Origin: Paratrimastix pyriformis
Lineage: Eukaryota; Preaxostyla; Paratrimastigidae
NCBI GenBank assembly: GCA_027972325.1
Contig: JAPMOS010000019.1
Location: forward strand, 186,001 to 250,000
Length of the DNA: 64,000 nucleotides
Direction of reading: 5' to 3'
In this document: in pieces, positions 1 to 64,000 of the stretch
Position numbering within the stretch: the first letter of the stretch is position 1
Layout: the number at the start of each line of letters is the position of its first letter
The notes under the pieces: model-generated
Seen by the model: the letters and a program-made list of their open reading frames with translations, nothing else
The model's database searches: none
Told to the model about the DNA's origin: nothing
Made by a program: the position numbers and the translations under genes

Positions 1-785
1 GAGCAGGGTCAGGGTTGAATCCCCGTAGAGCGGAACGTTCCGCCATTCAACAATGAGACGTTGGGATGTCGAGCTCACCAGAACCTGGCCTCCATTACCC
101 GGGTGCAAATCCAACTGGGACGGCAGGCGTGAGGTGCGAGCGTGGAAAAACAGACCCACAACAGTGCGATCAGATAATGCGGCTGTCCGGACTTCGGAAT
201 TTGGGCATTGGTGTACTTTGCCTGTTCGCTAGTATCGAAGGTTAAGAATCCGTTTGACGAGAGGGCCACTTGGCTGAAGTAGGTCCCGAAGAAGGGGAAC
301 GAAAATGGCAAGGTCAATGTCTGATAGGTATCATCGCTCATCGACAAAGAGGATGTGCCACTTGCGCCATAAATCTCGTTCCACGAGTAGGTAATGAAGG
401 AAGAGGTGTATGGAGCGGCGTTGTGCGAAGAAGATAGATTGTGATCATGAAAACTGGTCCCGTTCAGCTCCGTCTGGGCAAATACAACATCAACGAGACA
501 TACAACGGCAACGGCAATAATAATTGGCCGCACGGTGACACGACGCGAACGAAACTCAACGAGAGGGATAGTTGCTGTATTCACCGGTTCTTCTGGCAGT
601 TCTGCCGGAATTGGCAAGTCGGGTGGCCAAAACCTCACTACAAGACCAGAATTCACAAGCCACCTCAATTCCGCGATCTCCTCTGCAGGTAACATGGGTA
701 ACTCCTCCCTGGGAGGCACTGGAGCCGAAGCAATCTTCACACTGGTTGAGGCGGCCGCCTCGTGATGGTGGGCCTGCTTGCGCAC
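1..785 (-). CDS. Membrane protein with an extracellular beta-rich domain (partial at both ends)
   Basis: Two exons are visible. Exon 1 (785-156) encodes a short His/Ala/Pro-rich cytoplasmic part, one hydrophobic segment (VRPIIIAVAVVCLVDVVFA, about residues 85-103) and then a Ser/Thr-rich ectodomain with the pattern LPFSFPFFGTYF...VALSSNGFLTF. The FpFfG...SSNG pattern recalls nidogen-like and cell-surface beta domains of protists. A 41-bp intron (155-115, donor GTCTGT, acceptor CCCAG) joins LLW to LDLHPGNGGQVLV; exon 2 then reads in frame to the window edge and contains LIVEWRNVPLYG. The open frame begins with GTG, not ATG, so an upstream exon probably exists beyond 785. Cell-surface function is inferred from topology; no family is assigned. 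Confidence 0.6.
115..155 (-). other. 41-bp intron with GTCTGT donor
   Basis: Removing this segment keeps the ectodomain frame open across the junction (ALLW then LDLHPG). It is one of the clearest examples of the GTCTGT donor seen throughout the window. Confidence 0.65.
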
Positions 786-1388
786 AGGAAAGCGTTCAGA
801 AGATTTGGTGGCTCCGAGTTTTGGAGTTTTCTTTCAGTCCCCTCTTCTCCCGCCGTTGGAGCGACCCCGGACCACTTGGCCCTCATTCGTACCCTCACTG
901 TGCTCCGAGGCTTACCGGGACGCCACCCATCCCATTAAATAAGTCTCTTCGCGACCTTGGCGCCCCGTATCCCTTCAATCATCCCGCCCCTTCACGACCG
1001 GAGACTCGGTGCCGCTCCAGATTCCGGGAGAGAAACAGTGAGCCCCATCTGATCTGGGTTCCTGTCCGGGTCAGGCCCGAGCCCACCGAGCTCGCGGAAC
1101 AAAAAACTCTTTCTTTTGTGTCTCTCCGTGTGCGTGGCTGCGTGTGCGTGGCTGCGTGTGCGGTGTGTGTGTGTGTGTGTGGGGGGGGGGGTAGCAACCC
1201 CGTAGGCGTCCGTAGGAGGTGGAGGCGGTCAGCGGGACGGGGGATCTGCCAAGTGGGTGACCCAAGGGTTGGGACAGGTCGTCGAACCCGGGAGAATCAG
1301 GGCGCGGGCGAGGGATGGTCTCGACTCAATGGATGCGCTGAATCGCGGTGTGTGGTGTGGCCGTTGAGTGGCGTCAGGGAAGAAGGCA
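786..1388. other. Intergenic region between membrane protein and armadillo gene A
   Basis: No convincing gene is seen. It holds a (GT)n/poly-G tract at about 1,155-1,192 and GC-rich sequence on both sides. It should carry the 5' part of the gene ending at 785 and the 3' flank of gene A. Confidence 0.4.
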
Positions 1389-4275
1389 TCAGACGAAAAG
1401 GTCCATGACGGCACTGACAAGGTCGGGGTCCACCCCACGAATGAGGAGGCGCTGCAGGACAGGGCGCACATTGCCAAAGGCTGCCCGGCACCCGGGGTCG
1501 TTGGACAGCATGAAGATGACCCGGAGGAGCTGCTCGGCCACGACGGTGTTGGCGATGGGCATGTGGGGGAGCAGCCTGACCAGGGGGCCCACAACCCCGG
1601 CGCTGACAAAGGCGGGCAGGTTCTTGGGTTCGGCCGATAAGTTGGCGATGGCTCGGAAGAGATGCTCGCTGAGGGCGGGCAGGTTGGGGTGGGCGAGCAG
1701 CCCCACCAGCGGGGCGGCCACCCCGGCCCGCCCAAAGGCGATGCTGTTCTCCGAGTCCCCCGAGAGGTTGGCGATGGACAGGAGGAGCCGCTCCGCCACG
1801 CCCGGCTGTGTGGTGAACAGCTCGCCGTGGGTGAGCAGCCTGATCAGCGGGGTCACAGCCCCGGCACGCCCAAGGGAGGTCCGATTCTCGGCGTCGGTCG
1901 ACAGGTTGGCGACCGTCGCCAGGAGCTCCTCGGCCACGGCGGGCGCGGTGAAGGGCAGGTCGGGGAAGGCGTTGAGCAGCCGGACCAGCGGGGCGGCCAC
2001 ACCGGCGCGCCCAAAGGCGGCCCCAATTTCGGGGTCCACAGAAAGGTTGGCCATCGCGTCGAAGACCAGCCCGTTGGGGCGGCTGGTGAGCAGGCCGACC
2101 AGCGGGGCCACAACCCGGGCACGCCATAAGGCGGTCTTGTTCGCCTGGTCCGCGGACAGGTTGGCGATGGTCAGGAGGAGCTTCTCGGAAATCCCGGCGC
2201 TGGGGTTGCCGGAGAGCAGCCTGACCAGCGGGGCGGCCACCCCGGCCCGCTCAAAGGCGGTCCTGATCTCGGGCACCATGGACAGGTTGGCGAGCGCCCC
2301 GAGGAACTGCTCGGCAGCCCCGGGGCAGGTGGTGGGCAGGTTGGGGTTGGCGATGAGCATCCTGGCCAGCGGGGCGGCCACCCCGGCCCGTCCAAAGGCG
2401 GCACCGTGCTTGGGGTCATCGGCGATGTTGCCGATCGCCATGAAGAGCTGCTCGGCCACGCCGGGCGTGGCGGTGAGGAGGTCGGGGTGGGCCGAGAGCA
2501 GCCCGACCAGCGAGGGGGCGATCCCGGCACGCTCCAGGGAGGCCTTGTTCTGGGGATCATGGTCCGCGAGGATAGCCACGGTCCTGAGGAGCACCTCGGC
2601 CAGGCGGGGGGGGCCCGTGGCGGGCAGGCCAGTGCCGAGCAGCCCGACGAGTGTGGCGGCCACCCCGGCACGCCCAAAGGCGGTCCTGTTGCCGGGATCC
2701 ATGGACAGGCAGGCGATGGCCACCAGGACGAGCCCGGCCACCTCGGGGGGCAGGTTCGTGCGGACATCGAGCAGCTTGACCAATGGGGCCACAATCCCGG
2801 CCTGCCCCAGCAGAGCGGCCGTCTTCTCGTCCTCGCGGATCAGGTGGCCGATCTCGTAGAGGAACGCCGTCGTCGCGTTGGGATCGGCCAGGAGGGTGTC
2901 CACGGGGGCCGAGAGCCGGGAAACCAGCGCCTTGAGCCGCGCTGGATCGGGCGGCCCGCCACGAGGAGGGGCCGACGCTTGACCGCGGCCCGGGGGGGCA
3001 GCTGCAGAGGATGAGATGGGAGGTGAGGCGGGAACCAACGTCACACCCGCCGTGCAACACAACCCCCTGTGCCTCTTGAACGGGACGGACCCGCCCCCTC
3101 GGCCGGTTGCGACTCGGCAGTGCGGCGCTGCTCCTTCGGCTTCTGCTTCTTCTTGAGCTTCTTCCGCTCGGCCTTGTCAGCGGGCGGCGGCTGGGACGGC
3201 TGGGACGGCTGGGACGGCTGGGGCGGCTGGGGCCGCAGGGGCAGCAGGGGAACCAGAAGCACCACCGGATGGACCCGGCTGGCCCGCATAACCGCGCGCA
3301 CCGTCTTGGCGCTGTCCACCAGGCCTGCGTACAGGAGCGGGGCAGGCGGGTTGGGTGGGCAAATGTGAGGGTCAGAGTCGACTCCCCCGTCATCATCCCC
3401 CGTCCATCGGTGCCGAGGCCGATCCAAAAGCAGACCGGTGACATCCCCGGATGAGGCCCCGATGGCGGGCGCGCCGGTGACGATGCGTCCCTCGAACCGG
3501 ACGGCCATCAGCTTCATGAAATCCAAGAGCCCCATATCCTCGGCCTCCTCAGGGTCGATCTCGACCGTCTGGGGGGGCATCCCGGCCGCCTCCAGCCGCA
3601 AGGTGCACATGGCCAGGGGCGGCAGCGGCTCCAGAGGTGGTGTGGATGGGGGCTTCTTGGCTGTCGGCTTCACCATGTCGTCAGCGCCAGGGATTGGTGG
3701 TGCAGGTGTTGGGGCTGCTGGCGCCGAATGAGCGGCGGCTGTGGCGGGACCGATGGCTGCTTCTGCCCTGGTTGTTTCCGTGGGCAAATTTGACTGTGCT
3801 TGCGGAGGAGGTGCTGAGATTCCAGTGACAGCCGTACTTGGACCTGTTGGAGTCAGGGTTGAAATGGTTGGCGGAGCTGCCGTCTGGCGATGCAAAGATG
3901 ATGTGGTTCGTTGGCGAAGAGCAAATGTGGATGGCACCCGAGAAAGCGCAGATGTTTAACAGACCATTGGCATTGAAGAAAGGGTGATCTTCAAAGGAGG
4001 CAGAGGGTTTTCCTGCAGATAGCCCTCCAATGAGTCGTCGCCTGCGATAGCTGTCGTCCCAGAATCCCATAAAATAAGTTGAGTATTTTCGATCGCTTGG
4101 CCGACAGACCGAATAAGTCTCCGTCACTCAGGTAGCCGATTTCAACGATTGATTTTGTGGCGTACTCCCGGCCAATCATCAATTTGAGCGCCTCAAACCC
4201 GGCATTCTTGACGAAGGGAACCCTCCGTTTTTTTGCGCCCTCGACATCGAGGACCAATGTGACCTTTTCGCTCAT
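1389..4275 (-). CDS. PB1 + armadillo-repeat protein A
   Basis: Member A of a four-gene family. The ATG at 4,275 opens a PB1 domain (RRVPF, YLSDGDLF, then AIAGDDSLEGYLQ after a 59-bp intron at 4,109-4,051 with a GTCTGT donor). A second GTCTGT intron follows SSMPM and joins a Pro/Ala-rich linker. Next is a second beta-grasp-like module (MCTLRLEAAGMPPQTVEI ... DFMKLMAVRFEG ... LVDSAKTVRAVMR ... VVLLVPL), then a Lys-rich stretch. A further intron with donor GTCCGT leads to about ten armadillo/HEAT-like repeats of the type NLS-x-DPEN-x-AFGRAGVAAPLVRLL. The stop is TGA at 1,391-1,389. PB1 domains pair with other PB1 or acidic OPCA surfaces and armadillo repeats bind extended peptides, so a cytoplasmic scaffold is inferred. 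Gene B lies directly upstream on the same strand. Confidence 0.8.
4051..4109 (-). other. 59-bp intron inside PB1 domain of gene A
   Basis: Splits the PB1 acidic motif between DLF and AIAGDD. The same intron at the same codon phase, always with donor GTCTGT, is present in gene B, gene D and the stray PB1 unit, so it predates the duplications. Confidence 0.7.
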
Positions 4276-4624
4276 TCCGGCGATCTGGGTCTAGAGACGA
4301 GGTTGAACATTCATTGAATAATTCAAAAATTTCGGTTTGCTTGATGGACAGTCACGATTCGCTGACATCAGAGTCAGAGATGACAACAACGCGAGAACTG
4401 GAGGTGGTGGATGTGCCGCTTGTTTTGATCACAAATGGGGCAAAACCACCAAAAACGAGATAGAGAAAGTGGAGCTTGGGCGTTGGGTGACTTGTCGTGA
4501 GAGGTCCGAGTCGAGTCCCAGGCGACAGGTGCGGCGCCCCAGTTGGTGGCTCGTCCCCCCCGCCACCCCGGTGCCGAAGATGTCGATCGGAGGGCAGAGT
4601 GGAAAAAAAGTGGACGGGGAAGGT
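4276..4624. promoter_or_regulatory. Intergenic region upstream of gene A
   Basis: 349 bp between the start of A and the stop of B. The first 60 bp are unusually A/T-rich for this genome and include the palindrome TTGAATAATTCAA (about 4,313-4,325). A promoter role is inferred from position and composition only. Confidence 0.3.
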
Positions 4625-7453
4625 TCAGGCAGCGAGTATGCGCATGATCTCCTGGACGAGCGGGAGATTGACCCGGGGGAACGCGAGGAAGCGCTCCAGA
4701 TGGGGGCGGGCAGCCACCATGGCGGCCCGGTTGGGGCCCATGGCCATCATGAGGAGGACCCGCAGCAGCATCTCGGTCACGAAGGGGCTGCTGTTGGGCA
4801 GGTTGGGGTTGGCCGCGAGCAGCTTGACCAGGGGGGCGGCCACCCCGGCCCGGCCAAAGGCGGCGTTGTTCTCGGGGTGGGCCGAGAGCCGGGCGATGGC
4901 CGCGAGGAGCTGCTCGGCCACCCCGGGGCTGGTGGTGGGCAGGTTGGGCTGGGCAGCGAGCAGCCTGACCAGCGGGACGATCACACCGGCACGCCCAAAG
5001 GCCGGGCTGTTCTCGAGGTCATCGGCGATGTTGGCGATCGAGCCGAGGAGCACCTCAGCCACACCGGGGTATGTGGTGGCCAGCTGGGGGTGGGCCGTGA
5101 GCAGCTTGACCAGCGGGACAACGATGCCGGCACGCCCAAAGGAGGCCCGATCTTCGGCATCCACCGAAAGGTTCGCAACGGCCCCCAGGAGCTGCTCGGA
5201 CACGGCGGGCCGGGTGGCAGGCAGCTGGGGGTTGGCGGAGATCAGCCGGACCAGCGGAACCACGACCCCGGCCCGCCCAAAGGCGGCCCGGTTGTTCGTG
5301 TCGGCGGCAAGGTTGCGGATGGCCAGCAGGAGCACCTCGGCCACCCCGGGGCTGGTGGTGGGCAGGTCGGTGCGGGAGGTGAGCAGTCGGACCAGCGGGA
5401 CCAGAAGCCCGGCACGGGCAAAGGAGACCATGTTCGCCGGGTCCACGGCCAGGTGGGCAATGGCCCCCAGGAGGTGCTCGGCCAGGGCGGGGTTGCTGGC
5501 GGGCAGGTCGGGGTGGTCGGTGAACCACCGGACGAGAGGGGCGGCCACCCCGGCCCGCCCAAACGCGACCATGTTCTCAGGGGCGGCCGCGAGGCCCGTG
5601 ATGGCCACGAGGAGTTTTTCGGCCACGGCGGGGCTGGCGGTGAGCAGATTGGGGTCGGCGGCCAGCAGCCTGACCAGCGGGGCGGCCACCCCGGCCCGCC
5701 CAAAGCCAGCCCGGAGCTCGGAATGATCGGAGAGGAGGGCGACAACAGTCAGGAGCTGCTCAAGCGTCTCGGGGCTGGTGGTGAGCATGGTGGGGTTGGC
5801 CGTGAGCAGCTTGACCAGCGGGGCCACAACGCCGGCCCGCCCAAAGACGATCGTGTTCTCGGAGGCGACCAGCAGATGGCTGATGGCCCCGAGGAAGAGC
5901 TGCGCCGCGGGGTTGGGCGTGGGCAGGTCGCAGCGGGCGGCGCTGTGGGGCCGGCCACCACGGGTCCCAGCATGGACGCGGCTCGGAAGTCCTCGCGCAC
6001 CAGGCGGATGATTTCCTGCAGGCCCGTCGTGATCGTGAGCATGTCCGCGTCCACGGGGTCGGTGAGGGCCAGCCGGGAGACCAGCGCCCGGATCCGGCCC
6101 GCCAGGTCGGTCGGAGGGCCGCCGCCACGAGGGGGAGAAGCCGACGCTTGGGCGCGGGGGGGAGCATCTGCGGGGGGGGGGGGGGGGTGCGTGAGAGGCA
6201 AATGGGTGACAGCGCAGCAGAAGAGAGAGCGCAGACGGTCGCCCGCCCAACCCCCCATCTCCTTCCAAAACGGACCCGCCACGTGCGCATGGGCGGCCTG
6301 TTGCTGCGGCGGCTCGGCGGCGTGCGGCGATTCCTTCGGCTTCTGCTTCTTGGGCTTCTTCCGCTCGGCCTTGGCGGCGCTGGGCGGCAGGGGCCGCAGG
6401 GGCACCTGGAGCACCACCGGCTGGGCCAGGCTGGCCCGCAGAACCGAATGCAGCGACTCGGCGCTGTCCACCAGGCCTGCGTCGGAGGGGGCGAGGTGGA
6501 CGAAGAGGAGTGAGAGTCAGAATTGGAATTGGCTCCAGCGCCGAAAACCGTGCAACTCCCGACGAACCATCCGCGCCCTCCCCCACCCCGCAAGCCATGG
6601 CAGAATCTCTGTTGATTCGTGGCAGACCGGTGACAGCCTCGGGTGTGGCCCCAATGGCGGGCGCACCGGCAATTGAGCGCCCCTCGAAGTGGGTGGCCAG
6701 CAGCCCCATGAACTCCTCCAGCCGCATCGCCTCGACCTGATCGGGGGCGATCTCGACCGTCCGGGGCGGCAGCCCGACCGCCTCCAGCCGCAGCGTGCAC
6801 ATGGCCAGGGCCGGCAGTGGCTCTGGCGGATCATTGGGTATCTGCTTTACGTGGTCATCGTGGGCCGCTGATGGTTGCGGCGGTTGGGGTGCCGATTCGG
6901 GTGCTGCTGCTGTGGTGGCTGTTACCCTGGTTGTCTCCGTCGCTCTTGGCGGTGGGGACGTTTCTTGCGGAGGTGGTGATTCTGGAACTCCAAAAGTCGC
7001 CGTAGATGCGCTTGTTGACGACAGGGTTGCTGGCGGGGCGGGCGGAGTCGCCGCCTGGAAATGATGCCGATGGTCGGGAAGAGAAAAAAATTCGAATTGC
7101 CACTCGTTCAAAAGGGCAAAGGTGCAAACAGACCGCTTCCATTGCTGTGGAAGAAAGGGTTATCTTCAATGGAGGCAGCGGGTTTTCTTGGAGATAGCCC
7201 TCAAGCGAGTCATCGGTCGCAATCGCTGCCCATCACAAACAACCAATGTCATCCTTTCTCAGGTTCAGGCTCGGAGAGACAGACCAAATACATCCCCGTC
7301 GCTCAGATAGGAGATTTTTACCAGGGATTCTGTGCCAAACTCCCGTGCGATCAAAGATTTGAGTGCCTCGAACCCAGCACTTTTAAGAAAGGGAACTCTC
7401 CGTTTTTTGGCTCCTTCAACCGAGAGGACCAGTGAGACTTTCTCGGACATCAT
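4625..7453 (-). CDS. PB1 + armadillo-repeat protein B
   Basis: Same plan as A. ATG at 7,453 (ATG ATG TCC GAG) precedes a PB1 domain with KRRVPF, YLSDGDVF and, after a GTCTGT intron, AIATDDSLEGYLQ. The linker is Pro/Thr-rich. The second beta-grasp-like module reads CTLRLEAVGLPPRTVEI ... EEFMGLLATHFEG, then, across a GTCTGC intron, GLVDSAESLHSVLRAS ... VVLQVPL. A Lys-rich stretch (AERKKPKKQKPKE) and a GTCCGT intron containing a poly-G run lead into about ten armadillo repeats (AFGRAGVVVPLVRLL type), ending at TGA 4,627-4,625. The frame is open upstream of 7,453 into another PB1 unit, so the true start could lie further 5'. Codon use and GC match the neighbours. The long open frame on the opposite strand (4,337-6,676) is a shadow. 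Confidence 0.8.
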
Positions 7454-7479
7454 CGCGGAAGAAAATCCGGCCGACAGCG

Positions 7480-7780
7480 GCGAGGGCCGTGGTTGAGTAC
7501 CCGTTTGCAGGCAACTCTTGAGATAGTCTTCAAACGAGGCATCGGCTGCGATTGCTGTCAGGCGAAAAAAAACCACGTTCGCGTTAACATTTTCACTCAA
7601 CTCGACGAATACAGACAAAAAACATCCCCGTCGCTCAGATAGGAGATTTCCATTATTGATTTTGGGGCAAACTCCCGTGCGAGCAAAGATTTTAGCGCCC
7701 CAAAATCTGCATTCCTGGGAAACGGGACTCTTCGTTTGGTTGCTCCGTCGACCACGAGGACCAGCCGAATGATCTTCTCT
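7480..7780 (-). pseudogene. Extra PB1 unit cut at its 5' end by LINE 1
   Basis: A second PB1 copy lies just upstream of gene B: KRRVPFPRNADFGALKSLL ... EISYLSDGDVF, then a GTCTGT intron with acceptor CTGACAG and SIAADASFEDYLKSCLQ. Its reading frame continues without a stop through a short linker into the ATG-ATG of gene B, so B may once have had tandem PB1 domains. The 5' end lacks the usual initiator (family members begin MSEK or MEHT) and abuts the head of a LINE on the other strand at about 7,780. Either the start was lost to the insertion or this is a leftover of a broken neighbour. Confidence 0.55.
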
Positions 7781-8355
7781 TGGAACACGAGACTCTGTCG
7801 ACCATAGAACCGTTTTCTCTGCACAAGGCTCAAGAACCACCTCCCCAGACCCCTTCTGGTGTGTCTGGGGTCCCAACTGCCTCTGAGGTAGCTCGAGCCC
7901 TTCTTGCTGCGGCTGTTGCCCAGGGATTCTCGCTATTTGACTGCGGCGGTCAAGGTGATTGTTTTTTCCGCTCTGTGGCTGCAGCCACGGGCCGATCCAC
8001 GGAGCAGCACGCGGGGGAGCGCCTCCGCGCCTGCTGCTTCTTCGGGACCAACTCGGCCGTGCTGAGGCTCTTCATCCGAGACGAACTCCATTTCGATTTT
8101 GACACCGGAGCCCCCCAAGATTTGAGCCCCTTCAGCCAGAAGATCCAGGCCCACGTTACCCGCATGGTCTCCCCCGGCCGGGTGCCCGAAAGGGCTCTCC
8201 TCCTGAGCTGGGCGCTGGCCGCCGAGCGGTCGGTGATCATCATCACCGATGGGCCTCGCTTCTCGCGGTTGGGACTTGCCTCCTCCCCGCCGGTTTTCCT
8301 TTCATTGTCCAATCAGCATTACCGTGCCTATCTGCCTGCCGCCCCCCTGCGCACG

Positions 8356-8480
8356 CCCGCAACACCCATCCCTCAGCCTGCCGCAACACCCACCCCTCAG
8401 CCTGCCGCAACACCCATCCCTCAGCCTGCCGCAACACCCATCCCTCAGCCTGCCGCAACACCCATCCCTCAGCCTGCCGC
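8356..8480 (+). repeat. 24-bp minisatellite in LINE 1
   Basis: About five tandem copies of a unit encoding PAATPIPQ. Being a multiple of three, it keeps the frame open. Confidence 0.7.
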
Positions 8481-9392
8481 CTCCCTTCAGCAGCCATCGC
8501 CGTCCTCCCAGCCCAACCCCTCACTCCAGCAACCCCTGCAAGCCGCTCCCACTCCGCAACCATCAGCCTCCCAGCCCGGCCGCATCTTCAAGTCCGCAGA
8601 TGAACTCGCCCGATCCGGCTTCCTCCGCCTGGTCACCCTGGCCAGGTGGCTCAAGGACCCGTCCATCGTCACCTCCCTCAAGCTCGTCCAGTTTGGCGCC
8701 AGTGGCCAAAAGATCCTCCTCGAGCAGCCGACCGCCCCCATCGCCCACGCAGTCCGGGACAGGGTCCTCAGGGTTGCGACCAACCGCGACCTCCTAGCCC
8801 GACTCGCCATCGCCTCCATCCATCTCATCGCTCCAGCACACAAATCTCGCCTCGCCGATGTCGCGCTCCTCAATTGGCTCCCTCCCCAGGCAACGCAGAC
8901 CCCCACCCCCACTCCCCCTCCCTTCCACCCACAAGCCTCCCCACCCTCCGAGTGCCACCCCATCCCTGCGTCGCAATGGGTCCCGCCGTCGTTTTACCCT
9001 CGCCAGGTTTCCCGCTTCGCCGTCGCGTTCAAGTCCCGCCTGTCCGCTCTCGTCACGCTCCTTCCTTCGGCAACCACCAGCCCGCCTGACCCCGCCTCCA
9101 AGCCGGCCGTGGAGCAGGCAACTGCCTCACTGCTGGCCCTACCCAACGAGCTCCTGGCCCGCCGAGTCGCCAACCGCAAACGCCGCCACGTCGACAAGAT
9201 CACCGCCCGGTATACCCGCGCCGACCAGCTCATCGGGCAAGGCCGCATCTCCACCGCGGTCTCACTCCTCCGCAAAGGGGAGGTCCAACTGACGCCCGAC
9301 GAACAGCTCGCCGCAATGACCGCCGCCCATCCCAAGCCCGCAAGCAACCCGTCCACCGACGCCATCGCCACCTTGTTCAGCCAGTCCGCATC

Positions 9393-9560
9393 ACCGTCCG
9401 ATCAGCCTGCCGTCGCCCCGTCCGATCAGCCTGCCGTCGCACCGTCCGCCCAGCCTGCCGTCGCACCGTCCGCTCAGCCTGCCGTCGCCCCGTCCGCTCG
9501 GCCTGCCGTCGCCCCGTCCGATCAGCCTGCCGTCGCACCGTCCGCTCAGCCTGCCGTCGA
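9393..9560 (+). repeat. 24-bp minisatellite in LINE 1
   Basis: About seven tandem copies of a unit encoding QPAVAPSA/D just upstream of the reverse transcriptase. It lies in a flexible linker and varies at one codon per unit. Confidence 0.7.
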
Positions 9561-12500
9561 CACTGCGCCTGCACCACCCCCTGCCGCCCCGGAGATCCCC
9601 GCTCTCACCCTGACGTCAGAGCAGGTCAAGGCCTGCATCCTCAAGGTGGGGGGACGTGGGACAGCCGGGGGACCGAGTGGCCTCGCCCCCGACCACCTGC
9701 GCAAGGTGGTTTTGAAGGACGAAGCCATCGTGGACCTCCTCACCACAGCTTTCAACTACTTTCTGGCAGCCGGGTGGCTGCCGCGTTGCCTTTGCGCGTC
9801 CCGCCTCGTCGCCGTTCCCAAGAAGAACCCTCGCCTGCTCCGTCCGATCGCCATCCCCGAGACGCTCACCAGAGTCCTGACCCGCCTCCTCGCCCAGCAC
9901 CTCCTCGCCCACACCCTGCCCAGCCTGTGCCCCACCCAGTTCGGCCTCCACTCCAACGACGGGGCCACAGCCCTTGCCACCACCATCTCAGCCATCATCG
10001 ACTCCAACCTCTCCCCCGACACCACCATCATTCAGCTCGATCTCCGCAACGCTTTCGGGCACTTCCACCGGGAGTGCCTCGGACCAGCCATGGCTTGCGC
10101 CCACTGGCCCGATCCCGTCCAGTCGTTCGTCCGCTCGCTCTATGAGTCCGAATCGCTCTCCTTCAGGGGGAGCCCCATCAAGGCCACGATGGGTACGCAA
10201 CAGGGATCTCCTCTGTCACCCCTGTTGTTCTCGATGACCCTTGACCCCTGTCTTCGAGCTGCCCTCTCCTCGCCGGGCCCGCGGCTGGAGGTGGGCGGGC
10301 ATCCGATCCCACCGGTCATGGCGTTCTTCGACGATGTCTTCATCCTGGGACCCTCACCTGCCGCAGCCCAGGCCACCCTCGACGCCTTCCAACAGGCAGC
10401 AGCAACCCTCGGCTTCGTCATCGAGCCGAGCAAGTCGCATGCCTTCGTCCGAGATCCGTCCGCCGTCGCTTGCCTGACCATCGCCCAGCAACCCGCCAGG
10501 GTCCTGCCGTTTTCCGAGGGCCTGACCGTCGTCGGAGTCCCGGTGGGGCCCCCCGAGTTCGTCGAGTCCCACCTACGTCGCCGTTGCCAAGACGCCCTCG
10601 ATGTCGCCCAAGTGCTCAGCCCGCTGCCAGCCCAGTCGTTCCTCCTCGCCGCCCGCCTCTGTGTGCCAACCAAGCTCGTCTTCTCGCTCCGCTCCGCTCC
10701 GCCCACGCCCAGCACGCCCCAGATCCTGGCCGAGTTCGACGCCGAGCTCGCCTTCATCGTCGCCGGGAGACTGAGGGTGCCCCCGACCCACCCACTGTTG
10801 GGCCTTCCGGTCCGGCTGGGGGGGCTGGGGATCGCCGCCACCAACTCGATTCGGCCCTGTGCCATCGTCGGATCCGCCATCGCCACCCTCTCGTCCACCT
10901 CCAACTGCCCCCCTCTGCACAAGCCTCTGAGTGCCCTGTTTCTGCGTGCTGCCTGCCCCCCATCTGATCTGTCTGCCCCCACCCCCGTGCCTGCCGCTGC
11001 CGTTGTGCCTGCCACCGCCGCCGCTGTCGCCGCCGCCTCCGCTGTCGCCGCCGCCTCCGCTGTCGATTCCGTCCGACCCCGTTCAAGGCTGTTCGCCGCT
11101 GCTGCTGACGAAATGCGTCGGTTCCACATCAGCTGGAGCCTCACCTCTTCAGACGTTCTTTCGTTCTCCCGCTCTGGCGCCGACCTCGATGGGGCCCGTG
11201 TCCAGCACCGCCTGTGGACCGAAACTTGCTCGGCCGCTCGTGATGCCTTCGTTGCCTCGCTCTTGCCCGGTTCCACCATGCAGATCCTGATCCTCTCCGC
11301 CGCCAACGAACCCGTTCACGCGCTCCTGCGCGCCCTCCCTCATGGCCTCCTCCGCCTTGCCGACCCTCCCTTCATCGAGAACCTTCGCCTGCACCTTGGC
11401 CTCACTGCCCAGCCAGCCGTCCCCATCAACGTCCGCCCGCCCAACTGGCCCCACCAACTCGTCCCCTGCCCCGCATGCCGCAACAAGCTCATCGACGACG
11501 CCCACGAACGACTCTGCCCAGCAGCGACGCGTATGAGGGCGCCCCGTCATGACCAGATCCGCGATCTTCTGTTCCGCCAGCTCGCAGCGATCCCCGGGTG
11601 CCTCGCCCGCCGAGAGCCCGAGGTCGCCCCCCTGGAGGAGGACGAGGACTCGTGCCCGTCCGGCCCCCAGTCCGCAGCCCGCTACGACATCTCCTTCTCC
11701 CTGTCGGGAGATCCGCTCCCCAGCAAGATTGACGTGACCGTAGCGGAGCCCCTCGCTCCCATGTACGCCTCTCGTGCCATCAAGGGCGAAGCCGCCCAGC
11801 AGCTCGAGGAGCGGAAGTACCAGAAGTATGGGCGGGACCCGCTCTTCTTCCCCTTCTCGCTCACCTCGACAGGACAGCTCGCGCCCCGTGCCAAGGAGCT
11901 CATGGACGTCATCGACAAGGCCTACAAGAACGCCCACCTCAAGTGGCCCCGCCAGTTCTTCCTGGCCTGCCTGGGTGCCTGCCTCTGGGCGGGCAACCAC
12001 GAGATGCACGCCTCCTGGGTTTCGGTCACTACCTGCAACCATCCTTCCACCACGCTCGACTCGTTGCCTGTTCCCGTGGCCAGCTTCCTGGCTGACCCAC
12101 CGGCGCAGGCCAGGAGGGCTCCTTGCGGTTAGCGACCTTATCCTTTTTGATTTTCCATTCTTTTGTTCTTTTCGTGTTGATTCGTTATCCCCTTCCCCCC
12201 GGTTCGCGGGGAGGGCACAAGAAAAGGGGTCTCAGCCTGAAAAGCCTTCTGGAGATCTTTCCAATCAAGCGGCCAAACCGGCTGCTTCGGCTGAACCCCC
12301 TGCCACCCCTCAAGCGTCGCGTGCGAAACAACATCCTCGTTCTCCCGGCACTCCTGAATCGGACGCTTCTTTCGATGCCGAAGTGCATCATCGTGCCAAT
12401 ACTCGCCCTAGTCCTCCGGGATCGCCCGAAGCCGCCTCTGTTGAACAAGTTCAAGGGCCTGCTCAGGCTGCTGCTGCGCATTTTGGAGCCCCCGATACGC

Positions 12501-15206
12501 AACACCCCGCTCCTTCTGCTGAGCCAGAGCGGGCCGCCACTGAGCCGGTCACCCGGGTGGGTGCCTCTTCCCATCCGGCTGCAGTTCCAAAGGCTGCTCC
12601 CGGGTCCCGTGCCCCCCGTTCCGCTTCCTCTGCTCGTCCTGGACCCCCGCCCGACGTTCGCCCCCCGCCGCCCCCGTTCGCCCAGTTGCATATTCCGTCC
12701 ACCCTCCCGTTTGGCAAAGTGGTTCCTTTCGCTCATGAATTCCGTGCCAAGCTGGAGTCCCTCTGTGGGAAGATCCGTGAGGACGACCACACGGAGGTCG
12801 AGGTGGATGAGGCAACCGCCGCCCTGTTGGCGGTTGCCGCCCAGACGGTGGGTGTTCCGAGGCGGAAGCTGTCTACCGGCCAAGCCAGGTTGGCCGTCCC
12901 CCGGGCCGAGGCCCTGGTTGCGCTGGGTCGCGCCGCCGACGCTGTTCGGGTCATCAAGGGTGCCGACTTGGAGCCTTTGACCCCCCAGCAGCAGTTGGAC
13001 GCCCTCGGTGCCCTCCATCACCCCGCCCCCTTGCACGTTGCCCCCGATTACCTGCGCCAGTACTTCAATCCCACCCCCACGCAGGCTCCCGGCCCGGACG
13101 AGTCGGCGCCGCACTTCAGCGACCGCGATGTCAGGCGCGCCTTGTTCGGCTTCAAGCACGGGGCCGCTGCGGGTCCGAGTGGCTTGGCCCCCGACCACAT
13201 CCGCAGCGCGGTCCGCAAAGATCCTGCCATCCTGCCTCTGCTCGCCGAGGCCCTGAACTTCTTCGTGAAGTGCGGGCGTCTCCCTCCGACCCTGGCCGCA
13301 GCCCGTCTTGTCGCGATCCCGAAGCCCAAAGGAGGCACGCGACCGATTGGAATCAGCGAGACCCTTTGCAGGCTCGCCATGAGGCTGCTGGTTCGGCGTT
13401 TCGAGGGGGTGACGAGGGAGAGGCTTTCACCCTTCCAGTTTGGTGTGTCCGTCAAGGAGGGTGCGCCCCTCATGGCATGCATCTCGCGTCCGTCGTGGAG
13501 GCGTGCGAGGCGGGTCGGCAGCCCTACTGCCTTGTGGCTGTCGACCTCCGCAACGCGTTCCAAGCCCCTTCGCGCGAGGCGGTGCCCCTGGCCGCTCAGC
13601 GCGTCGGGTGGAGCCAACCGGCTGTCAAGCTGGTCCAAGGTCTGTACGCTAACGAGGCCCTGTTCTCCGGTGGGGAGAGGGTCCCTAATGCAAGAGGAGT
13701 CCGCCAGGGATGCCCCGAGCCCCCCCTTGTTTGCAGGGATCCTCGACCCAGCCCTACAGGTCCTCGAGGCCGACAAGGCAATTCCGAGGCTCATGCTCCC
13801 GGGAGAGGGCTTGGGCCTGGTCGTCCCTCGCGTTCTGAGCTACTTTGATGACATTCTCCTGTTGGCACCTTCTCCCGACGTTGCCCAGCACCTTCTGGGT
13901 CTCCTGCGCACCCTCATCACTCCCCTGGGTTTCGAGATCAGCCCCGAGAAGTGTTGGGTCCTCTCCAATGCCCTCGACCCCAAAGTCCGCCTGGTCCCTG
14001 GCGGGCTTCCTCTACCCGTCCGTCGCCTGGCGGATGGGGGGACGGTTCTCGGGGTCCCCTTCGGCCCGGCGTGCAAGGTGGCCGAGGTGGTGGCCAAGAA
14101 GGCTGAGGGCGCCCTGGAGCTGGCTCGCAAGCTCGCTGAGCTGTCGTCGCAGTCGTTCATCCTGCTCCTTCGCCTCTGCGTGTTGCCCAAGCTGACCTAT
14201 CTCCTTAGGACCACGGCCTGCTCCCCGGCCCAGAGGGCGGTCTTGGGCCGCTTCGATGCCTCCCTTCGCCTGCTCGTCAAGGAGAAGCTTGGCCTCCCGC
14301 TCCTGCCTGCGGGGCAGCCCCCCTCCTTGTTCGATGACGTGATCTCATTGCCTCCTTCGGAGGGTGGGCTGGGCCTCCCCCCTCTGTGTGACTCACAGGA
14401 GGCCATGCAGGTCGGGGGCCTCATCTCGATCTTCAACGCCGTCGAGGACCTTTCACCTCGGCTGTCGACGCTTCTTGCCGGGATCGCCAAGCTGGACGGA
14501 CCCAGCTTCGTGGGGACTCCCTCCGCACCGCTGCCAAGAGTTTCTCGATTCGTCGGGAGGCTCCGGCCAAACCTTGCGCGGCTCTGCCGCGTTTTTGTGG
14601 TGCAGATGGGAAGACCCTGCGAGGCCAGGTTCAGCACAGCCTTCTGGCGGCTCGGAACAAGGCTGCGGCCGCCAAGGCTCTTGCGCGCCTCCCCCCCGGG
14701 CCGGCTCGCAACATGAGGCTCTCTTCGGTGAACCCCGCTACCACTGCCCTCCTCGCCGCCTTTCCCTCGAATCTCCTCAGGCTCTCGGATGCAGACTTCA
14801 CAGCCCTGGTCATGCGCCTGGCCGGAGCCGCCTGCGCTCCCTCCATCCATGCCATCTTCTCGGGCCCCTTCGGACCTGAGAAGTGCCCCGTCTGCAAGAA
14901 GGACATCGCCCAGGGCCACGAGCGCCTCTGCAAGTGTGCTCGCAACCTCTACTACAAGCGCCACAACAACGTGCGATCCATCCTGGTGTCCCTTCTGCAG
15001 GCTGCATCGTCCGGGCCGAGCAATCCTTGGACTACGGCCCCAAGCTGGCGCCGTGGGACCCGTCCCGCGCGTGCCCCAAGGCGAAGGTGCGCCGCCCCGA
15101 CATCTCCTTCACCTTCGTCTCCGGAGGGGTGCACTACCTCGACCTGGTAGTGGCTGAGCCCCTGGCCGTCTCCCACTCCGCCGCCGCTGCCCGAGGGGAC
15201 GTGCCG

Positions 15207-15219
15207 AGCCAGGCCGAGG
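15207..15219 (+). repeat. Target-site duplication, left copy
   Basis: 13 bp AGCCAGGCCGAGG within LINE 2 coding sequence, directly before the (TG)n tract. An exact second copy lies at 16,585-16,597. Confidence 0.75.
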
Positions 15220-16584
15220 TGTGTGTGTGTGTGTGTGATACTTCCCAGCTTTCGCCGGGTCCGTGCTCGGGCCGAAGCCCGCGGGTAACATGAACCCCCC
15301 GGTCCGCCCTCCCCGCGAGATAAACTCGCAGGATGGGACGTCCCAAGAGGCCCATGGGTCGGCTACCGTCCCCGAGGGACGGTCACCGCCGACCCCCGGA
15401 CTACGTCTCCTCGTTCATCCCTTCTTCATTTTTCTCGTTCTTCTTTCGTTGCATGATCGCCAGCAGCATGGTTTTGCGGAGTGCACCAATTTCGCTCCCA
15501 ATCTCCTTTTGGGTGTCTTCATCCACAATCCCCAACTCTGCTGCCAGTCTGCAATCATTCGCGTACATCTCTCGAAATCCGCACCGCCTCCGAAGTCTTC
15601 CCGCAACTTTCCGCACCACCCCCTCTGAGATCCCCCTCCAGTTGTGGAGCACCTCGCCCTCCTTCGGACGCCCCTCGTAGTCAGCCTCCACCTTCCGCGC
15701 ACCCGCCTCTTTCCGAAGCATATTCTCCAAAGCCCACAACGGGCAGGATCCATCGGAAATCTCTCCCGGGCCCTCTGGTTCTCAAAGAGCAGGATGCCCA
15801 CGTCGAACGGGGCCTTCCCCGCACCTTTCTCCCCTGTCCGCCAGAAGCTCGGCAGCCAGAAGCCGAAACCCCCTTCCTCAATGATAAACAGCTCCTTCAA
15901 TCGCATGTCCCCCTCAAGGCCAATCCGACGCCATGCTGCGCCTCCATTCCCTGCACCGGCCGCGTCCGGTTGGGCTTACCCACCCCGTACGGGACGATTG
16001 CGATGCATCGGAAAGCTCTCTTCCCAGCTCTTCCCATTGGACTCTCTGCCCAATCGCCAATTGCCTTAAATAATCGGTCCATCTCTTCCTGGGGGTTGTA
16101 CTCCGGGTTGGCAAAGATGAGGAGGTCACGATTCTCCTTGAACAGCCCATATCCATCCAGTCTTCCACCCAAAAAACAATCATCTTTGCTGGGTGTTCTG
16201 AATTCGGGGAAGCTCAAATCGGCATTCCCAGGATGCGAGAATGCCATCGTTGTCAAACTGCCTGCTTGTCTGAGCAGAGAGGACACCACGTGGGGGGTCG
16301 TCCACTGGTTTCGCAGGGTGCTCTTGTGGGTCTGCCCTTCTGCCATCTCCGTGCTCACTCCATCCGCGTACCGATCGCACAGGTTCGCCACTTCTGTTGA
16401 AAATGTTTCCCAGAAGCTGTCCCAGGTTCGGGCGCGGTACCAGCGCCCCCGCGATCGCTCGATGAGCTCCCAGAGTCTGTCCATCGCTATCTGCTTACCT
16501 CTCACCTGCACGCTTCGGCCCATAGGCTCCACCCATTTTTCTTGGAGCAATTGTTCTGCATCTTCTGCTCCTTCCCCCTTGTCC
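15220..16584 (-). mobile_element. Nested retroposon with 13-bp target-site duplication
   Basis: This 1,365-bp insert splits LINE 2 between two copies of AGCCAGGCCGAGG (15,207-15,219 and 16,585-16,597). LINE 2 coding resumes in register after the second copy. Read on the minus strand the insert ends in a (CA)n tail (15,220-15,238), the hallmark of target-primed retroposition. It carries minus-strand coding potential: DRLWELIERSRGRWYRART, then GGRLDGYGLF ... IFANPEYN ... RCIAIVPY, then PFDVGILLFENQRARE and a basic C-terminal part ending near 15,401, with at least two frame breaks. The spacing GxLDGYGLF/ANPEY/IAIVPY weakly recalls PCIF1-type or other NPPY methyltransferases; that is a guess. It could be a retroposed host mRNA or the ORF of a non-autonomous element. 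Confidence 0.65.
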
Positions 16585-16597
16585 AGCCAGGCCGAGG
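16585..16597 (+). repeat. Target-site duplication, right copy
   Basis: Second exact copy of the 13-bp duplication, after which the LINE 2 reading frame resumes (SQAE then AQKETEYKEW). Confidence 0.75.
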
Positions 16598-16926
16598 CAC
16601 AGAAGGAGACCGAGTACAAGGAATGGTGCGCGAAGAACCCGGGCAACCTCTGGCCCTTCGGCATCACGGTGGTCGCTCAGCTTGGCCCCAAGGCCGAGAA
16701 GTTCTTCCACCTGGTGGGCGAGGCGCACCGCAAGGCCGAGCGGACCTTCAACCGCTCCTTCTGGCTGGCTCGCATTGCCGCCACGCTGGCCCGCTGGGGT
16801 GCGGCGCTCGAGGAGACCTGGGCCCAGGCCGCCACCGCCCACCACAAGAGCACGGGCCTGGCATGCTTCAACGTGGCTCTCGACCAGTACAAGATGGAGA
16901 GCGACCCCAACGCCAAGATGGGCTAA

Positions 16927-17363
16927 AACGGCGAGTGGGGTAAAATCCTTTCTTTTTGTCCCTTTTCTTGAAATGAATCCTCTTCTTTTCCTTTTGTATC
17001 GTCTCCTCTTCCCTCTCTTTCTTTCTTCCCTCACCCCTTTCATCGTTCTTCTCCGGCAATTGCCCCATTGTCCCCGGGCCAACACGTTTTTCCCCCTTCT
17101 CCATCTGATCTTGACACAGAAAGAGCGTGTTCAACCGGCGGTAGACGGCAGCTGAAATTCAAACTCAAATTATCGGTCAGCGCGCTGTCTCCGCCTCCTT
17201 TCGAGCATCGCCTCCTTTCGATCCTTGCTGCCCCAGAAAAAATAAAGCGTTTGGCTCGGTTCTTGTTATGTTCACGCAAGGATGAGGTGGTGGGTTGTGG
17301 GCGCCGACCTGACCCAGGCGAGACGACGCATGGGAAGTTACACCTCAACCGTATGGGAGGCAG
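16927..17363. other. LINE 2 3' flank and intergenic region
   Basis: Pyrimidine-rich for the first 200 bp, probably the LINE 3' UTR, then A/T-richer sequence up to the T1 stop. No gene is seen. Confidence 0.4.
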
Positions 17364-18480
17364 CTACTGCTCGACGAGATGTCCGTACATCTCCAGGCCC
17401 GACAGCAACAGCTGTCGAAATCCGTTGGGGCTGGGGCCGGTCATCAACACCCGGAAGTGGCGGGCGGGAAGGCCCGGGCAGGGGCCACGGCGAAGGTGGC
17501 CATGCCATCAGCACGGGCGGGGATGGCATTGAGCTCATTTGTGTGTTCGTCCAGGGTCCGCCAGCTGGCACCACCGTCCACTGAGCCCTCCAGCCGCCAC
17601 GACTGCAGCCGATGCTCCAAATCGTCCGAGTCGTTGCTATGGCGGAGGGTGTAGCGGGCGGGCGTGAAGAGGCGCCCCGCACCCAGGTCAACCTGCCACC
17701 ACGAGTCGGGTTGGCTATCGGTGGAGCTGTTGCATGGTTGGCGCCCCGTAAGATCAGAGGCCGTCCCACTCCAATCGGACGAGCGAGTGGCGGTGACCCA
17801 GCCCGCCTCGGCCGGGTTACGGAAGGGTTGGGTGCGGCCCTGGGTGCCGATGTAATAGAACAGGCCCCGTTCGTCCATATCGTGGTCATACCGAAACATT
17901 ACAGCAGCTGAGCAGGGCAGAGTGGAGGAAGAGGCGGAAGAGAGGAGGAGTGGAGGAGGCGGCGGCGGCGGGGTGAGTATTGAATGGGGGAGGGCAGACA
18001 GGGAGTGGGGCGGCGGGCGGCGGACAGACAACCGGGGCTGGTGCATGTGGCGGGGGCGGAGGGGCCGCTCTCGACCAGGCCCCGCATGGCCACCACCACG
18101 AAGCGGGCCTCAATCCCAGGGACGGTGCCATGGGGGAAGCGGTACCGGCAGCTGCACTCGGGGCCCGTATAGACGATGGCCGCGCTCTTGTTGCCGGGGC
18201 CGCCACCGGCAGCGAGAGTGACCAGCACACGGTAGCGGACGGAGGGCGGCGCAGGGTTGCCCAGTGGCCGCTCCTACAAGAGGACAGAACACGGGCCGCC
18301 AGTTGATGCCGACTTCCTTCTTCGTGGCCCCGTCCCAGCGGCCCACCAGGCCCTTAGGGGGGGCACGGCGGGATGAACAGCTGGCGCGAGGGATATTGCG
18401 GCAGGGAAAGGGGAATGTGAGGGGTCGTGATAATGAAGGGTCCGCCTTAACCTTTCCCACCCCGAGAGGGGCAGCAGGAT
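17364..18480 (-). pseudogene. T1: headless, frameshifted TRAF-discoidin family gene
   Basis: Only the 3' exons of a T-family gene are present: an FN3-like exon (about 18,395-18,030, PPKGLVGRWDGATKKEV ... YTGPECSCRYRFP ... VVVAMRGLVESGPSAPA) and a discoidin/F5-8C-like exon (from about 17,900, YDHDMDERGLFYYIGTQGRT ... WWQVDLGAGRLF ... LEGSVDG). Upstream, where the coiled-coil and zinc-finger exons should be, the intron runs straight into the PB1 tail of gene C at about 18,480. Near 17,470 one base is missing relative to paralogues (CCGCCCGCC against CCGGCCCGCC), which ends the frame early; beyond it the conserved end LLSGLEMYG is still readable, with a family-like stop at 17,366-17,364. Probably a pseudogene, though the single-base change could be a sequencing error. 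Confidence 0.75.
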
Positions 18481-18487
18481 GTGGGGG

Positions 18488-19089
18488 CGTCTCCAGGAAT
18501 CCCCTTTGCCTCCTCTGAATATCACCCTTTCTTCGCACACGGCAGTGACGTTGGTCTGTTGCACGATTGCATTTTTACACGAGTGCGAGTGGTAACTCGT
18601 TTTTTAATTGTTTGTCATCACCAATCAACCGACAACAGGCCACGACACAAATTCCGGCAACCTTGTCGACAACAAGTCCCAGTGTGTCAATTGATGTGCC
18701 ACCACCACACGAAACGTCACTCCCGTCAATCGCGACCGCGAAGGTGGACCCAACCAAGGCTGAAGCCGCATCAGAGGCGCCCGTGCCCGAATCGGCTTCC
18801 CCACTCGCTCCAATCGGCGGCAACGCGAAACAGGTGCCCAATGAGCCCCCGACGACACCACCTCTGGGTACGCTGCCGCCCCTGGCCATGTGCACGCTGC
18901 GGCTGGAGGCGGTCGGGCTGCCGCCCCGGACGGTCGAGATCGCCCCCGATGAGGCCGAGGCAATGCGGCTGGAGGAGTTCATGGGGCTGCTGGCCGCCCA
19001 CTTCGAGGGGCGCTCAGTCGCAGGTGCCCCTGCCATCGGGGTCGCACCCGAGGCTGTCACCGGTCCGCTTTGGCCCACTTGCGCCCCCC

Positions 19090-19120
<31 letters not shown>

Positions 19121-20315
19121 ACACACACCACCCGCGATACCGCCATTCGCAGGCTTGGTGGACAGCGCCGAGTCGCTGCATTCGGTTCTGCGGGCCAGCC
19201 TGGCCCATCCAATGGTGCTCCAGGTGCCCCTCCTGCCCCTGCCGCCCCCAAGCTGCCCCAAGAAACTCCTGGCCCTAGCAGCCCGCCTGGCCGCCCCCGT
19301 GGACACCCTCCTGGCCCATCCCTACAGGACCTCCCGGATCCTCCACGATCTCGTCTGCCTGCTGGGTCGGTACCGGGCCACGGCAGAGGGACGCGCCCTG
19401 GATCTGGCCGCTCAGCTGGGGCGTGCCGGGATGGTGGCCTCGCTGGCCCGGCTGCTCACGGCCCGCCCCGACCTGGCCGCCACCCACCCCGGGGTGGCCG
19501 TGCAGCTGCTGGCGGCCATCAGCGACCTGGCGCATGTCCCCGAGAACGCCACCGCCTTTGGGCGGGCCGGGGTGGTGGTGCCGCTGGCCAGCATGCTCAC
19601 CGCCCACCCCGACCTGTTCGCCGCCCACCCCGAAGTGGCGCTGGCGCTCCTCGCAGCCATCGCCAGCCTCGCCAAGGAGAACTGCGCCGCCTTCAAGCGG
19701 GCCGGGGTGGCCGCCCCCCTCGTCGGGCTCCTCCGAGCCCAGACCGACCCGGCGGCCATCATCCCCGAGGCGGTCTTGTGGTTCTGCACGGCCGTCAGCC
19801 AGCTGGCGACGGATCCGGAGATCAGCGCCGCCTTCTTGAGCGCCGGTATGCCCGCCCTGCTGGTCGGGCTCCTCAGCGCCCACCCCGACCTGCCCGCCAG
19901 CCCCGAATTGGCGAAGGCGCTCCTCACGGTCATCGTCAACCTGTCCCAGGTTTCTCCCCCCTTCAGTGCCGCCCTTGGGCAGGCCGGGGTGGCCGCCTCG
20001 CTGGTCCGGCTGCTGGCCCACCCCAATTTGGTCGCCATCAGCGAGCTGCTCCTCCGCTCGATCGGCTGCCTGGCCGAGGATCGCGCGAACCTGGCCTGCT
20101 TTGTCAGGGCCGGGGTCATGGACCCGCTGGTCAAACTGCTGGCCCACCTGCCCATCACCGGCCCCGGGGTGGCCAACCAGGCCCTGCGGGTGGTCATCCG
20201 CCTGTCGGCCGATCCCGGGTGCCGAGCGGTCTTCCAGGTGATCCCCCTGGACCGCTTCATCGCCTTCCCCGGCGTGGATCCAAAGCTGCTGCGCTACCTC
20301 GGATTGACGGCATGA
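18488..20315 (+). CDS. PB1 + armadillo-repeat protein C, 5' end missing
   Basis: The gene starts mid-domain: at 18,490 the first recognisable residues are LQESPLPPLNITLSSHTA, the exact C-terminal end of the PB1 domain of paralogue D. The PB1 start and acidic motif are absent and replaced by the T1 intron in head-to-head orientation. After a GTCTGT intron (ending in CGACAACAG) the linker, the second beta-grasp-like module (MCTLRLEAVGLPPRTVEI ... EEFMGLLAAHFEG) and, across a GTCCGC intron holding poly-C and (CA)n, GLVDSAESLHSVLRAS follow. About nine armadillo repeats end at TGA 20,313-20,315. The lysine-rich stretch of A, B and D is missing, giving a shorter protein. Without its start it is likely a pseudogene or begins at a new promoter. 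Confidence 0.75.
19083..19138 (+). repeat. Poly-C and (CA)n in an intron of gene C
   Basis: A run of about 24 C followed by about ten CA units just before the acceptor CGCAG. The equivalent intron in D carries a long poly-G/C run as well. Confidence 0.7.
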
Positions 20316-20628
20316 CCCTCGTCTTGAGTCGTCGTTGGTGTGGGACCAGAAGGGAGGGAGGCGGGAGAGGCGGGAGAGGCGGGGAGGCGGGGGAGAGGCG
20401 GGGGAGAGGCGGGGGAGAGGCGGGGAGAGGCGGGGGAGAGGCGGGGGAGAGGCGGGGGAGAGGCGAGGGGGAGGAGGCGGGGGACGACGGGCTGACTAAC
20501 ACGAGACTGGAGAGGCGAAATTGTTTGGCCAAGAGCCAGCGTTCTCCTTCGCGGCCGGAAAGGACCGGTCTGGTGGCGATTGTTGGCTGACTGACATGAA
20601 ACGACAACGCGAAACCTGAAGGCTGGTC
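20316..20628. repeat. Convergent intergenic region with G-rich minisatellite
   Basis: Between the stops of C and T2. Positions about 20,353-20,480 are a degenerate GAGGCGGGG tandem array with G-quadruplex-like spacing. No gene is seen. Confidence 0.55.
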
Positions 20629-22864
20629 CTATTGGTGCAGATGGGCGGGGTCGAGGAGAGTACCGTACATCTCCAGGCCCGACAGCATCAGCCAGTGGAA
20701 CCCGTCGGGGCTGGGGCTGGGGCCGGTCATCAGCACCCGGAAGCGGCGGGCCGGGAATGCCCGTTCGGGACTCGCGGCGAAGGTGGCCATGGCATCGGGG
20801 CGGGCGGGGATGGCGCGGCGGTCCTTGGTGTGCTCGTCCAGCGTCCGCCAGCTGTCACCACCACCGTCCACCGAGCCCTCCAGCCGCCACGACTGCAGCC
20901 GATACTCCACATCGATGGGGTTGTCGTTGTGGCGGAGGGTGTAGCGAGTCGGCGTGAAGAGGCGCCCCGGACCCAGGTCGACCTGCCACCACGAGGGCGT
21001 GGGCCGGAAGTGGGTGTAGCTTTGGCAGGCATCCCGACCCAGGGCATCCGAGGCGCTCCCGGCGCCACATTCGGATGAGCGGGTGGCGGTGACCCAGCCA
21101 GCCTCGGCTGGGTTTTGCCAGGGCTGGGTGCGGCCCTGGGTGCCGATGTAGTAGAACAGGCCCCGATCGTCCATGTCGTGGTCATACGCGAACACCACCG
21201 CTGGATGGTGGTGGATTGGAGGAGAAGGGTAAATTGGAATTGATGTCATCAGGCGGGAAGGCCGAGGGCTCGAGTGGTGGCTGTGTGGCAAAAAAGCGCC
21301 TGTGCCGCCCCCACCCCACCGCTGCTTGAGACCGCGGCAACATTTTACAGACCTGTGCATTTGGCGGGGGCGGAGGGGCCGCTCTCGGCCAGGCCCTGCG
21401 CGGCCACCACCACAAAGCGGGCCTCGACCCTGCCCGGTGCGGCATCGGGGGGGAAGCGGTACCGGCAGCGGCACTCGGGGCCCGTGTAGACGACGGCAGG
21501 CCCGCTGCCGAAGGGGTCGCCACCAACCACCACGAGGGTGGCCTGCACCCGGTAACGAACCAAGAGACCGGGTGGTGGCGGGGCGGAGGCTGGGGCCATG
21601 GGTTCAATCACGGGGACGGGCCGCCAGTCAAGGACAACCTCCCCTGTGCCCTTCCCAGCGGGCCATCAGGCCCTCGGGGGCCGGCGGGATGAACAGCTGG
21701 CGGGAGAGGGTATTGGGGGCAGGATGAGATGGGAGTGCGGGGGAAGGAGGAGAGGGGCGCAGAATTCATAATCCAGCGTCGGTGGAAAAGGACGTGATGC
21801 GGCGGACCTGGTCGATCTGCGACCGAATGGCCGCCAGGTCGTGCTGGGTCTGCTCCTTGGCCCGCGCCAGCTCGGCCAGCTGGGCCTGGGCCTTGGTCTG
21901 GCTGAGCTCGTGCCTGGTCTGGGCCAGCTCGAGCGAGGTGCCGGCCAGGCATTGCCTGAGGAGGCCCATGTGGGACGCCATCCCGTCCCGCTCGTGGGCG
22001 GCCAGGTCGCATTGCGGGCAGCTGGTCGGGCAGCCCACATCCGCGTACCCGCAGGCCATCTGCACAAACACAGAGAGACAAGGATAACACCGAGACCAAT
22101 GGATGAGACGACAGGCGGTGCGGGGGGGAGGGAGGGAGGGAGGGGGGGGTCCGGCGGACCGGCTTGCGGGCGCAGGTGGTGACCTTGTGGCGGGCCATCT
22201 CAGCCCGCCGGACCTGCTGGTGGCACTGGTCGCACTCCACTTCGTCCCACTCGCACTCCGCCTCGAGGTGATGCTCAACATCCAGCACACCAATAACCGC
22301 TCCGCACCCCAGTCCACGGTTGGGGCAGTGGCACTGCATCTGCCTCGCCTGGCGCCGTGCCAACCGCGAGGGAAATAGCCTGATAAACACCCCAAAATGT
22401 GTCGAGCGCGCGATGACGATGATGCCCAAGGGTCAGCAGGGGGCAGGAAAAGGGCACGGACTCCGAAAGCGCCTTTACATTCTCGTGACAGAGAGGACAT
22501 GTTTGACCGATGAGTGTGGCGCAGGCCCGACAGACGGCGTCCCCTGAGAGCAAGAATTTATTGCGATCGCCTCTTGTGTGTGTGTGCTGTGTACAGACCG
22601 CAACTCAAGGACACTGGATCTTCGTAATGAGCATGACACTACTCGGCACAGACAGAATAGAGGTGCGGGATGTTCCTGTAGTTCACAGAGACAAATTTAG
22701 CAGACAGCCGGACATCGCCAACCCACATCGTCGCCCCTTCCGGGGTGAATGATGTACTCGAGTTGCCTCCGAGGGCGGCAGGGTTGACGCTTCTCATTCC
22801 CCTTGCCCGGGATGTCAATGCTGCTGTTTCTGGACGCGCAAACATCTTCATCGGCATTTTCCAT
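20629..22864 (-). CDS. T2: RING - TRAF zinc finger - coiled coil - FN3-like - discoidin protein
   Basis: The fullest copy of the T family. ATG at 22,864 (MENADEDV) leads to QPCRPRRQLEYII and a RING finger split by two short GTCTGY introns; spliced it reads CPAC-HAHYEDPVSLSCG-DAVCRAC ... CPLC, with Asp where the RING His normally sits. Next come TRAF-type zinc fingers (MQCHCPNRGLGCGA ... VEHHLEAECEW, CDQCHQQVRRAEM), a second finger with a Gln/Leu coiled coil (ACGYADVGCPTSCPQCDL, LAQTRHEL ... QTQHDLAAIRSQID), an FN3-like exon (RYRVQATLV ... GPECRCRYRFP) and a HECTD1-like discoidin domain (YDHDMDDRGLFYYIGTQGRT, WWQVDLGPGRLFTPTRYTLR), stopping at TAG 20,631-20,629. RING-TRAF proteins are usually E3 ligases or signalling scaffolds; that role is inferred. 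Exon breaks carry GTCCGC/GTCTGY donors. Confidence 0.8.
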
Positions 22865-23258
22865 CAACCACAAAAAAGATGCCCGCACGCGCAGCTGACC
22901 TGACCCCCAGGGATGCAAGGCACGCCGGTTGCAACAACACTGTATGCGGATGGTTGCCTTCGCTGTATGCGATCAACTGGTTCTACATTCTTTTGCAGTT
23001 TTTTTCGCAAAGGATTCGAGATATACGAAGTAGCGACGACGTAGACGTGCCTCTCCTCAATGTTGTCTGAGACCTCGGCATGGATCTCATGCATCTCTTT
23101 GGTGGTCGAGGAACTGAACGATTTCACGAACCCTACCCTTCCCCACCGCCCTGAGCACTAGTATTGGGTCGGACATCAGGTTTTAAAGCATACGGCGAAC
23201 AAGAGAGTGAGGAAGAAGACGGAGAGGATGGTGGAGTGCGGCCAACGGGAAGGCCGTA
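22865..23258. other. Upstream region of T2 with a small open frame
   Basis: A minus-strand frame (about 23,127-22,870, SSTTKEMHEIHAEVSDN ... YVVATSYISNPL) is of low GC and ends with a stop immediately before the T2 start codon. It could be an upstream exon or leader. It has no counterpart in the other T genes, so I do not call it a gene. Confidence 0.3.
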
Positions 23259-23731
23259 CTACGGATGCTGATGGGCGGAGTCGAGGAGGAGGAGGGAGCC
23301 GTACATCTCCAGGCCCGACAGCACCAGGCAGTGGTCCCCGCCGGGGTTGGGGCCGGTCATCAGCACTCGGAAGCGGCGGGCCGGGAATGCCCGGTGGGGG
23401 ACCACGGCGAAGGTGGCCCTGGCATCGGCACGGGCGGGGATGGCGCGGCGGTCCTTGGTGTGCTCGTCCAGGGTCCGCCAGCTGGCATCACTGCCGTCCA
23501 CCGAGCCCTCCAGCCGCCACGACTGCAGCCGATACTCCACATCAGAAGAAAGATCACTATGGCGGAGGGTAGCGTGTGGGCGTGAAGAGGCGCTCCGCAC
23601 CCAGGTCAACCTGCCACCACGAGGGCGAGGGGTTGCTGTAGGTGCAGCTGTGGCATGGCTGGCGCCCCGTGAGATCGGAGGCCTTCCCGTAGCCCTCGGA
23701 TGTGCGGGTGGCCGTGACCCAGCCAGCCTCG
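23259..23731 (-). pseudogene. 3' half of a discoidin domain (T-family), separated from its gene
   Basis: Begins mid-domain at EAGWVTATRTSEG and continues WWQVDLGAERLFTP ... YRLQSWRLEGSVDG ... LSGLEMYG to a TAG at 23,261-23,259. The missing first half (through TQPWQNPA) is exactly what ends at 63,932 on the other strand. The sequence fused in front of it (from 23,732) is an armadillo repeat in another frame. A 2-base deletion relative to paralogues near 23,570 (CGCTACCCTC against CGCTACACCCTC) also breaks the frame. Confidence 0.8.
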
Positions 23732-25314
23732 ATTGGTCGCCAGGAGGCCGATGGCCGCGAAGAGGAGCCCGGCCGTCTCGTGGTCGCTGGTGGGCAGGTC
23801 GGGCTTGGCGGCGGTGAGCAGCCTGGCCAGCGCGGCAACAGCCCCGGCGCGCCCCAACACAACTTTCTCCTCGGCAGGGGCCCCACGAACCAAGCAAGTC
23901 ATCTCATAGAGGACAATCGCGGTGCAGGGGGCCGCCAGGAGGGCATCGGCAGGGGCGGCGCTCAGGCAGGCGACCATCGACAGCATCTTCTGAAAGGAGG
24001 CGTTCCGATCCAAGGCAGGTGACGCTCCGGGCAGGCGGGTGTCTGGTCGGAGATGAGACGGGTTGTGAAGGCGGAGCGGGACAGACCCTCCGCCGACACA
24101 GCGGCTGCTGCTTGTTGCGGCGCAGCAGCGTGTGGCTGCTCCTGTCGTTGTTTTTTCAGCTCCTGTTGCTCCTTCTGATGAGGCTCCTTCTGAGGCTCCT
24201 TCTGAGGCTCCTTCTGAGGCTCCTTCTGAGGCTCCATCGGCTCATGCTTCTGTTGTTCCCTCTGCTTCTGCTTCTGCTTCTTGGCCTTCTTCCGATCGGC
24301 CTTGGCGGCTGTGGGCGGCAGGGGCCGCAGGGGCACCTGGAGCACCACCGGATGGGCCAGGCTGGCCCGCAGGAGCGCGTGCAGCGACTCGGCGCTGTCC
24401 ACCAGGCCTGCGAATGGCGGTATTGCGGGGAGGGTGGGATGAATGGGAGTGGGGGTGGGGGGTGGGGGTGGGGGTGGGGGGGGGGGGGGGGGGGGTGGAT
24501 GAATGGATGGCAGTGGGCCAAAGCAGACCGGTGACAGCCTCGGGTGAGGCCCCGATGGCAGGGGCACCGGCGACTGAGCGCCCCTCGAACTGGGCGGCCA
24601 GCAGCCCCATGAACTCCTCCAGCCGCATCGCCTCGGCCTCATCGGGGGCGATCTCGACCGTCCGGGGCGGCAGCCCGATCGCCTCCAGCCGCAGCGTGCA
24701 CATGGCCAGTGGCGGCAGCGTACCCAGTGGCGGCGCGGGTGGTTGCTCGTTGGGTGTGGTCTCTCCGGCGCCCGTAAGTGGGGCCGCTGCTGCTGGCGCT
24801 CTGGTTGTATCCACCGGGGTTGGCGGTGACGATTTTTCTGGGGGAAGTGCAGTTTCTGGAACTCCAGTGGTTGACGCGCTTGTACGTGGTGGTGTCATCA
24901 TGGTGGCGGAAGGGACTGGGGGGGTCGCTGATTGACGATGCTGATGGATGGGGAGTAGGTCGGGAAACAAAAGGTTGACGCCCGTGCAAAAAAAGTACAT
25001 CAGCAGACCGCCGACGAAGAAAGGGTGATCTTCAAAGGAGGGAGAGGACTTTCCTGGAGATAGCCTTCCAAAGAGTCATCGCCCGCGATAGCTGACCCAT
25101 TCAAATTAATTCTCGATACATCCAAGCCAGGAGACAGACCAAATGTGTCACCGTCGCACAGGTAAGAGATTTCCATTTCCATAAGAGATTCCGGACAAAA
25201 CTCCCGTGCGATCAAAGATTTGAGCGCTTCAAACCCGGCATTTCTGGGGAACGGGACTCTCCGTTTCTTTGCGCCCTCAACCGCGAGAACGAGTGTGATA
25301 GTGTGCTCCATCAT
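23732..25314 (-). CDS. PB1 + armadillo-repeat protein D, 5' half only
   Basis: ATG at 25,314 (MMEHT) opens a PB1 domain (KKRRVPFPRNAGFEALKSL, YLCDGDTF, GTCTGT intron, AIAGDDSLEGYLQ). After a GTCTGC intron come the linker, the second beta-grasp-like module (CTLRLEAIGLPPRTVEI ... EEFMGLLAAQFEG ... GLVDSAESLHALLRAS ... VVLQVPL) and a highly charged stretch with four PQKE repeats (15-bp units at about 24,179-24,240). The first armadillo repeat is present (KVVLGRAGAVAALARLL) and the second stops at AAIGLLATN, where the sequence switches to a discoidin domain. The continuation PENITAFGRAGVVAPLV lies at 63,933 on the plus strand. As it stands the gene is truncated and would read into a frameshifted discoidin sequence. 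Confidence 0.8.
24430..24497 (-). repeat. Poly-G/GGGGGT tract in an intron of gene D
   Basis: The intron between the two halves of the beta-grasp-like module is filled with GGGGGT repeats and a long G run, as in genes B and C at the same position. Confidence 0.6.
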
Positions 25315-25646
25315 GACATGATCAGCATCGCCCGACGGGTCTGGTTGGCTGGTCCAGGATGTCATCTGTGTCATTCAGGCGACATCGACCCGCATGAGGG
25401 GGCGGGGGGCATTCGTTTCCGCTGCGTGTTTTGCTTTGTGCTTTGGTGGGAGCGGAGCGGCTTCGACGCGATTGCCGGAAAAGCGAGTGGAATGAGAGTT
25501 ATCGCGTGCACGATCCCCGTCTGTCCCCCCTCCCGTGTTCGATGCGATTGCCGTCACGTAAAAACGAATGGAATGAGCCCCGTCTGGGTCCCGTGTATTC
25601 ACAATAGCGGGACGGGTGGACCAAGCGTTGGGTTTTTGGGTTGTGT
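25315..25646. other. Intergenic region between D and the Barentsz-like gene
   Basis: Contains an imperfect direct repeat: ATTGCCGGAAAAGCGAGTGGAATGAG (about 25,470-25,496) resembles ATTGCCGTCACGTAAAAACGAATGGAATGAG (about 25,546-25,576). No gene is seen. Confidence 0.35.
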
Positions 25647-27791
25647 TTATTCATCCCGGGACGGCGAGGCAGGCGCCGGGGCGGCGGCCGTGGCTGGTGC
25701 CGCTGGGGATGGAGACTTCTCCCGACGGGCGCGGGGTGAAGCCGACCGGGACCGTGACCGCGACCGGGAGCGAGAGTGCTTCCGGGACTGGGCGGGGGAG
25801 GCCTCCGGGGGGGTGGCGATGGTCGCGGCCGGGGGATGGCTGCTGGGGGTGGCGGGGCGGCGGGTGCTGTGGTGGCCGCCTCGGGTGGGGGCGGGGCGGG
25901 GGCTGGGTGATGTCGACCGGGGGCGACGAGGGCAGGGGCGGTGGGGAGGCGGCGGCGAACCGCTGCGGCCGGGGCTGGGGGGGGGGGGGGGGGGGGGGGT
26001 CACGGGAGGGATGGGGTGGGAGAGGGGTGGATGGAAGGGAAATCAGATGAGTCGGCGGAAGGGCGCAGGGGCGGTGCGAAAGGTGGCAATGAGGGTCCGT
26101 GATGTGGCCCGGGGCATGTCCACAGGGCAAAACGAATCGGCGGGCATGCGGCGGTCGGTGTGCGCGCGTGATGTGTGACGGCTCAGATGGGGCGGGAAGT
26201 CGGCATCCCAGAGGGGATCGGGTGGTGGTGGTGGTGGTGGTGGTGGTGGTGGTGGTGGTGGTGGTGGTGGTGGTGGTGGTGGTGGTGGTGGTGGTGGTGG
26301 TGGTGGTGGTGGTGGTGGTGGTGGTGGTGGTGGTGGTGGTGGTGGTGGCGGCGGACAAGAAAAAAATGTGCGCCCGTGTGCCCCCTGCTGGGCTTGGGCG
26401 GGGTGCCGTGGGAAGGGGAAGGGGGAAGTGGATGGGGCTGGGGCGCCGGTCGAGACCTTGGGCTGCGTGGGGCCCGCAGGGGCGACCCGGGCTGGGCCTG
26501 CTGCTTGTCGCCCGCCTCGGGCCCGTCGTCCCTCTTGGGGGCTGCCCCCTCGGGCTTATCCTGGGTCAGCCTGCGCATGGCCTCATCCACCCGGCGGTTA
26601 TCACCCCCCCGGGGGGCACCGCCCTGCCAGGGGCCGCCCCGGCCCCCGCGCCACAGGCCCCGCCCGCGACCGGCGAACCGGCCCCGGGGGACCTCGGCCC
26701 CGTAGCCGCCCATGCCGCCCCGCCCGGCGGAGTATTCGCGGGGTGGAGGACGGCGCCGCGGGGGGCTCTCGGGCCGGGCGTCGGGGTCGAAGAGGTCGTG
26801 CTGCCACTGGGGGGAGGAAGAGGTGGCGGGGGCGGGGGCGGGGGCAGGGGCAGCAGGCGCCGACTCGTCGGAGGGGGCCGGGGCGGGGGCGGCGGGGGCG
26901 GGTGGTGGGGCCGGGGCTCGGGAGGCGGGGCCGGCGTAGTTTGGGTTGGCTGTACGAGAGGGGTCGATGGATGGACGGCAGTGGCGGGGGGTGGATGAGG
27001 CGGGTGAGGTGGATGAGGTGGGTGGGTGTGGAGGGGAGAGGATCGCCAGCCCACCCTCCCCACACCCACCCACCCACCCCCTCCGCGGGGCCCAGGCAGC
27101 ACAGTGGGCATGGGGCGGACATTCGCGGGTGTCGTGTTCGAAGAATGCCGCCGAGCGGGGCACGTACGTGGGGTCGATCTCCTGCCGGAGGACCACACGC
27201 GGTGGCGGACCCCCGGACGACCGCGGCTCCTCAAAGCGGCCGCCCCAGCGCCGATCTTGCTCGGGGGGAGGTGGGCTATCATGACGACCCAAGAAGAAAA
27301 CGAAGAGAGCCGTGAAATGCACGATCAAAAAGGCCGCCGCCAGACCGGTTGCTGAAGGGCCGGTTGTCGTACCGAACGTCGCGATCGCCATGCATGCCGC
27401 GATATAAGCCAGGAGGCGGAGGTGGCCGCACCCCACCCCGGGGGCCCGCAGGGCCATCCCTTCTCAAACCTGGAGAACGTTCGTCCCTTCCCTCGCGGAA
27501 GCGAATGGGAGGGGGAGGGGGAGGCCGTCGATAGTCGCCGTGCCCGCCAGAGGAACCCTTACTGCCATGCGAGTCGCGCACCTCGCGGTGGTCATGCGAG
27601 TCGTAATGGTGACCTTCGTGATGACGTTCCTCGGATCTGTGAGAGTGTGTGTCACGCTCGTCGCGCCGAGCGGGCGAATGTCGTCTCGGGGGGCTCCTAA
27701 TTTCAAGAGATTTGAACCAAGTGTACAATTTAGACCCAAGAGTGTGAATGAGCTGATCCCAGAACCAGGCCATGCCTACAGACCGATGCAT
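25647..27791 (-). CDS. Barentsz/CASC3-like exon-junction protein with RS tail
   Basis: The predicted first coding exon is tiny: ATG CAT CG at 27,791, then a GTCTGT intron ending in AAATTAG, giving MHRSPPRRHSPARRDE. An Arg/Ser/His-rich N-part follows. After a GTCTGG intron comes EQDRRWGGRFEE, then DPTYVPRSAAFFEHDTRE, the first half of the Btz/SELOR motif (P-x-Y-I/V-P-R-x-x-x-F-F-E-H-D-x-R). A GTCCGC intron and an Ala/Pro linker lead to SSPQWQHDLFDPD, the second half (W-x-H-D-x-F), then Arg/Gly repeats. The C-terminus is an RS domain (HSRSRSRSRSRSASPRARR) stopping at TAA 25,649-25,647. CASC3/Barentsz holds eIF4A3 and RNA in the exon junction complex, acting in mRNA transport and decay. The identification rests on the two short motifs. 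A (TGG)n tract occupies a likely intron at 26,222-26,347. Confidence 0.6.
26222..26347 (+). repeat. (GGT)42 triplet repeat
   Basis: About 42 uninterrupted GGT/TGG units. On the coding (minus) strand they read ACC/CAC/CCA and probably lie within an intron starting GTCCGCC just upstream. If exonic they would encode poly-His, poly-Thr or poly-Pro. Confidence 0.85.
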
Positions 27792-28819
27792 CAAGAGCCT
27801 TCCTAAAATGTCTCTTCTTCCCGTGGTCAACTCAACTGTCCCCGGCTCGAACGCCTCAGCTTTCAGATGAGCTATTTCGCTGCGGCTCCAACAGGGCACA
27901 TTCCTCAGCACCTGTCATCTATTTTTTCGTGTTTCTCTGACCGTTCAGTTTGCTGTTCGGGCTTCTTTTGCCCATGTTTCATGATTTCAAAGACTGCTGA
28001 GGTTGGTGACTTTTCAACACCTTTCCATTTAAATCATTGCACATATAAACCGCTTCTTCCCATTAGCGCATCTCCGGGAAGCCAAATTGTGCCGTTTGTT
28101 TCGGGTCATGTCTTTGCCTCCCCTGTTTTTCGCTGTGGGAGCGCGGACTGGTTCGGGAAAAGTACGGTCTTCAAGAACAGGTTTGTAGTGGGCTTTTTGA
28201 CCTCCCACGTCTCCACGGTGCGCTGGTTCGAATAGTGTTGTGCTGATTTTCTTGCTGCCTTCTGCTGCTCACCTTGTTCCGTTTGCCAAGGTCTCGGATC
28301 GGGTGGTACGTTTGATGTGGTTCCATTTTTGCTTTCGCTTTCCAGAATTCCGCGAAGTCGAGCTGCGATCGAGGCAACAAACGTACACCTCAGGGACCGT
28401 CCAAAACTTCGCAGCGATGGGTCTCCAGCTCAAAAAATGAACGGGTCGACAATAACACATCGAAAGCAACTTTTCGCGAAGTTTCTCGCACGGTGGACAA
28501 TTTCCACCCCTGATTTTCGCGGTTCTTTTTTCTTTTTTGCGGGCAATGTTCTTTCCTCTCCGAAGCCCTCCGTTCTCTTTGTTTTCCGCGCATGTATCCA
28601 TACTTCGGGGGTTGTCCGAATTGATTGTGTTTTGTTTCTCTTGATTAGAGTGCGTATTATCATGGTCCGGACCCCCCGAACGACGCAGAACACTTGGGAC
28701 ACCAACTCCACAAAACAACACCGCACGCTAAGCCGTTTGTACATTGTGCGTGCTCCTCGACCCCAAACCCGGCCTTTGGCACTTCCCAGAGGGGGATCGC
28801 GACCTTTTTGATACCAGGG
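27792..28819. promoter_or_regulatory. Divergent intergenic region, A/T-richer
   Basis: About 1 kb between the Barentsz-like gene (-) and the flavodoxin-ferredoxin gene (+). Composition drops markedly from the surrounding GC level, with T-rich stretches such as TTCTTTTTTC. No coding region is convincing. It should hold both promoters. Confidence 0.4.
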
Positions 28820-30707
28820 ATGAGCAAGCAGGTTCTTCTGGTCCATTGCTCGTTGACCGGCAATACCCAGCACGTCGCCCTTGTCTTGAAGCAAGTTCTC
28901 GAAGCCCATGGATTTTCCTGCGTTCTCCATGACCTCATTCCCCTCATTCGAGGCATTTCTCTTCGGTCCGAGGCCGAGCCCTTGGCCGAGCTGACCCGAA
29001 AGTGCGATGCAGCAGATGTCATTGGATTGGGGACATTGGTTGACGGCCTGGCTCCTTTCCCCAAATTTTGCAAGGCAATCTCTGCCCTCCCCAAACGGGC
29101 GTTGCAAGGGAAACCCTCTTTTATCTTCACGACTTTCGGGAATATTGAAGGGTGGGCTTCCGCAACCGTGGTGAACTGTTTGAAGAAAATGGGTTCTCGC
29201 CCGTTGATGGCCTTGCCCGTTCGATGCCCCGAGAATTTCATCCCCCTGCAGGCCATCGTTCCCGATGTCTGTGCGTCCCTGCTTCATCACCTCTAAACAA
29301 CATGGAAATCTCGATGGCATGTCATTATGACGCCACTAGCGGGACTACTTTGACGCAGGGCAGGAGACCCGGGTTCGGCAGTTCGCCGAGAAGCTGTCGG
29401 CTGTGCTGGGGAGCGAGCCGTCATCATGGCCCCAGGTGGAGCTGGCCTTGTGGAAGCGCGTCCTGGCCCGGATCGGCTGGAGCTCCTGCGTCAGCGTCGT
29501 CCCCCGTCCGCCCTTTTTGTGTGTGTGTGTGTTTTGCTCTGGTCTTACTCGCCTGGCCGCCCACTCTGTCATCTTGCCACCTTACAATCACCCCGACTCT
29601 GTCCGTGGATTGGAGGGCTTTTCCCACGTGTGGCTGTCCTTCATCTTCCACGAAACTCTGGTGCGCGGCTGGCATCCTCTGGTTCGCCCCCCTCTTGGAG
29701 GCAACGCACACACACGCACGCGCACCTTGACTTGACTGGCGCGGGCAGTCATCGGGCCCATTCGGATCGACCCGGCCAAGTGCATCCACTGCGGGGCCTG
29801 CGTCCGGCTGTGCCCCTTCGGGGCCCTCGAGAAGTGCCCCGACATCGGTCCGACCTGCCCCACACGCCCTCTGTGACCCACATGCCCCCCATCATGCCCC
29901 CCATGCCCCCATGCCCACACGCCCTCCATGCCACTTGGCCACACACACCCATCAAGCGGGGCATGAGGTAAGGGCAGATGCATGTGTGGGCTTTCATCGT
30001 CATCTCATCTCCCGGTATCCCTCCCCCATCCCACGCGCCCAACCCTCCCCCGACCCCACCCAGAGAACACCCCTGCCGGGCCGCCGCAGTATCACATGCT
30101 GCGGTGCAAGGGCTGCACCCGGTGCCTGAACCGCTGCCCCGCCCAGGCCATCTCCATCCCCGTCTGGCGCTCGCAGTCCCGCCAGCAGTCCGTCTCGCAC
30201 CCCCCCAAGCCGCCCCAGCATCCCGGCCTTCCTCCTCGGCATATTATTCGGAACGGCGTCCCCCGGGGGCAGCCCCAGACAAAGCGCTTCGGCTGGGTCT
30301 GGGGGGTGGTGGATCGCCGACAGGCCATCGACATCCACGGCCCTGGCGCTCGCAGCGACCCAACCACCTGCGGGTTCCCCTCCCATTTTGTTGGATGGCC
30401 ATTGGATGGGCGGTGCTTTTCCCGCTCCGCGACACCCGGATCATCCCCGGGATGATGCGGGCTAGGTGGCCTTGGACCCCCCATTCACTGTCACGCTCCC
30501 CCCCCCCCCCCCCCCCCGTGGGTTGGTGCTGCCTGGCGTGGGGGCAGGTACACCTTCACGGAGGTGCGGCCCCAGGGGCTGCCCCACCCGCTGCGTGAGA
30601 TTGCCCGGGTGCGGCACGTCGCCCCCCGGGTGCTGCTGACCCTGGCCGCCCTGGTGGTCATCCTCGTCGGGATCGCCCTCCGGCTGCTGCGCGCCAGGCG
30701 GGTGTAA
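28820..30707 (+). CDS. Flavodoxin - 2x[4Fe-4S] ferredoxin, tail-anchored
   Basis: Five exons. Exon 1 (ATG 28,820) is a flavodoxin-like domain: [17 protein letters not shown] is the FMN phosphate loop (S-x-T-G-N-T). A GTCTGT intron (29,267-29,339) joins IVPD to [26 protein letters not shown] intron precedes the first cluster, [27 protein letters not shown] intron with acceptor CACCCAG precedes the second, [25 protein letters not shown] intron joins SRQQ to [15 protein letters not shown], and the protein ends with a hydrophobic segment ([17 protein letters not shown]) followed by RARRV and TAA at 30,705-30,707. The EFR1-type fusion of flavodoxin with bacterial-type ferredoxin is found in anaerobic bacteria and protists as an electron carrier. 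The C-terminal anchor suggests an ER or organelle membrane site; partners are unknown. Confidence 0.82.
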
Positions 30708-31445
30708 CCCCTGGTGCGGATGTAACCCCTGGTGCGGGTAACCCCTGGACGCGGATGTAACCCCGGGTGCTGCTGACCCTGATCGCCCTCATCGGCCTCC
30801 GGCTGCTGCGCGCCAGGCGGGTGTCACCCCCTCAGCGGCCTCGTGGGGCATCGTCCTCCGGCTGCTTGGCATGCGCTGTGGCACCCCAACCCTGGTGGGG
30901 ATCGCCCCCCCGGGTGCTGCCTCCCGTCCTGGGCATTGTCCGTTGGATGGCTGCCCTGTGCTGGATGTAACCCTTGGCGTGCGGATGGAACCCCACCCGG
31001 GGTGATACCTCGATCCGCCATCATCACCCCGCCCATATGTGCTGTGTCTCTTCGACTGCCCTGGTTTTTTTCTCTTCCCGTAGTGGCTCCGACTCCCTCC
31101 CTCGGGAGTGGCCACAGCCACACAGACTACCTTCTCTGCTTCTGTACAACACACTGCACCCCCTCCCCCCAACGCCCTTCCCCCTGCCTCGCTGGTTCCT
31201 CTTCGCCCTTCGCCCCGCTGCGGCCCCGTGTTCGCTGCTGGCGTCTTTGGACCCCCTCGGACCGGTCGCATCCCCTGCCCATCCCCATCCCATCCCCCCC
31301 CCCCCCCCCCCCCTCATCATCCCATCCCCCTCCATCCCATCGTCATGGCATGCCGTTCTCTGATGTGCGTCTGTGTATTCGGAAGGGCAGAGGCCGATTC
31401 TGATTCTCTTCCAGCACCAGGGGGCCCAGCAGGGGATGGAAACTG
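30708..31445. other. Intergenic region with copies of the preceding gene's 3' end
   Basis: Directly after the stop, parts of the final exon recur: GTGCTGCTGACCCTGATCG through CTGCGCGCCAGGCGGGTG at about 30,767-30,824 repeats the anchor-coding segment, and several copies of GGATGTAACCCCTGG follow the stop. The rest is T/C-rich with a C run at about 31,295. No gene is seen. Confidence 0.5.
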
Positions 31446-32576
31446 CTACTGATGGGCGGAGTCGCGGAGGGAGCCGTACATCTCCAGGCCCGCCAGGATG
31501 AGGTAGTGGTACCCGTTGGGGCTGGGGCCGGTCATCAGCACCCGGAAGCGGCGGGCCGGGAATGCCCGTTCGGGGGCCACGGCGAAGGTGGCCATGGCAT
31601 CGTCGCGGGCGGGGATGGCGTTGGGCTCGTTGGTGTGCTCGTCCAGGGTCCGCCAGCTGCCATCAGCCCCGTCCACCGAGCCCTCCAGCCGCCACGACTG
31701 CAATCGAAGCTCTACATCTTCAGGGTTGTCGTTGTGGCGGAGGGTGTAGCGGGTGGGGGAAAAAAGGCGCTCCGCACCCAGGTCAACCTGCCACCACGAG
31801 TTGGGCTCGTCCTCGGTCGAGCTGTCGCATGGCCGGCGCCCCGTGAGATCAGAGGCCTTCCCGTCGAACTCGGGTGAGCGGGTGGCCGTGACCCAGCCAG
31901 CCTCGGCCGGGTTGCGCCAGGGCTGGGTGCGGCCCTGGGTGCCGATGTAGTAGAACAGGCCCCGCTCGTCCATGTCGTGGTCGTACGTGAACACAAGCCC
32001 TAGTGGAGATGAGTGAGAGCGCCGGGCATGGCCGGAGAGACAGACAGCCGGGATGGATGCAGGTGGCGGTGGCGGGACTGCTCTCAACCAGGCCCCGCAT
32101 GGCCACGGCCACAAAGCGGGCCTCGGCGGCATACTGGGGGAAGCGGTACCGGCAGTGGCAATCAGGACCCATGTAGACAAGGCTGCTGCTGGAATGGCCA
32201 TCAGCCACAATGGTGGCCTGCACCCGGTAGTGGACGGGGGGGCCCGGTGGCGGCGGGTCGGCGGCGGCCAGGGCACAGCAGGCGGCAGCAGGGTCGCCCA
32301 CGGCGGCCCCTGCACAGATGCCGGGCGCCGGCTGCCAGTCGAGGGCAACTTCTTTCGTGGCCTCGTCCCAGCGGGCCGCCAGGCCCTCGGGGGCAGCCGG
32401 CGTGATGAACAGCTGGCGCGAGAACAGCAACAAAGACGGATGGACGGGGAGATGAGGGCAGGTGGGCACGACGAGGACCGATGAGACGGCAAACCAGGAG
32501 CCCCCCCCCCCCCCCCCCCCCACCCCTACCACTACCACTACCACTACCACTACCACTACCACTACCATTACCACCT

Positions 32577-32608
<32 letters not shown>

Positions 32609-33702
32609 GCCCCCACCTCCACCTCCACCCCACCACAGCAGACCGACCTGATTGATCTGCAACCGGACGGCTGCCAGGTCGTGCTGGGTCTGACTGAGGT
32701 CGACCCTGGTCTGGGCCAGCTCGGTCCTGGTTTGGACCAGGTCAGCCTTGGTGGCTATCAGCTCGCCGGCCGTGGCTGTGAGCTGGGCCTTGGTCTGGAC
32801 CAGGTCGGCGCTGGTGTCGGCCAGGCGCTGCCTGAGGAGGCCCATGTGGGCCACCACTCCGTCCCGCTCGTGGGCGGCCAGGTCGCATTGCGGGCAGTTG
32901 GTCGGGCAGCCGAGATCTGCGTACCCGCAGGCCATCTGCACACAGACAGAGGCGCCCATCGAGAAAGACTTGAAGTCCCGGTGAGGGGCAACCGGGGGCG
33001 GGACCGAGGTGGGAGGGAGGGAAGGAACAAGGTGCCGATGGGAGAATGATGGAGCGCGGGGATGGCGGGGAACGGACCGGCTTGGCAGTGCATGTGGTGT
33101 CCTTGTGGCTGGCCATCTCAGCCCGTCGGACCTGCTGGTGGCACTGGTCGCACTCCTCCTCGCGCCACTCGCACTCCGCCCCCAGGTGATGCTCCACATC
33201 CAGTACACCCACAACCGCATCGCATCCCAGTCCTCGGTTGGGGCAGTGACACTGCATCTGCTTCACCTGGCGCTGGCTCACTCGCGAAGGGCACAACCTG
33301 GCCTCAACGAAAAGAATCTAGGCTATCGAGGACAAAAACAATTCAGACTGCTCAGCGATGAACTTTTCACTGCACGTTGGACAAATATCATCAATGATGG
33401 CTGCGCAGGCCCGGCAGACTGTGTCACCTGAGATGGGAAGGCTCAATCAAAATGTGGATATGGGGCGGCAGACCGCAACTCAAACACAGGATCCTCATAA
33501 TGTGCAAAACACTAAACAGAATGAAGACTTCTTCTGCCCACAACAAACTCCCCTCCACAGACAGCCGGGCATCGCCAGTCTTCGTCTGCTCTTCCGGTGG
33601 GGATGACATATTCCAGCTGGTTTCGTTGTCTACAGGGAGGTGCTCTCTCCTTGTTCCCCAGTGTGTCGTTGCTGTTGCCGGTCACCCCTTCTCCACTTTC
33701 CA
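31446..33702 (-). CDS. T3: RING - TRAF - coiled coil - FN3-like - discoidin protein
   Basis: ATG at 33,702 (MESGEGVTGNSND) is followed by RQRNQLEYVIPTGRADEDWRCPA. The RING core continues after a GTCTGT intron, but near 33,487 two bases are missing relative to T5/T6 (between GATCCTGTG and TTTGAGTTGCGG), which would shift the frame inside the RING. Downstream exons are intact: TRAF fingers (MQCHCPNRGLGCDAV), second finger (ACGYADLGCPTNCPQC) with a long Leu/Gln/Thr coiled coil, FN3-like (HYRVQATIV ... GPDCHCRYRFP) and discoidin (YDHDMDERGLFYYIGTQGRT, WWQVDLGAERLFSPTRYTLR), with stop TAG 31,448-31,446. An intron holds poly-C, (CCACTA)n and (CCGCCA)n (about 32,500-32,635). It shares a 70-bp divergent promoter with T4. 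Functional status depends on whether the 2-bp gap is real. Confidence 0.75.
32500..32635 (+). repeat. Poly-C / (CCACTA)n / (CCGCCA)n tract in a T3 intron
   Basis: Three adjoining simple repeats fill the intron between the coiled-coil and FN3-like exons of T3. The equivalent intron in T7 carries a C run too. Confidence 0.75.
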
Positions 33703-33772
33703 TTACCTGCAAAGTGGACGCCGCCTCGTGGGGTGCTCTCCGCTGGTACATACATGGGGGAGGGGTCGTTCA
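33703..33772. promoter_or_regulatory. 70-bp bidirectional promoter between T3 and T4
   Basis: Only 70 bp separate the two ATG codons pointing away from each other. It contains a TACATACATG motif and GC-rich flanks. Promoter function is inferred from position. Confidence 0.4.
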
Positions 33773-36668
33773 ATGAGTTTAAAACCGTATGTAACGATCT
33801 TTCGCTTCCGAGGATCAACCCCCGACCAAATGCCACTCGTCAATCCCGGTGACATTGTGTTCGTTTCGGGTTTGTATCTGCTTTTTTCGTCTCGTTCTTT
33901 TTCACAGTTTTCCGCTGTTTCTCCGCGCTGCCGTGTTTACGCTGCAGAGGACGACAGCAGTGCGAATCCATTTGTGGTGTCTCTCAACATTCCTCGAACA
34001 CAAGGCGAGATGCCGCGGCGCTTGTTGACCGAAGTGCCTGAACCCATGGCTTCAGAGTATCTCGCCAGATTCAGAGTCTGTCCTGATCACCACTTGACCT
34101 TTCTCACCATTTCCCGCACACATTGTGGGCTTTTCTCGGCAGGCGGGATTTCTGCACGCCTTCTCGGCGGCACCCGCGCCTCCGCCGGCCGCACCCGTTC
34201 CGGCAGTCCCGGGACCGTTGGTGCCAGCCGGCGGCCCTCCTCTCCCCGCGGCAGCAGTCGCAGCAGGGGGATACAAGGCGGTGCTATTTGCGGGCGATGG
34301 CGGTGGGAACACGATCCCGCTGTGGGATGTGGCCGAGTCGGTGCAGGCGGGCCGCACCCGGCTGCTGCTCTTCGACCTGCTGGGGGGCATCTACAGGCAC
34401 AAGTTCGACCCGCGCCTCGGGCCGGGCCTCCCCGAGGCGCGGCTTGTGGCCCCGGACGGGCGCCCGCTGACCTGGGCGTGCTGGGTGCTGGGCGCGGGGT
34501 CCTACGGGATGACCTTCCGGGTGGAGGACACCCGGGACCACAGCGAGGCCGTGCTCAAGGCCACCGCGGCACGGTCGGCCCTGGAGCGGGCATTCTTCAG
34601 CAACGAGAGCTACATCGCTGCCGCCGTGAACCACCCCAACGTCCTCTCGGCTGTCGGGCCGTCCATCGAGGTGCAGGTCCCGTCGGGCTGTCCTGGTGGA
34701 GCATCCGAAGTATCGTCGCTTGGATGATGGTGATGAGATGATGTTGTTGATGATGATGATGATGATGATGATGATGTTGTTGTTGTTGTTGATGTTGATG
34801 TTGATGTTGATGTTGTTCATGTTGATGTTGATGTTGATGTTGATGTTGTTCATGTTGATGTTGATGTTGATGTTGATGTTGATGTTGTTCATGTTGATGT
34901 TGATGTTGATGTTGATGTTGATGTTGTTCATGTTCATGTTGATGTTGATGTTGATGTTGATGTTGTTCATGTTGATGTTCATGCTGATGTTGATGATGTT
35001 GATGACTGGTTGCTGATGACTGGTTGCTGATGACTGGTTGCTGATGACTGGTTGCTGATGACTGGTTGCTGATGACTGGTTGCTGATGACTGGTTGAGGA
35101 GGAGAAGGATGTTTGGTGATGTTGATGATGTTGAAGATCTTGACGTGGTGATGAAACCACGACGGTGGTGCGATTATGCTTTTCTGTTGTCTGTCTGCCT
35201 CTTTCCTTTGGCGTTCCTCCAGCTTGAGCCGGGCGGGCCTGTGGTGCGGTGCCTGGTGACGCCCTTCTGCGAGGGCGGCGACCTGGACGGGGTCATCCGG
35301 CGCCATCTCCAAAACCCCTCGGCCGCCGACCGGCAGGAGCGCTGGCTGCTGCTGACGGACATGGTCCGGGGCCTGGCCTACCTGCACGGGAAGCCCTTCC
35401 CGCGCAACGGCCACCGGGTGCTGCACAACGACATCAAGCCAGCCAACGTGCTGCTGCGCCGCCAGGCCGACCCGGCCACCCAGACGGAGCGCCCGATTGC
35501 CCTGCTGGCCGACCTGGGCCTGGCCTGCGTCTACACGGGGGGCTCGCTGGTGTACGGGCTGTCCCGTGGCTCGCCCGGCTTCATGGCGCCCGAGCTGTTT
35601 GTGATGCCCGCTGGCGGTGAAGGGCGGCGCCCGGGCAATACGCCCGCCACGGACGTCTACGCGCTGGGGGTGACGCTGTACTGCCTGTACTCGCAGACGG
35701 ACACCGCCCACAGGACCGAAGAGCAGCCCTCGGAGGCCGATCTGCGGGTGGCCTTCGCCGAGGTGGGCGCCCTGGAGGCGGCCGCCGGCTGCCGCCCGGC
35801 CCGGCTGGCGGGGCTGCTGGTGGGCATGTGCTGCCCCGACCCGACCGGTCGGCCCACCATGGGGCAGGTTGCCGAGGCCCTCGAGGCTGTCTCGGTCCGC
35901 AGTCAGCCCACCCCGGGGAGAGGACACAGCATCATTTCACACTGTTTGTTGATGTCGTTGCGCAGGGGGCGATGGCCGCCCAGCGGGGGGCCGAGATGGT
36001 GGTGCGCCGTGGGGCTGCGGCCGAGGCCCCAGTTCCACGTCTGTGCCCCCCCCCCCCCTCAACCCAACCCAACCCATCCACCTCGTCTCACCCCCATCGC
36101 AGGTCCTGGCAGCCTTCTCTTCACCTACGACCACGACATGGACGAGGGGGGCCTGTTCTACTACATCGGCACCCAGGGCCGCACCCAGCCCTGGCAAAAC
36201 CCGGCCGAGTTGGGCTGGGTCACCGCCACCCGCTCATCCGATTGCCTCATCGGCGGTGGGTACGCCTCCGATCTCACGGGACGCCGGCCATGCGACAGCT
36301 GGACCGCCAACGAACCCAACTCGTGGTGGCAGGTTGACCTGGGTGCGGGGCGCCTCTTCACACCCACCCACTACACCCTCCGCCACAGTCACCGCACCGA
36401 CGACGTGGGGTATCGATTGCAAACGTGGCGGCTGGAGGGCTCGGTGGACGGGGCCGATGGCAGCTGGCGGACGCTGGATGAACACGCCATCAGTCGCGGC
36501 GTCATCCCCGCCCGCCCCGATGCCATGGCCACCTTCGCCGTGGCCCCCGACCGGGCCTTCCCGGCCCGCCTCTTCCGGGTGCTGATGACCGGCCCCAGCC
36601 CCAACGGGTACCATTACCTGATGCTGTCGGGCCTGGAGATGTACGGCTCCCTCCGCGGGGTGCCATAA
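33773..36668 (+). CDS. T4: protein kinase - discoidin fusion
   Basis: ATG at 33,773 gives MSLKPYVTIFRFRG, then two N-terminal exons joined by a GTTTCG and a GTCTGT intron, and an Ala/Pro linker. The kinase domain has GAGSYGMTFRV (Gly-rich loop), EAVLKAT (Lys), LHNDIKPANVLL (catalytic Asp, HND for HRD), DLG for DFG, and FMAPELF (APE), then DVYALGVTLY and a C-lobe ending MGQVAEALEAV. All key catalytic residues are present, so an active Ser/Thr kinase is likely. A GTCCCG intron within the N-lobe (about 34,678-35,220) is packed with GATGTT repeats. The C-terminus is the same discoidin domain as the T genes (YDHDMDEGGLFYYIGTQGRT, WWQVDLGAGRLFTPTHYTLR), stop TAA 36,666-36,668. It lacks RING, TRAF and FN3 parts, so the discoidin module is shared by domain shuffling. 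Confidence 0.8.
34739..35095 (+). repeat. (GATGTT)n and 14-bp tandem array in kinase intron
   Basis: 34,739-35,000 is a degenerate GATGTT array with GATGTTGTTCAT interruptions; 35,005-35,095 is about seven copies of a 14-bp unit (GCTGATGACTGGTT). Both lie inside one intron of T4. Confidence 0.8.
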
Positions 36669-37052
36669 CCCACCGGAGCAGCCTTTGCTCAAAGAACACG
36701 CCCTGCCCACAGGCATATTGCCCGCGGGACATGAAATTCGCGTCCCTTGAGTGCTCATGGCGAATCATGGCGACCGACCGACCCACCAGGCCTCCCCGCC
36801 CCGTCCTTCTTGTCTTCCCTGCAATTTTCACGTGTCGGAATAGTCAAAAGAGTGCTGGTGGGTCGGGGCCGCCCTCCTGCTGGTGGCGGCTCGCGGGGGG
36901 CTTCTCGGGCCGAAAAGAAGGTCTTCGCGTTGTCGGTGGCGAGGGGACAACGCGAACCGGGCTTCAGAATGGAGGCGGCGAATGGCCTCCTGTTGTTTGG
37001 GAAAGACAACGCGGACTCGCCGGCCGAGCGGAGGTGAGGGAGGGAGGGAGGG
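36669..37052. other. Intergenic region T4-T5
   Basis: No gene is seen. Mixed GC, ending in GGGA repeats just before the T5 start. Confidence 0.35.
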
Positions 37053-39174
37053 ATGGATGGGGTGAACGAGTCAAAGAAAACTCAATCCGAGCGAGCCCCT
37101 CCAGTCCGTAATTGTGACCACTTGACGGACTGCTGGACCCTCCCCTGCGAGGTGTCCGCTCTGCAGGTTGGAGGCGTGTCCGGCAACAGCAACGACTCGC
37201 CGTGCTGTGAAAAGAAGCGCCAGGCCCCATGTCGTCCCCGGAGGCAGCTCGAGTATGTCATCCCTACCGTGACCGGCCGAGGGGACGACGAGAACTGGCG
37301 ATGCCCGGCCGTCTGTGGCGGAAGTTCTGTTCTTTTCGAGACCAATCTCTTCCGTAGTGTTTTGCACATTATGAGGATCCCGTGTGTTTAAGTTGCGGTC
37401 TGTGATAGCCTTGATGGGTATTCATCACTTCCCACGTTAGGCGACACAGTCTGCCGGGCCTGCGTCGCCGCCATTGGTAGCTTATGTCCAACATGCAGCG
37501 AAAAACTCACGACCACGGAGCAGTCTGTTGTTAGAGTCACCACGATGACACAGCATCCTCGGCCAGGTTGTATCCTTCGCGGATCGCGAATCGCTTGGTT
37601 CAGCAAATGCAATGTCACTGCCCCAACCATGGGCTGGGCTGCACGGCCATGATTGGTGTGCTGGATGTGGAGCATCACCTGGGGGCGGCGTGCGAGTGGC
37701 GCGAGGAGGAGTGCGACCAGTGCCACCAGCAGGTCCGGCGGGCTGAGATGGCCCGCCACAAGGACACCACCTGCGCCCGCAAGCCGGTTCGTTCCAGCCC
37801 GTGCCACCACTCCTCCCCTCCAAAGTTGCTGATCTGTGACTGCGGTTGTGCGCTTAGATGGCCTGTGGGTACGCGGATGTGGGCTGCCCGAATCGGTGTG
37901 CCCAGGAAGACCTGGCCGCCCACGAGCGGGACGGGGTGGTGGCCCACATGGGCCTACTCAAGCGATGCCTGGCCGACACCAGCGCCGACCTGGTCAAGAC
38001 CAAGGCCCAACTGGCCGAGGGCAGGGCCTCCCTGGCCCAGACCCAGCACGATCTGGCCCAGACCAAGGCCGAGCTGGCCCGGTGCCAGACGAAGCTGGCG
38101 CAGACCAAAGAACAAACACAGCACGACCTAGTTGCAGCTGCTCGGTCGCTGTTCGATCAGGTCCGCTTGCAGGGCGATCGGTCGGTGTGCAGGTCGACGG
38201 ACGGTGGTGACCGCACCTCCTCTCCTCTTTTGTCTTCCGGATCCGCAGCTGGTTCTCCCGCCGCCCGCCCCCGATGGTTTCGAAGCCCATTGGGACCCAA
38301 CCTCAAGCGAGGTTGCCCTCAGCTGGCGGCCTGTGCCGCCCCCGCCCGATGCCGCCCCCCGTCCGATGCCCGTCCGCTACCGTGTGGAGGCCTCTCTGCC
38401 CCATGGCCGCGCCCGCGCGGTGATCTACCTGGGTCCCGAGTGCCGTTGCTGGTACCGCTGCCCCACCAGCGACCCGGGAGCTGTCCGCTTTGCGGTGGTG
38501 GCCATGCGGGGCCTGGCCGAGAGCCGCCCCTCGCGCGATGTCACCTTCACACGTCCGTCAGACTTCCTTTTGCCACACCCTTCTAACGCCTCCTCTCCCC
38601 CGCATCCTGTCCAGCTCCCGACATCGTTCTCTTCACGTATGACCATGACATGGACGATCGGGGCCTGTTCTACTACATCGGCACCCAGGGCCGCACCCAG
38701 CCCTGGCAAAACCCGGCCCTGGCGGGCTGGGTCACCGCCACCCGCTCATCCGATGGCGTCGGGAAGGCCTCCGATCTCACGGGGCGCCAGCCATGCAACA
38801 GCTTCACCACGGACGAGCCCAACTCGTGGTGGCAGGTTGACCTGGGTGCGGGGCGCCTCTTCACGCCCACTCGTTACACTCTCCGTCACAATGACAATCC
38901 AAAGAATGTGCAGTATCGGCTGCAGTCGTGGCGGCTGGAGGGCTCGGTGGACGGTGCTGATGGCAACTGGCGGACTCTGGACGAGCACACCAACGAGCCC
39001 AACGCCATCCCCGCCCGCCCCGATGCCATGGCCACCTTCGCCGTGGCCCCCGAACGGGCATTCCCGGCCCGCCGCTTCCGGGTGTTCATGACCGGCCCCA
39101 GCCCCAGCGGGCAGAACTACCTCGATCTTTCGGACCTGGAGATGTACGGCACCCTGTTTCGCGGCGTGTCCTAA
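37053..39174 (+). CDS. T5: RING - TRAF - coiled coil - FN3-like - discoidin protein
   Basis: The first in-frame ATG is 37,053. Compared with T2, T3, T6 and T7 the usual initiator just before GNSND is missing (T6 has AAAATGGAAGCTGGGG where T5 does not), so this longer N-terminus is an alternative start. RING: CPAC-FAHYEDPVCLSCG-DTVCRAC ... CPTC across two introns with GTCTGT donors, again with Asp for His. TRAF fingers (MQCHCPNHGLGCTAM), second finger (ACGYADVGCPNRCAQEDL, one Cys replaced) and coiled coil (DLVKTKAQLAEGRASLAQTQ), then FN3-like (RYRVEASL ... GPECRCWYRCP) and discoidin (YDHDMDDRGLFYYIGTQGRT, WWQVDLGAGRLFTPTRYTLR), stop TAA 39,172-39,174. No frameshift is seen, so this is probably functional. 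Confidence 0.8.
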
Positions 39175-40503
39175 TTCCCACCCGCCCGCAGCCCTTGCGA
39201 TAGTTTGTCTCAAGATCGCAGGCGCCCGGTTGCTGACGCGCAAACACCAAGAACTGCCAACAAAAATGAAACGGGGACGGGTGAAGGGCGGTGAATGGGG
39301 GAGGGAGGGACGGGGGAGGGAGGGACGGGGGACGGGGGAGGGGGGAGGGGGACAGTGGAGGGGGATGCAGCCAAGACGGTTGATGTATTACCCGCAGACA
39401 CAACGAGACAAACACTGGTTCTCTGGTTGCCTCGTTCCGCACAGGCATGGGTTTCGGACGGCAACTCGAAGGCGGAGTCAAGTTTCTTTCGTCTGTCCTT
39501 GCAAAAAAGAGCAGCAGGGCTCTCGAACTGGTCTGGTTGGGGGCGCCTGACTCGTGAGGCCGTCAACCGGATTGCGGGAGACTTCTTGGCCCAGGCCCAC
39601 GCGCGCCGGCTGCAACTGCTCAAGGTGCGATGAGCCGTGCCACCGCGGACGGCCGGCGATCGGAGGGCCCGGCGGGAGACGACACCACCGGGGCTGAGCC
39701 AAGGAAGGCTGCCTGCTGTGCCCATCCAGCAGACTAGCGGCCACCAGAACGAGGCCTCCCACTACATAGCAATCGACCGAACCCCTCTCCCTTGCAGGTG
39801 GACGACGGCAGCGTCAGGCTCGCCGGGTGGGCTCGTCCTCAAAACCTGCGGGGAAGGGGGGGGGAAGTCTTAGGTCGTCGCTCTTTCCATCCACCTTCTC
39901 TGTCTGCCTTGCTTTTGGGGCGACCGGATGGATGGTGGCATACTGACCAAGCGCAACCACGAGGCCGAGGCTCGCCAGCCGGCTCGGTGCTGAAGGAGGT
40001 GGGGGTGATGAGGGCCTATCGGGGGTGATGAGGTGAGGGGGGAATTGGGGGATAAAACCTTTTGTGATCTTTCTCATTGCTCCTGAGTTTGCCTCACACG
40101 AGGCTGCATTAACACGAGACTGACTGGCAGACAGGCTTGCCGGGTGGGCTCGTCCACGAAACCTGCAGGGAGGGGAGAGGTCTGAGGTCGTCGCTCTTTC
40201 CAGTCCCCTTCTCCTCTTGTCTCGCTCCCGTGACGCCTAGGTTGGGGCATACGCCGACCTTGCGGGATGACGTTGGCCGGGACCTTGGCTCAGCTGGACC
40301 CCGGCCGTGTGTGTGATCACTCCGGAGAAGCCTGGAATTGATGGGTGGGTGGAATGGGTGGGCGGGGGGTGGGATAAAAACCTTTTGAGATTCTCCTCTT
40401 GTAATTTTCAGTGAGCCTCCCACGAGGCTGCACTAACACGAGAAAGAAAGACTGACTGGTCCAGTGGAGCCCCACGAGGTGTCCACACTGCAGGGTGGTC
40501 AAA
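39175..40503. other. Intergenic region T5-T6 with direct repeat and a small open frame
   Basis: A plus-strand frame at about 39,400-39,633 (LVLWLPRSAQAW ... LTREAVNRIAGDFLAQAHAR) looks protein-like but has no start and no family. From 39,815 the sequence is two imperfect copies of a roughly 320-bp unit. The last 60 bp before T6 match the region before T5 (GAGGTGTCCRCWCTGCAGG), showing the promoters were duplicated with the genes. Confidence 0.45.
39815..40460 (+). repeat. Two imperfect 320-bp direct repeats
   Basis: Copy 1 (39,815-40,135) and copy 2 (40,138-40,460) both begin GCCGGGTGGGCTCGTCC, contain GTCGTCGCTCTTTCC, then GATAAAACCTTTTG and end CACGAGGCTGCAYTAACACGAGA. The motif CTAACACGAGACTGG also occurs at about 20,497. 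Confidence 0.65.
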
Positions 40504-42646
40504 ATGGAAGCTGGGGACGGCGTGACGACCGGCAACAGCAACGACGCGTGCTGTCGGAAAAGCTCCCCCTGCAGGCCCCGAGATCAGCTGGAATATATCA
40601 TCCCCAGCGGAAGAAGAGCCGACGATGAGACCTGGCGATGCCCGGCTGTCTGTTCTGATGTCTGTTGTGTGTCACCCCCTTTTGCTGTAGTGTCACGCGC
40701 ATTATGAGGATCCTGTTTTCTTGAGTTGCGGTCTGCCAGCAACTCGCGCACTAGATTCAGTATTCTCCCTCTAGGTGACACAGTCTGTCGATCCTGCGTC
40801 GCCGCCATTGGTGGCGTATGTCCAACATGCAGCGAGAAGTTCACGGGGAAGTCTGTCGCTTTCGTCGTTGCTGATCGATAATGCGCCCTCCGACGATACA
40901 GGCTGTGCTCTTCGCGAGTGAGCCAGCGCCAGGTGAAGCAGATGCAGTGTCACTGCCCCAACCGTGGGCTGGGGTGCGAGGCGGTCGTGGGTGTGCTGGA
41001 TGTGGAGCATCACCTGGGCTCGGAGTGCGAGTGGCGCGAGGAGGAGTGCGACCAGTGCCACCAGCAGGTCCGGCGGGCTGAGATGGCCCGCCACAAGGAC
41101 ACCACCTGCGCCCGCAAGCCGGTCCGCTCCCCACTCCCCACCATCCACCCTTACGGACCACCATGGGTGACGCCCCCGAGTTGTGGCTGGGCCGGTTGCC
41201 CTGGAGTTGTGTCTCCCAACTTTGATCCTCTCGAGTCTCATCCGCTCCGGTGGGTTGCCGTCTGATGTTGTCGCGTTTCTGTTTGTGTGCAGATGGCCTG
41301 CGGGTACGCGGATGTGGGCTGCGAGACCCGTTGCGCTCAGGACGACCTGGCCGCCCACGAGCGCGACGGGGTGGTGGCCCACATGGGCCTCCTCAGGCAA
41401 TGTCTGGCCGGCACTTCACTCGAGCTGGCCCAGACCAGGCACGAACTCGCCGCCACGGCCAGCGAGCTGACCCAGACCAAGGCCGAGCTGGCCGAGAGCA
41501 GGGCCGCCCAGGGTGGGACCGTGGCGGCGCTGAGCCAGACCCAGCACGACCTGGCCCAGACCAAGGAACAGCTGACCCAATGCGAGGTGGCGCTGGCCCA
41601 GACCAAGGAGCAGAACCAGCACGACCTGGCCGCCGTCCGGTTGCAGTTGGATCAGGTCTGGCTTGCAAGCGGTATGCACGACGGGCTCCGCCCCTGGGAC
41701 CTTTCGGTCAAGTGTCTCATTCCATTCATTGCGCCCCTCCTCTCTGCTGCCCGTGCAGCTGGCACTCCCGCCGCCCGCCCCGGAGGGGCTCGAGGCCCGA
41801 CTAGAGCCGGACACAGGCGAGGTTGCCATCAGCTGGCAGCCCGTGCCGCCTCCACCCGATGTCGCCCCCTACTGCCCGTTGTCCGTCTGCTATCGCGTGG
41901 AGGCCGCTCTGCCCCGTGGCCGCGCCCGCACGGTGATCTACCTGGGCCTTGAGTGCCGCTGCTGGTACCGCTGCCCGACCAGCGACCCGGGAGCTGTCCC
42001 CTTTGCGGTGGTGGCCATGCGGGGCCTGGCCGAGAGCCGCCCCTGTGATGCCGCCATCCAACAGCCATACCCACCGCCCCCAGGCAGCATTCTCTTCACG
42101 TATGACCACGACATGGACGAGCGGGGCCTGTTCTACTACCTCGGTACCCAGGGCCGCTCCCAGCCCTGGCAAAACCCGGCCGAGGCGGGCTGGGTCACCG
42201 CCACCCGCTCGTCCGAATCTGGTTTCGGGAAGGCCTCCGAGCTCACGGGGCGGGAGGCTTGCAACAGCTCCACCGCCAGCCGGCCCAGACCCTCGTGGTG
42301 GCAGGTTGACCTGGGTGCGGGGCGCCTCTTCACGCCCACCCGCTACACCCTGCGCCACAGTTACTGCGATTATTGCGTGGAATCTCGGCTGCAGTCGTGG
42401 CGGCTAGAGGGCTCGGTGGACGGTGCCGAAGGCAGCTGGCGGACCCTGGACGAGCACACCAACGAGCCCTACGCCCTCGCCGCCCGCCCCGATGCCATGG
42501 CCACCTTCGCCGTCGCACCCGCCCGGGCATTCCCGGCCCGCCTCTTCCGGGTGCTGATGACCGGCCCCAGCCCCAGCGGGCGTCACTACCTCGTCCTATC
42601 GGGCCTGGAGATGTACGGCTCCCTCCTCCCCCGCGTCGTGTCATAA
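40504..42646 (+). CDS. T6: RING - TRAF - coiled coil - FN3-like - discoidin protein
   Basis: ATG at 40,504 (MEAGDGVTTGNSND) then CRPRDQLEYIIPSGRR. RING: CPAC-HAHYEDPVFLSCG-DTVCRSC ... CPTC, two introns, both with GTCTGY donors and CTGTAG/CCTCTAG acceptors. TRAF fingers (MQCHCPNRGLGCEAV, CDQCHQQVRRAEMARHKD), second finger (ACGYADVGCETRCAQDDL) with a coiled coil of about 100 residues (LAQTRHELAATASELTQTK), FN3-like exon (CYRVEAALP ... GLECRCWYRCP) and discoidin (YDHDMDERGLFYYLGTQGRS, WWQVDLGAGRLFTPTRYTLR), stop TAA 42,644-42,646. It is the closest paralogue of T5, in tandem, and looks intact. Confidence 0.82.
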
Positions 42647-42897
42647 TTCCCACTCGACCCGGCACGTCATCCACCACCACAGAAAGGGAGTTGAAGATCA
42701 GCCGCGATGGTCCCGCTGTCTCGTGACGCGCCAAGAGCAGGCCGATCGAAAGATGAAACGGGCATGGGGGGGAGGGAGGGAGGTGAGGCCCAAACGAATG
42801 GAGGGAAGACGGACGGAGCGGAAGGAGGGAAGTTATTGGCTGGGGCGAGGGCGAGGGGAATGGAGGGTGGGGGTCGCTCGGGGGGGGGGGGGGGGGG
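42647..42897. other. Convergent intergenic region T6-VPS45
   Basis: 250 bp with a G run at about 42,881-42,897 directly next to the VPS45 stop. Nothing else is seen. Confidence 0.4.
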
Positions 42898-45800
42898 CTA
42901 GTGGTGGCGGCCGGAGAAGATCTGGGCCGACTCGCGCACCTGCCCCATGAACCTGCCCAGTCCCAACAAACAGCAGCCAAGGGGTGCGTGCCGGTCGATG
43001 GACAGTGAGACCCAACAGCCTACGTGGGGGCGTCCAGGGGAAGGGGGACGAGAGCGCAGCAGAATTTGCAGACCCGGCCGAGTTGATGATGGCCGTCCCG
43101 CCCAGCACCACCGAGACGCCCTCCAGCTGCCCCAGCGCCGCCGCCTGGCGCACAACAACAACGAAAAAAAAGGAGAATGTTATACGCTGGTCGCATCCAG
43201 AAAAACATTATGGGATGGCTCCCATAATATTCTGGGGTCGCCCCGCCCCATAGAAACGCCTCGCCAGACGGACCTCCTCGTAGGTGGTGCCGCCCACCAT
43301 GAAGAGGACCACCGTCCGGGCGGGGCTCTCCAAGATCTGCTGGGTGCTGGCGCCCCCGGCGGCCGCCCCAACCGGGGTGGCGGTGGCCGTGACCAGGGAC
43401 GGGGCCGAGGGGCCCGCACGGGGCGCACCCGTGAAGAGGCCGATGCTGTCCTCAACCACCGGGAAGGCAGCCGGGTCCAGATGGCCCTTGGAGGCCTCCT
43501 CCGCCACTGCAATGACGAGGACGTGACGGTCGTGGTGCCCAGTGATATGGCGGTGATGCAGACGGAAAAATTATGGGATGCATCCCATAATTTTTTTCCC
43601 ACGTGCGTCCCATAAATTTCCCACCGCCCTGCATCCCCTCAGGCACGGACCCTGGGCTGCGAGGGGCTTGTGCTGGGAGAGCAGGTTGGGCACGTCCTTG
43701 AGGACCCGCTTCAACTTGGCCTTGGTGCGCGAGAGCAGCGACTGGTTCTGGAAGAGGTCCACGCCCCGCACCTGGGCACCCGCAAACCGGACCACGTCGT
43801 TGACCAGCTGCCAGACCCCGCCACCACAACACCCACCAGACCAGCCCCACCACCACCACCGAACCCGAGTGAACTCAGGCCATTGGAAACCAAAGCAAAC
43901 GCAGTCAGCCCGTCTTGGGGAACACCTGCAAGTGGAGCCCCGTGATGGGGGTCGTCACCGGAGGAGCGGCAGTCAAAAATTCTCTGGGTGACATCGGATA
44001 GGCCAGCCCGCCCGATCAAGATGGGGGTGGGGTGGGTGGGACGGACCTCGATGTCGGGGCAGCCCTGGCGCCCGAGCTCCTCGATGAAGGCCGGGGTCCG
44101 CTTGGTCCGCTCGTTCTGGTAGCGCAGCTCGTACAGGGCAACCTGGGGATACACACACAACAAAAAAATACATAAAATTAAAAAAAATGTCATCCCATAA
44201 TAATTTTGTTTTTTTTGTGCGCCCATCCCATAATATTCTCGGGAACTTTCCTCCCATAAACGGCCAACAAGCAGCAGAGCAGGCGGACCAGGCGCAGCTT
44301 GTCAGCGGGCTGGACGGCCGGGTTGGTGATCAAAGCCTCGACCATCCGCACGGCGGCGGCGTGGTCCTGGTTGGCGGCAAGCTCCTGCTCGCACTCGCTC
44401 ACCTGCCCCCAGCCAGCCAGCCCAGGCAGCACGATGGATGACCACCAGTGAGGTGGGGAGCCAATCAGGGGGTGACGACATCCCAGACCAAAAAATACAG
44501 GCATCCAATATTCATCGACATCCAGCTATCGGCCAGCTCTCGTCCAGTTATCATCCAGTCAACAACCAGTCAACATCCAGCATCCCTCATTCAGTCATCA
44601 GTCGTTCCGTCATCATCCCCCTTCAGCCATCATCCAGTCATCATCCAGTCATCATCCAACGCCCAGTCATCATCCCTGTCATCAGTCATCATCCAGTCAT
44701 CATCCCTCTCATCCATGGCGGACCTCGTAGAGGTTGCGTGCCTCGATGCGCCTCGTGATTGCGTCGACCATCTCGAAGTGCTTGGCCACGTTGCCCGCGA
44801 ACCTGCGGAACTCGGGGTACTTCTCCACGAAGCGCAGCATCTCCTCGAGCGAGTCCAGGGCCATCTCGCCCCCCCCGTCCGCATCGGCCGCCGGACCGCC
44901 GGCGCCCATCCCGGCCGCGTCGGGGCTGCTGGCCGTCGAGACGGCTGGAAGGAAGAAGGAGAGAGAGAAAAGGGTGTGGTGAGAGAGCCGGGGCAGGGAG
45001 GGGTGGCAGACGGGGGACAGATCAGAAAATCAACAAGCAAGAAACCAGAGGAGGAGCAAGGCACTGAGCACATCGAGCAGGGAGCCCCACCCTGAGCCAC
45101 CGGCGGACCGGCGGAGGACGAGGCGTTCGATGGGGGCCTGTGCGAGCCGGGCCGGGCCAGCTTCTCCTGCTGGTAGCGCTTGGCCAGGTCCTGGATCTTC
45201 AGGCACAGGTCGCCCATGTTGGTGGCCATGTTGTCCCGGTAGAACTCGTCGTAGATCGGCGAGAACACCTCAGGCTGTGCCGTGGTGGGAAGACGGACAT
45301 GATAAGGCAGTCGGGGTGGGGGAAAAATTATGGGACAACTCGATCCCAGAAAAGTATGGCACAACATCCCATAATAAATCCAGGGCCCACAGCGATCGAT
45401 AAACGCGGCCGGGGCGACCTAACGCGCCCCCCTCCAGGTCGTCAGCGATACAACGGGCGGATGGGCTGTGACGGGAGGCATCTGGACGGACGGGCTTCTT
45501 GGGGTCGCGCTGGACCTCGGTCTTGCTGACCCCGAACAGCTCGTGCATCATGGCCGTGTAGGTCCACTGCAGACCCCAGCACCCACAGCCATCCCGCACC
45601 ACCACCACCACCACCACCAATACAACAACAAGAGCAGCAAGAACCAAACAAAAGATGAGCAAGAATGTGTCGTGCGTGCCTCCCTGCTGGCGCTGATGGA
45701 AGCTCACGCGAAGAGGGAAGCGAAGGGACGTGGCTGTCGGCTCGTTCCACAGCACACGCCGGCGGTCACTTCCCTCGCCCTCGCGTGGCGGGCATCCCGA

Positions 45801-47010
45801 CAGACGGGGAAGAGGAGGGGCGTGACGGGGTCCTCGCGCCTGTCGATGATGACCAGGGTGGCCGGGCTGAAGCGCTTGTTGAACAGGTCGGCCGACTGGG
45901 CCATCCGGTGCTGTTGGTCCGAGTGTGTGTTTGTGTGTGTGTGTGTGTGTGGGGATGAGGATGATAGAAAATGATGATGAGATGCGGTTTATGTGTGATA
46001 TGCTGCGTGTGGATGGGTGTGGGGGTGGGGTGGACAGGATGGCGAAGGTGCGGGGGCGGTGCCGACCATGAGGTCCTCGCCGATGCGCTGCGTCAGGCCT
46101 GAGGAGGCCTGGTAGCGGATCAGCGGCCGGTACTGCATCGACATCATCGCGCTGTGCAACTGGGGGTGGAGTGGGTGGGTCGAGTGGGGATGTCGGGAGG
46201 GAGGACCGCGCCAACAAAAAGCGGATAAGGTGTGGGTGGCGGGGTTAGGTTTGGTGTGGTGGAACGATGATGCGCGGTGATGTGATGTGGTGGGTGATGT
46301 GGTGGCGTGGGGTGGTGTGGCGGGGGGGGGGTGGCGTAACGAACCCCGTCGATGACGCGGTCGTAAACCTCTTGTTGGGCCGGTGCCCACCGCCCGCCAT
46401 TGCTCAGTTGCAGGGGCACACACGAGGGAATATCCAGCGAGAAGAGGGTCTTCCCCTGGGCGTAGAGATCGGCATAGGATTCCTGAAATGCCCAGTCCGG
46501 GAATGGGTCAAAGGCCAAGAAATCGTGTGGGTGGACAAACCTGCACCTTAGTAACAACATCATTCACATCGGCTTCAGCAAGCTCCTCCAGGGCCGTCCG
46601 GCGGACGGTATTTGTGAAATCTTCAATGAGCATGCAGAAAAAGTGAGCCGGAAACAGTGGGATCGGCTGCCACGGACAGAGGTAATACTCGCCATAACGA
46701 GGATCGGCAACCTCTTTGCAGAGGTACTCGAAGTTGCGAGTGGTTGGGCGGATGAAGTAGAAAGCCTTCATCATCGGAGCCTTGTCGCGAGTGGCGTGGT
46801 CGATTTTCTGAGTGAGGAAAACCTCATGCTGCCGGAGCTCAGACTGCCCGAAAACCAGCGAGATAATCGTGGCCTGCAAGAGGAGTGTGACTCGGGGAGG
46901 CTATGGGAAAAGGCAAACCGTCTCATCGTCGAGAATCAGAGCTTTAATGCCAGCTGCGCTAGAAAGCATCGACTGGACATAGTTTCGAATGACCTGGAGC
47001 AGATCCATGG
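42898..47010 (-). CDS. VPS45: VPS45-like Sec1/Munc18 (SM) protein
   Basis: ATG at 47,010 gives MDLLQVIRNYVQSMLSS ... ALILDDET, and after a 45-bp intron (46,918-46,874, donor GTTTGC) ATIISLVFGQSELRQHEVFL, matching the VPS45 N-terminus. About 13 further exons follow in order: FYFIRPTTRNFEYL; DWAFQESYADLY; YRPLIRYQASSG; TLVIIDRREDPVTPLLFP (the most conserved SM motif); QWTYTAMMHELFGV; IYDEFYRDNMATNMGDL; EEMLRFVEKYPEFRRFAGNV; NPAVQPADKLRLVRLL; TPAFIEELGRQGCPDI; GVDLFQNQSLLSRTKAKL; VVLFMVGGTTYEEVRLA; VSVVLGGTAIINS; stop TAG 42,900-42,898. SM proteins clasp syntaxin-type SNAREs; VPS45 acts on Tlg2/syntaxin-16 at the trans-Golgi/endosome. Many introns hold TTATGGGA/TCCCATAA inverted repeats. It shares a 67-bp divergent promoter with the next gene. 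Confidence 0.9.
43207..43228 (+). repeat. TTATGGGA inverted repeat in VPS45 intron
   Basis: ATTATGGGA and TCCCATAAT arms (9 bp each) separated by 4 bp. Confidence 0.75.
43566..43595 (+). repeat. Perfect 30-bp palindrome in VPS45 intron
   Basis: 15-bp arms with no loop, centred on GGGATG/CATCCC with flanking AAATTA/TAATTT. It is the most regular member of the TTATGGGA family. Confidence 0.85.
44188..44261 (+). repeat. Cluster of TCCCATAA half-elements in VPS45 intron
   Basis: Three TCCCATAA motifs (two followed by TAAT or TATT) flank a T-rich stretch in an A/T-rich intron. Confidence 0.6.
45326..45385 (+). repeat. TTATGGGA ... TCCCATAA inverted element in VPS45 intron
   Basis: AAAATTATGGGA at the left and CATCCCATAATAA at the right enclose about 35 bp containing a degenerate inner copy. 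Confidence 0.6.
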
Positions 47011-47077
47011 CCGTTCCTTCGCAATCGGGTGCGAGTTTCTGGAACCCTGGTTTAGAAGATATGGAGCCGGAAACAGC
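47011..47077. promoter_or_regulatory. 67-bp bidirectional promoter, VPS45 / proline-rich gene
   Basis: Only 67 bp separate the diverging ATG codons. Promoter role is inferred from position. Confidence 0.4.
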
Positions 47078-48287
47078 ATGGACTTCCATTTGGGGGATCC
47101 TGGCGAGATTCCCCTTGATATTTTAGAGGCGGGGGTCTGCGCTGCTACTGTTTGTTTTTTCGGGAACGTCCCGCTCAATTCGCGTTCACGCAGGATGAGT
47201 TCAAATTGCCTTCGCCCTCTCTCAGACCCGCAGGCAAGGGGATATCGGCTCTTTCCCACTCAACATTACCATCTCAAGCCTTAGGGCGCGCAAAGCTTCG
47301 AGCGTCAAGGAATGATGTCCCTGATCGTCCGGAAGCTGATCCTTCGCCCCTTCCTCCCGGGGATGGGGGCGCGCCGATCAAATCTCCCATTACTCCATTC
47401 AAGCTTCGCCTCCGCAACATCTCAACCAAACCGCCGCCCACGCGGAGTGTCCCCGTAACCGCGCCTGTTGGCACCACCGCCCCGGATCCGAATGAAGAAC
47501 TGAAAAAGGCTGTCATGCCTCCTCCCCCACCAAATCGGTCGGTTTTCAGTCTCCCCCATCCCGTTTATCTCTGCTTTCTTCCCTTCCGCTCCACTTCGTT
47601 CCTCTAGGAAAAAAAACGGGTTCAAATTGAACCTTCCCATGATGAAGCCGCCTCTGCCCCGTGAACCTTCGGCCCCACCGCGAACATTGCAGGCGCCTCC
47701 ACGACAGCAGCCTCCTCAGCCTCCCTCCTCATCACAGCCCCCTCCGTCTTCTCCACCACTGCCCCCTCAACCTGCCAACAATCTGGATGAAGATTTGGCA
47801 GTCTCTCAGCCAGCGGCAACCCAGTGCGATTTTCCATTGGGCTCCGACCCCCAACAGGTGGTGCCCCCAGTCTCGGGGTCCTCTTCGGAGGACATCCAGA
47901 AGGCGAGCATCGAGCTCGACAAGAAGACTGTCAAGATGATGTCCATTCTTTCGGAAACCAATGAAATGTTACAGGAGCTCAAGGAGCAGACGCGGATGCT
48001 TGTAGGTTTGTTCTCTTCTCTCACAGCGGCGAGCTCACACCGACCCCCTCCTCCCCCCTCCCCTCCCCTCCTCCCCTCCCCTCCCCCCCCACACACACAC
48101 ACACACAGAACGTGCCTCCTCGGTCCACAATGATCTCGTCCGCACGCAATCTTTGTCTTGGTCCCTCACTTCTGGTTGGCAGGTATTTCTCGACCGACCA
48201 CAGGTCGCCGATCTCTTGCTCGCGACCCGTGCGCAATACTGCGCGGGACAAGACAATGACGAGAGCAAAAAACGAAAGAAAATCTAA
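47078..48287 (+). CDS. Proline-rich coiled-coil protein with basic tail
   Basis: The model begins at ATG 47,078 (MDFHLGDPGEIPLDILEAG), with a GTCTGC intron (47,135-47,193) to DEFKLPSPSLRPAGKG. A Pro-rich region follows (PPPPPNR, then KKNGFKLNLPMMKPPLP across an intron with donor GTCGGT). A C-terminal helix (DIQKASIELDKKTVKM ... NEMLQELKEQTRML) is predicted to coil. The last intron (GTAGGT ... GGCAG, containing poly-C and (CA)n) joins VFLDRPQVADLLLATRAQYC, and the protein ends in the basic ESKKRKKI, a possible nuclear localisation signal, at TAA 48,285-48,287. I do not recognise the family. The overall layout (disordered Pro-rich part, short coil, basic end) would suit an adaptor. Confidence 0.6.
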
Positions 48288-48325
48288 ATTTTCATCCTCC
48301 CGTCTCGAAAAATCCGCGGTCCTTC

Positions 48326-48742
48326 TTAATGAGCAGGACCACAGCACTCGAAGGTGACGGCGGAACGTGGCTCGGCCATCATAGATTCGACAGTTTGGCG
48401 CCAGGTGGCGTAATGGGCGGTAGCCTTGTGCGCGGCAGGGGCGGAGGCGTCGCGGTAGACCTCAATCTTGGGGCGGGAAACGGATTGGGAAACCGATGAT
48501 TGAAATGGCAGACCAGGCAGAAACGAGTGTGGTCCTCCTTCTGCTGAATCAAATCGAACCGAGCAACCCCAGCCTCCCGAACGCTGCACTCGGCATTCGC
48601 GCGACTGGCGGCCTGAAAAAGGGATCGGCAATGAAAACACAAAAACATAAGCCAAATTCCCAACCTTGAATGCTTCAACACACTCGGGCTTGACATGAAT
48701 GTTCACCTGAACCCAAATATAACCAGGTTGGACTGTCGCCAT
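48326..48742 (-). CDS. Antibiotic-biosynthesis-monooxygenase (ABM)-like protein
   Basis: Small three-exon gene. ATG at 48,742 gives MATVQPGYIWVQVNIHVKPE. A GTTGGG intron ending TTTTTCAG leads to AASRANAECSVREAGVARFD and LIQQKEDHTRFCL. A GTCTGC intron with an AAG acceptor leads to IEVYRDASAPAAHKATAHY and a stop TAA 48,328-48,326. The order (V-x-V-x-V-x-P, N-x-x-x-S-x-x-E-x-G-x-x-x-F-D, Q-x-x-x-x-x-x-F-x-L, E-x-Y-x-D-x-x-A-x-x-x-H-x-x-x-x-H) is that of the dimeric alpha+beta barrel ABM/YgiN-LsrG fold. Such proteins act as small quinol oxidases or isomerases; substrate here is unknown. It diverges from the LRR gene with 224 bp between. Confidence 0.78.
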   Translation of the reverse strand: MATVQPGYIWVQVNIHVKPECVEAFKVGNLAYVFVFSLPIPFSGRQSRECRVQRSGGWGCSVRFDSAEGGPHSFLPGLPFQSSVSQSVSRPKIEVYRDASAPAAHKATAHYATWRQTVESMMAEPRSAVTFECCGPAH

Positions 48743-48966
48743 TTTCCGCTGATTGGTATGCTCGCCCGGGAAGAGGAGCCATCTGCCGGAATGCGAGTCG
48801 AGTCTGCAAGGGTGGTCTTGGAAGCACTTATGCACTTCCAGACAGTTAATTTACGTTGTTATTTGAATTTGTCTCCGGGTCGAAGGTGGTCACAGGCGCC
48901 GCTCCTGCCGTTCGCCGGATTTGCTGATCCGTCCTCGAGCGGTGAATCAGCCTATGTTTGCTTGAA
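48743..48966. promoter_or_regulatory. Divergent intergenic region ABM / LRR gene
   Basis: 224 bp, moderately A/T-rich in the middle (AATTTACGTTGTTATTTGAATTTG). Upstream in-frame ATGs for the ABM gene lie inside but are not needed for the domain. Confidence 0.35.
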
Positions 48967-50037
48967 ATGCGTCGCCCAGCGGCCAGCTCCCCTCTCAGGC
49001 GATCCTTTGTTCCTCCACGATCGCCCAAAGATCCTCCAACTCCTCCGATTGAGAGGGATCCTTCACCGGTGAACCGCTCGATCATTGCAGATGATGATGA
49101 TGGTCGCAGCGCGCCTTCTCCCGCCCCGCAACTACCACAACCTGCCGCCGAAGTTACCTCAGTCGCTCGTCATGCGGAGTCAAAATGGAACACGATCTCG
49201 CTGCACGCCGTTGCGGCGGCCGCACTTGCGGTCGCCCCCATCCTGGCATTTGAGGTGGAAATCAAGGAGTCCTTGATTAAACTGAACGGCAACGACCCCC
49301 ACGTGCAAGAATTTGAGGTGAATAAGCGCAGTTTCGATGGCGACGAATTCAGCCAGCTTTTGGAGGGAATGGAGAAGAGCCAGCATCTCCGCAAGTTGCT
49401 CCTCTACACAAATTGCCTCTCCAACAAAGAATTGACACTCTTGTCGCACAGCATTTCCTTCAACAGCACCATCCGCGTGTTGGTTGTCAACAAGTCTGAT
49501 CATTGCCCGACACCAACAATCTCATGGCTTGCGTTTGGTGTTCGCCACCAGCAACAACATCACGGCCGCGACGGCGGAGTGCTTTGCGCAAATGTTGGCC
49601 CGCAATCGCACCCTCCGGCACCTGGACCTCTCCAATAACCGGTCCGTCCGGCGCCCTGGTCGGGTGTGCCGGGGGGTGATTTCCGCCTCCTCCTTACCAT
49701 CCCCTCTTCTTCCCCCCGGCCTTGCCTCCACGACCCCCGGGTTGGGTAGACTGGGCCCCGCGGGAGTGCGACTGCTTTCCGCCGGGCTGACATTCAACAG
49801 CGGCCTCGACACGCTCTTCCTGTCCAAGTCAGTCCGGCACCCACAGCAACGACCACCATCACCACCACCACCACCCTCTGATCAGCCCCATTGTATCCGT
49901 AGATGGGTGCGTGCCTGTGTCTGACCTGTCTGACTGCCCCTTGGGTGACCCTCTGCTTCTTGTCTGTGGTGGGGGCCTCGGGGTGGGCGGCCAGGGCATG
50001 CAGTCTCGCGCCTGCCTCCGATCCTGCGTGGGTGCAG

Positions 50038-50068
<31 letters not shown>

Positions 50069-53000
50069 CAGGGCATGAAATGTCTCATCTCCTGCTCGTA
50101 AGTTGTGGGGGCATGCGGGCGGGAGCAGCATCGAGGTCACCGGGCTGGGCGACCTGGGCATGGTGTCCTTCCCTCACCTGCTGCTCCTCTGTGGCCCTGT
50201 TGTGGGTCGTGTGGGTGGACGGGGAGCAGCACCGGGCTGGGCGACCAGGGCATCCTTCCCTCACCTCCCGCCTGTATGTGGCCCTGCTGTGGGGTGTCGT
50301 TGATGTGGGGTGGCCGGGGAGCAGCACCGAGATGGGCGACCAGGGCATGGAGTACCTCGCCGGGGCGCTCCGCCAGAACAACACCCTGCGCATCCTCAAC
50401 CTGGCCATGTCCGCCCTCATGCCCCATATGCTCCAGCCCCTGCCACACCCCCATCGGCACCCTGCGCATCCTCAACCTGGCCATGTCCGCCCTCATGCCC
50501 CCAGGCCTCAGACACGCATCAACGCCAGACCGCATGTCCATGGTGATGATGCCGACACAGCGCCACGCGCCCCACCCATCAGCACCCTGGCCACCACCGA
50601 TCGGCCGCCATCATGGCCGCACATACCTGCACCCTCCTCCAGCCGGCTGATGCTCCCCCCCACCACCACCACCACCACCATGCACCCTCACGCACACACA
50701 CACCACACCCGCTCGGGATGGCAGCAACGTCATCGGGCCCGCGGGCATCCGCGAGCTGGCGCTGGTGCTGATGGAGAAGTGCCCCCTGGCCGCCCTGGAC
50801 CTGTCCCAGTCCGCACAGGCCACCCCCCCCGCCAGCACAGCACAGCGCAGCACCGATCCGAATGTCATCAGCCCCCTCTGACACTCCCGTACTACCCCTG
50901 GCAGCAACCACCTGCAGGACATCATATTCCCCTCTCCTCCTGCCCTTCCCACTCCCCCCTCTCCTGCCCTTCCCCCTCCCCCTCACCCCCCTGGCAGCAA
51001 CCACCTGCAGGACATCGGGGCGGCCAAGTTGGGCGAGGCACTGCCCCGCAACGACGGCCTGCTCGACCTCAGGATCGCATTGTCCGCACCTCCGCTCGAG
51101 CTCAGGATCGCATTGGCCACACCCATACCCCCAAACCCAACCCCAAATCCAGCACAGCACAGCACAGCACAGCACAGCACAGCAAAGGCAAAGGCAAAGG
51201 CAAAGGCAAAGGCAAAGGCAAAGGCAAGGCAAAGGCAAAGGCACACGCGCACAGACATCCGCTACACGCCAACATCTCGGCACTTCAGGCGCACCCATCC
51301 TCTTGGGGCCTCCATCCCCACCTGACTATCTCGACCTCACTGTGCCCCGTCCCCGGCACCCCTCCCCTGCCCGCCCGCTCAGCAACCGGATCACGGGCAA
51401 GGGCTGCACGGCCTTCTTCCAGGGGCTGGCCGTCAACAAGACCCTCCGCTACTGCTCCTTGCGCAGGTCAGGCACACAGCCACCCCGCATATGTGATCGC
51501 GATCACCCATGTCACTGCCACCCCCCGCTCCTGCCCCTTGCGCAGGTCCGGCGGACACGCCCCTGGCATATATATCGCCCCCTGTCTCTGTCACCTGATG
51601 GGTTCTCGCTGCCACACTCCGCTCCGCTTCTGCTCGCATCTCCATCCCATTATCCCAACCCTCCCAACCCTCATCGTCCCCTCGTCTCTCTCGCACAGCA
51701 ATGCCCTGGAGGCCGTTGGGGCGGCAGCGCTGGGGGGCTGCCTATTGGTCAACGGGTCCCTCCGCGCCCTGGACCTCTCGTGGTCCGCCACGCACCCACA
51801 CGCACCCCAGACACCCGCCCCATGCTCGTTATGCCCCCTATGGTCCCCACACACCCGCCACCACCGCGCTGTCGTGGTGGGCTTGATGCCCCTCCATCCT
51901 GCACCACCGCGCCCTGTCGCCCGCCCACCGAGCCATTCCTCATGATCTCCTCCTCGTGTTCCCTGTCCCTGCCATTCCTCATGATCTCCTCCTCGTGTTC
52001 CCTGTCCCTGCCATTCCTCATGATCTCCTCCTCGTGTTCCCTGTCCCTGCCATTCCTCATGATCTCCTCCTCGTGTTCCCTGTCCCTGCCATTCCTCATG
52101 ATCTCCTCCTCGTGTTCCCTGTCCCTGCCATTCCGGGCGCGGCTCTGTCGGGACCCTCCCACGCCCAGCTGCCACGTCCAGGTCCGCCAGCCCATCCCAT
52201 CCCATCTCCCCACCCCTCATCCCTCCATCCGTGCCCACTTGCACCATGTCCACCGCACCCTTCATCCTGCCGTCCTCCCTCCCTCCTCCCTTCATCATCG
52301 CCTCCATCATCCCCTTCCATCCCCCTCCCTCGGCACGGCGATGCTGCAGTCGCCTCAGCTCGCCGCCGTCTGCGATGCCCTCCGGACCAACGTCACCTTC
52401 CGCTCGCTGGACCTGTCAAAGTCCGGCTCCCCCGCCCGCACATCCCACTCCCACCCACCCACTCCAACCTCACCCACCTGCCATTCCCCGTCTCGTCCCC
52501 CCCCCCCCCCGCCGTTGTGCCTGCTTTGACACGGTGCCTGCCGTGATTGCTTGTGTGGGTGTGAGTCTGGTGGGGCCGGGGCATCATCCTCATGAACTTT
52601 ATCGTTCGCATCTCGCCCTTCTTCGCCTTTCTCATCTGTCTGGTGGGGTTGCTCTGTCTGGCCGGGGCATCATCGCATCCCGATCTTCTTCATCTTTCTC
52701 ATCTGTATGGTGGCTGCCGCTGGTGGTGGTGGTGGTGGTGGTGGTGGTGGTGCCGGGGGGCGCAGCAACCAGCTGGACGACGAGGGGGCCCGCCTGCTGG
52801 CGGACATGCTCATGCGCAACCGCACCCTCGCCCGCCTCGGCCTCGCCTCGTCTGTCACCCAACCATTACACCCAATCCACCAACCCCCCAACCCCGCCAA
52901 CCCCCATCGCATCAGTACCCAGGCAGCTCAGCGTCATCCAATCAGCACTGTGAAAGGACGAGACGGAACTGATAAGGGCCGATTGAACCCAGAACAGGCC

Positions 53001-54918
53001 ACGGTCCCTCTGTAGAAAAGGTTATCAGCAAGGATGGCCGAGCGGTCCAAGGCGCCAGTTTAAGGTACTGGTATCTTCGGATGCGTGGGTTCGAACCCCA
53101 CTCCTTGCAAATGTTTTTTTCTCATTCTCTCTTCCAGTAATCTGCTCTCGAGCCGGGGCGGGGGGCTGCTGGTCTCGGCGCTGGAGGTCAACCGGGAGCT
53201 GGTCGAGTGCGACATCACCCTGTCTGCCTCACCCCTGCCTCCCTGCCCCTCTTCTTGGAACCCGCCCATGATGACTTTTGGTGGGGGGGCCGTTCCAGTC
53301 CCAACAGCACTCATCCACTTGCTCAGTTTTGGCTCAAGAGAGACCTCAAATTCCCAAATATTCCTCCCGCACCAAAAAAAAAATCACCTTGCGTCCACCT
53401 CCCCATTTTTTGCGCCTTCCCCCCCCCCCCCCCCCCCCTCGCATGAAACGCAGCAACGAGGTGGACGAGGGCCGCCAGGATGCCCTCGAGCGTGGCCTGC
53501 AGCGCAACCGGCGTGACCAGGGGCTGCCCCCCGACGACCCCCCGCCCACCGAGGAGGAGGACGTCATGCTCGCCTGCAGCCCCGAGCCGCCCCCCAGCCC
53601 CGCCCCGGCCGACAGCCCACCGCTGGACGAGGGGCTGCAGCTGGAGGAGGGCACGAGCGGCGAGGGGGCCCCACCGCAGTGCGATGAGGCCGACGCTGGC
53701 CAGGTCTGGATGGAGGCAGGGTTTGTTCGAGGTGATGTGGTCCGGGGGTCCTCGAAAAAATTATGGGTTTTGGTGTCCCATATTGATTTTACGCACCACC
53801 GTCCTCGAAAAAAAACATATGGGTTGTGTCCCATACTTTTTTTCACCGCCGCGCTCTATTTGGGTTGGGCTGTGGTCTGTTGTATGTCGGGCCAGACGGC
53901 CGGCCTGGCGATGGAGGACGACGGCGGCCCGGCCGATGGCGAAGCCGCCCTGACGCCCCTCTTCGCACCCCACAGCCACCGGCTCACACCACACACGCCA
54001 CATACCCCGCACACACCACACACACCGCACACACCGCACACACCGCACACACCGCACTCGCCACACTCCCCGCCGCACACACCGCACACACCCCACACGC
54101 CGCACACCCCGCACGGGTCGGCGCACCCCTCGGCCTCCCCGCCCGACACGCCCACGGCCACCGGGGGCGAGGGGGCCGACCTGGGCGGCAGTTTCAGTGG
54201 GGGCGATGCCTCCCTGACCCCCGCCGGGTCCTTGCCCCCCCAGGCGGCAGGACAGTCGACATCGCCCCACCACCAGCAGCAGCCCGACACCCCAACCAGT
54301 GGCGACGCGTGCCGGGTGGATGGCGGTGGCGGTGGCGGTGGCGATGGCGGCGGCGACAGTGGATCAGCCTCGGACCCGGCCACGCCCCACTCCCCCAACG
54401 GGCGGCGGGTGGCGAACCCGACTGGGGGCAGCGGCGGCGGCAGCAGCGGTGGGTCTCCGCACCTGCTCGTGGCCGGCGGTGGCGCCCTGATCGTCGGGGG
54501 CTCGCCGAGGCTGATGGACAGGTGCGTGCTGTTGGCCCTGCCGCCCCCCACCCTCCTGCGTTTATGGCATCCCGCCATTTCATCAGTTCGCCCTCCTGGC
54601 TGCTCTCACCTTCACCTTGTTTGCTTGTCTGGCTGCACATCACCATACAGCCCGCCCGACAGCCCCCTCCCCCTCCCCCCTCATCTGCTCGCTCACTCCT
54701 TGCCCCACCATACAACCCGCCCCTACTTTACTCGCTCACAGTCCTTTCCCCCTCACCTTGTCTCGCCATCGTGCAGCCCGCCCGACAGCCCGCTCTCGCT
54801 GCCGTCCGGCCCGCCGGGGCACCCCGTGCCGCCGCCCATGCCCATCCTGGGGGTGGCCACCATGGCCGGCCTGCCGCCCATCGCCCCCGAGCCGCCCCTC
54901 TCCCCGCTGGCCCACTGA
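48967..54918 (+). CDS. Leucine-rich-repeat (ribonuclease-inhibitor type) protein, one exon per repeat
   Basis: ATG at 48,967 (MRRPAASSPLRRSF). After a disordered N-part the first repeat (LRKLLLYTNCLSNKEL) begins a chain of about twelve LRRs of NLR/RNH1 type, for example AECFAQMLARNRTLRHLDLS and ARLLADMLMRNRTLARLGLA. Nearly every intron is phase 2 and falls just before the conserved Asn of LxLSxN, with donors GTCTGA, GTCCGT, GTCAGT, GTCCGC, GTCAGG, GTCTGT, GTCTGC and acceptors CAG followed by CAAY. The C-terminal half is acidic, Pro-rich and carries (HTP)n at about 53,990-54,115, Gly and Ser tracts, and ends PEPPLSPLAH at TGA 54,916-54,918. One join (about 52,340) has no clear acceptor. Introns contain exon-edge duplications and a tRNA gene. 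Function is likely protein binding; no NACHT or TIR domain is seen. Confidence 0.75.
50041..50068 (+). repeat. Poly-G tract in LRR intron
   Basis: A run of about 28 G in the intron between LRR exons, typical of the homopolymers in this window and a likely place for length errors. Confidence 0.7.
50122..50360 (+). repeat. Three copies of an LRR exon start within its upstream intron
   Basis: GGAGCAGCA(T/C)CG...GGGCTGGGCGACC...GGGCAT occurs at about 50,122, 50,219 and 50,318. Only the last is followed by the coding sequence MEYLAGALRQNN. Confidence 0.7.
51183..51243 (+). repeat. (GGCAAA)n tract
   Basis: About ten AAAGGC/GGCAAA hexamers, preceded by (CAGCA)n at about 51,155-51,182, in an LRR intron. 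Confidence 0.8.
51933..52132 (+). repeat. 39-bp minisatellite, five copies
   Basis: Five near-identical units of CATTCCTCATGATCTCCTCC plus GTGTTCCCTGTCCCTGC in an LRR intron. There are no spacers, so it is not a CRISPR. Confidence 0.85.
53028..53109 (+). tRNA. tRNA-Leu (anticodon AAG)
   Basis: 82 nt. Acceptor stem GCAAGGA pairs with TCCTTGC, discriminator A. The D arm contains GGCCGAGCGGTCCAAGGC (A box TGGCCGAGCGG). Anticodon stem CCAGT/ACTGG encloses loop TTAAGGT with anticodon AAG. A class II variable arm follows, and the T arm GTGGG-TTCGAAC-CCCAC carries the B box GGTTCGAACCC. A T-run terminator starts within a few bases (about 53,112). The gene lies on the same strand as, and inside, an LRR-gene intron running from about 52,852 to 53,142. 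Confidence 0.92.
53110..53120 (+). terminator. Pol III T-run terminator of tRNA-Leu
   Basis: A run of seven T directly follows the tRNA 3' end (AATGTTTTTTT). Confidence 0.7.
53752..53848 (+). repeat. TTATGGG/TCCCATA inverted elements in LRR intron
   Basis: Two successive hairpin-like units: AAAAAATTATGGGTTTTGG...TCCCATATTG and AAAACATATGGGTTGTGTCCCATACTTTTT, both preceded by TCCTCGAAAAAA. They are related to the palindromes in VPS45 introns 8-10 kb away. Confidence 0.7.
53990..54118 (+). repeat. (CACACMCCG)n coding repeat (His-Thr-Pro)
   Basis: About fourteen copies of a 9-bp unit encoding PHT in the LRR protein's C-terminal half. Confidence 0.8.
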
Positions 54919-55140
54919 CCTCGGCACCACCTCCCTTGATCTCATCGCCCCCGAGCCGCCCCTCTCCCCGCTGGCCCACACCACCCCCCTTGATCTCATC
55001 GCCACCGAGCCGCCCCTCTGCTGGCCCACTGATCGGATGGGCTGACTTCCCGTCCCTGGCCCGCTCTCCGGTGGCCCTCTGACCTCAGTACCACGATCGC
55101 CCATCCGTCATCACCCGCTCCGTTGGCCCACTGATCAAGA
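54919..55140. repeat. Repeated copies of the LRR gene's 3' end
   Basis: After the stop, ATCGCCCCCGAGCCGCCCCTC-type sequence (the PEPPLSPLAH codons) recurs at about 54,948 and 55,000, each with CTGGCCCAC. These are tandem copies of the terminal coding segment. Confidence 0.65.
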
Positions 55141-55505
55141 TCATCCCCCCGCAGCTCGGTTGGTTGAGGGATCGATCAGGATCATCATCACCCGCTCCGC
55201 CTGCCAAGACGGACCAAAGCGCGGGATGTTGAACACACAAACGCCCTCCACAGAGGGGGCTTCCTTCGCCCATGGGTGCAGTGTGACATTGGTGATGTAT
55301 CTGCGACCTCTGCTTTTATTCGCCCTGTGCCTTCTTTCTTCCTCGATGACACACACACACACATCTCTTCAGCCTCTCCGCAGTTTTTTGTTTTTCCCCT
55401 CCGTTACTGCTTTCTTTCTGTTTGACACACGTACGTACACACACACACACTGACGTACCCCGAGCGAGGTTGTTCTCGGCTCGCCATGGTATCCAACGAT
55501 GGCAT
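55141..55505 (-). CDS. Small two-exon protein of unknown function
   Basis: ATG at 55,505 (MPSLDTMASREQPRSG) is joined by a GTACGT intron (containing (GT)n, acceptor AAAGCAG) to GRRYITNVTLHPWAKEA, then CVFNIPRFGPSWQAER, stopping at TGA 55,143-55,141, about 70 residues in all. The second exon has ordered, non-repetitive composition and looks genuinely coding. An alternative is that another GTGATG donor after QAER leads to further exons. I do not recognise a family. It is convergent with the LRR gene. Confidence 0.45.
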
Positions 55506-57159
55506 CGTTCAGTTGGTTTTTGTTTGGTTGCGTTCGAACTCTTTCGTTTCGTTTGATTTTTGCTCCCCACCCCAATACTCCCCTCCACAATTTTGACCCT
55601 TTTACCCCCCCCCCCCCCCCCAACCCAACCCATCCCATCCCATCCCATCCCATCCCATCCCATCCCATCCCCATTTGACCCCCGGCTACGCGGTTTGCGG
55701 GGCCCTCCGCTGGAAGGCCCCCCTCTCGATCGGGTCCTCGTGACGTCCCTGCCTGTCTGTGCTGGTGCTGTCTACGTATTTGTTCGCCCGTCTGTGCTGT
55801 CTCCTCGTCTGGGTCTGTCTGGCTCTGCTGTCTGACTGCTGGTTGCGGCTGCTGGTTGGTGAGGGTGAGTGTGACTGGGTTCGACATGGCCCGTCGGATG
55901 GTTGGGTTTGCCTTTCGACGGGCTGACTGGGCTATTTGGCAAGGCCTCCTCCTCCTCCTCCCTCCCTCCCTCCATCCCCCCTCCCTCCCCCTCCCTCCCC
56001 CCCCGCTCATCTTTTTCTTTTAATCCTGTTGCGCGAGGCGGTGCTTGCCGGATTCTCGTCCCTTCCGACGAGCTGTCCCTCAACACCTCTCCTCCAGCAA
56101 TTTATTCGTGTTCATTTTTGTTTTCCGTCTCCCTCCTCCCATCAGATCAAGAGATGGCACCCGCTCCAACCCAATCAATGAACACACTCGAGCGGGCACG
56201 CCAGAGATAGTCGATGTATTCTGGCTCGACCCGCAGGCACAGGCAAAACGAGATTGTTACTCGGCCAGGCCTTTGCGGGGCAGTCCATCAGAGGGTAGTC
56301 GCTGGCCAGGATCAAATGACCCAAGGTGATGGTGGACAGCGGCCCTCCGGCCTCTTGGGCCGTTGGGGAGGAGGGAGGGAGGAAGAGGAGGAGGGAGGGA
56401 GGGAGGAGGGAGGGAGGAGGAGGGAGGGATGCGGAATGTAATGTCGGGGCCGAGGGCCATGGCTCGGGAGCTGTTGGAACGCAAGATGGGGTCCTACAGA
56501 CCTCTTGAAATGGTGCTGCCGGGCCTGGAATTGTATGACCCTCTTTCGCGTTTAGTCCATTCCCACCTGCTTGAAGACCCGATGCGGACCTTGTGCCTGA
56601 GAGGGATGGAGGGAGGAGGGACCAGCATTGGCGGCGATCGGAGAGGGTTTCCCACGGAACGTGACGCAAAGTAGGAGTCACATCTCTTCGTCTGCGTCAC
56701 TCTGTCCCGACGACTCCGGACAAACAGACAGATGCGTGACCAGCTCTGGCGCATCAAAAGAGGACTTTCAGAAAAAATGGTGAATGGGTTCTCCTTCATC
56801 AGTTTCCCGCACCAAAATGGTGCTGCTGTCGAGACAGAGGGTGTATAGACTGAGTCCATACACCCTCTGTGTCGAGACGTGGCATGATCACACCAGAATC
56901 ACCGGGGCCCGAAATCCCAGTGCGAGAAAACACAAGCGAAATGGATCCAAGAATGGTCTGGGCAATTATTGGAAATTTAGGCAATTTTGCCAACTGTTTT
57001 GTTTTTTCTTCTGTGTTTGTCCGAACACAAGCAGCCCAAAAATGTCATCACCACGCCTTCCCCTTCGGGGGGCATCATGCGCGCCCCAACACACGTCACC
57101 AGGTCTGGCAGTGACGCGTGAGCATCTCAGACAGTTCTCGCGATCTTAGGCCACAAGTG
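55506..57159. other. Region without a settled gene model
   Basis: Holds a (CCCAT)n tract (55,629-55,672), a minus-strand frame at about 55,887-55,690 (MSNPVTLTLTNQQ), GGGA/CCCT tracts, and a minus-strand segment at about 56,720-56,230 with a possible GTCTGT donor near 56,507 and a peptide LILASDYPLMDCPAKAWP. A strong inverted repeat lies at 56,828-56,879. Some exons are probably real but I cannot join them into one gene. Confidence 0.35.
56828..56879. repeat. Near-perfect inverted repeat (hairpin)
   Basis: ACAGAGGGTGTATAGACT and AGTCCATACACCCTCTGT are complementary but for one base and meet almost without a loop; the outer GTCGAGAC sequences extend the symmetry imperfectly. Confidence 0.75.
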
Positions 57160-57689
57160 ATGGGGAACACTTCTGCGATCGCCGCGACCGGCCCAGCGCC
57201 CGCCCCGGCGTCCGCCCCGGCGTCCGCTCCCACACCCGCCGCCCTCCCGCGCCCGGTCATCATTGGCCCTGTCTCTCCCGCGCCTGGCTCCGTTCCGTTT
57301 GGCCCCTTCCCTCCCGGTCCTGTCGGGCTTCTCCCTGACGGCTCCGGCTCTGTCCCTGACGGCTTCGACTCTGTCCCTGTCCCGGCGAGCAACGTCAACG
57401 GAGCGCCCGGTGCCGTTGGCAGTTGGTCTGCTTTCTTCTGTTGCCTTGTGGGTGAGAATTCATGCTGCCCGTGATCCCTTGAATCACCCGCCGCCCTCCT
57501 TCTCCGACGATCATCCCGTCTTTCCACGCCCGCCCCCACGGGCCATCATCATCATCCATCATCCAAGCATCGTCGTCGTCGTCGTCCTCCAGTCATCATC
57601 CAATCATCATCATCAATCATCATCATCCAATCATCATCATCAATCATCATCAGCCAATCATCGTCATCATCCAATCATCGTCATCATCC

Positions 57690-57732
<43 letters not shown>

Positions 57733-58903
57733 GTCGTCGTCATCATCATCATCATCATCAGCATCATCATCCAATCATCATCATCCAATCATCATCATCC
57801 AATCATCATCATCCAATCATCATCATCAGCATCACCTGCTTCAGCCTTTCCGCATCGTCCCATGTTTCAAGCAGCAGCATCGTCATCATCCAATCACCAT
57901 CAAATCATCATCCCGATCCTCCATGATCACATGCGGACGGTCGGATTGTAGGACCACCGAAGAAGAGGTTGCGATGGTGCGCGCGCCTGCAACGGCTGCC
58001 GCGATGGCCTCCGCAACATACCTGTCCGTTCAGCCATCTCCCCCGTTCTTCCAGCCATCCCCACCGTTCTTCCGCCTTTCCAGCCATCCCCCCCGTTCTT
58101 CCAGCCATCCCCCCCGTTCTTCCAGCCATCCCCCCCGTTTCTTCCGCCTTTCCAGCCATCCCCCGTTCTTCCGCCTTTCCCGCCATCCCCCGTTCCCGCC
58201 TTTCCAGCCATCCCCCGTTCTTCCGCCTTTCCCGCCATCCCCCGTTCTTCCGCCTTTCCCGCCATCCCCCGTTCTTCCAGCCATCCCCTCGTTCGCCCGC
58301 CTGCTCTGACTGACGATCTCCCTCCCGCCCCCACCGGCACGTGGTGTGCTTGGTGTGACCTGAGGGCAGTCCATGGGCCCTGCAAGTGGGAAGGGCCAGC
58401 AGGGGAATGGGAATGGCCCCGTACATGGGAATGGCCCCCATGGGGATGGCCCCGTACAGGGGAATGGCCCCGTACATGATGGACCCGGACAGGGGCTTTA
58501 TGTCTGTCCTTCGATGATGATGATCGGATGATGACTGGATGACGATTGGATGATGATTGGAGGGACGGTGATGATGATTGGATGGATGATTGAATGGATG
58601 ATGATGATGGTGGTGGTGATGATGATGATGATGATGATGATGGTAGATGATTGGATGATGATTGGATGATGATTGGATGCATTGGATGATTGGATGATGA
58701 TGATGATGATCGAATGATTGGATTGAATGGTGATTGAATGATGATTGATATGATGATTGGATGATTGGATGATGATGATTGGATGATGAATTGGATGATG
58801 ATGATTGGATGATGATGATTGGATGATGATGATTGGATGATGATGATTGGATGATGATGATTGGATGATGATGATTGGATGATGATGATTGGATGATGAT
58901 GAT

Positions 58904-58939
<36 letters not shown>

Positions 58940-60964
58940 GCATGATGATGATTGCATGATGATGATTGCATGGTGATTGAATGATGATGATGATGATTGC
59001 ATGATGATTGGATGATTGCATGATTGCATGATGATTGGATGATGATGATGACGGGATGATGATTGAATGATGATTGGATGATGATTCCGTCCGTCTCCCC
59101 CGCGCCACGCCGTTTGACTGTCTCTCCTCCTCCTGATTCTCTGTCTCTCCTTCCCGACGACACCGTAGGTACTACCCCCAGGAGGCCCGGCAATTCGGAT
59201 TTGTGTCCGTCCAGCTGGCCATCCACCACCACCACCACCCCTCAATCCCCCCGTTCGCCAGCCTTTTGACCATCTCCCTCATATTCCTCCACCCCGGCAC
59301 GTGATGTGTTTTGGTCCGACGCGAGGGCAGTCAAGGGGCCCCTGTTCCGGCCCCTGCTCCGGCCGACATGATGGCATACGACTTTATGTCTGTCTCCATC
59401 TAGCCATCACCATCCCGTTCGCCCCCCTGCTTTGATGGCGTACATATGGGCTTGATCAATCGGACTTTGGCGCGACACACGCTGCTGCTGTGCGATGTGG
59501 CGAGAGCGTGAGCTGTCCATCCACACCATGTGTCGCTTTTTGTGGGCGTGGGGAAATTGGGAGGGAGGTCATCAAGGCGGTCATCAAGGCAGGGGGGCGA
59601 ATGGGATGGGGATGGCTGGAGGTGGGACGGGGGATGGCGCAACGGGGGAGAGGGAGACAGACACAAGTCTCTTTGCTCCACACACACTCACCCCCACACT
59701 CACCCCCACCCCCATTTCCGTCATGTCACTTCTCTCCACCCAGTCATCATCTCCAGGCGGAACTCGCGGCCGAGAAGCAGATAACGGAGCGCCAGAGGAT
59801 GGAGCTCGCGGCCGAGAGGAAGGAGCTCGAGGTGGTTCGCCGCAGCGAGCGCGATCAGGCGGTGCGTCTGGCCAGTACGGAAGCGCGGCTGACCTCTTCG
59901 CGCGCGCGCTATTCGGCCCTCCGTTCCCTGACCCCCCGCTCAAGAACCCCACCAGGGTCAAGTCCCAGATCTTCACCTCGACTCTCCCCAAGTCTGCTCG
60001 CCCCCCGCGGACCCGCCTTCTGCTCACTTTCCGTTTAGTTGAATCCTTTCTCAAACCTGGCGAGAAGGGGTACCATGAGCCCACCACCAGCCCATTCGTT
60101 TTGGAAACGAAGCATTCCGTGGAATCGACGGCGTTTGAAAACCTATGCGCCCACCTACTCAACAACGCCCTCGCCTCCCCCCGTTCCAACCCCTACGCAC
60201 CTTACCCCACCACAAGGACGCACTTGGCGCGCACCTTCTACGATCCCGACGATCCGGAGACCGCCCTCCGCCCCGATTTTCTCGCTCTGGTGTTTTTCCG
60301 CGAGGGCACGACGGTGCTGGACATCGCCCAGCCGGCTCCGCCTCTCCCTTCGCTCCCCGTTCTGTCCTCACCGCCCCCCGACGGCCCGCGCCCCATGTGT
60401 GCCACGCCCCCCACGGGCGTCCTGCGGCCCAACCCCGTCCACGCGAAGAAGCTCTCTCCACACGCCATAGCGATGATGGCCCCCGCACCGACCCCCCTTG
60501 CAGCCACGGCAACGAACCCAACCTCTGCCCCACCCACCTCGCCCACGGCCCCAGCCTCCGCCTCCGCCTCCGAAGCGGCCGCGTGCCAAAACTCATACGT
60601 CGTCGGTGAGTTCACCCTCGACGCCGCGACCATCCCAGAGAAAGTCTTTCAGGTGGCTCGGGGTGTCAAGGCCATTATATGCCACAAAACCCATGTATAT
60701 TACAGCCCCTATGAAGAGGTCCCGCTCTCTGATCTCATCGCCTACTGTGTGGTCGTGGTCCGCGGGCCCCTGAATGACGAGGAACGACTCCTCTTTCATG
60801 TGACAGCTCTCACGAGGGGCATGGGCGCGTATCTCGAGGCGGGCCGGTTCCGCCTGTTCCACAATCCCCCTCCTCCCAAGGAGGGCCAGGTGCAGCTACT
60901 CCTCGTCGAGGAGCATCTCTCGCCCTTCCCAGCCCCCCGCCTCCCTCCCCCTGAATTCTCCTGA
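57160..60964 (+). CDS. Coiled-coil protein of unknown family, with large repeat-filled intron
   Basis: ATG at 57,160 (MGNTSAIAATGPAPAPASAP) begins an Ala/Pro/Gly-rich exon ending GAVGS. A GTCTGC intron of about 1.74 kb ends GACACCGTAG and gives the in-frame junction SWYYPQEARQFGFVS. A GTCCAG intron joins AELAAEKQITERQRM, a charged coiled coil (EVVRRSERDQAVRLASTEAR), then a Ser/Arg/Pro tract. A GTCCCA intron ending CGTTTAG joins IESFLKPGEKGYHEPTTS, then FENLCAHLLNNAL, RPDFLALVFFREGTTVLDI, a disordered stretch, and a C-terminal ordered part (NSYVVGEFTLDAATIPEKVF, VYYSPYEEVPLSDLIAYCV) to TGA 60,962-60,964. No known domain is recognised. The two frames used either side of the last intron overlap as open frames, but only the spliced reading is continuous. 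Confidence 0.6.
57540..57835 (+). repeat. (ATC)n / CATCATCCAAT array, left arm
   Basis: Degenerate ATCATCATCCAATCATC units inside the large intron. The sequence is complementary to the array at 58,510-59,090. Confidence 0.8.
58030..58310 (+). repeat. Minisatellite of CCGTTCTTCCGCCTTTCCAG units
   Basis: About twelve variable copies of CCATCCCCCGTTCTTCC with CGCCTTTCC inserts, in the same large intron. Confidence 0.75.
58510..59090 (+). repeat. (ATG)n / ATTGGATGATG array, right arm
   Basis: Degenerate GATGATGATTGGATGATG units, the reverse complement of the left array, in the same intron. Confidence 0.8.
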
Positions 60965-61039
60965 GGAGTTGAACAAAGAGTTGACCTCTTCATGTGAGGT
61001 TGGGTCAGGGGGACTGAGCGGGCCTGCGGGTCAGAATGA

Positions 61040-61790
61040 GAGCAAGGGTAATCATCTTCATCAGCATCTCCGCGTCATCAGCATCAGTCCAATCAGCGAC
61101 ATCCTTCCATCGATGGCCCCCATGGCGTGCGCAAGCGAACCCAGTCCGCCGCCGACCGACCGGCCTTGAGACCAGTCCTTGCCCCATGCTGTGTATTTGC
61201 TAGGACGCAGGCGAAGAGAAACATTACTCCCGCCTTCGCGTCGCGCGTTACACGTTCCGATGGGGGCCCTGGGCCTAATGACCTCGTGTTGTGCCCTCCT
61301 CGGCCGGGGCAGCCGCGGCGAGCGGAGCCCCAGTGGGTGGGTGGGGGTGCCTTGTGTCAGGGGTGCGGCTCGTCGGCAGCCGCCCTGTTGCGCATGGTCA
61401 TCAGGGCCAGGGCGTCGCGCACGAGCAGGGTGGCGAGGGAGGAGAGGCACTTTTGGAGGCCCAGGCGGATCTCGGGCGGGGAGGCCGGGGTGGTCCGAGA
61501 GAGGGCCTGCAGCGTGGCCCGAGGGACGACTCCCCGCGCCGAGAGGACGACCGGGACCACACGGCAGGGTTGCCCGGTGGCCTTCGAGATCGACCGACAA
61601 AGCTCGGCGTAGTGGATGGCTTTACCCGCTGCCAGGGCGGGCCAACCCCGGCTGTCACCCCCTGTGATGGCCACGTCCACGAGCCACCAGGCGCCGTCGG
61701 GGGCCCGAGACTGCAGGACCAGGTCCGGGTGCAGGTCTCGGAGGGCCGCCGAGATTTCGTCCAGCAGGGCTTGGTTTTAAAGGGATGTTT
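61040..61790 (-). mobile_element. 5'-truncated LINE fragment with endonuclease end
   Basis: On the minus strand, LLDEISAALRDLHPDLVLQS, then WWLVDVAITGG and GKAIHYAELCRSISKATG, VVPVVLSARGVVP form the D..D..K core and tail of a restriction-like endonuclease domain as found at the end of RLE-type LINEs. Only the last 130 residues remain, ending at a stop at about 61,357. The minus-strand 3' end runs into a GATGCTGATGAC-type simple repeat (about 61,040-61,085), consistent with a microsatellite tail. The sequence is distant from LINE 1 and LINE 2, so a third lineage is indicated. Confidence 0.6.
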
Positions 61791-61988
61791 TGACCTATCA
61801 GATCAAAATGTCGTCACCAGTCCAGTCCCGTGTGTACCCAGCGTTTGAGTGCACGATTGGGAGTGGCTACGCGATATCGGGACGGCCCCGATGATCTTGC
61901 GAAAACCAATCCCAAATGACCCCCGTTTATCCCCCGCACCTGAATACCAATTGACCCATAAAACCAACCCTGCTTTTTTTGCGCTGTG

Positions 61989-63932
61989 ATGGAGAAGGCC
62001 GGTGAAGATGTTGCCGCGTCCAGCAACAGCAGCAATGACATAGGTGATAAAAACCGACGACAACCATGCCGCCCTCGGAGACAACTCGAGTACATCATCC
62101 CCGCCGGAAGAGGCGACGATGAGGGCTGGCGATGTCCAGCTGTCTGTTGTCTTGTGAACTAACTATCCACGACTCTTTTGTGATTTTTGTGGAGTAGTGT
62201 CATGCCCATTACGAAGATCCGGTGTCGTTGAGTTGCGGTCTGTTGCCGCACAACACAAGAGGCGATCGCGCCAAATTCTTGCCCGGATAGCAGGAGACGC
62301 CGTCTGTAGGGCCTGTGCAACACTCCTCGACCAAGCGTGCCCTTTATGTTCGGAGCAGCTGAAGCCCATGCCGGAGTCTGTGCCTTGTCCTGACCTTCAC
62401 CCACCGCACTTGGCATTTTTTTGGTTGATCAGGCTGATTCCCTCGCGAATGGCACGGCGCCAGGCGAGGCAGATGCAATGCCACTGCCCCAACTGTGGGC
62501 TGGGGTGCACGGCCATTATTGGTGTGCTGGATGTGGAGCATCACCTCGAGGCGGAGGGCGAGTGGGGCGAGGAGGAGTGCGAGCAGTGCCACCAGCAGGT
62601 CCGGCGGGCTGAGATGGCCCGCCACAAGGACACCACCTGCGCCCGCAAGCCGGTCTGCGACCCCTCCCTCCCTCCCCCCCTCCTCCCTCCCCTCCCCTCC
62701 CCTCCCCCCCATCCTCCTCCTCCTCCCCTCCTCCTCCCCCATCCTCTCTCCTCCCTCCATCCCTCCCCCCTCCCTCACCTCCCATCCTCCTCCCTGTGTC
62801 ACTGCTGATCGTCCATCACCATTCTCATGGCCGGGGGCCGGCGTTCGACGGGGTGCTGCTTCCCGCCCGTTTCTCTGTGCAGATGGCCTGCTGGTACGCG
62901 GCTGTGGGCTGCCCGACCAGCTGCCCGCAATGCGACCTGGCCGCCCACGAGCGGGATGGGATGGCGTCCCACATGGGCCTCCTCAGGCAATGCCTGGCCG
63001 GCACCTCGCTCGAGCTGGCCCAGACCAGGCACGAGCTCAGCCAGAGCAGGGTCGCCCAGGGTGGCACCGTTGCAGCGCTGAGCCAGACCCAGCACGACGC
63101 CCAGGCCCAGGCCCAGCTGGCCGAGCTGGCGCGGGCCAAGGAGCAGACCCAGCACGACCTGGCGGCCATTCGGTCGCAGATCGACCAGGTCCGCGCCCTC
63201 CCTCTCCAGTGGGCAAGGGTCGGGGGGTGGGGTGGGGTGGGGGGGGAAGACCACCCGTGTTGAAACCCCCCGCCTCTCCCCCCCCCCCCCCCCCCCCCCC
63301 GACAGCTGTTCATCCCGCCGGCTGCCCCCGAGGGCCTGACAGCCCACTGGGAAGGGTCCACAGGGGATGTTGCCCTCGACTGGAGGCCCGTGCCCTGGGC
63401 GGCCCCTGCTGCTCCTGCCGGCCCCGGCGCCCCTCCGCCACCTGGCCCTCCAGTCCGCTACCGGGTGCAGGCCACCCTCATGGATCCTGGCCGCGACCCG
63501 AGGAGCGGTCTGACGACGATTGTCTACACGGGCCCCGAGTGCCACTGCCGGTACCGCTTCCCCCCTGATGCCAGGGTCGAGGCCCGCTTTGTGGTGGTGG
63601 CCATGCGGGGCCTGACCGAGGGCGGCCCCTCCGCCCCCGCCAGATGCGCAGGTCCGGCTGTCCGCTGAGCACAACAATGGATCAAAATGAAAACAGTCGC
63701 AGTGGGGTGGGGCAGGACAGCCCGTGTGACATGATCCCACCCGCCCTTCCCACATTAGCGCATCCGCCAATGTGCTTCTACCCAGCACGCTCTCCTGCTT
63801 CAACGTTTCCTGCCCCCTCCCTCTCCACCCTGCCCAGCGGTTGTTCACCTATGACCACGACCTGGACGAGCAGGGCCTGTTCTACTACATCGGCACCCAG
63901 GGCCGCACCCAGCCCTGGCAAAACCCGGCCGA
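61989..63932 (+). CDS. T7: RING - TRAF - coiled coil - FN3-like, discoidin domain cut in half
   Basis: ATG at 61,989 (MEKAGEDVAASSNSS) then QPCRPRRQLEYIIPAGRG. RING after removal of two introns (donors GTCTGT and GTCTGT): CPAC-HAHYEDPVSLSCG-DAVCRAC ... CPLC. TRAF fingers (MQCHCPNCGLGCTAI, CEQCHQQVRRAEM), second finger (ACWYAAVGCPTSCPQC) and coiled coil (LAQTRHELSQSR ... QTQHDLAAIRSQID), FN3-like exon (RYRVQATLM ... GPECHCRYRFP), then the start of the discoidin domain, LFTYDHDLDEQGLFYYIGTQ through PWQNPA. At 63,932/63,933 the sequence switches to an armadillo repeat in another frame. The missing second half of the domain is at 23,731-23,259. The gene is otherwise undamaged. Confidence 0.8.
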
Positions 63933-64000
63933 CCCGAGAACATTACCGCCTTTGGACGGGCCGGGGTGGTCGCCCCGCTGGTCAGCATGCTCGTCGCGAA
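63933..64000 (+). CDS. 3' part of an armadillo-repeat gene (continuation of D), partial
   Basis: PENITAFGRAGVVAPLVSML is the middle of a PB1-armadillo family repeat and fits exactly onto AAIGLLATN, where gene D stops at 23,732. It has no promoter or start here and runs off the window. Confidence 0.75.

Follow-up and report, generated by a model that had tools for sequence, protein, structure and literature searches.

Matched armadillo-discoidin junctions in Paratrimastix pyriformis probably mark both ends of a single 40.2-kb inversion

Two coding exons in the genome of the free-living protist Paratrimastix pyriformis pass, in mid-exon, from one gene family into another. At the first site the 5' part of an armadillo gene runs into the 3' part of a discoidin gene, and at the second, 40 kb away and on the opposite strand, the 5' part of a discoidin gene runs into the remainder of an armadillo exon. 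How did these two chimeras arise, and do they belong to the chromosome or to its assembly? An earlier sequence-only reading of the locus had proposed one inversion, either real or produced by the assembler. We analysed a window of 64,000 nucleotides (the whole stretch of DNA considered here; C101:186,001-250,000, inside a contig of 647,764 bases). Genome-wide searches were performed on one assembly of one strain (56.06 Mb in 495 contigs), which is not identical in extent to the published genome of 633 scaffolds and 56.6 Mb (PMC10703272). The features of the locus are listed below, in window coordinates unless C101 is given. Domain names in Disc1, other than discoidin, were taken from database names or assigned by eye.

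20636..22864, minus strand: neighbouring discoidin-family paralog, directly behind Disc2, with an open discoidin exon
23259..23731, minus strand: Disc2, orphaned 3' part of a discoidin exon (F5/8-type C), in which a 2-bp deletion leads to a stop
23731..23732, minus strand: J1, armadillo 5' part to discoidin 3' part
23732..25365, minus strand: Arm1, 5' part of the armadillo gene; coding stretches 25365-25141 and 24838-24524 by match, about 24407-24087 and 23989-23732 with boundaries by eye
23732..63932, strand not applicable: the segment read as inverted, 40,201 bp
61989..63932, plus strand: Disc1, 5' part of a gene with RING/TRAF-type zinc finger, coiled-coil, FN3-like and discoidin regions; first part of the discoidin exon at 63,838-63,932
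63930..63932, plus strand: CGA common to both junctions; the other copy at 23,729-23,731, minus strand
63932..63933, plus strand: J2, discoidin 5' part to armadillo remainder
63933..64000, plus strand: Arm2, armadillo exon remainder, running on past the window to C101:250,949; 338 codons, open
61989..64000, plus strand: predicted fusion protein P0049, 722 aa, over J2, running on past the window to C101:250,946

Read on the minus strand, J1 sets ...CTGGCGACCAAT, which ends at 23,732, directly against CGAGGCTGGCTGG, which begins at 23,731; the armadillo exon ends in GCGACCAAT and discoidin sequence starts with CGAGGCTGG. At J2, read on the plus strand, ...AAAACCCGGCCGA ends at 63,932 and CCCGAGAACATT begins at 63,933, with discoidin sequence ending in AACCCGGCCGA and armadillo sequence starting with CCCGAGAAC. 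The letters and coordinates that the sequence-only reading gave for both junctions were correct. J1 is single in the 56-Mb assembly (exact search with an 18-mer), as is J2 (20-mer, up to 2 mismatches allowed). Reversal of the segment re-pairs all four flanks, as judged from the letters, the paralogs and the repeat phase, and the junctions are reciprocal; measured against the intact genes, each of the present chimeras shifts frame at its junction. This reciprocal anatomy, and its fit to intact paralogs, is what we observe. On sequence evidence, the best reading of J1 and J2 is that end joining produced both in a single 40.2-kb inversion, probably with a duplication of 3 bp.

The discoidin halves were compared with their family. 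The discoidin exon of a paralog matched PF00754 in Pfam (2.6e-9). The 3' half had at least 40 matches, with 40 of 74 candidates scored, and the discoidin 5' stretch at least 79, with 40 of 75 scored, so that the family size is a lower bound. Forty-four paralogs were aligned, comprising 29 that were checked letter by letter, 13 further places and copies at C101:203 and 222 kb, and 43 of them run through the break point. All 29 letter-checked paralogs do so when aligned to the joined halves; 28 are gap-free between -20 and +15 of the break, L017 being one base short there, and none has an extra codon at the break. The three-base slot is single in the gap-free paralogs and is filled by CGA in 23 of the 29 and by other letters in 6. 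Twelve of the 13 further copies, for which the partner half was absent from the match lists, also run through. The exception is L077 at C101:347.7 kb, where similarity to discoidin stops no more than about 6 bp from the break point and a CCA repeat follows. Within C101:176,001-269,000 the joined discoidin query gave 9 matches, of which 7 were continuous through the break and 2 were the halves at J1 and J2.

A paralog counted as open with 85 open bases 5' of the break and 420 open bases 3' of it, and 29 of 31 paralogs reached this threshold. Since L017 passes it yet has a one-base gap at the break, at most 28 paralogs are intact. The two paralogs that fell short, at C101:50.6 and 203.4 kb, are both without any known inversion. 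Disc2 itself carries the 2-bp deletion, with a frameshift and a stop soon after; the deletion could be a sequencing error, but if it is real it hints at decay.

The armadillo remainder matched PF00514 in Pfam (1.8e-13), and eight of nine protein matches to its part beyond the right end of the window carried the name Paratrimastix pyriformis. From window position 24,000 onwards, over the reversed join, the armadillo exon can be read in a single frame, 427 codons long, up to a stop; the repeat that spans the join has 48 residues, as has the next repeat. Motif spacings from the reversed join onwards are 48 (across the join), 48, 43, 48, 95 and 45; in nine relatives the commonest spacing is 47 (11 of 34 spacings). 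The earlier claim that this join is in frame was borne out, with the 427 codons open and in repeat phase.

We also searched for the nearest relatives of each part. For the 5' region of Arm1 (24,500-26,400), the best relative genome-wide was C101:251,506-252,341 (PAPYR_4518), at 766 bits; this match covers 859 bp and takes in an intron, and the runner-up scored 379 bits. PAPYR_4518 (C101:251,519-254,064, placed in three pieces at 100%) is a neighbour of Arm2, its start following the end of Arm2 by about 0.6 kb, and it is 40 kb away from Arm1. The same gene is picked out by two short matches upstream in Arm1 (62 and 50 bits), and bits summed over 23,732-26,400 came to 1183 for the PAPYR_4518 group versus 831, where groups may merge neighbouring genes. 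With a shorter query (23,732-25,000; 40 candidates scored), the top non-self match was C101:204,837-205,250, at 502 bits, with the PAPYR_4518 region a close second at 499 bits. The former place is 5 kb to the left of J1. For the 269-bp piece of the last Arm1 exon alone, the PAPYR_4518 group ranked fifth of seven non-self groups. The best relative of Arm2 was again PAPYR_4518, narrowly (394 versus 389 bits; 40 candidates scored). Reciprocity and inversion, as first proposed, are backed by letters, paralogs and repeat phase and, for the 5' region of Arm1, by the place of its nearest relative beside Arm2.

The pedigree of the discoidin halves is a weak guide. The best non-self match of the Disc1 stretch was the gene behind Disc2, at C101:207.1 kb (305 versus 295 bits; 40 candidates scored), and in pairwise alignments of the combined discoidin 5' stretch with 31 paralogs the neighbour at C101:206.6 kb came first (score 540 versus 524). 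A nearest paralog shared by all parts was sought and rejected: the FN3 exon and the first and second discoidin parts each had a different best match among the 31. Congruence of the similarity profiles of 5' and 3' halves across 32 genes gave no family signal, with the split gene's own half at rank 20 of 32 and the ranks of the own half over all 32 genes ranging from 1 to 31; it therefore counts neither for nor against an inversion. The next discoidin paralog behind Disc2 runs on the minus strand from 22,864 downwards, in the same orientation as Disc2, which fits a tandem array before the flip.

How might the segment have been turned? In the sequence of events that we propose, a RING/TRAF-FN3-discoidin gene would have been cut inside its discoidin exon, and an armadillo gene, 40 kb off and on the opposite strand, inside its last exon; end joining would then have put the freed 40.2-kb segment back in reverse. 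A 3-nt stagger at the discoidin break would have been filled in, leaving CGA at both junctions, and the armadillo break would have been clean. Both original genes would have been broken by this event. From the sequence, a single 40.2-kb inversion with this 3-nt fill-in is probable, and a real inversion by either of the two joining routes considered here is very probable.

The second route, which we regard as unlikely, is that the same inversion arose through a 3-bp microhomology, with CGA at both sites beforehand and no bases gained. CGA is present at both junctions, the two sites were in inverted orientation, and the reading frame would survive in an N-R-P-E-N armadillo loop. The loop sequences speak against it: in 41 armadillo-loop matches from this genome, some of which enter the count both as a protein and as a DNA frame, D or N stands before P in 21 and R before P in one, which is the junction region itself. 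The route also requires a loop length of 3, found in 4 of the 21 D/N loops, versus 12 of 21 for length 2, the commonest. These counts favour LATN-PEN over LATNR-PEN, as far as loop sequences can tell, and together with the single discoidin slot they lead us to prefer a staggered discoidin cut with a clean armadillo cut. The earlier assertion that CGA was doubled is supported on the discoidin side, where the slot is single in paralogs; on the armadillo side the repeat consensus is what speaks for it. Fill-in and microhomology are both ordinary end joining.

Inverted paralogous stretches are present near both junctions, with about 75-80% identity and one of 92% over 101 bp. The breaks do not lie in alignable register of these stretches, and recombination between repeats is therefore unsupported. 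The two break exons, discoidin and armadillo, are not copies of each other and no in-register inverted repeat was seen; the junctions are not inside homologous inverted repeats, as non-allelic homologous recombination (NAHR) would require. A mobile element at the break points was rejected on a genome-wide search with the stretches 61,300-63,300 and 24,500-26,400, in which the sole clear dispersed repeat was a copy at 61,185-61,773, which is 2.2 kb from J2.

The present arrangement could instead be an assembly error, with the reversed order on the real chromosome and 40 kb turned round by the assembler. Similar genes are numerous in the arrays and point both ways, inverted paralogs are present near both junctions, and all of our comparisons have one assembly as their basis. 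For the published P. pyriformis assembly, Canu was run on Nanopore and PacBio reads; polishing involved Illumina reads, Nanopolish and Pilon, and scaffolding also used RNA reads, with Rascaf (PMC10703272), though there is no gap at this locus: C101:176,001-269,000 contains zero Ns. The junctions, however, are out of register with the inverted paralogs. Paralogs this divergent seldom cause long-read mis-joins. Two errors would moreover need to mirror each other with single-base precision and, if CGA was formerly single, to supply three extra bases; the present sequence would then be 3 bases longer than the reversed one, and a pure assembly flip would not create these.

The reversed armadillo junction was absent from the assembly with up to 3 mismatches allowed, and the reversed discoidin pattern was found in 9 places, with 3 mismatches each, all of them known discoidin paralogs. 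Nor was a second haplotype found: among the 40 candidates scored for each of the four flanks, nothing but the locus itself matched at 100%. The recent age and possible polymorphism suggested by the sequence-only reading are conjectural. The lack of a reversed junction elsewhere, the lack of Ns and the 2-bp deletion in Disc2 favour a real inversion, as do the base-precise reciprocity and the three extra bases, if CGA was single. Between the two options left by the sequence-only reading, we infer that the organism's DNA is inverted, rather than the assembly alone; a real inversion appears likelier than an assembly flip, which we hold to be improbable. That two unrelated losses of gene tails share one contig by chance is scarcely credible: the loss of homology in L077 at nearly the same point indicates that tail loss near here does happen, but each missing part sits at the other junction, matching in register and orientation, and the best relative of the Arm1 5' region is beside Arm2.

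A protein in the database spans J2. P0049, a predicted RING/TRAF-FN3-armadillo fusion that appears to be part of the deposited annotation, takes in the discoidin gene's 5' exons and switches to the armadillo frame at an acceptor inside the discoidin exon (63,900/63,901), the armadillo-frame exon starting at 63,901; the donor of the FN3 exon is at 63,651/63,652. Its entry to the FN3-like exon is unusual, with GLTAHW where the paralog P0010 has LFTPPAAPEGL, and P0049 therefore looks computed rather than proved by RNA. The right junction may express a RING/TRAF-FN3-armadillo fusion, on the strength of this gene model. No annotated protein spanned J1 among 5 matches, the best of which was 70% identical, in a search covering lengths of 0.55 to 1.75 times the query.

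Taken as an inversion, the event is a fresh case of a known, ordinary type of chromosome rearrangement. The human polymorphic inversion HsInv0379, of 415 kb, is described as disrupting ZNF257, is attributed to non-homologous end joining, and yields a fusion transcript shown by RNA-Seq and RT-PCR (PMC4591017). The two cases would share end joining and the placing of a broken gene's 5' part beside new sequence. HsInv0379, as reported there, is polymorphic and breaks one gene, whereas the P. pyriformis segment is 40 kb and two genes are cut in coding exons; the human fused transcript was demonstrated, while the fusion in P. pyriformis is predicted from a gene model. Isochromatid and chromatid models have been described for staggered-break inversions in Drosophila (PMC6861252). 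As in those inversions, a fragment that was single before the event would be found at both break points after it. The difference is that the duplicated piece in P. pyriformis would measure only 3 bp, as filling in a simple overhang would give, and that paralogs are the ground for taking it as single beforehand. Among the papers that we searched, none treated Paratrimastix together with inversion or with discoidin.

These results indicate that, where paralog families are large, a single assembly can be enough to expose an inversion at base resolution, with no second genome for comparison. They also carry a warning, since the predicted database protein P0049 (722 aa) is a product of this junction. 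It is conceivable, although we consider it quite doubtful, that the discoidin and armadillo arrays break and rejoin repeatedly, with the NPA-E point in the discoidin exon as a weak spot (compare L077), and that the inversion gave rise to a RING/TRAF-FN3-armadillo fusion gene that is expressed and in which the armadillo half has remained open. Should such expression be real, the locus would represent domain shuffling by inversion in Preaxostyla.

The window also holds the following features.

7,780-14,716, plus strand: two long frames, each matching the reverse transcriptase family PF00078
53,028-53,109, plus strand: 82-base hit to a tRNA in Rfam, scoring 54.8 bits
61,185-61,773: one member of a high-copy repeat family, from a genome-wide sequence search

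The two reverse transcriptase frames, with PF00078 E-values of 1e-20 and 3.2e-8, lie in different reading frames. The repeat ends about 215 bp upstream of the start codon of Disc1, the 5' part of the split discoidin gene, and was found in at least 39 other genomic places at 89-96% identity (best 40 of 621 candidates scored). A minus-strand frame within it, judged by eye, is presumably similar to the endonuclease end of non-LTR retroelements. Long C runs (gene strand) were observed in introns of both split genes, at 24,451-24,495 and about 63,280-63,300, and these may be error sites in long-read assemblies.

A second discoidin-family gene, at L077:24-104 (C101:347,723-347,803, on the same contig outside the window), has lost its discoidin tail about 6 bp or less from the discoidin break point of the proposed inversion, and a long CCA repeat takes over where the discoidin homology stops. 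By eye, this gene matches P0048, a database protein that bears the name TNF receptor-associated factor 6.

The RING/TRAF-FN3-discoidin protein had 45 database matches (P0010-P0054), 44 of them labelled P. pyriformis; only P0049, the predicted 722-aa fusion over the junction at 63,932/63,933, carries no name. HECTD1 is the name given to 26 of the 45. No HECT domain (PF00632) was present among the precomputed domains, and the HECTD1 name may have been transferred via the discoidin domain.
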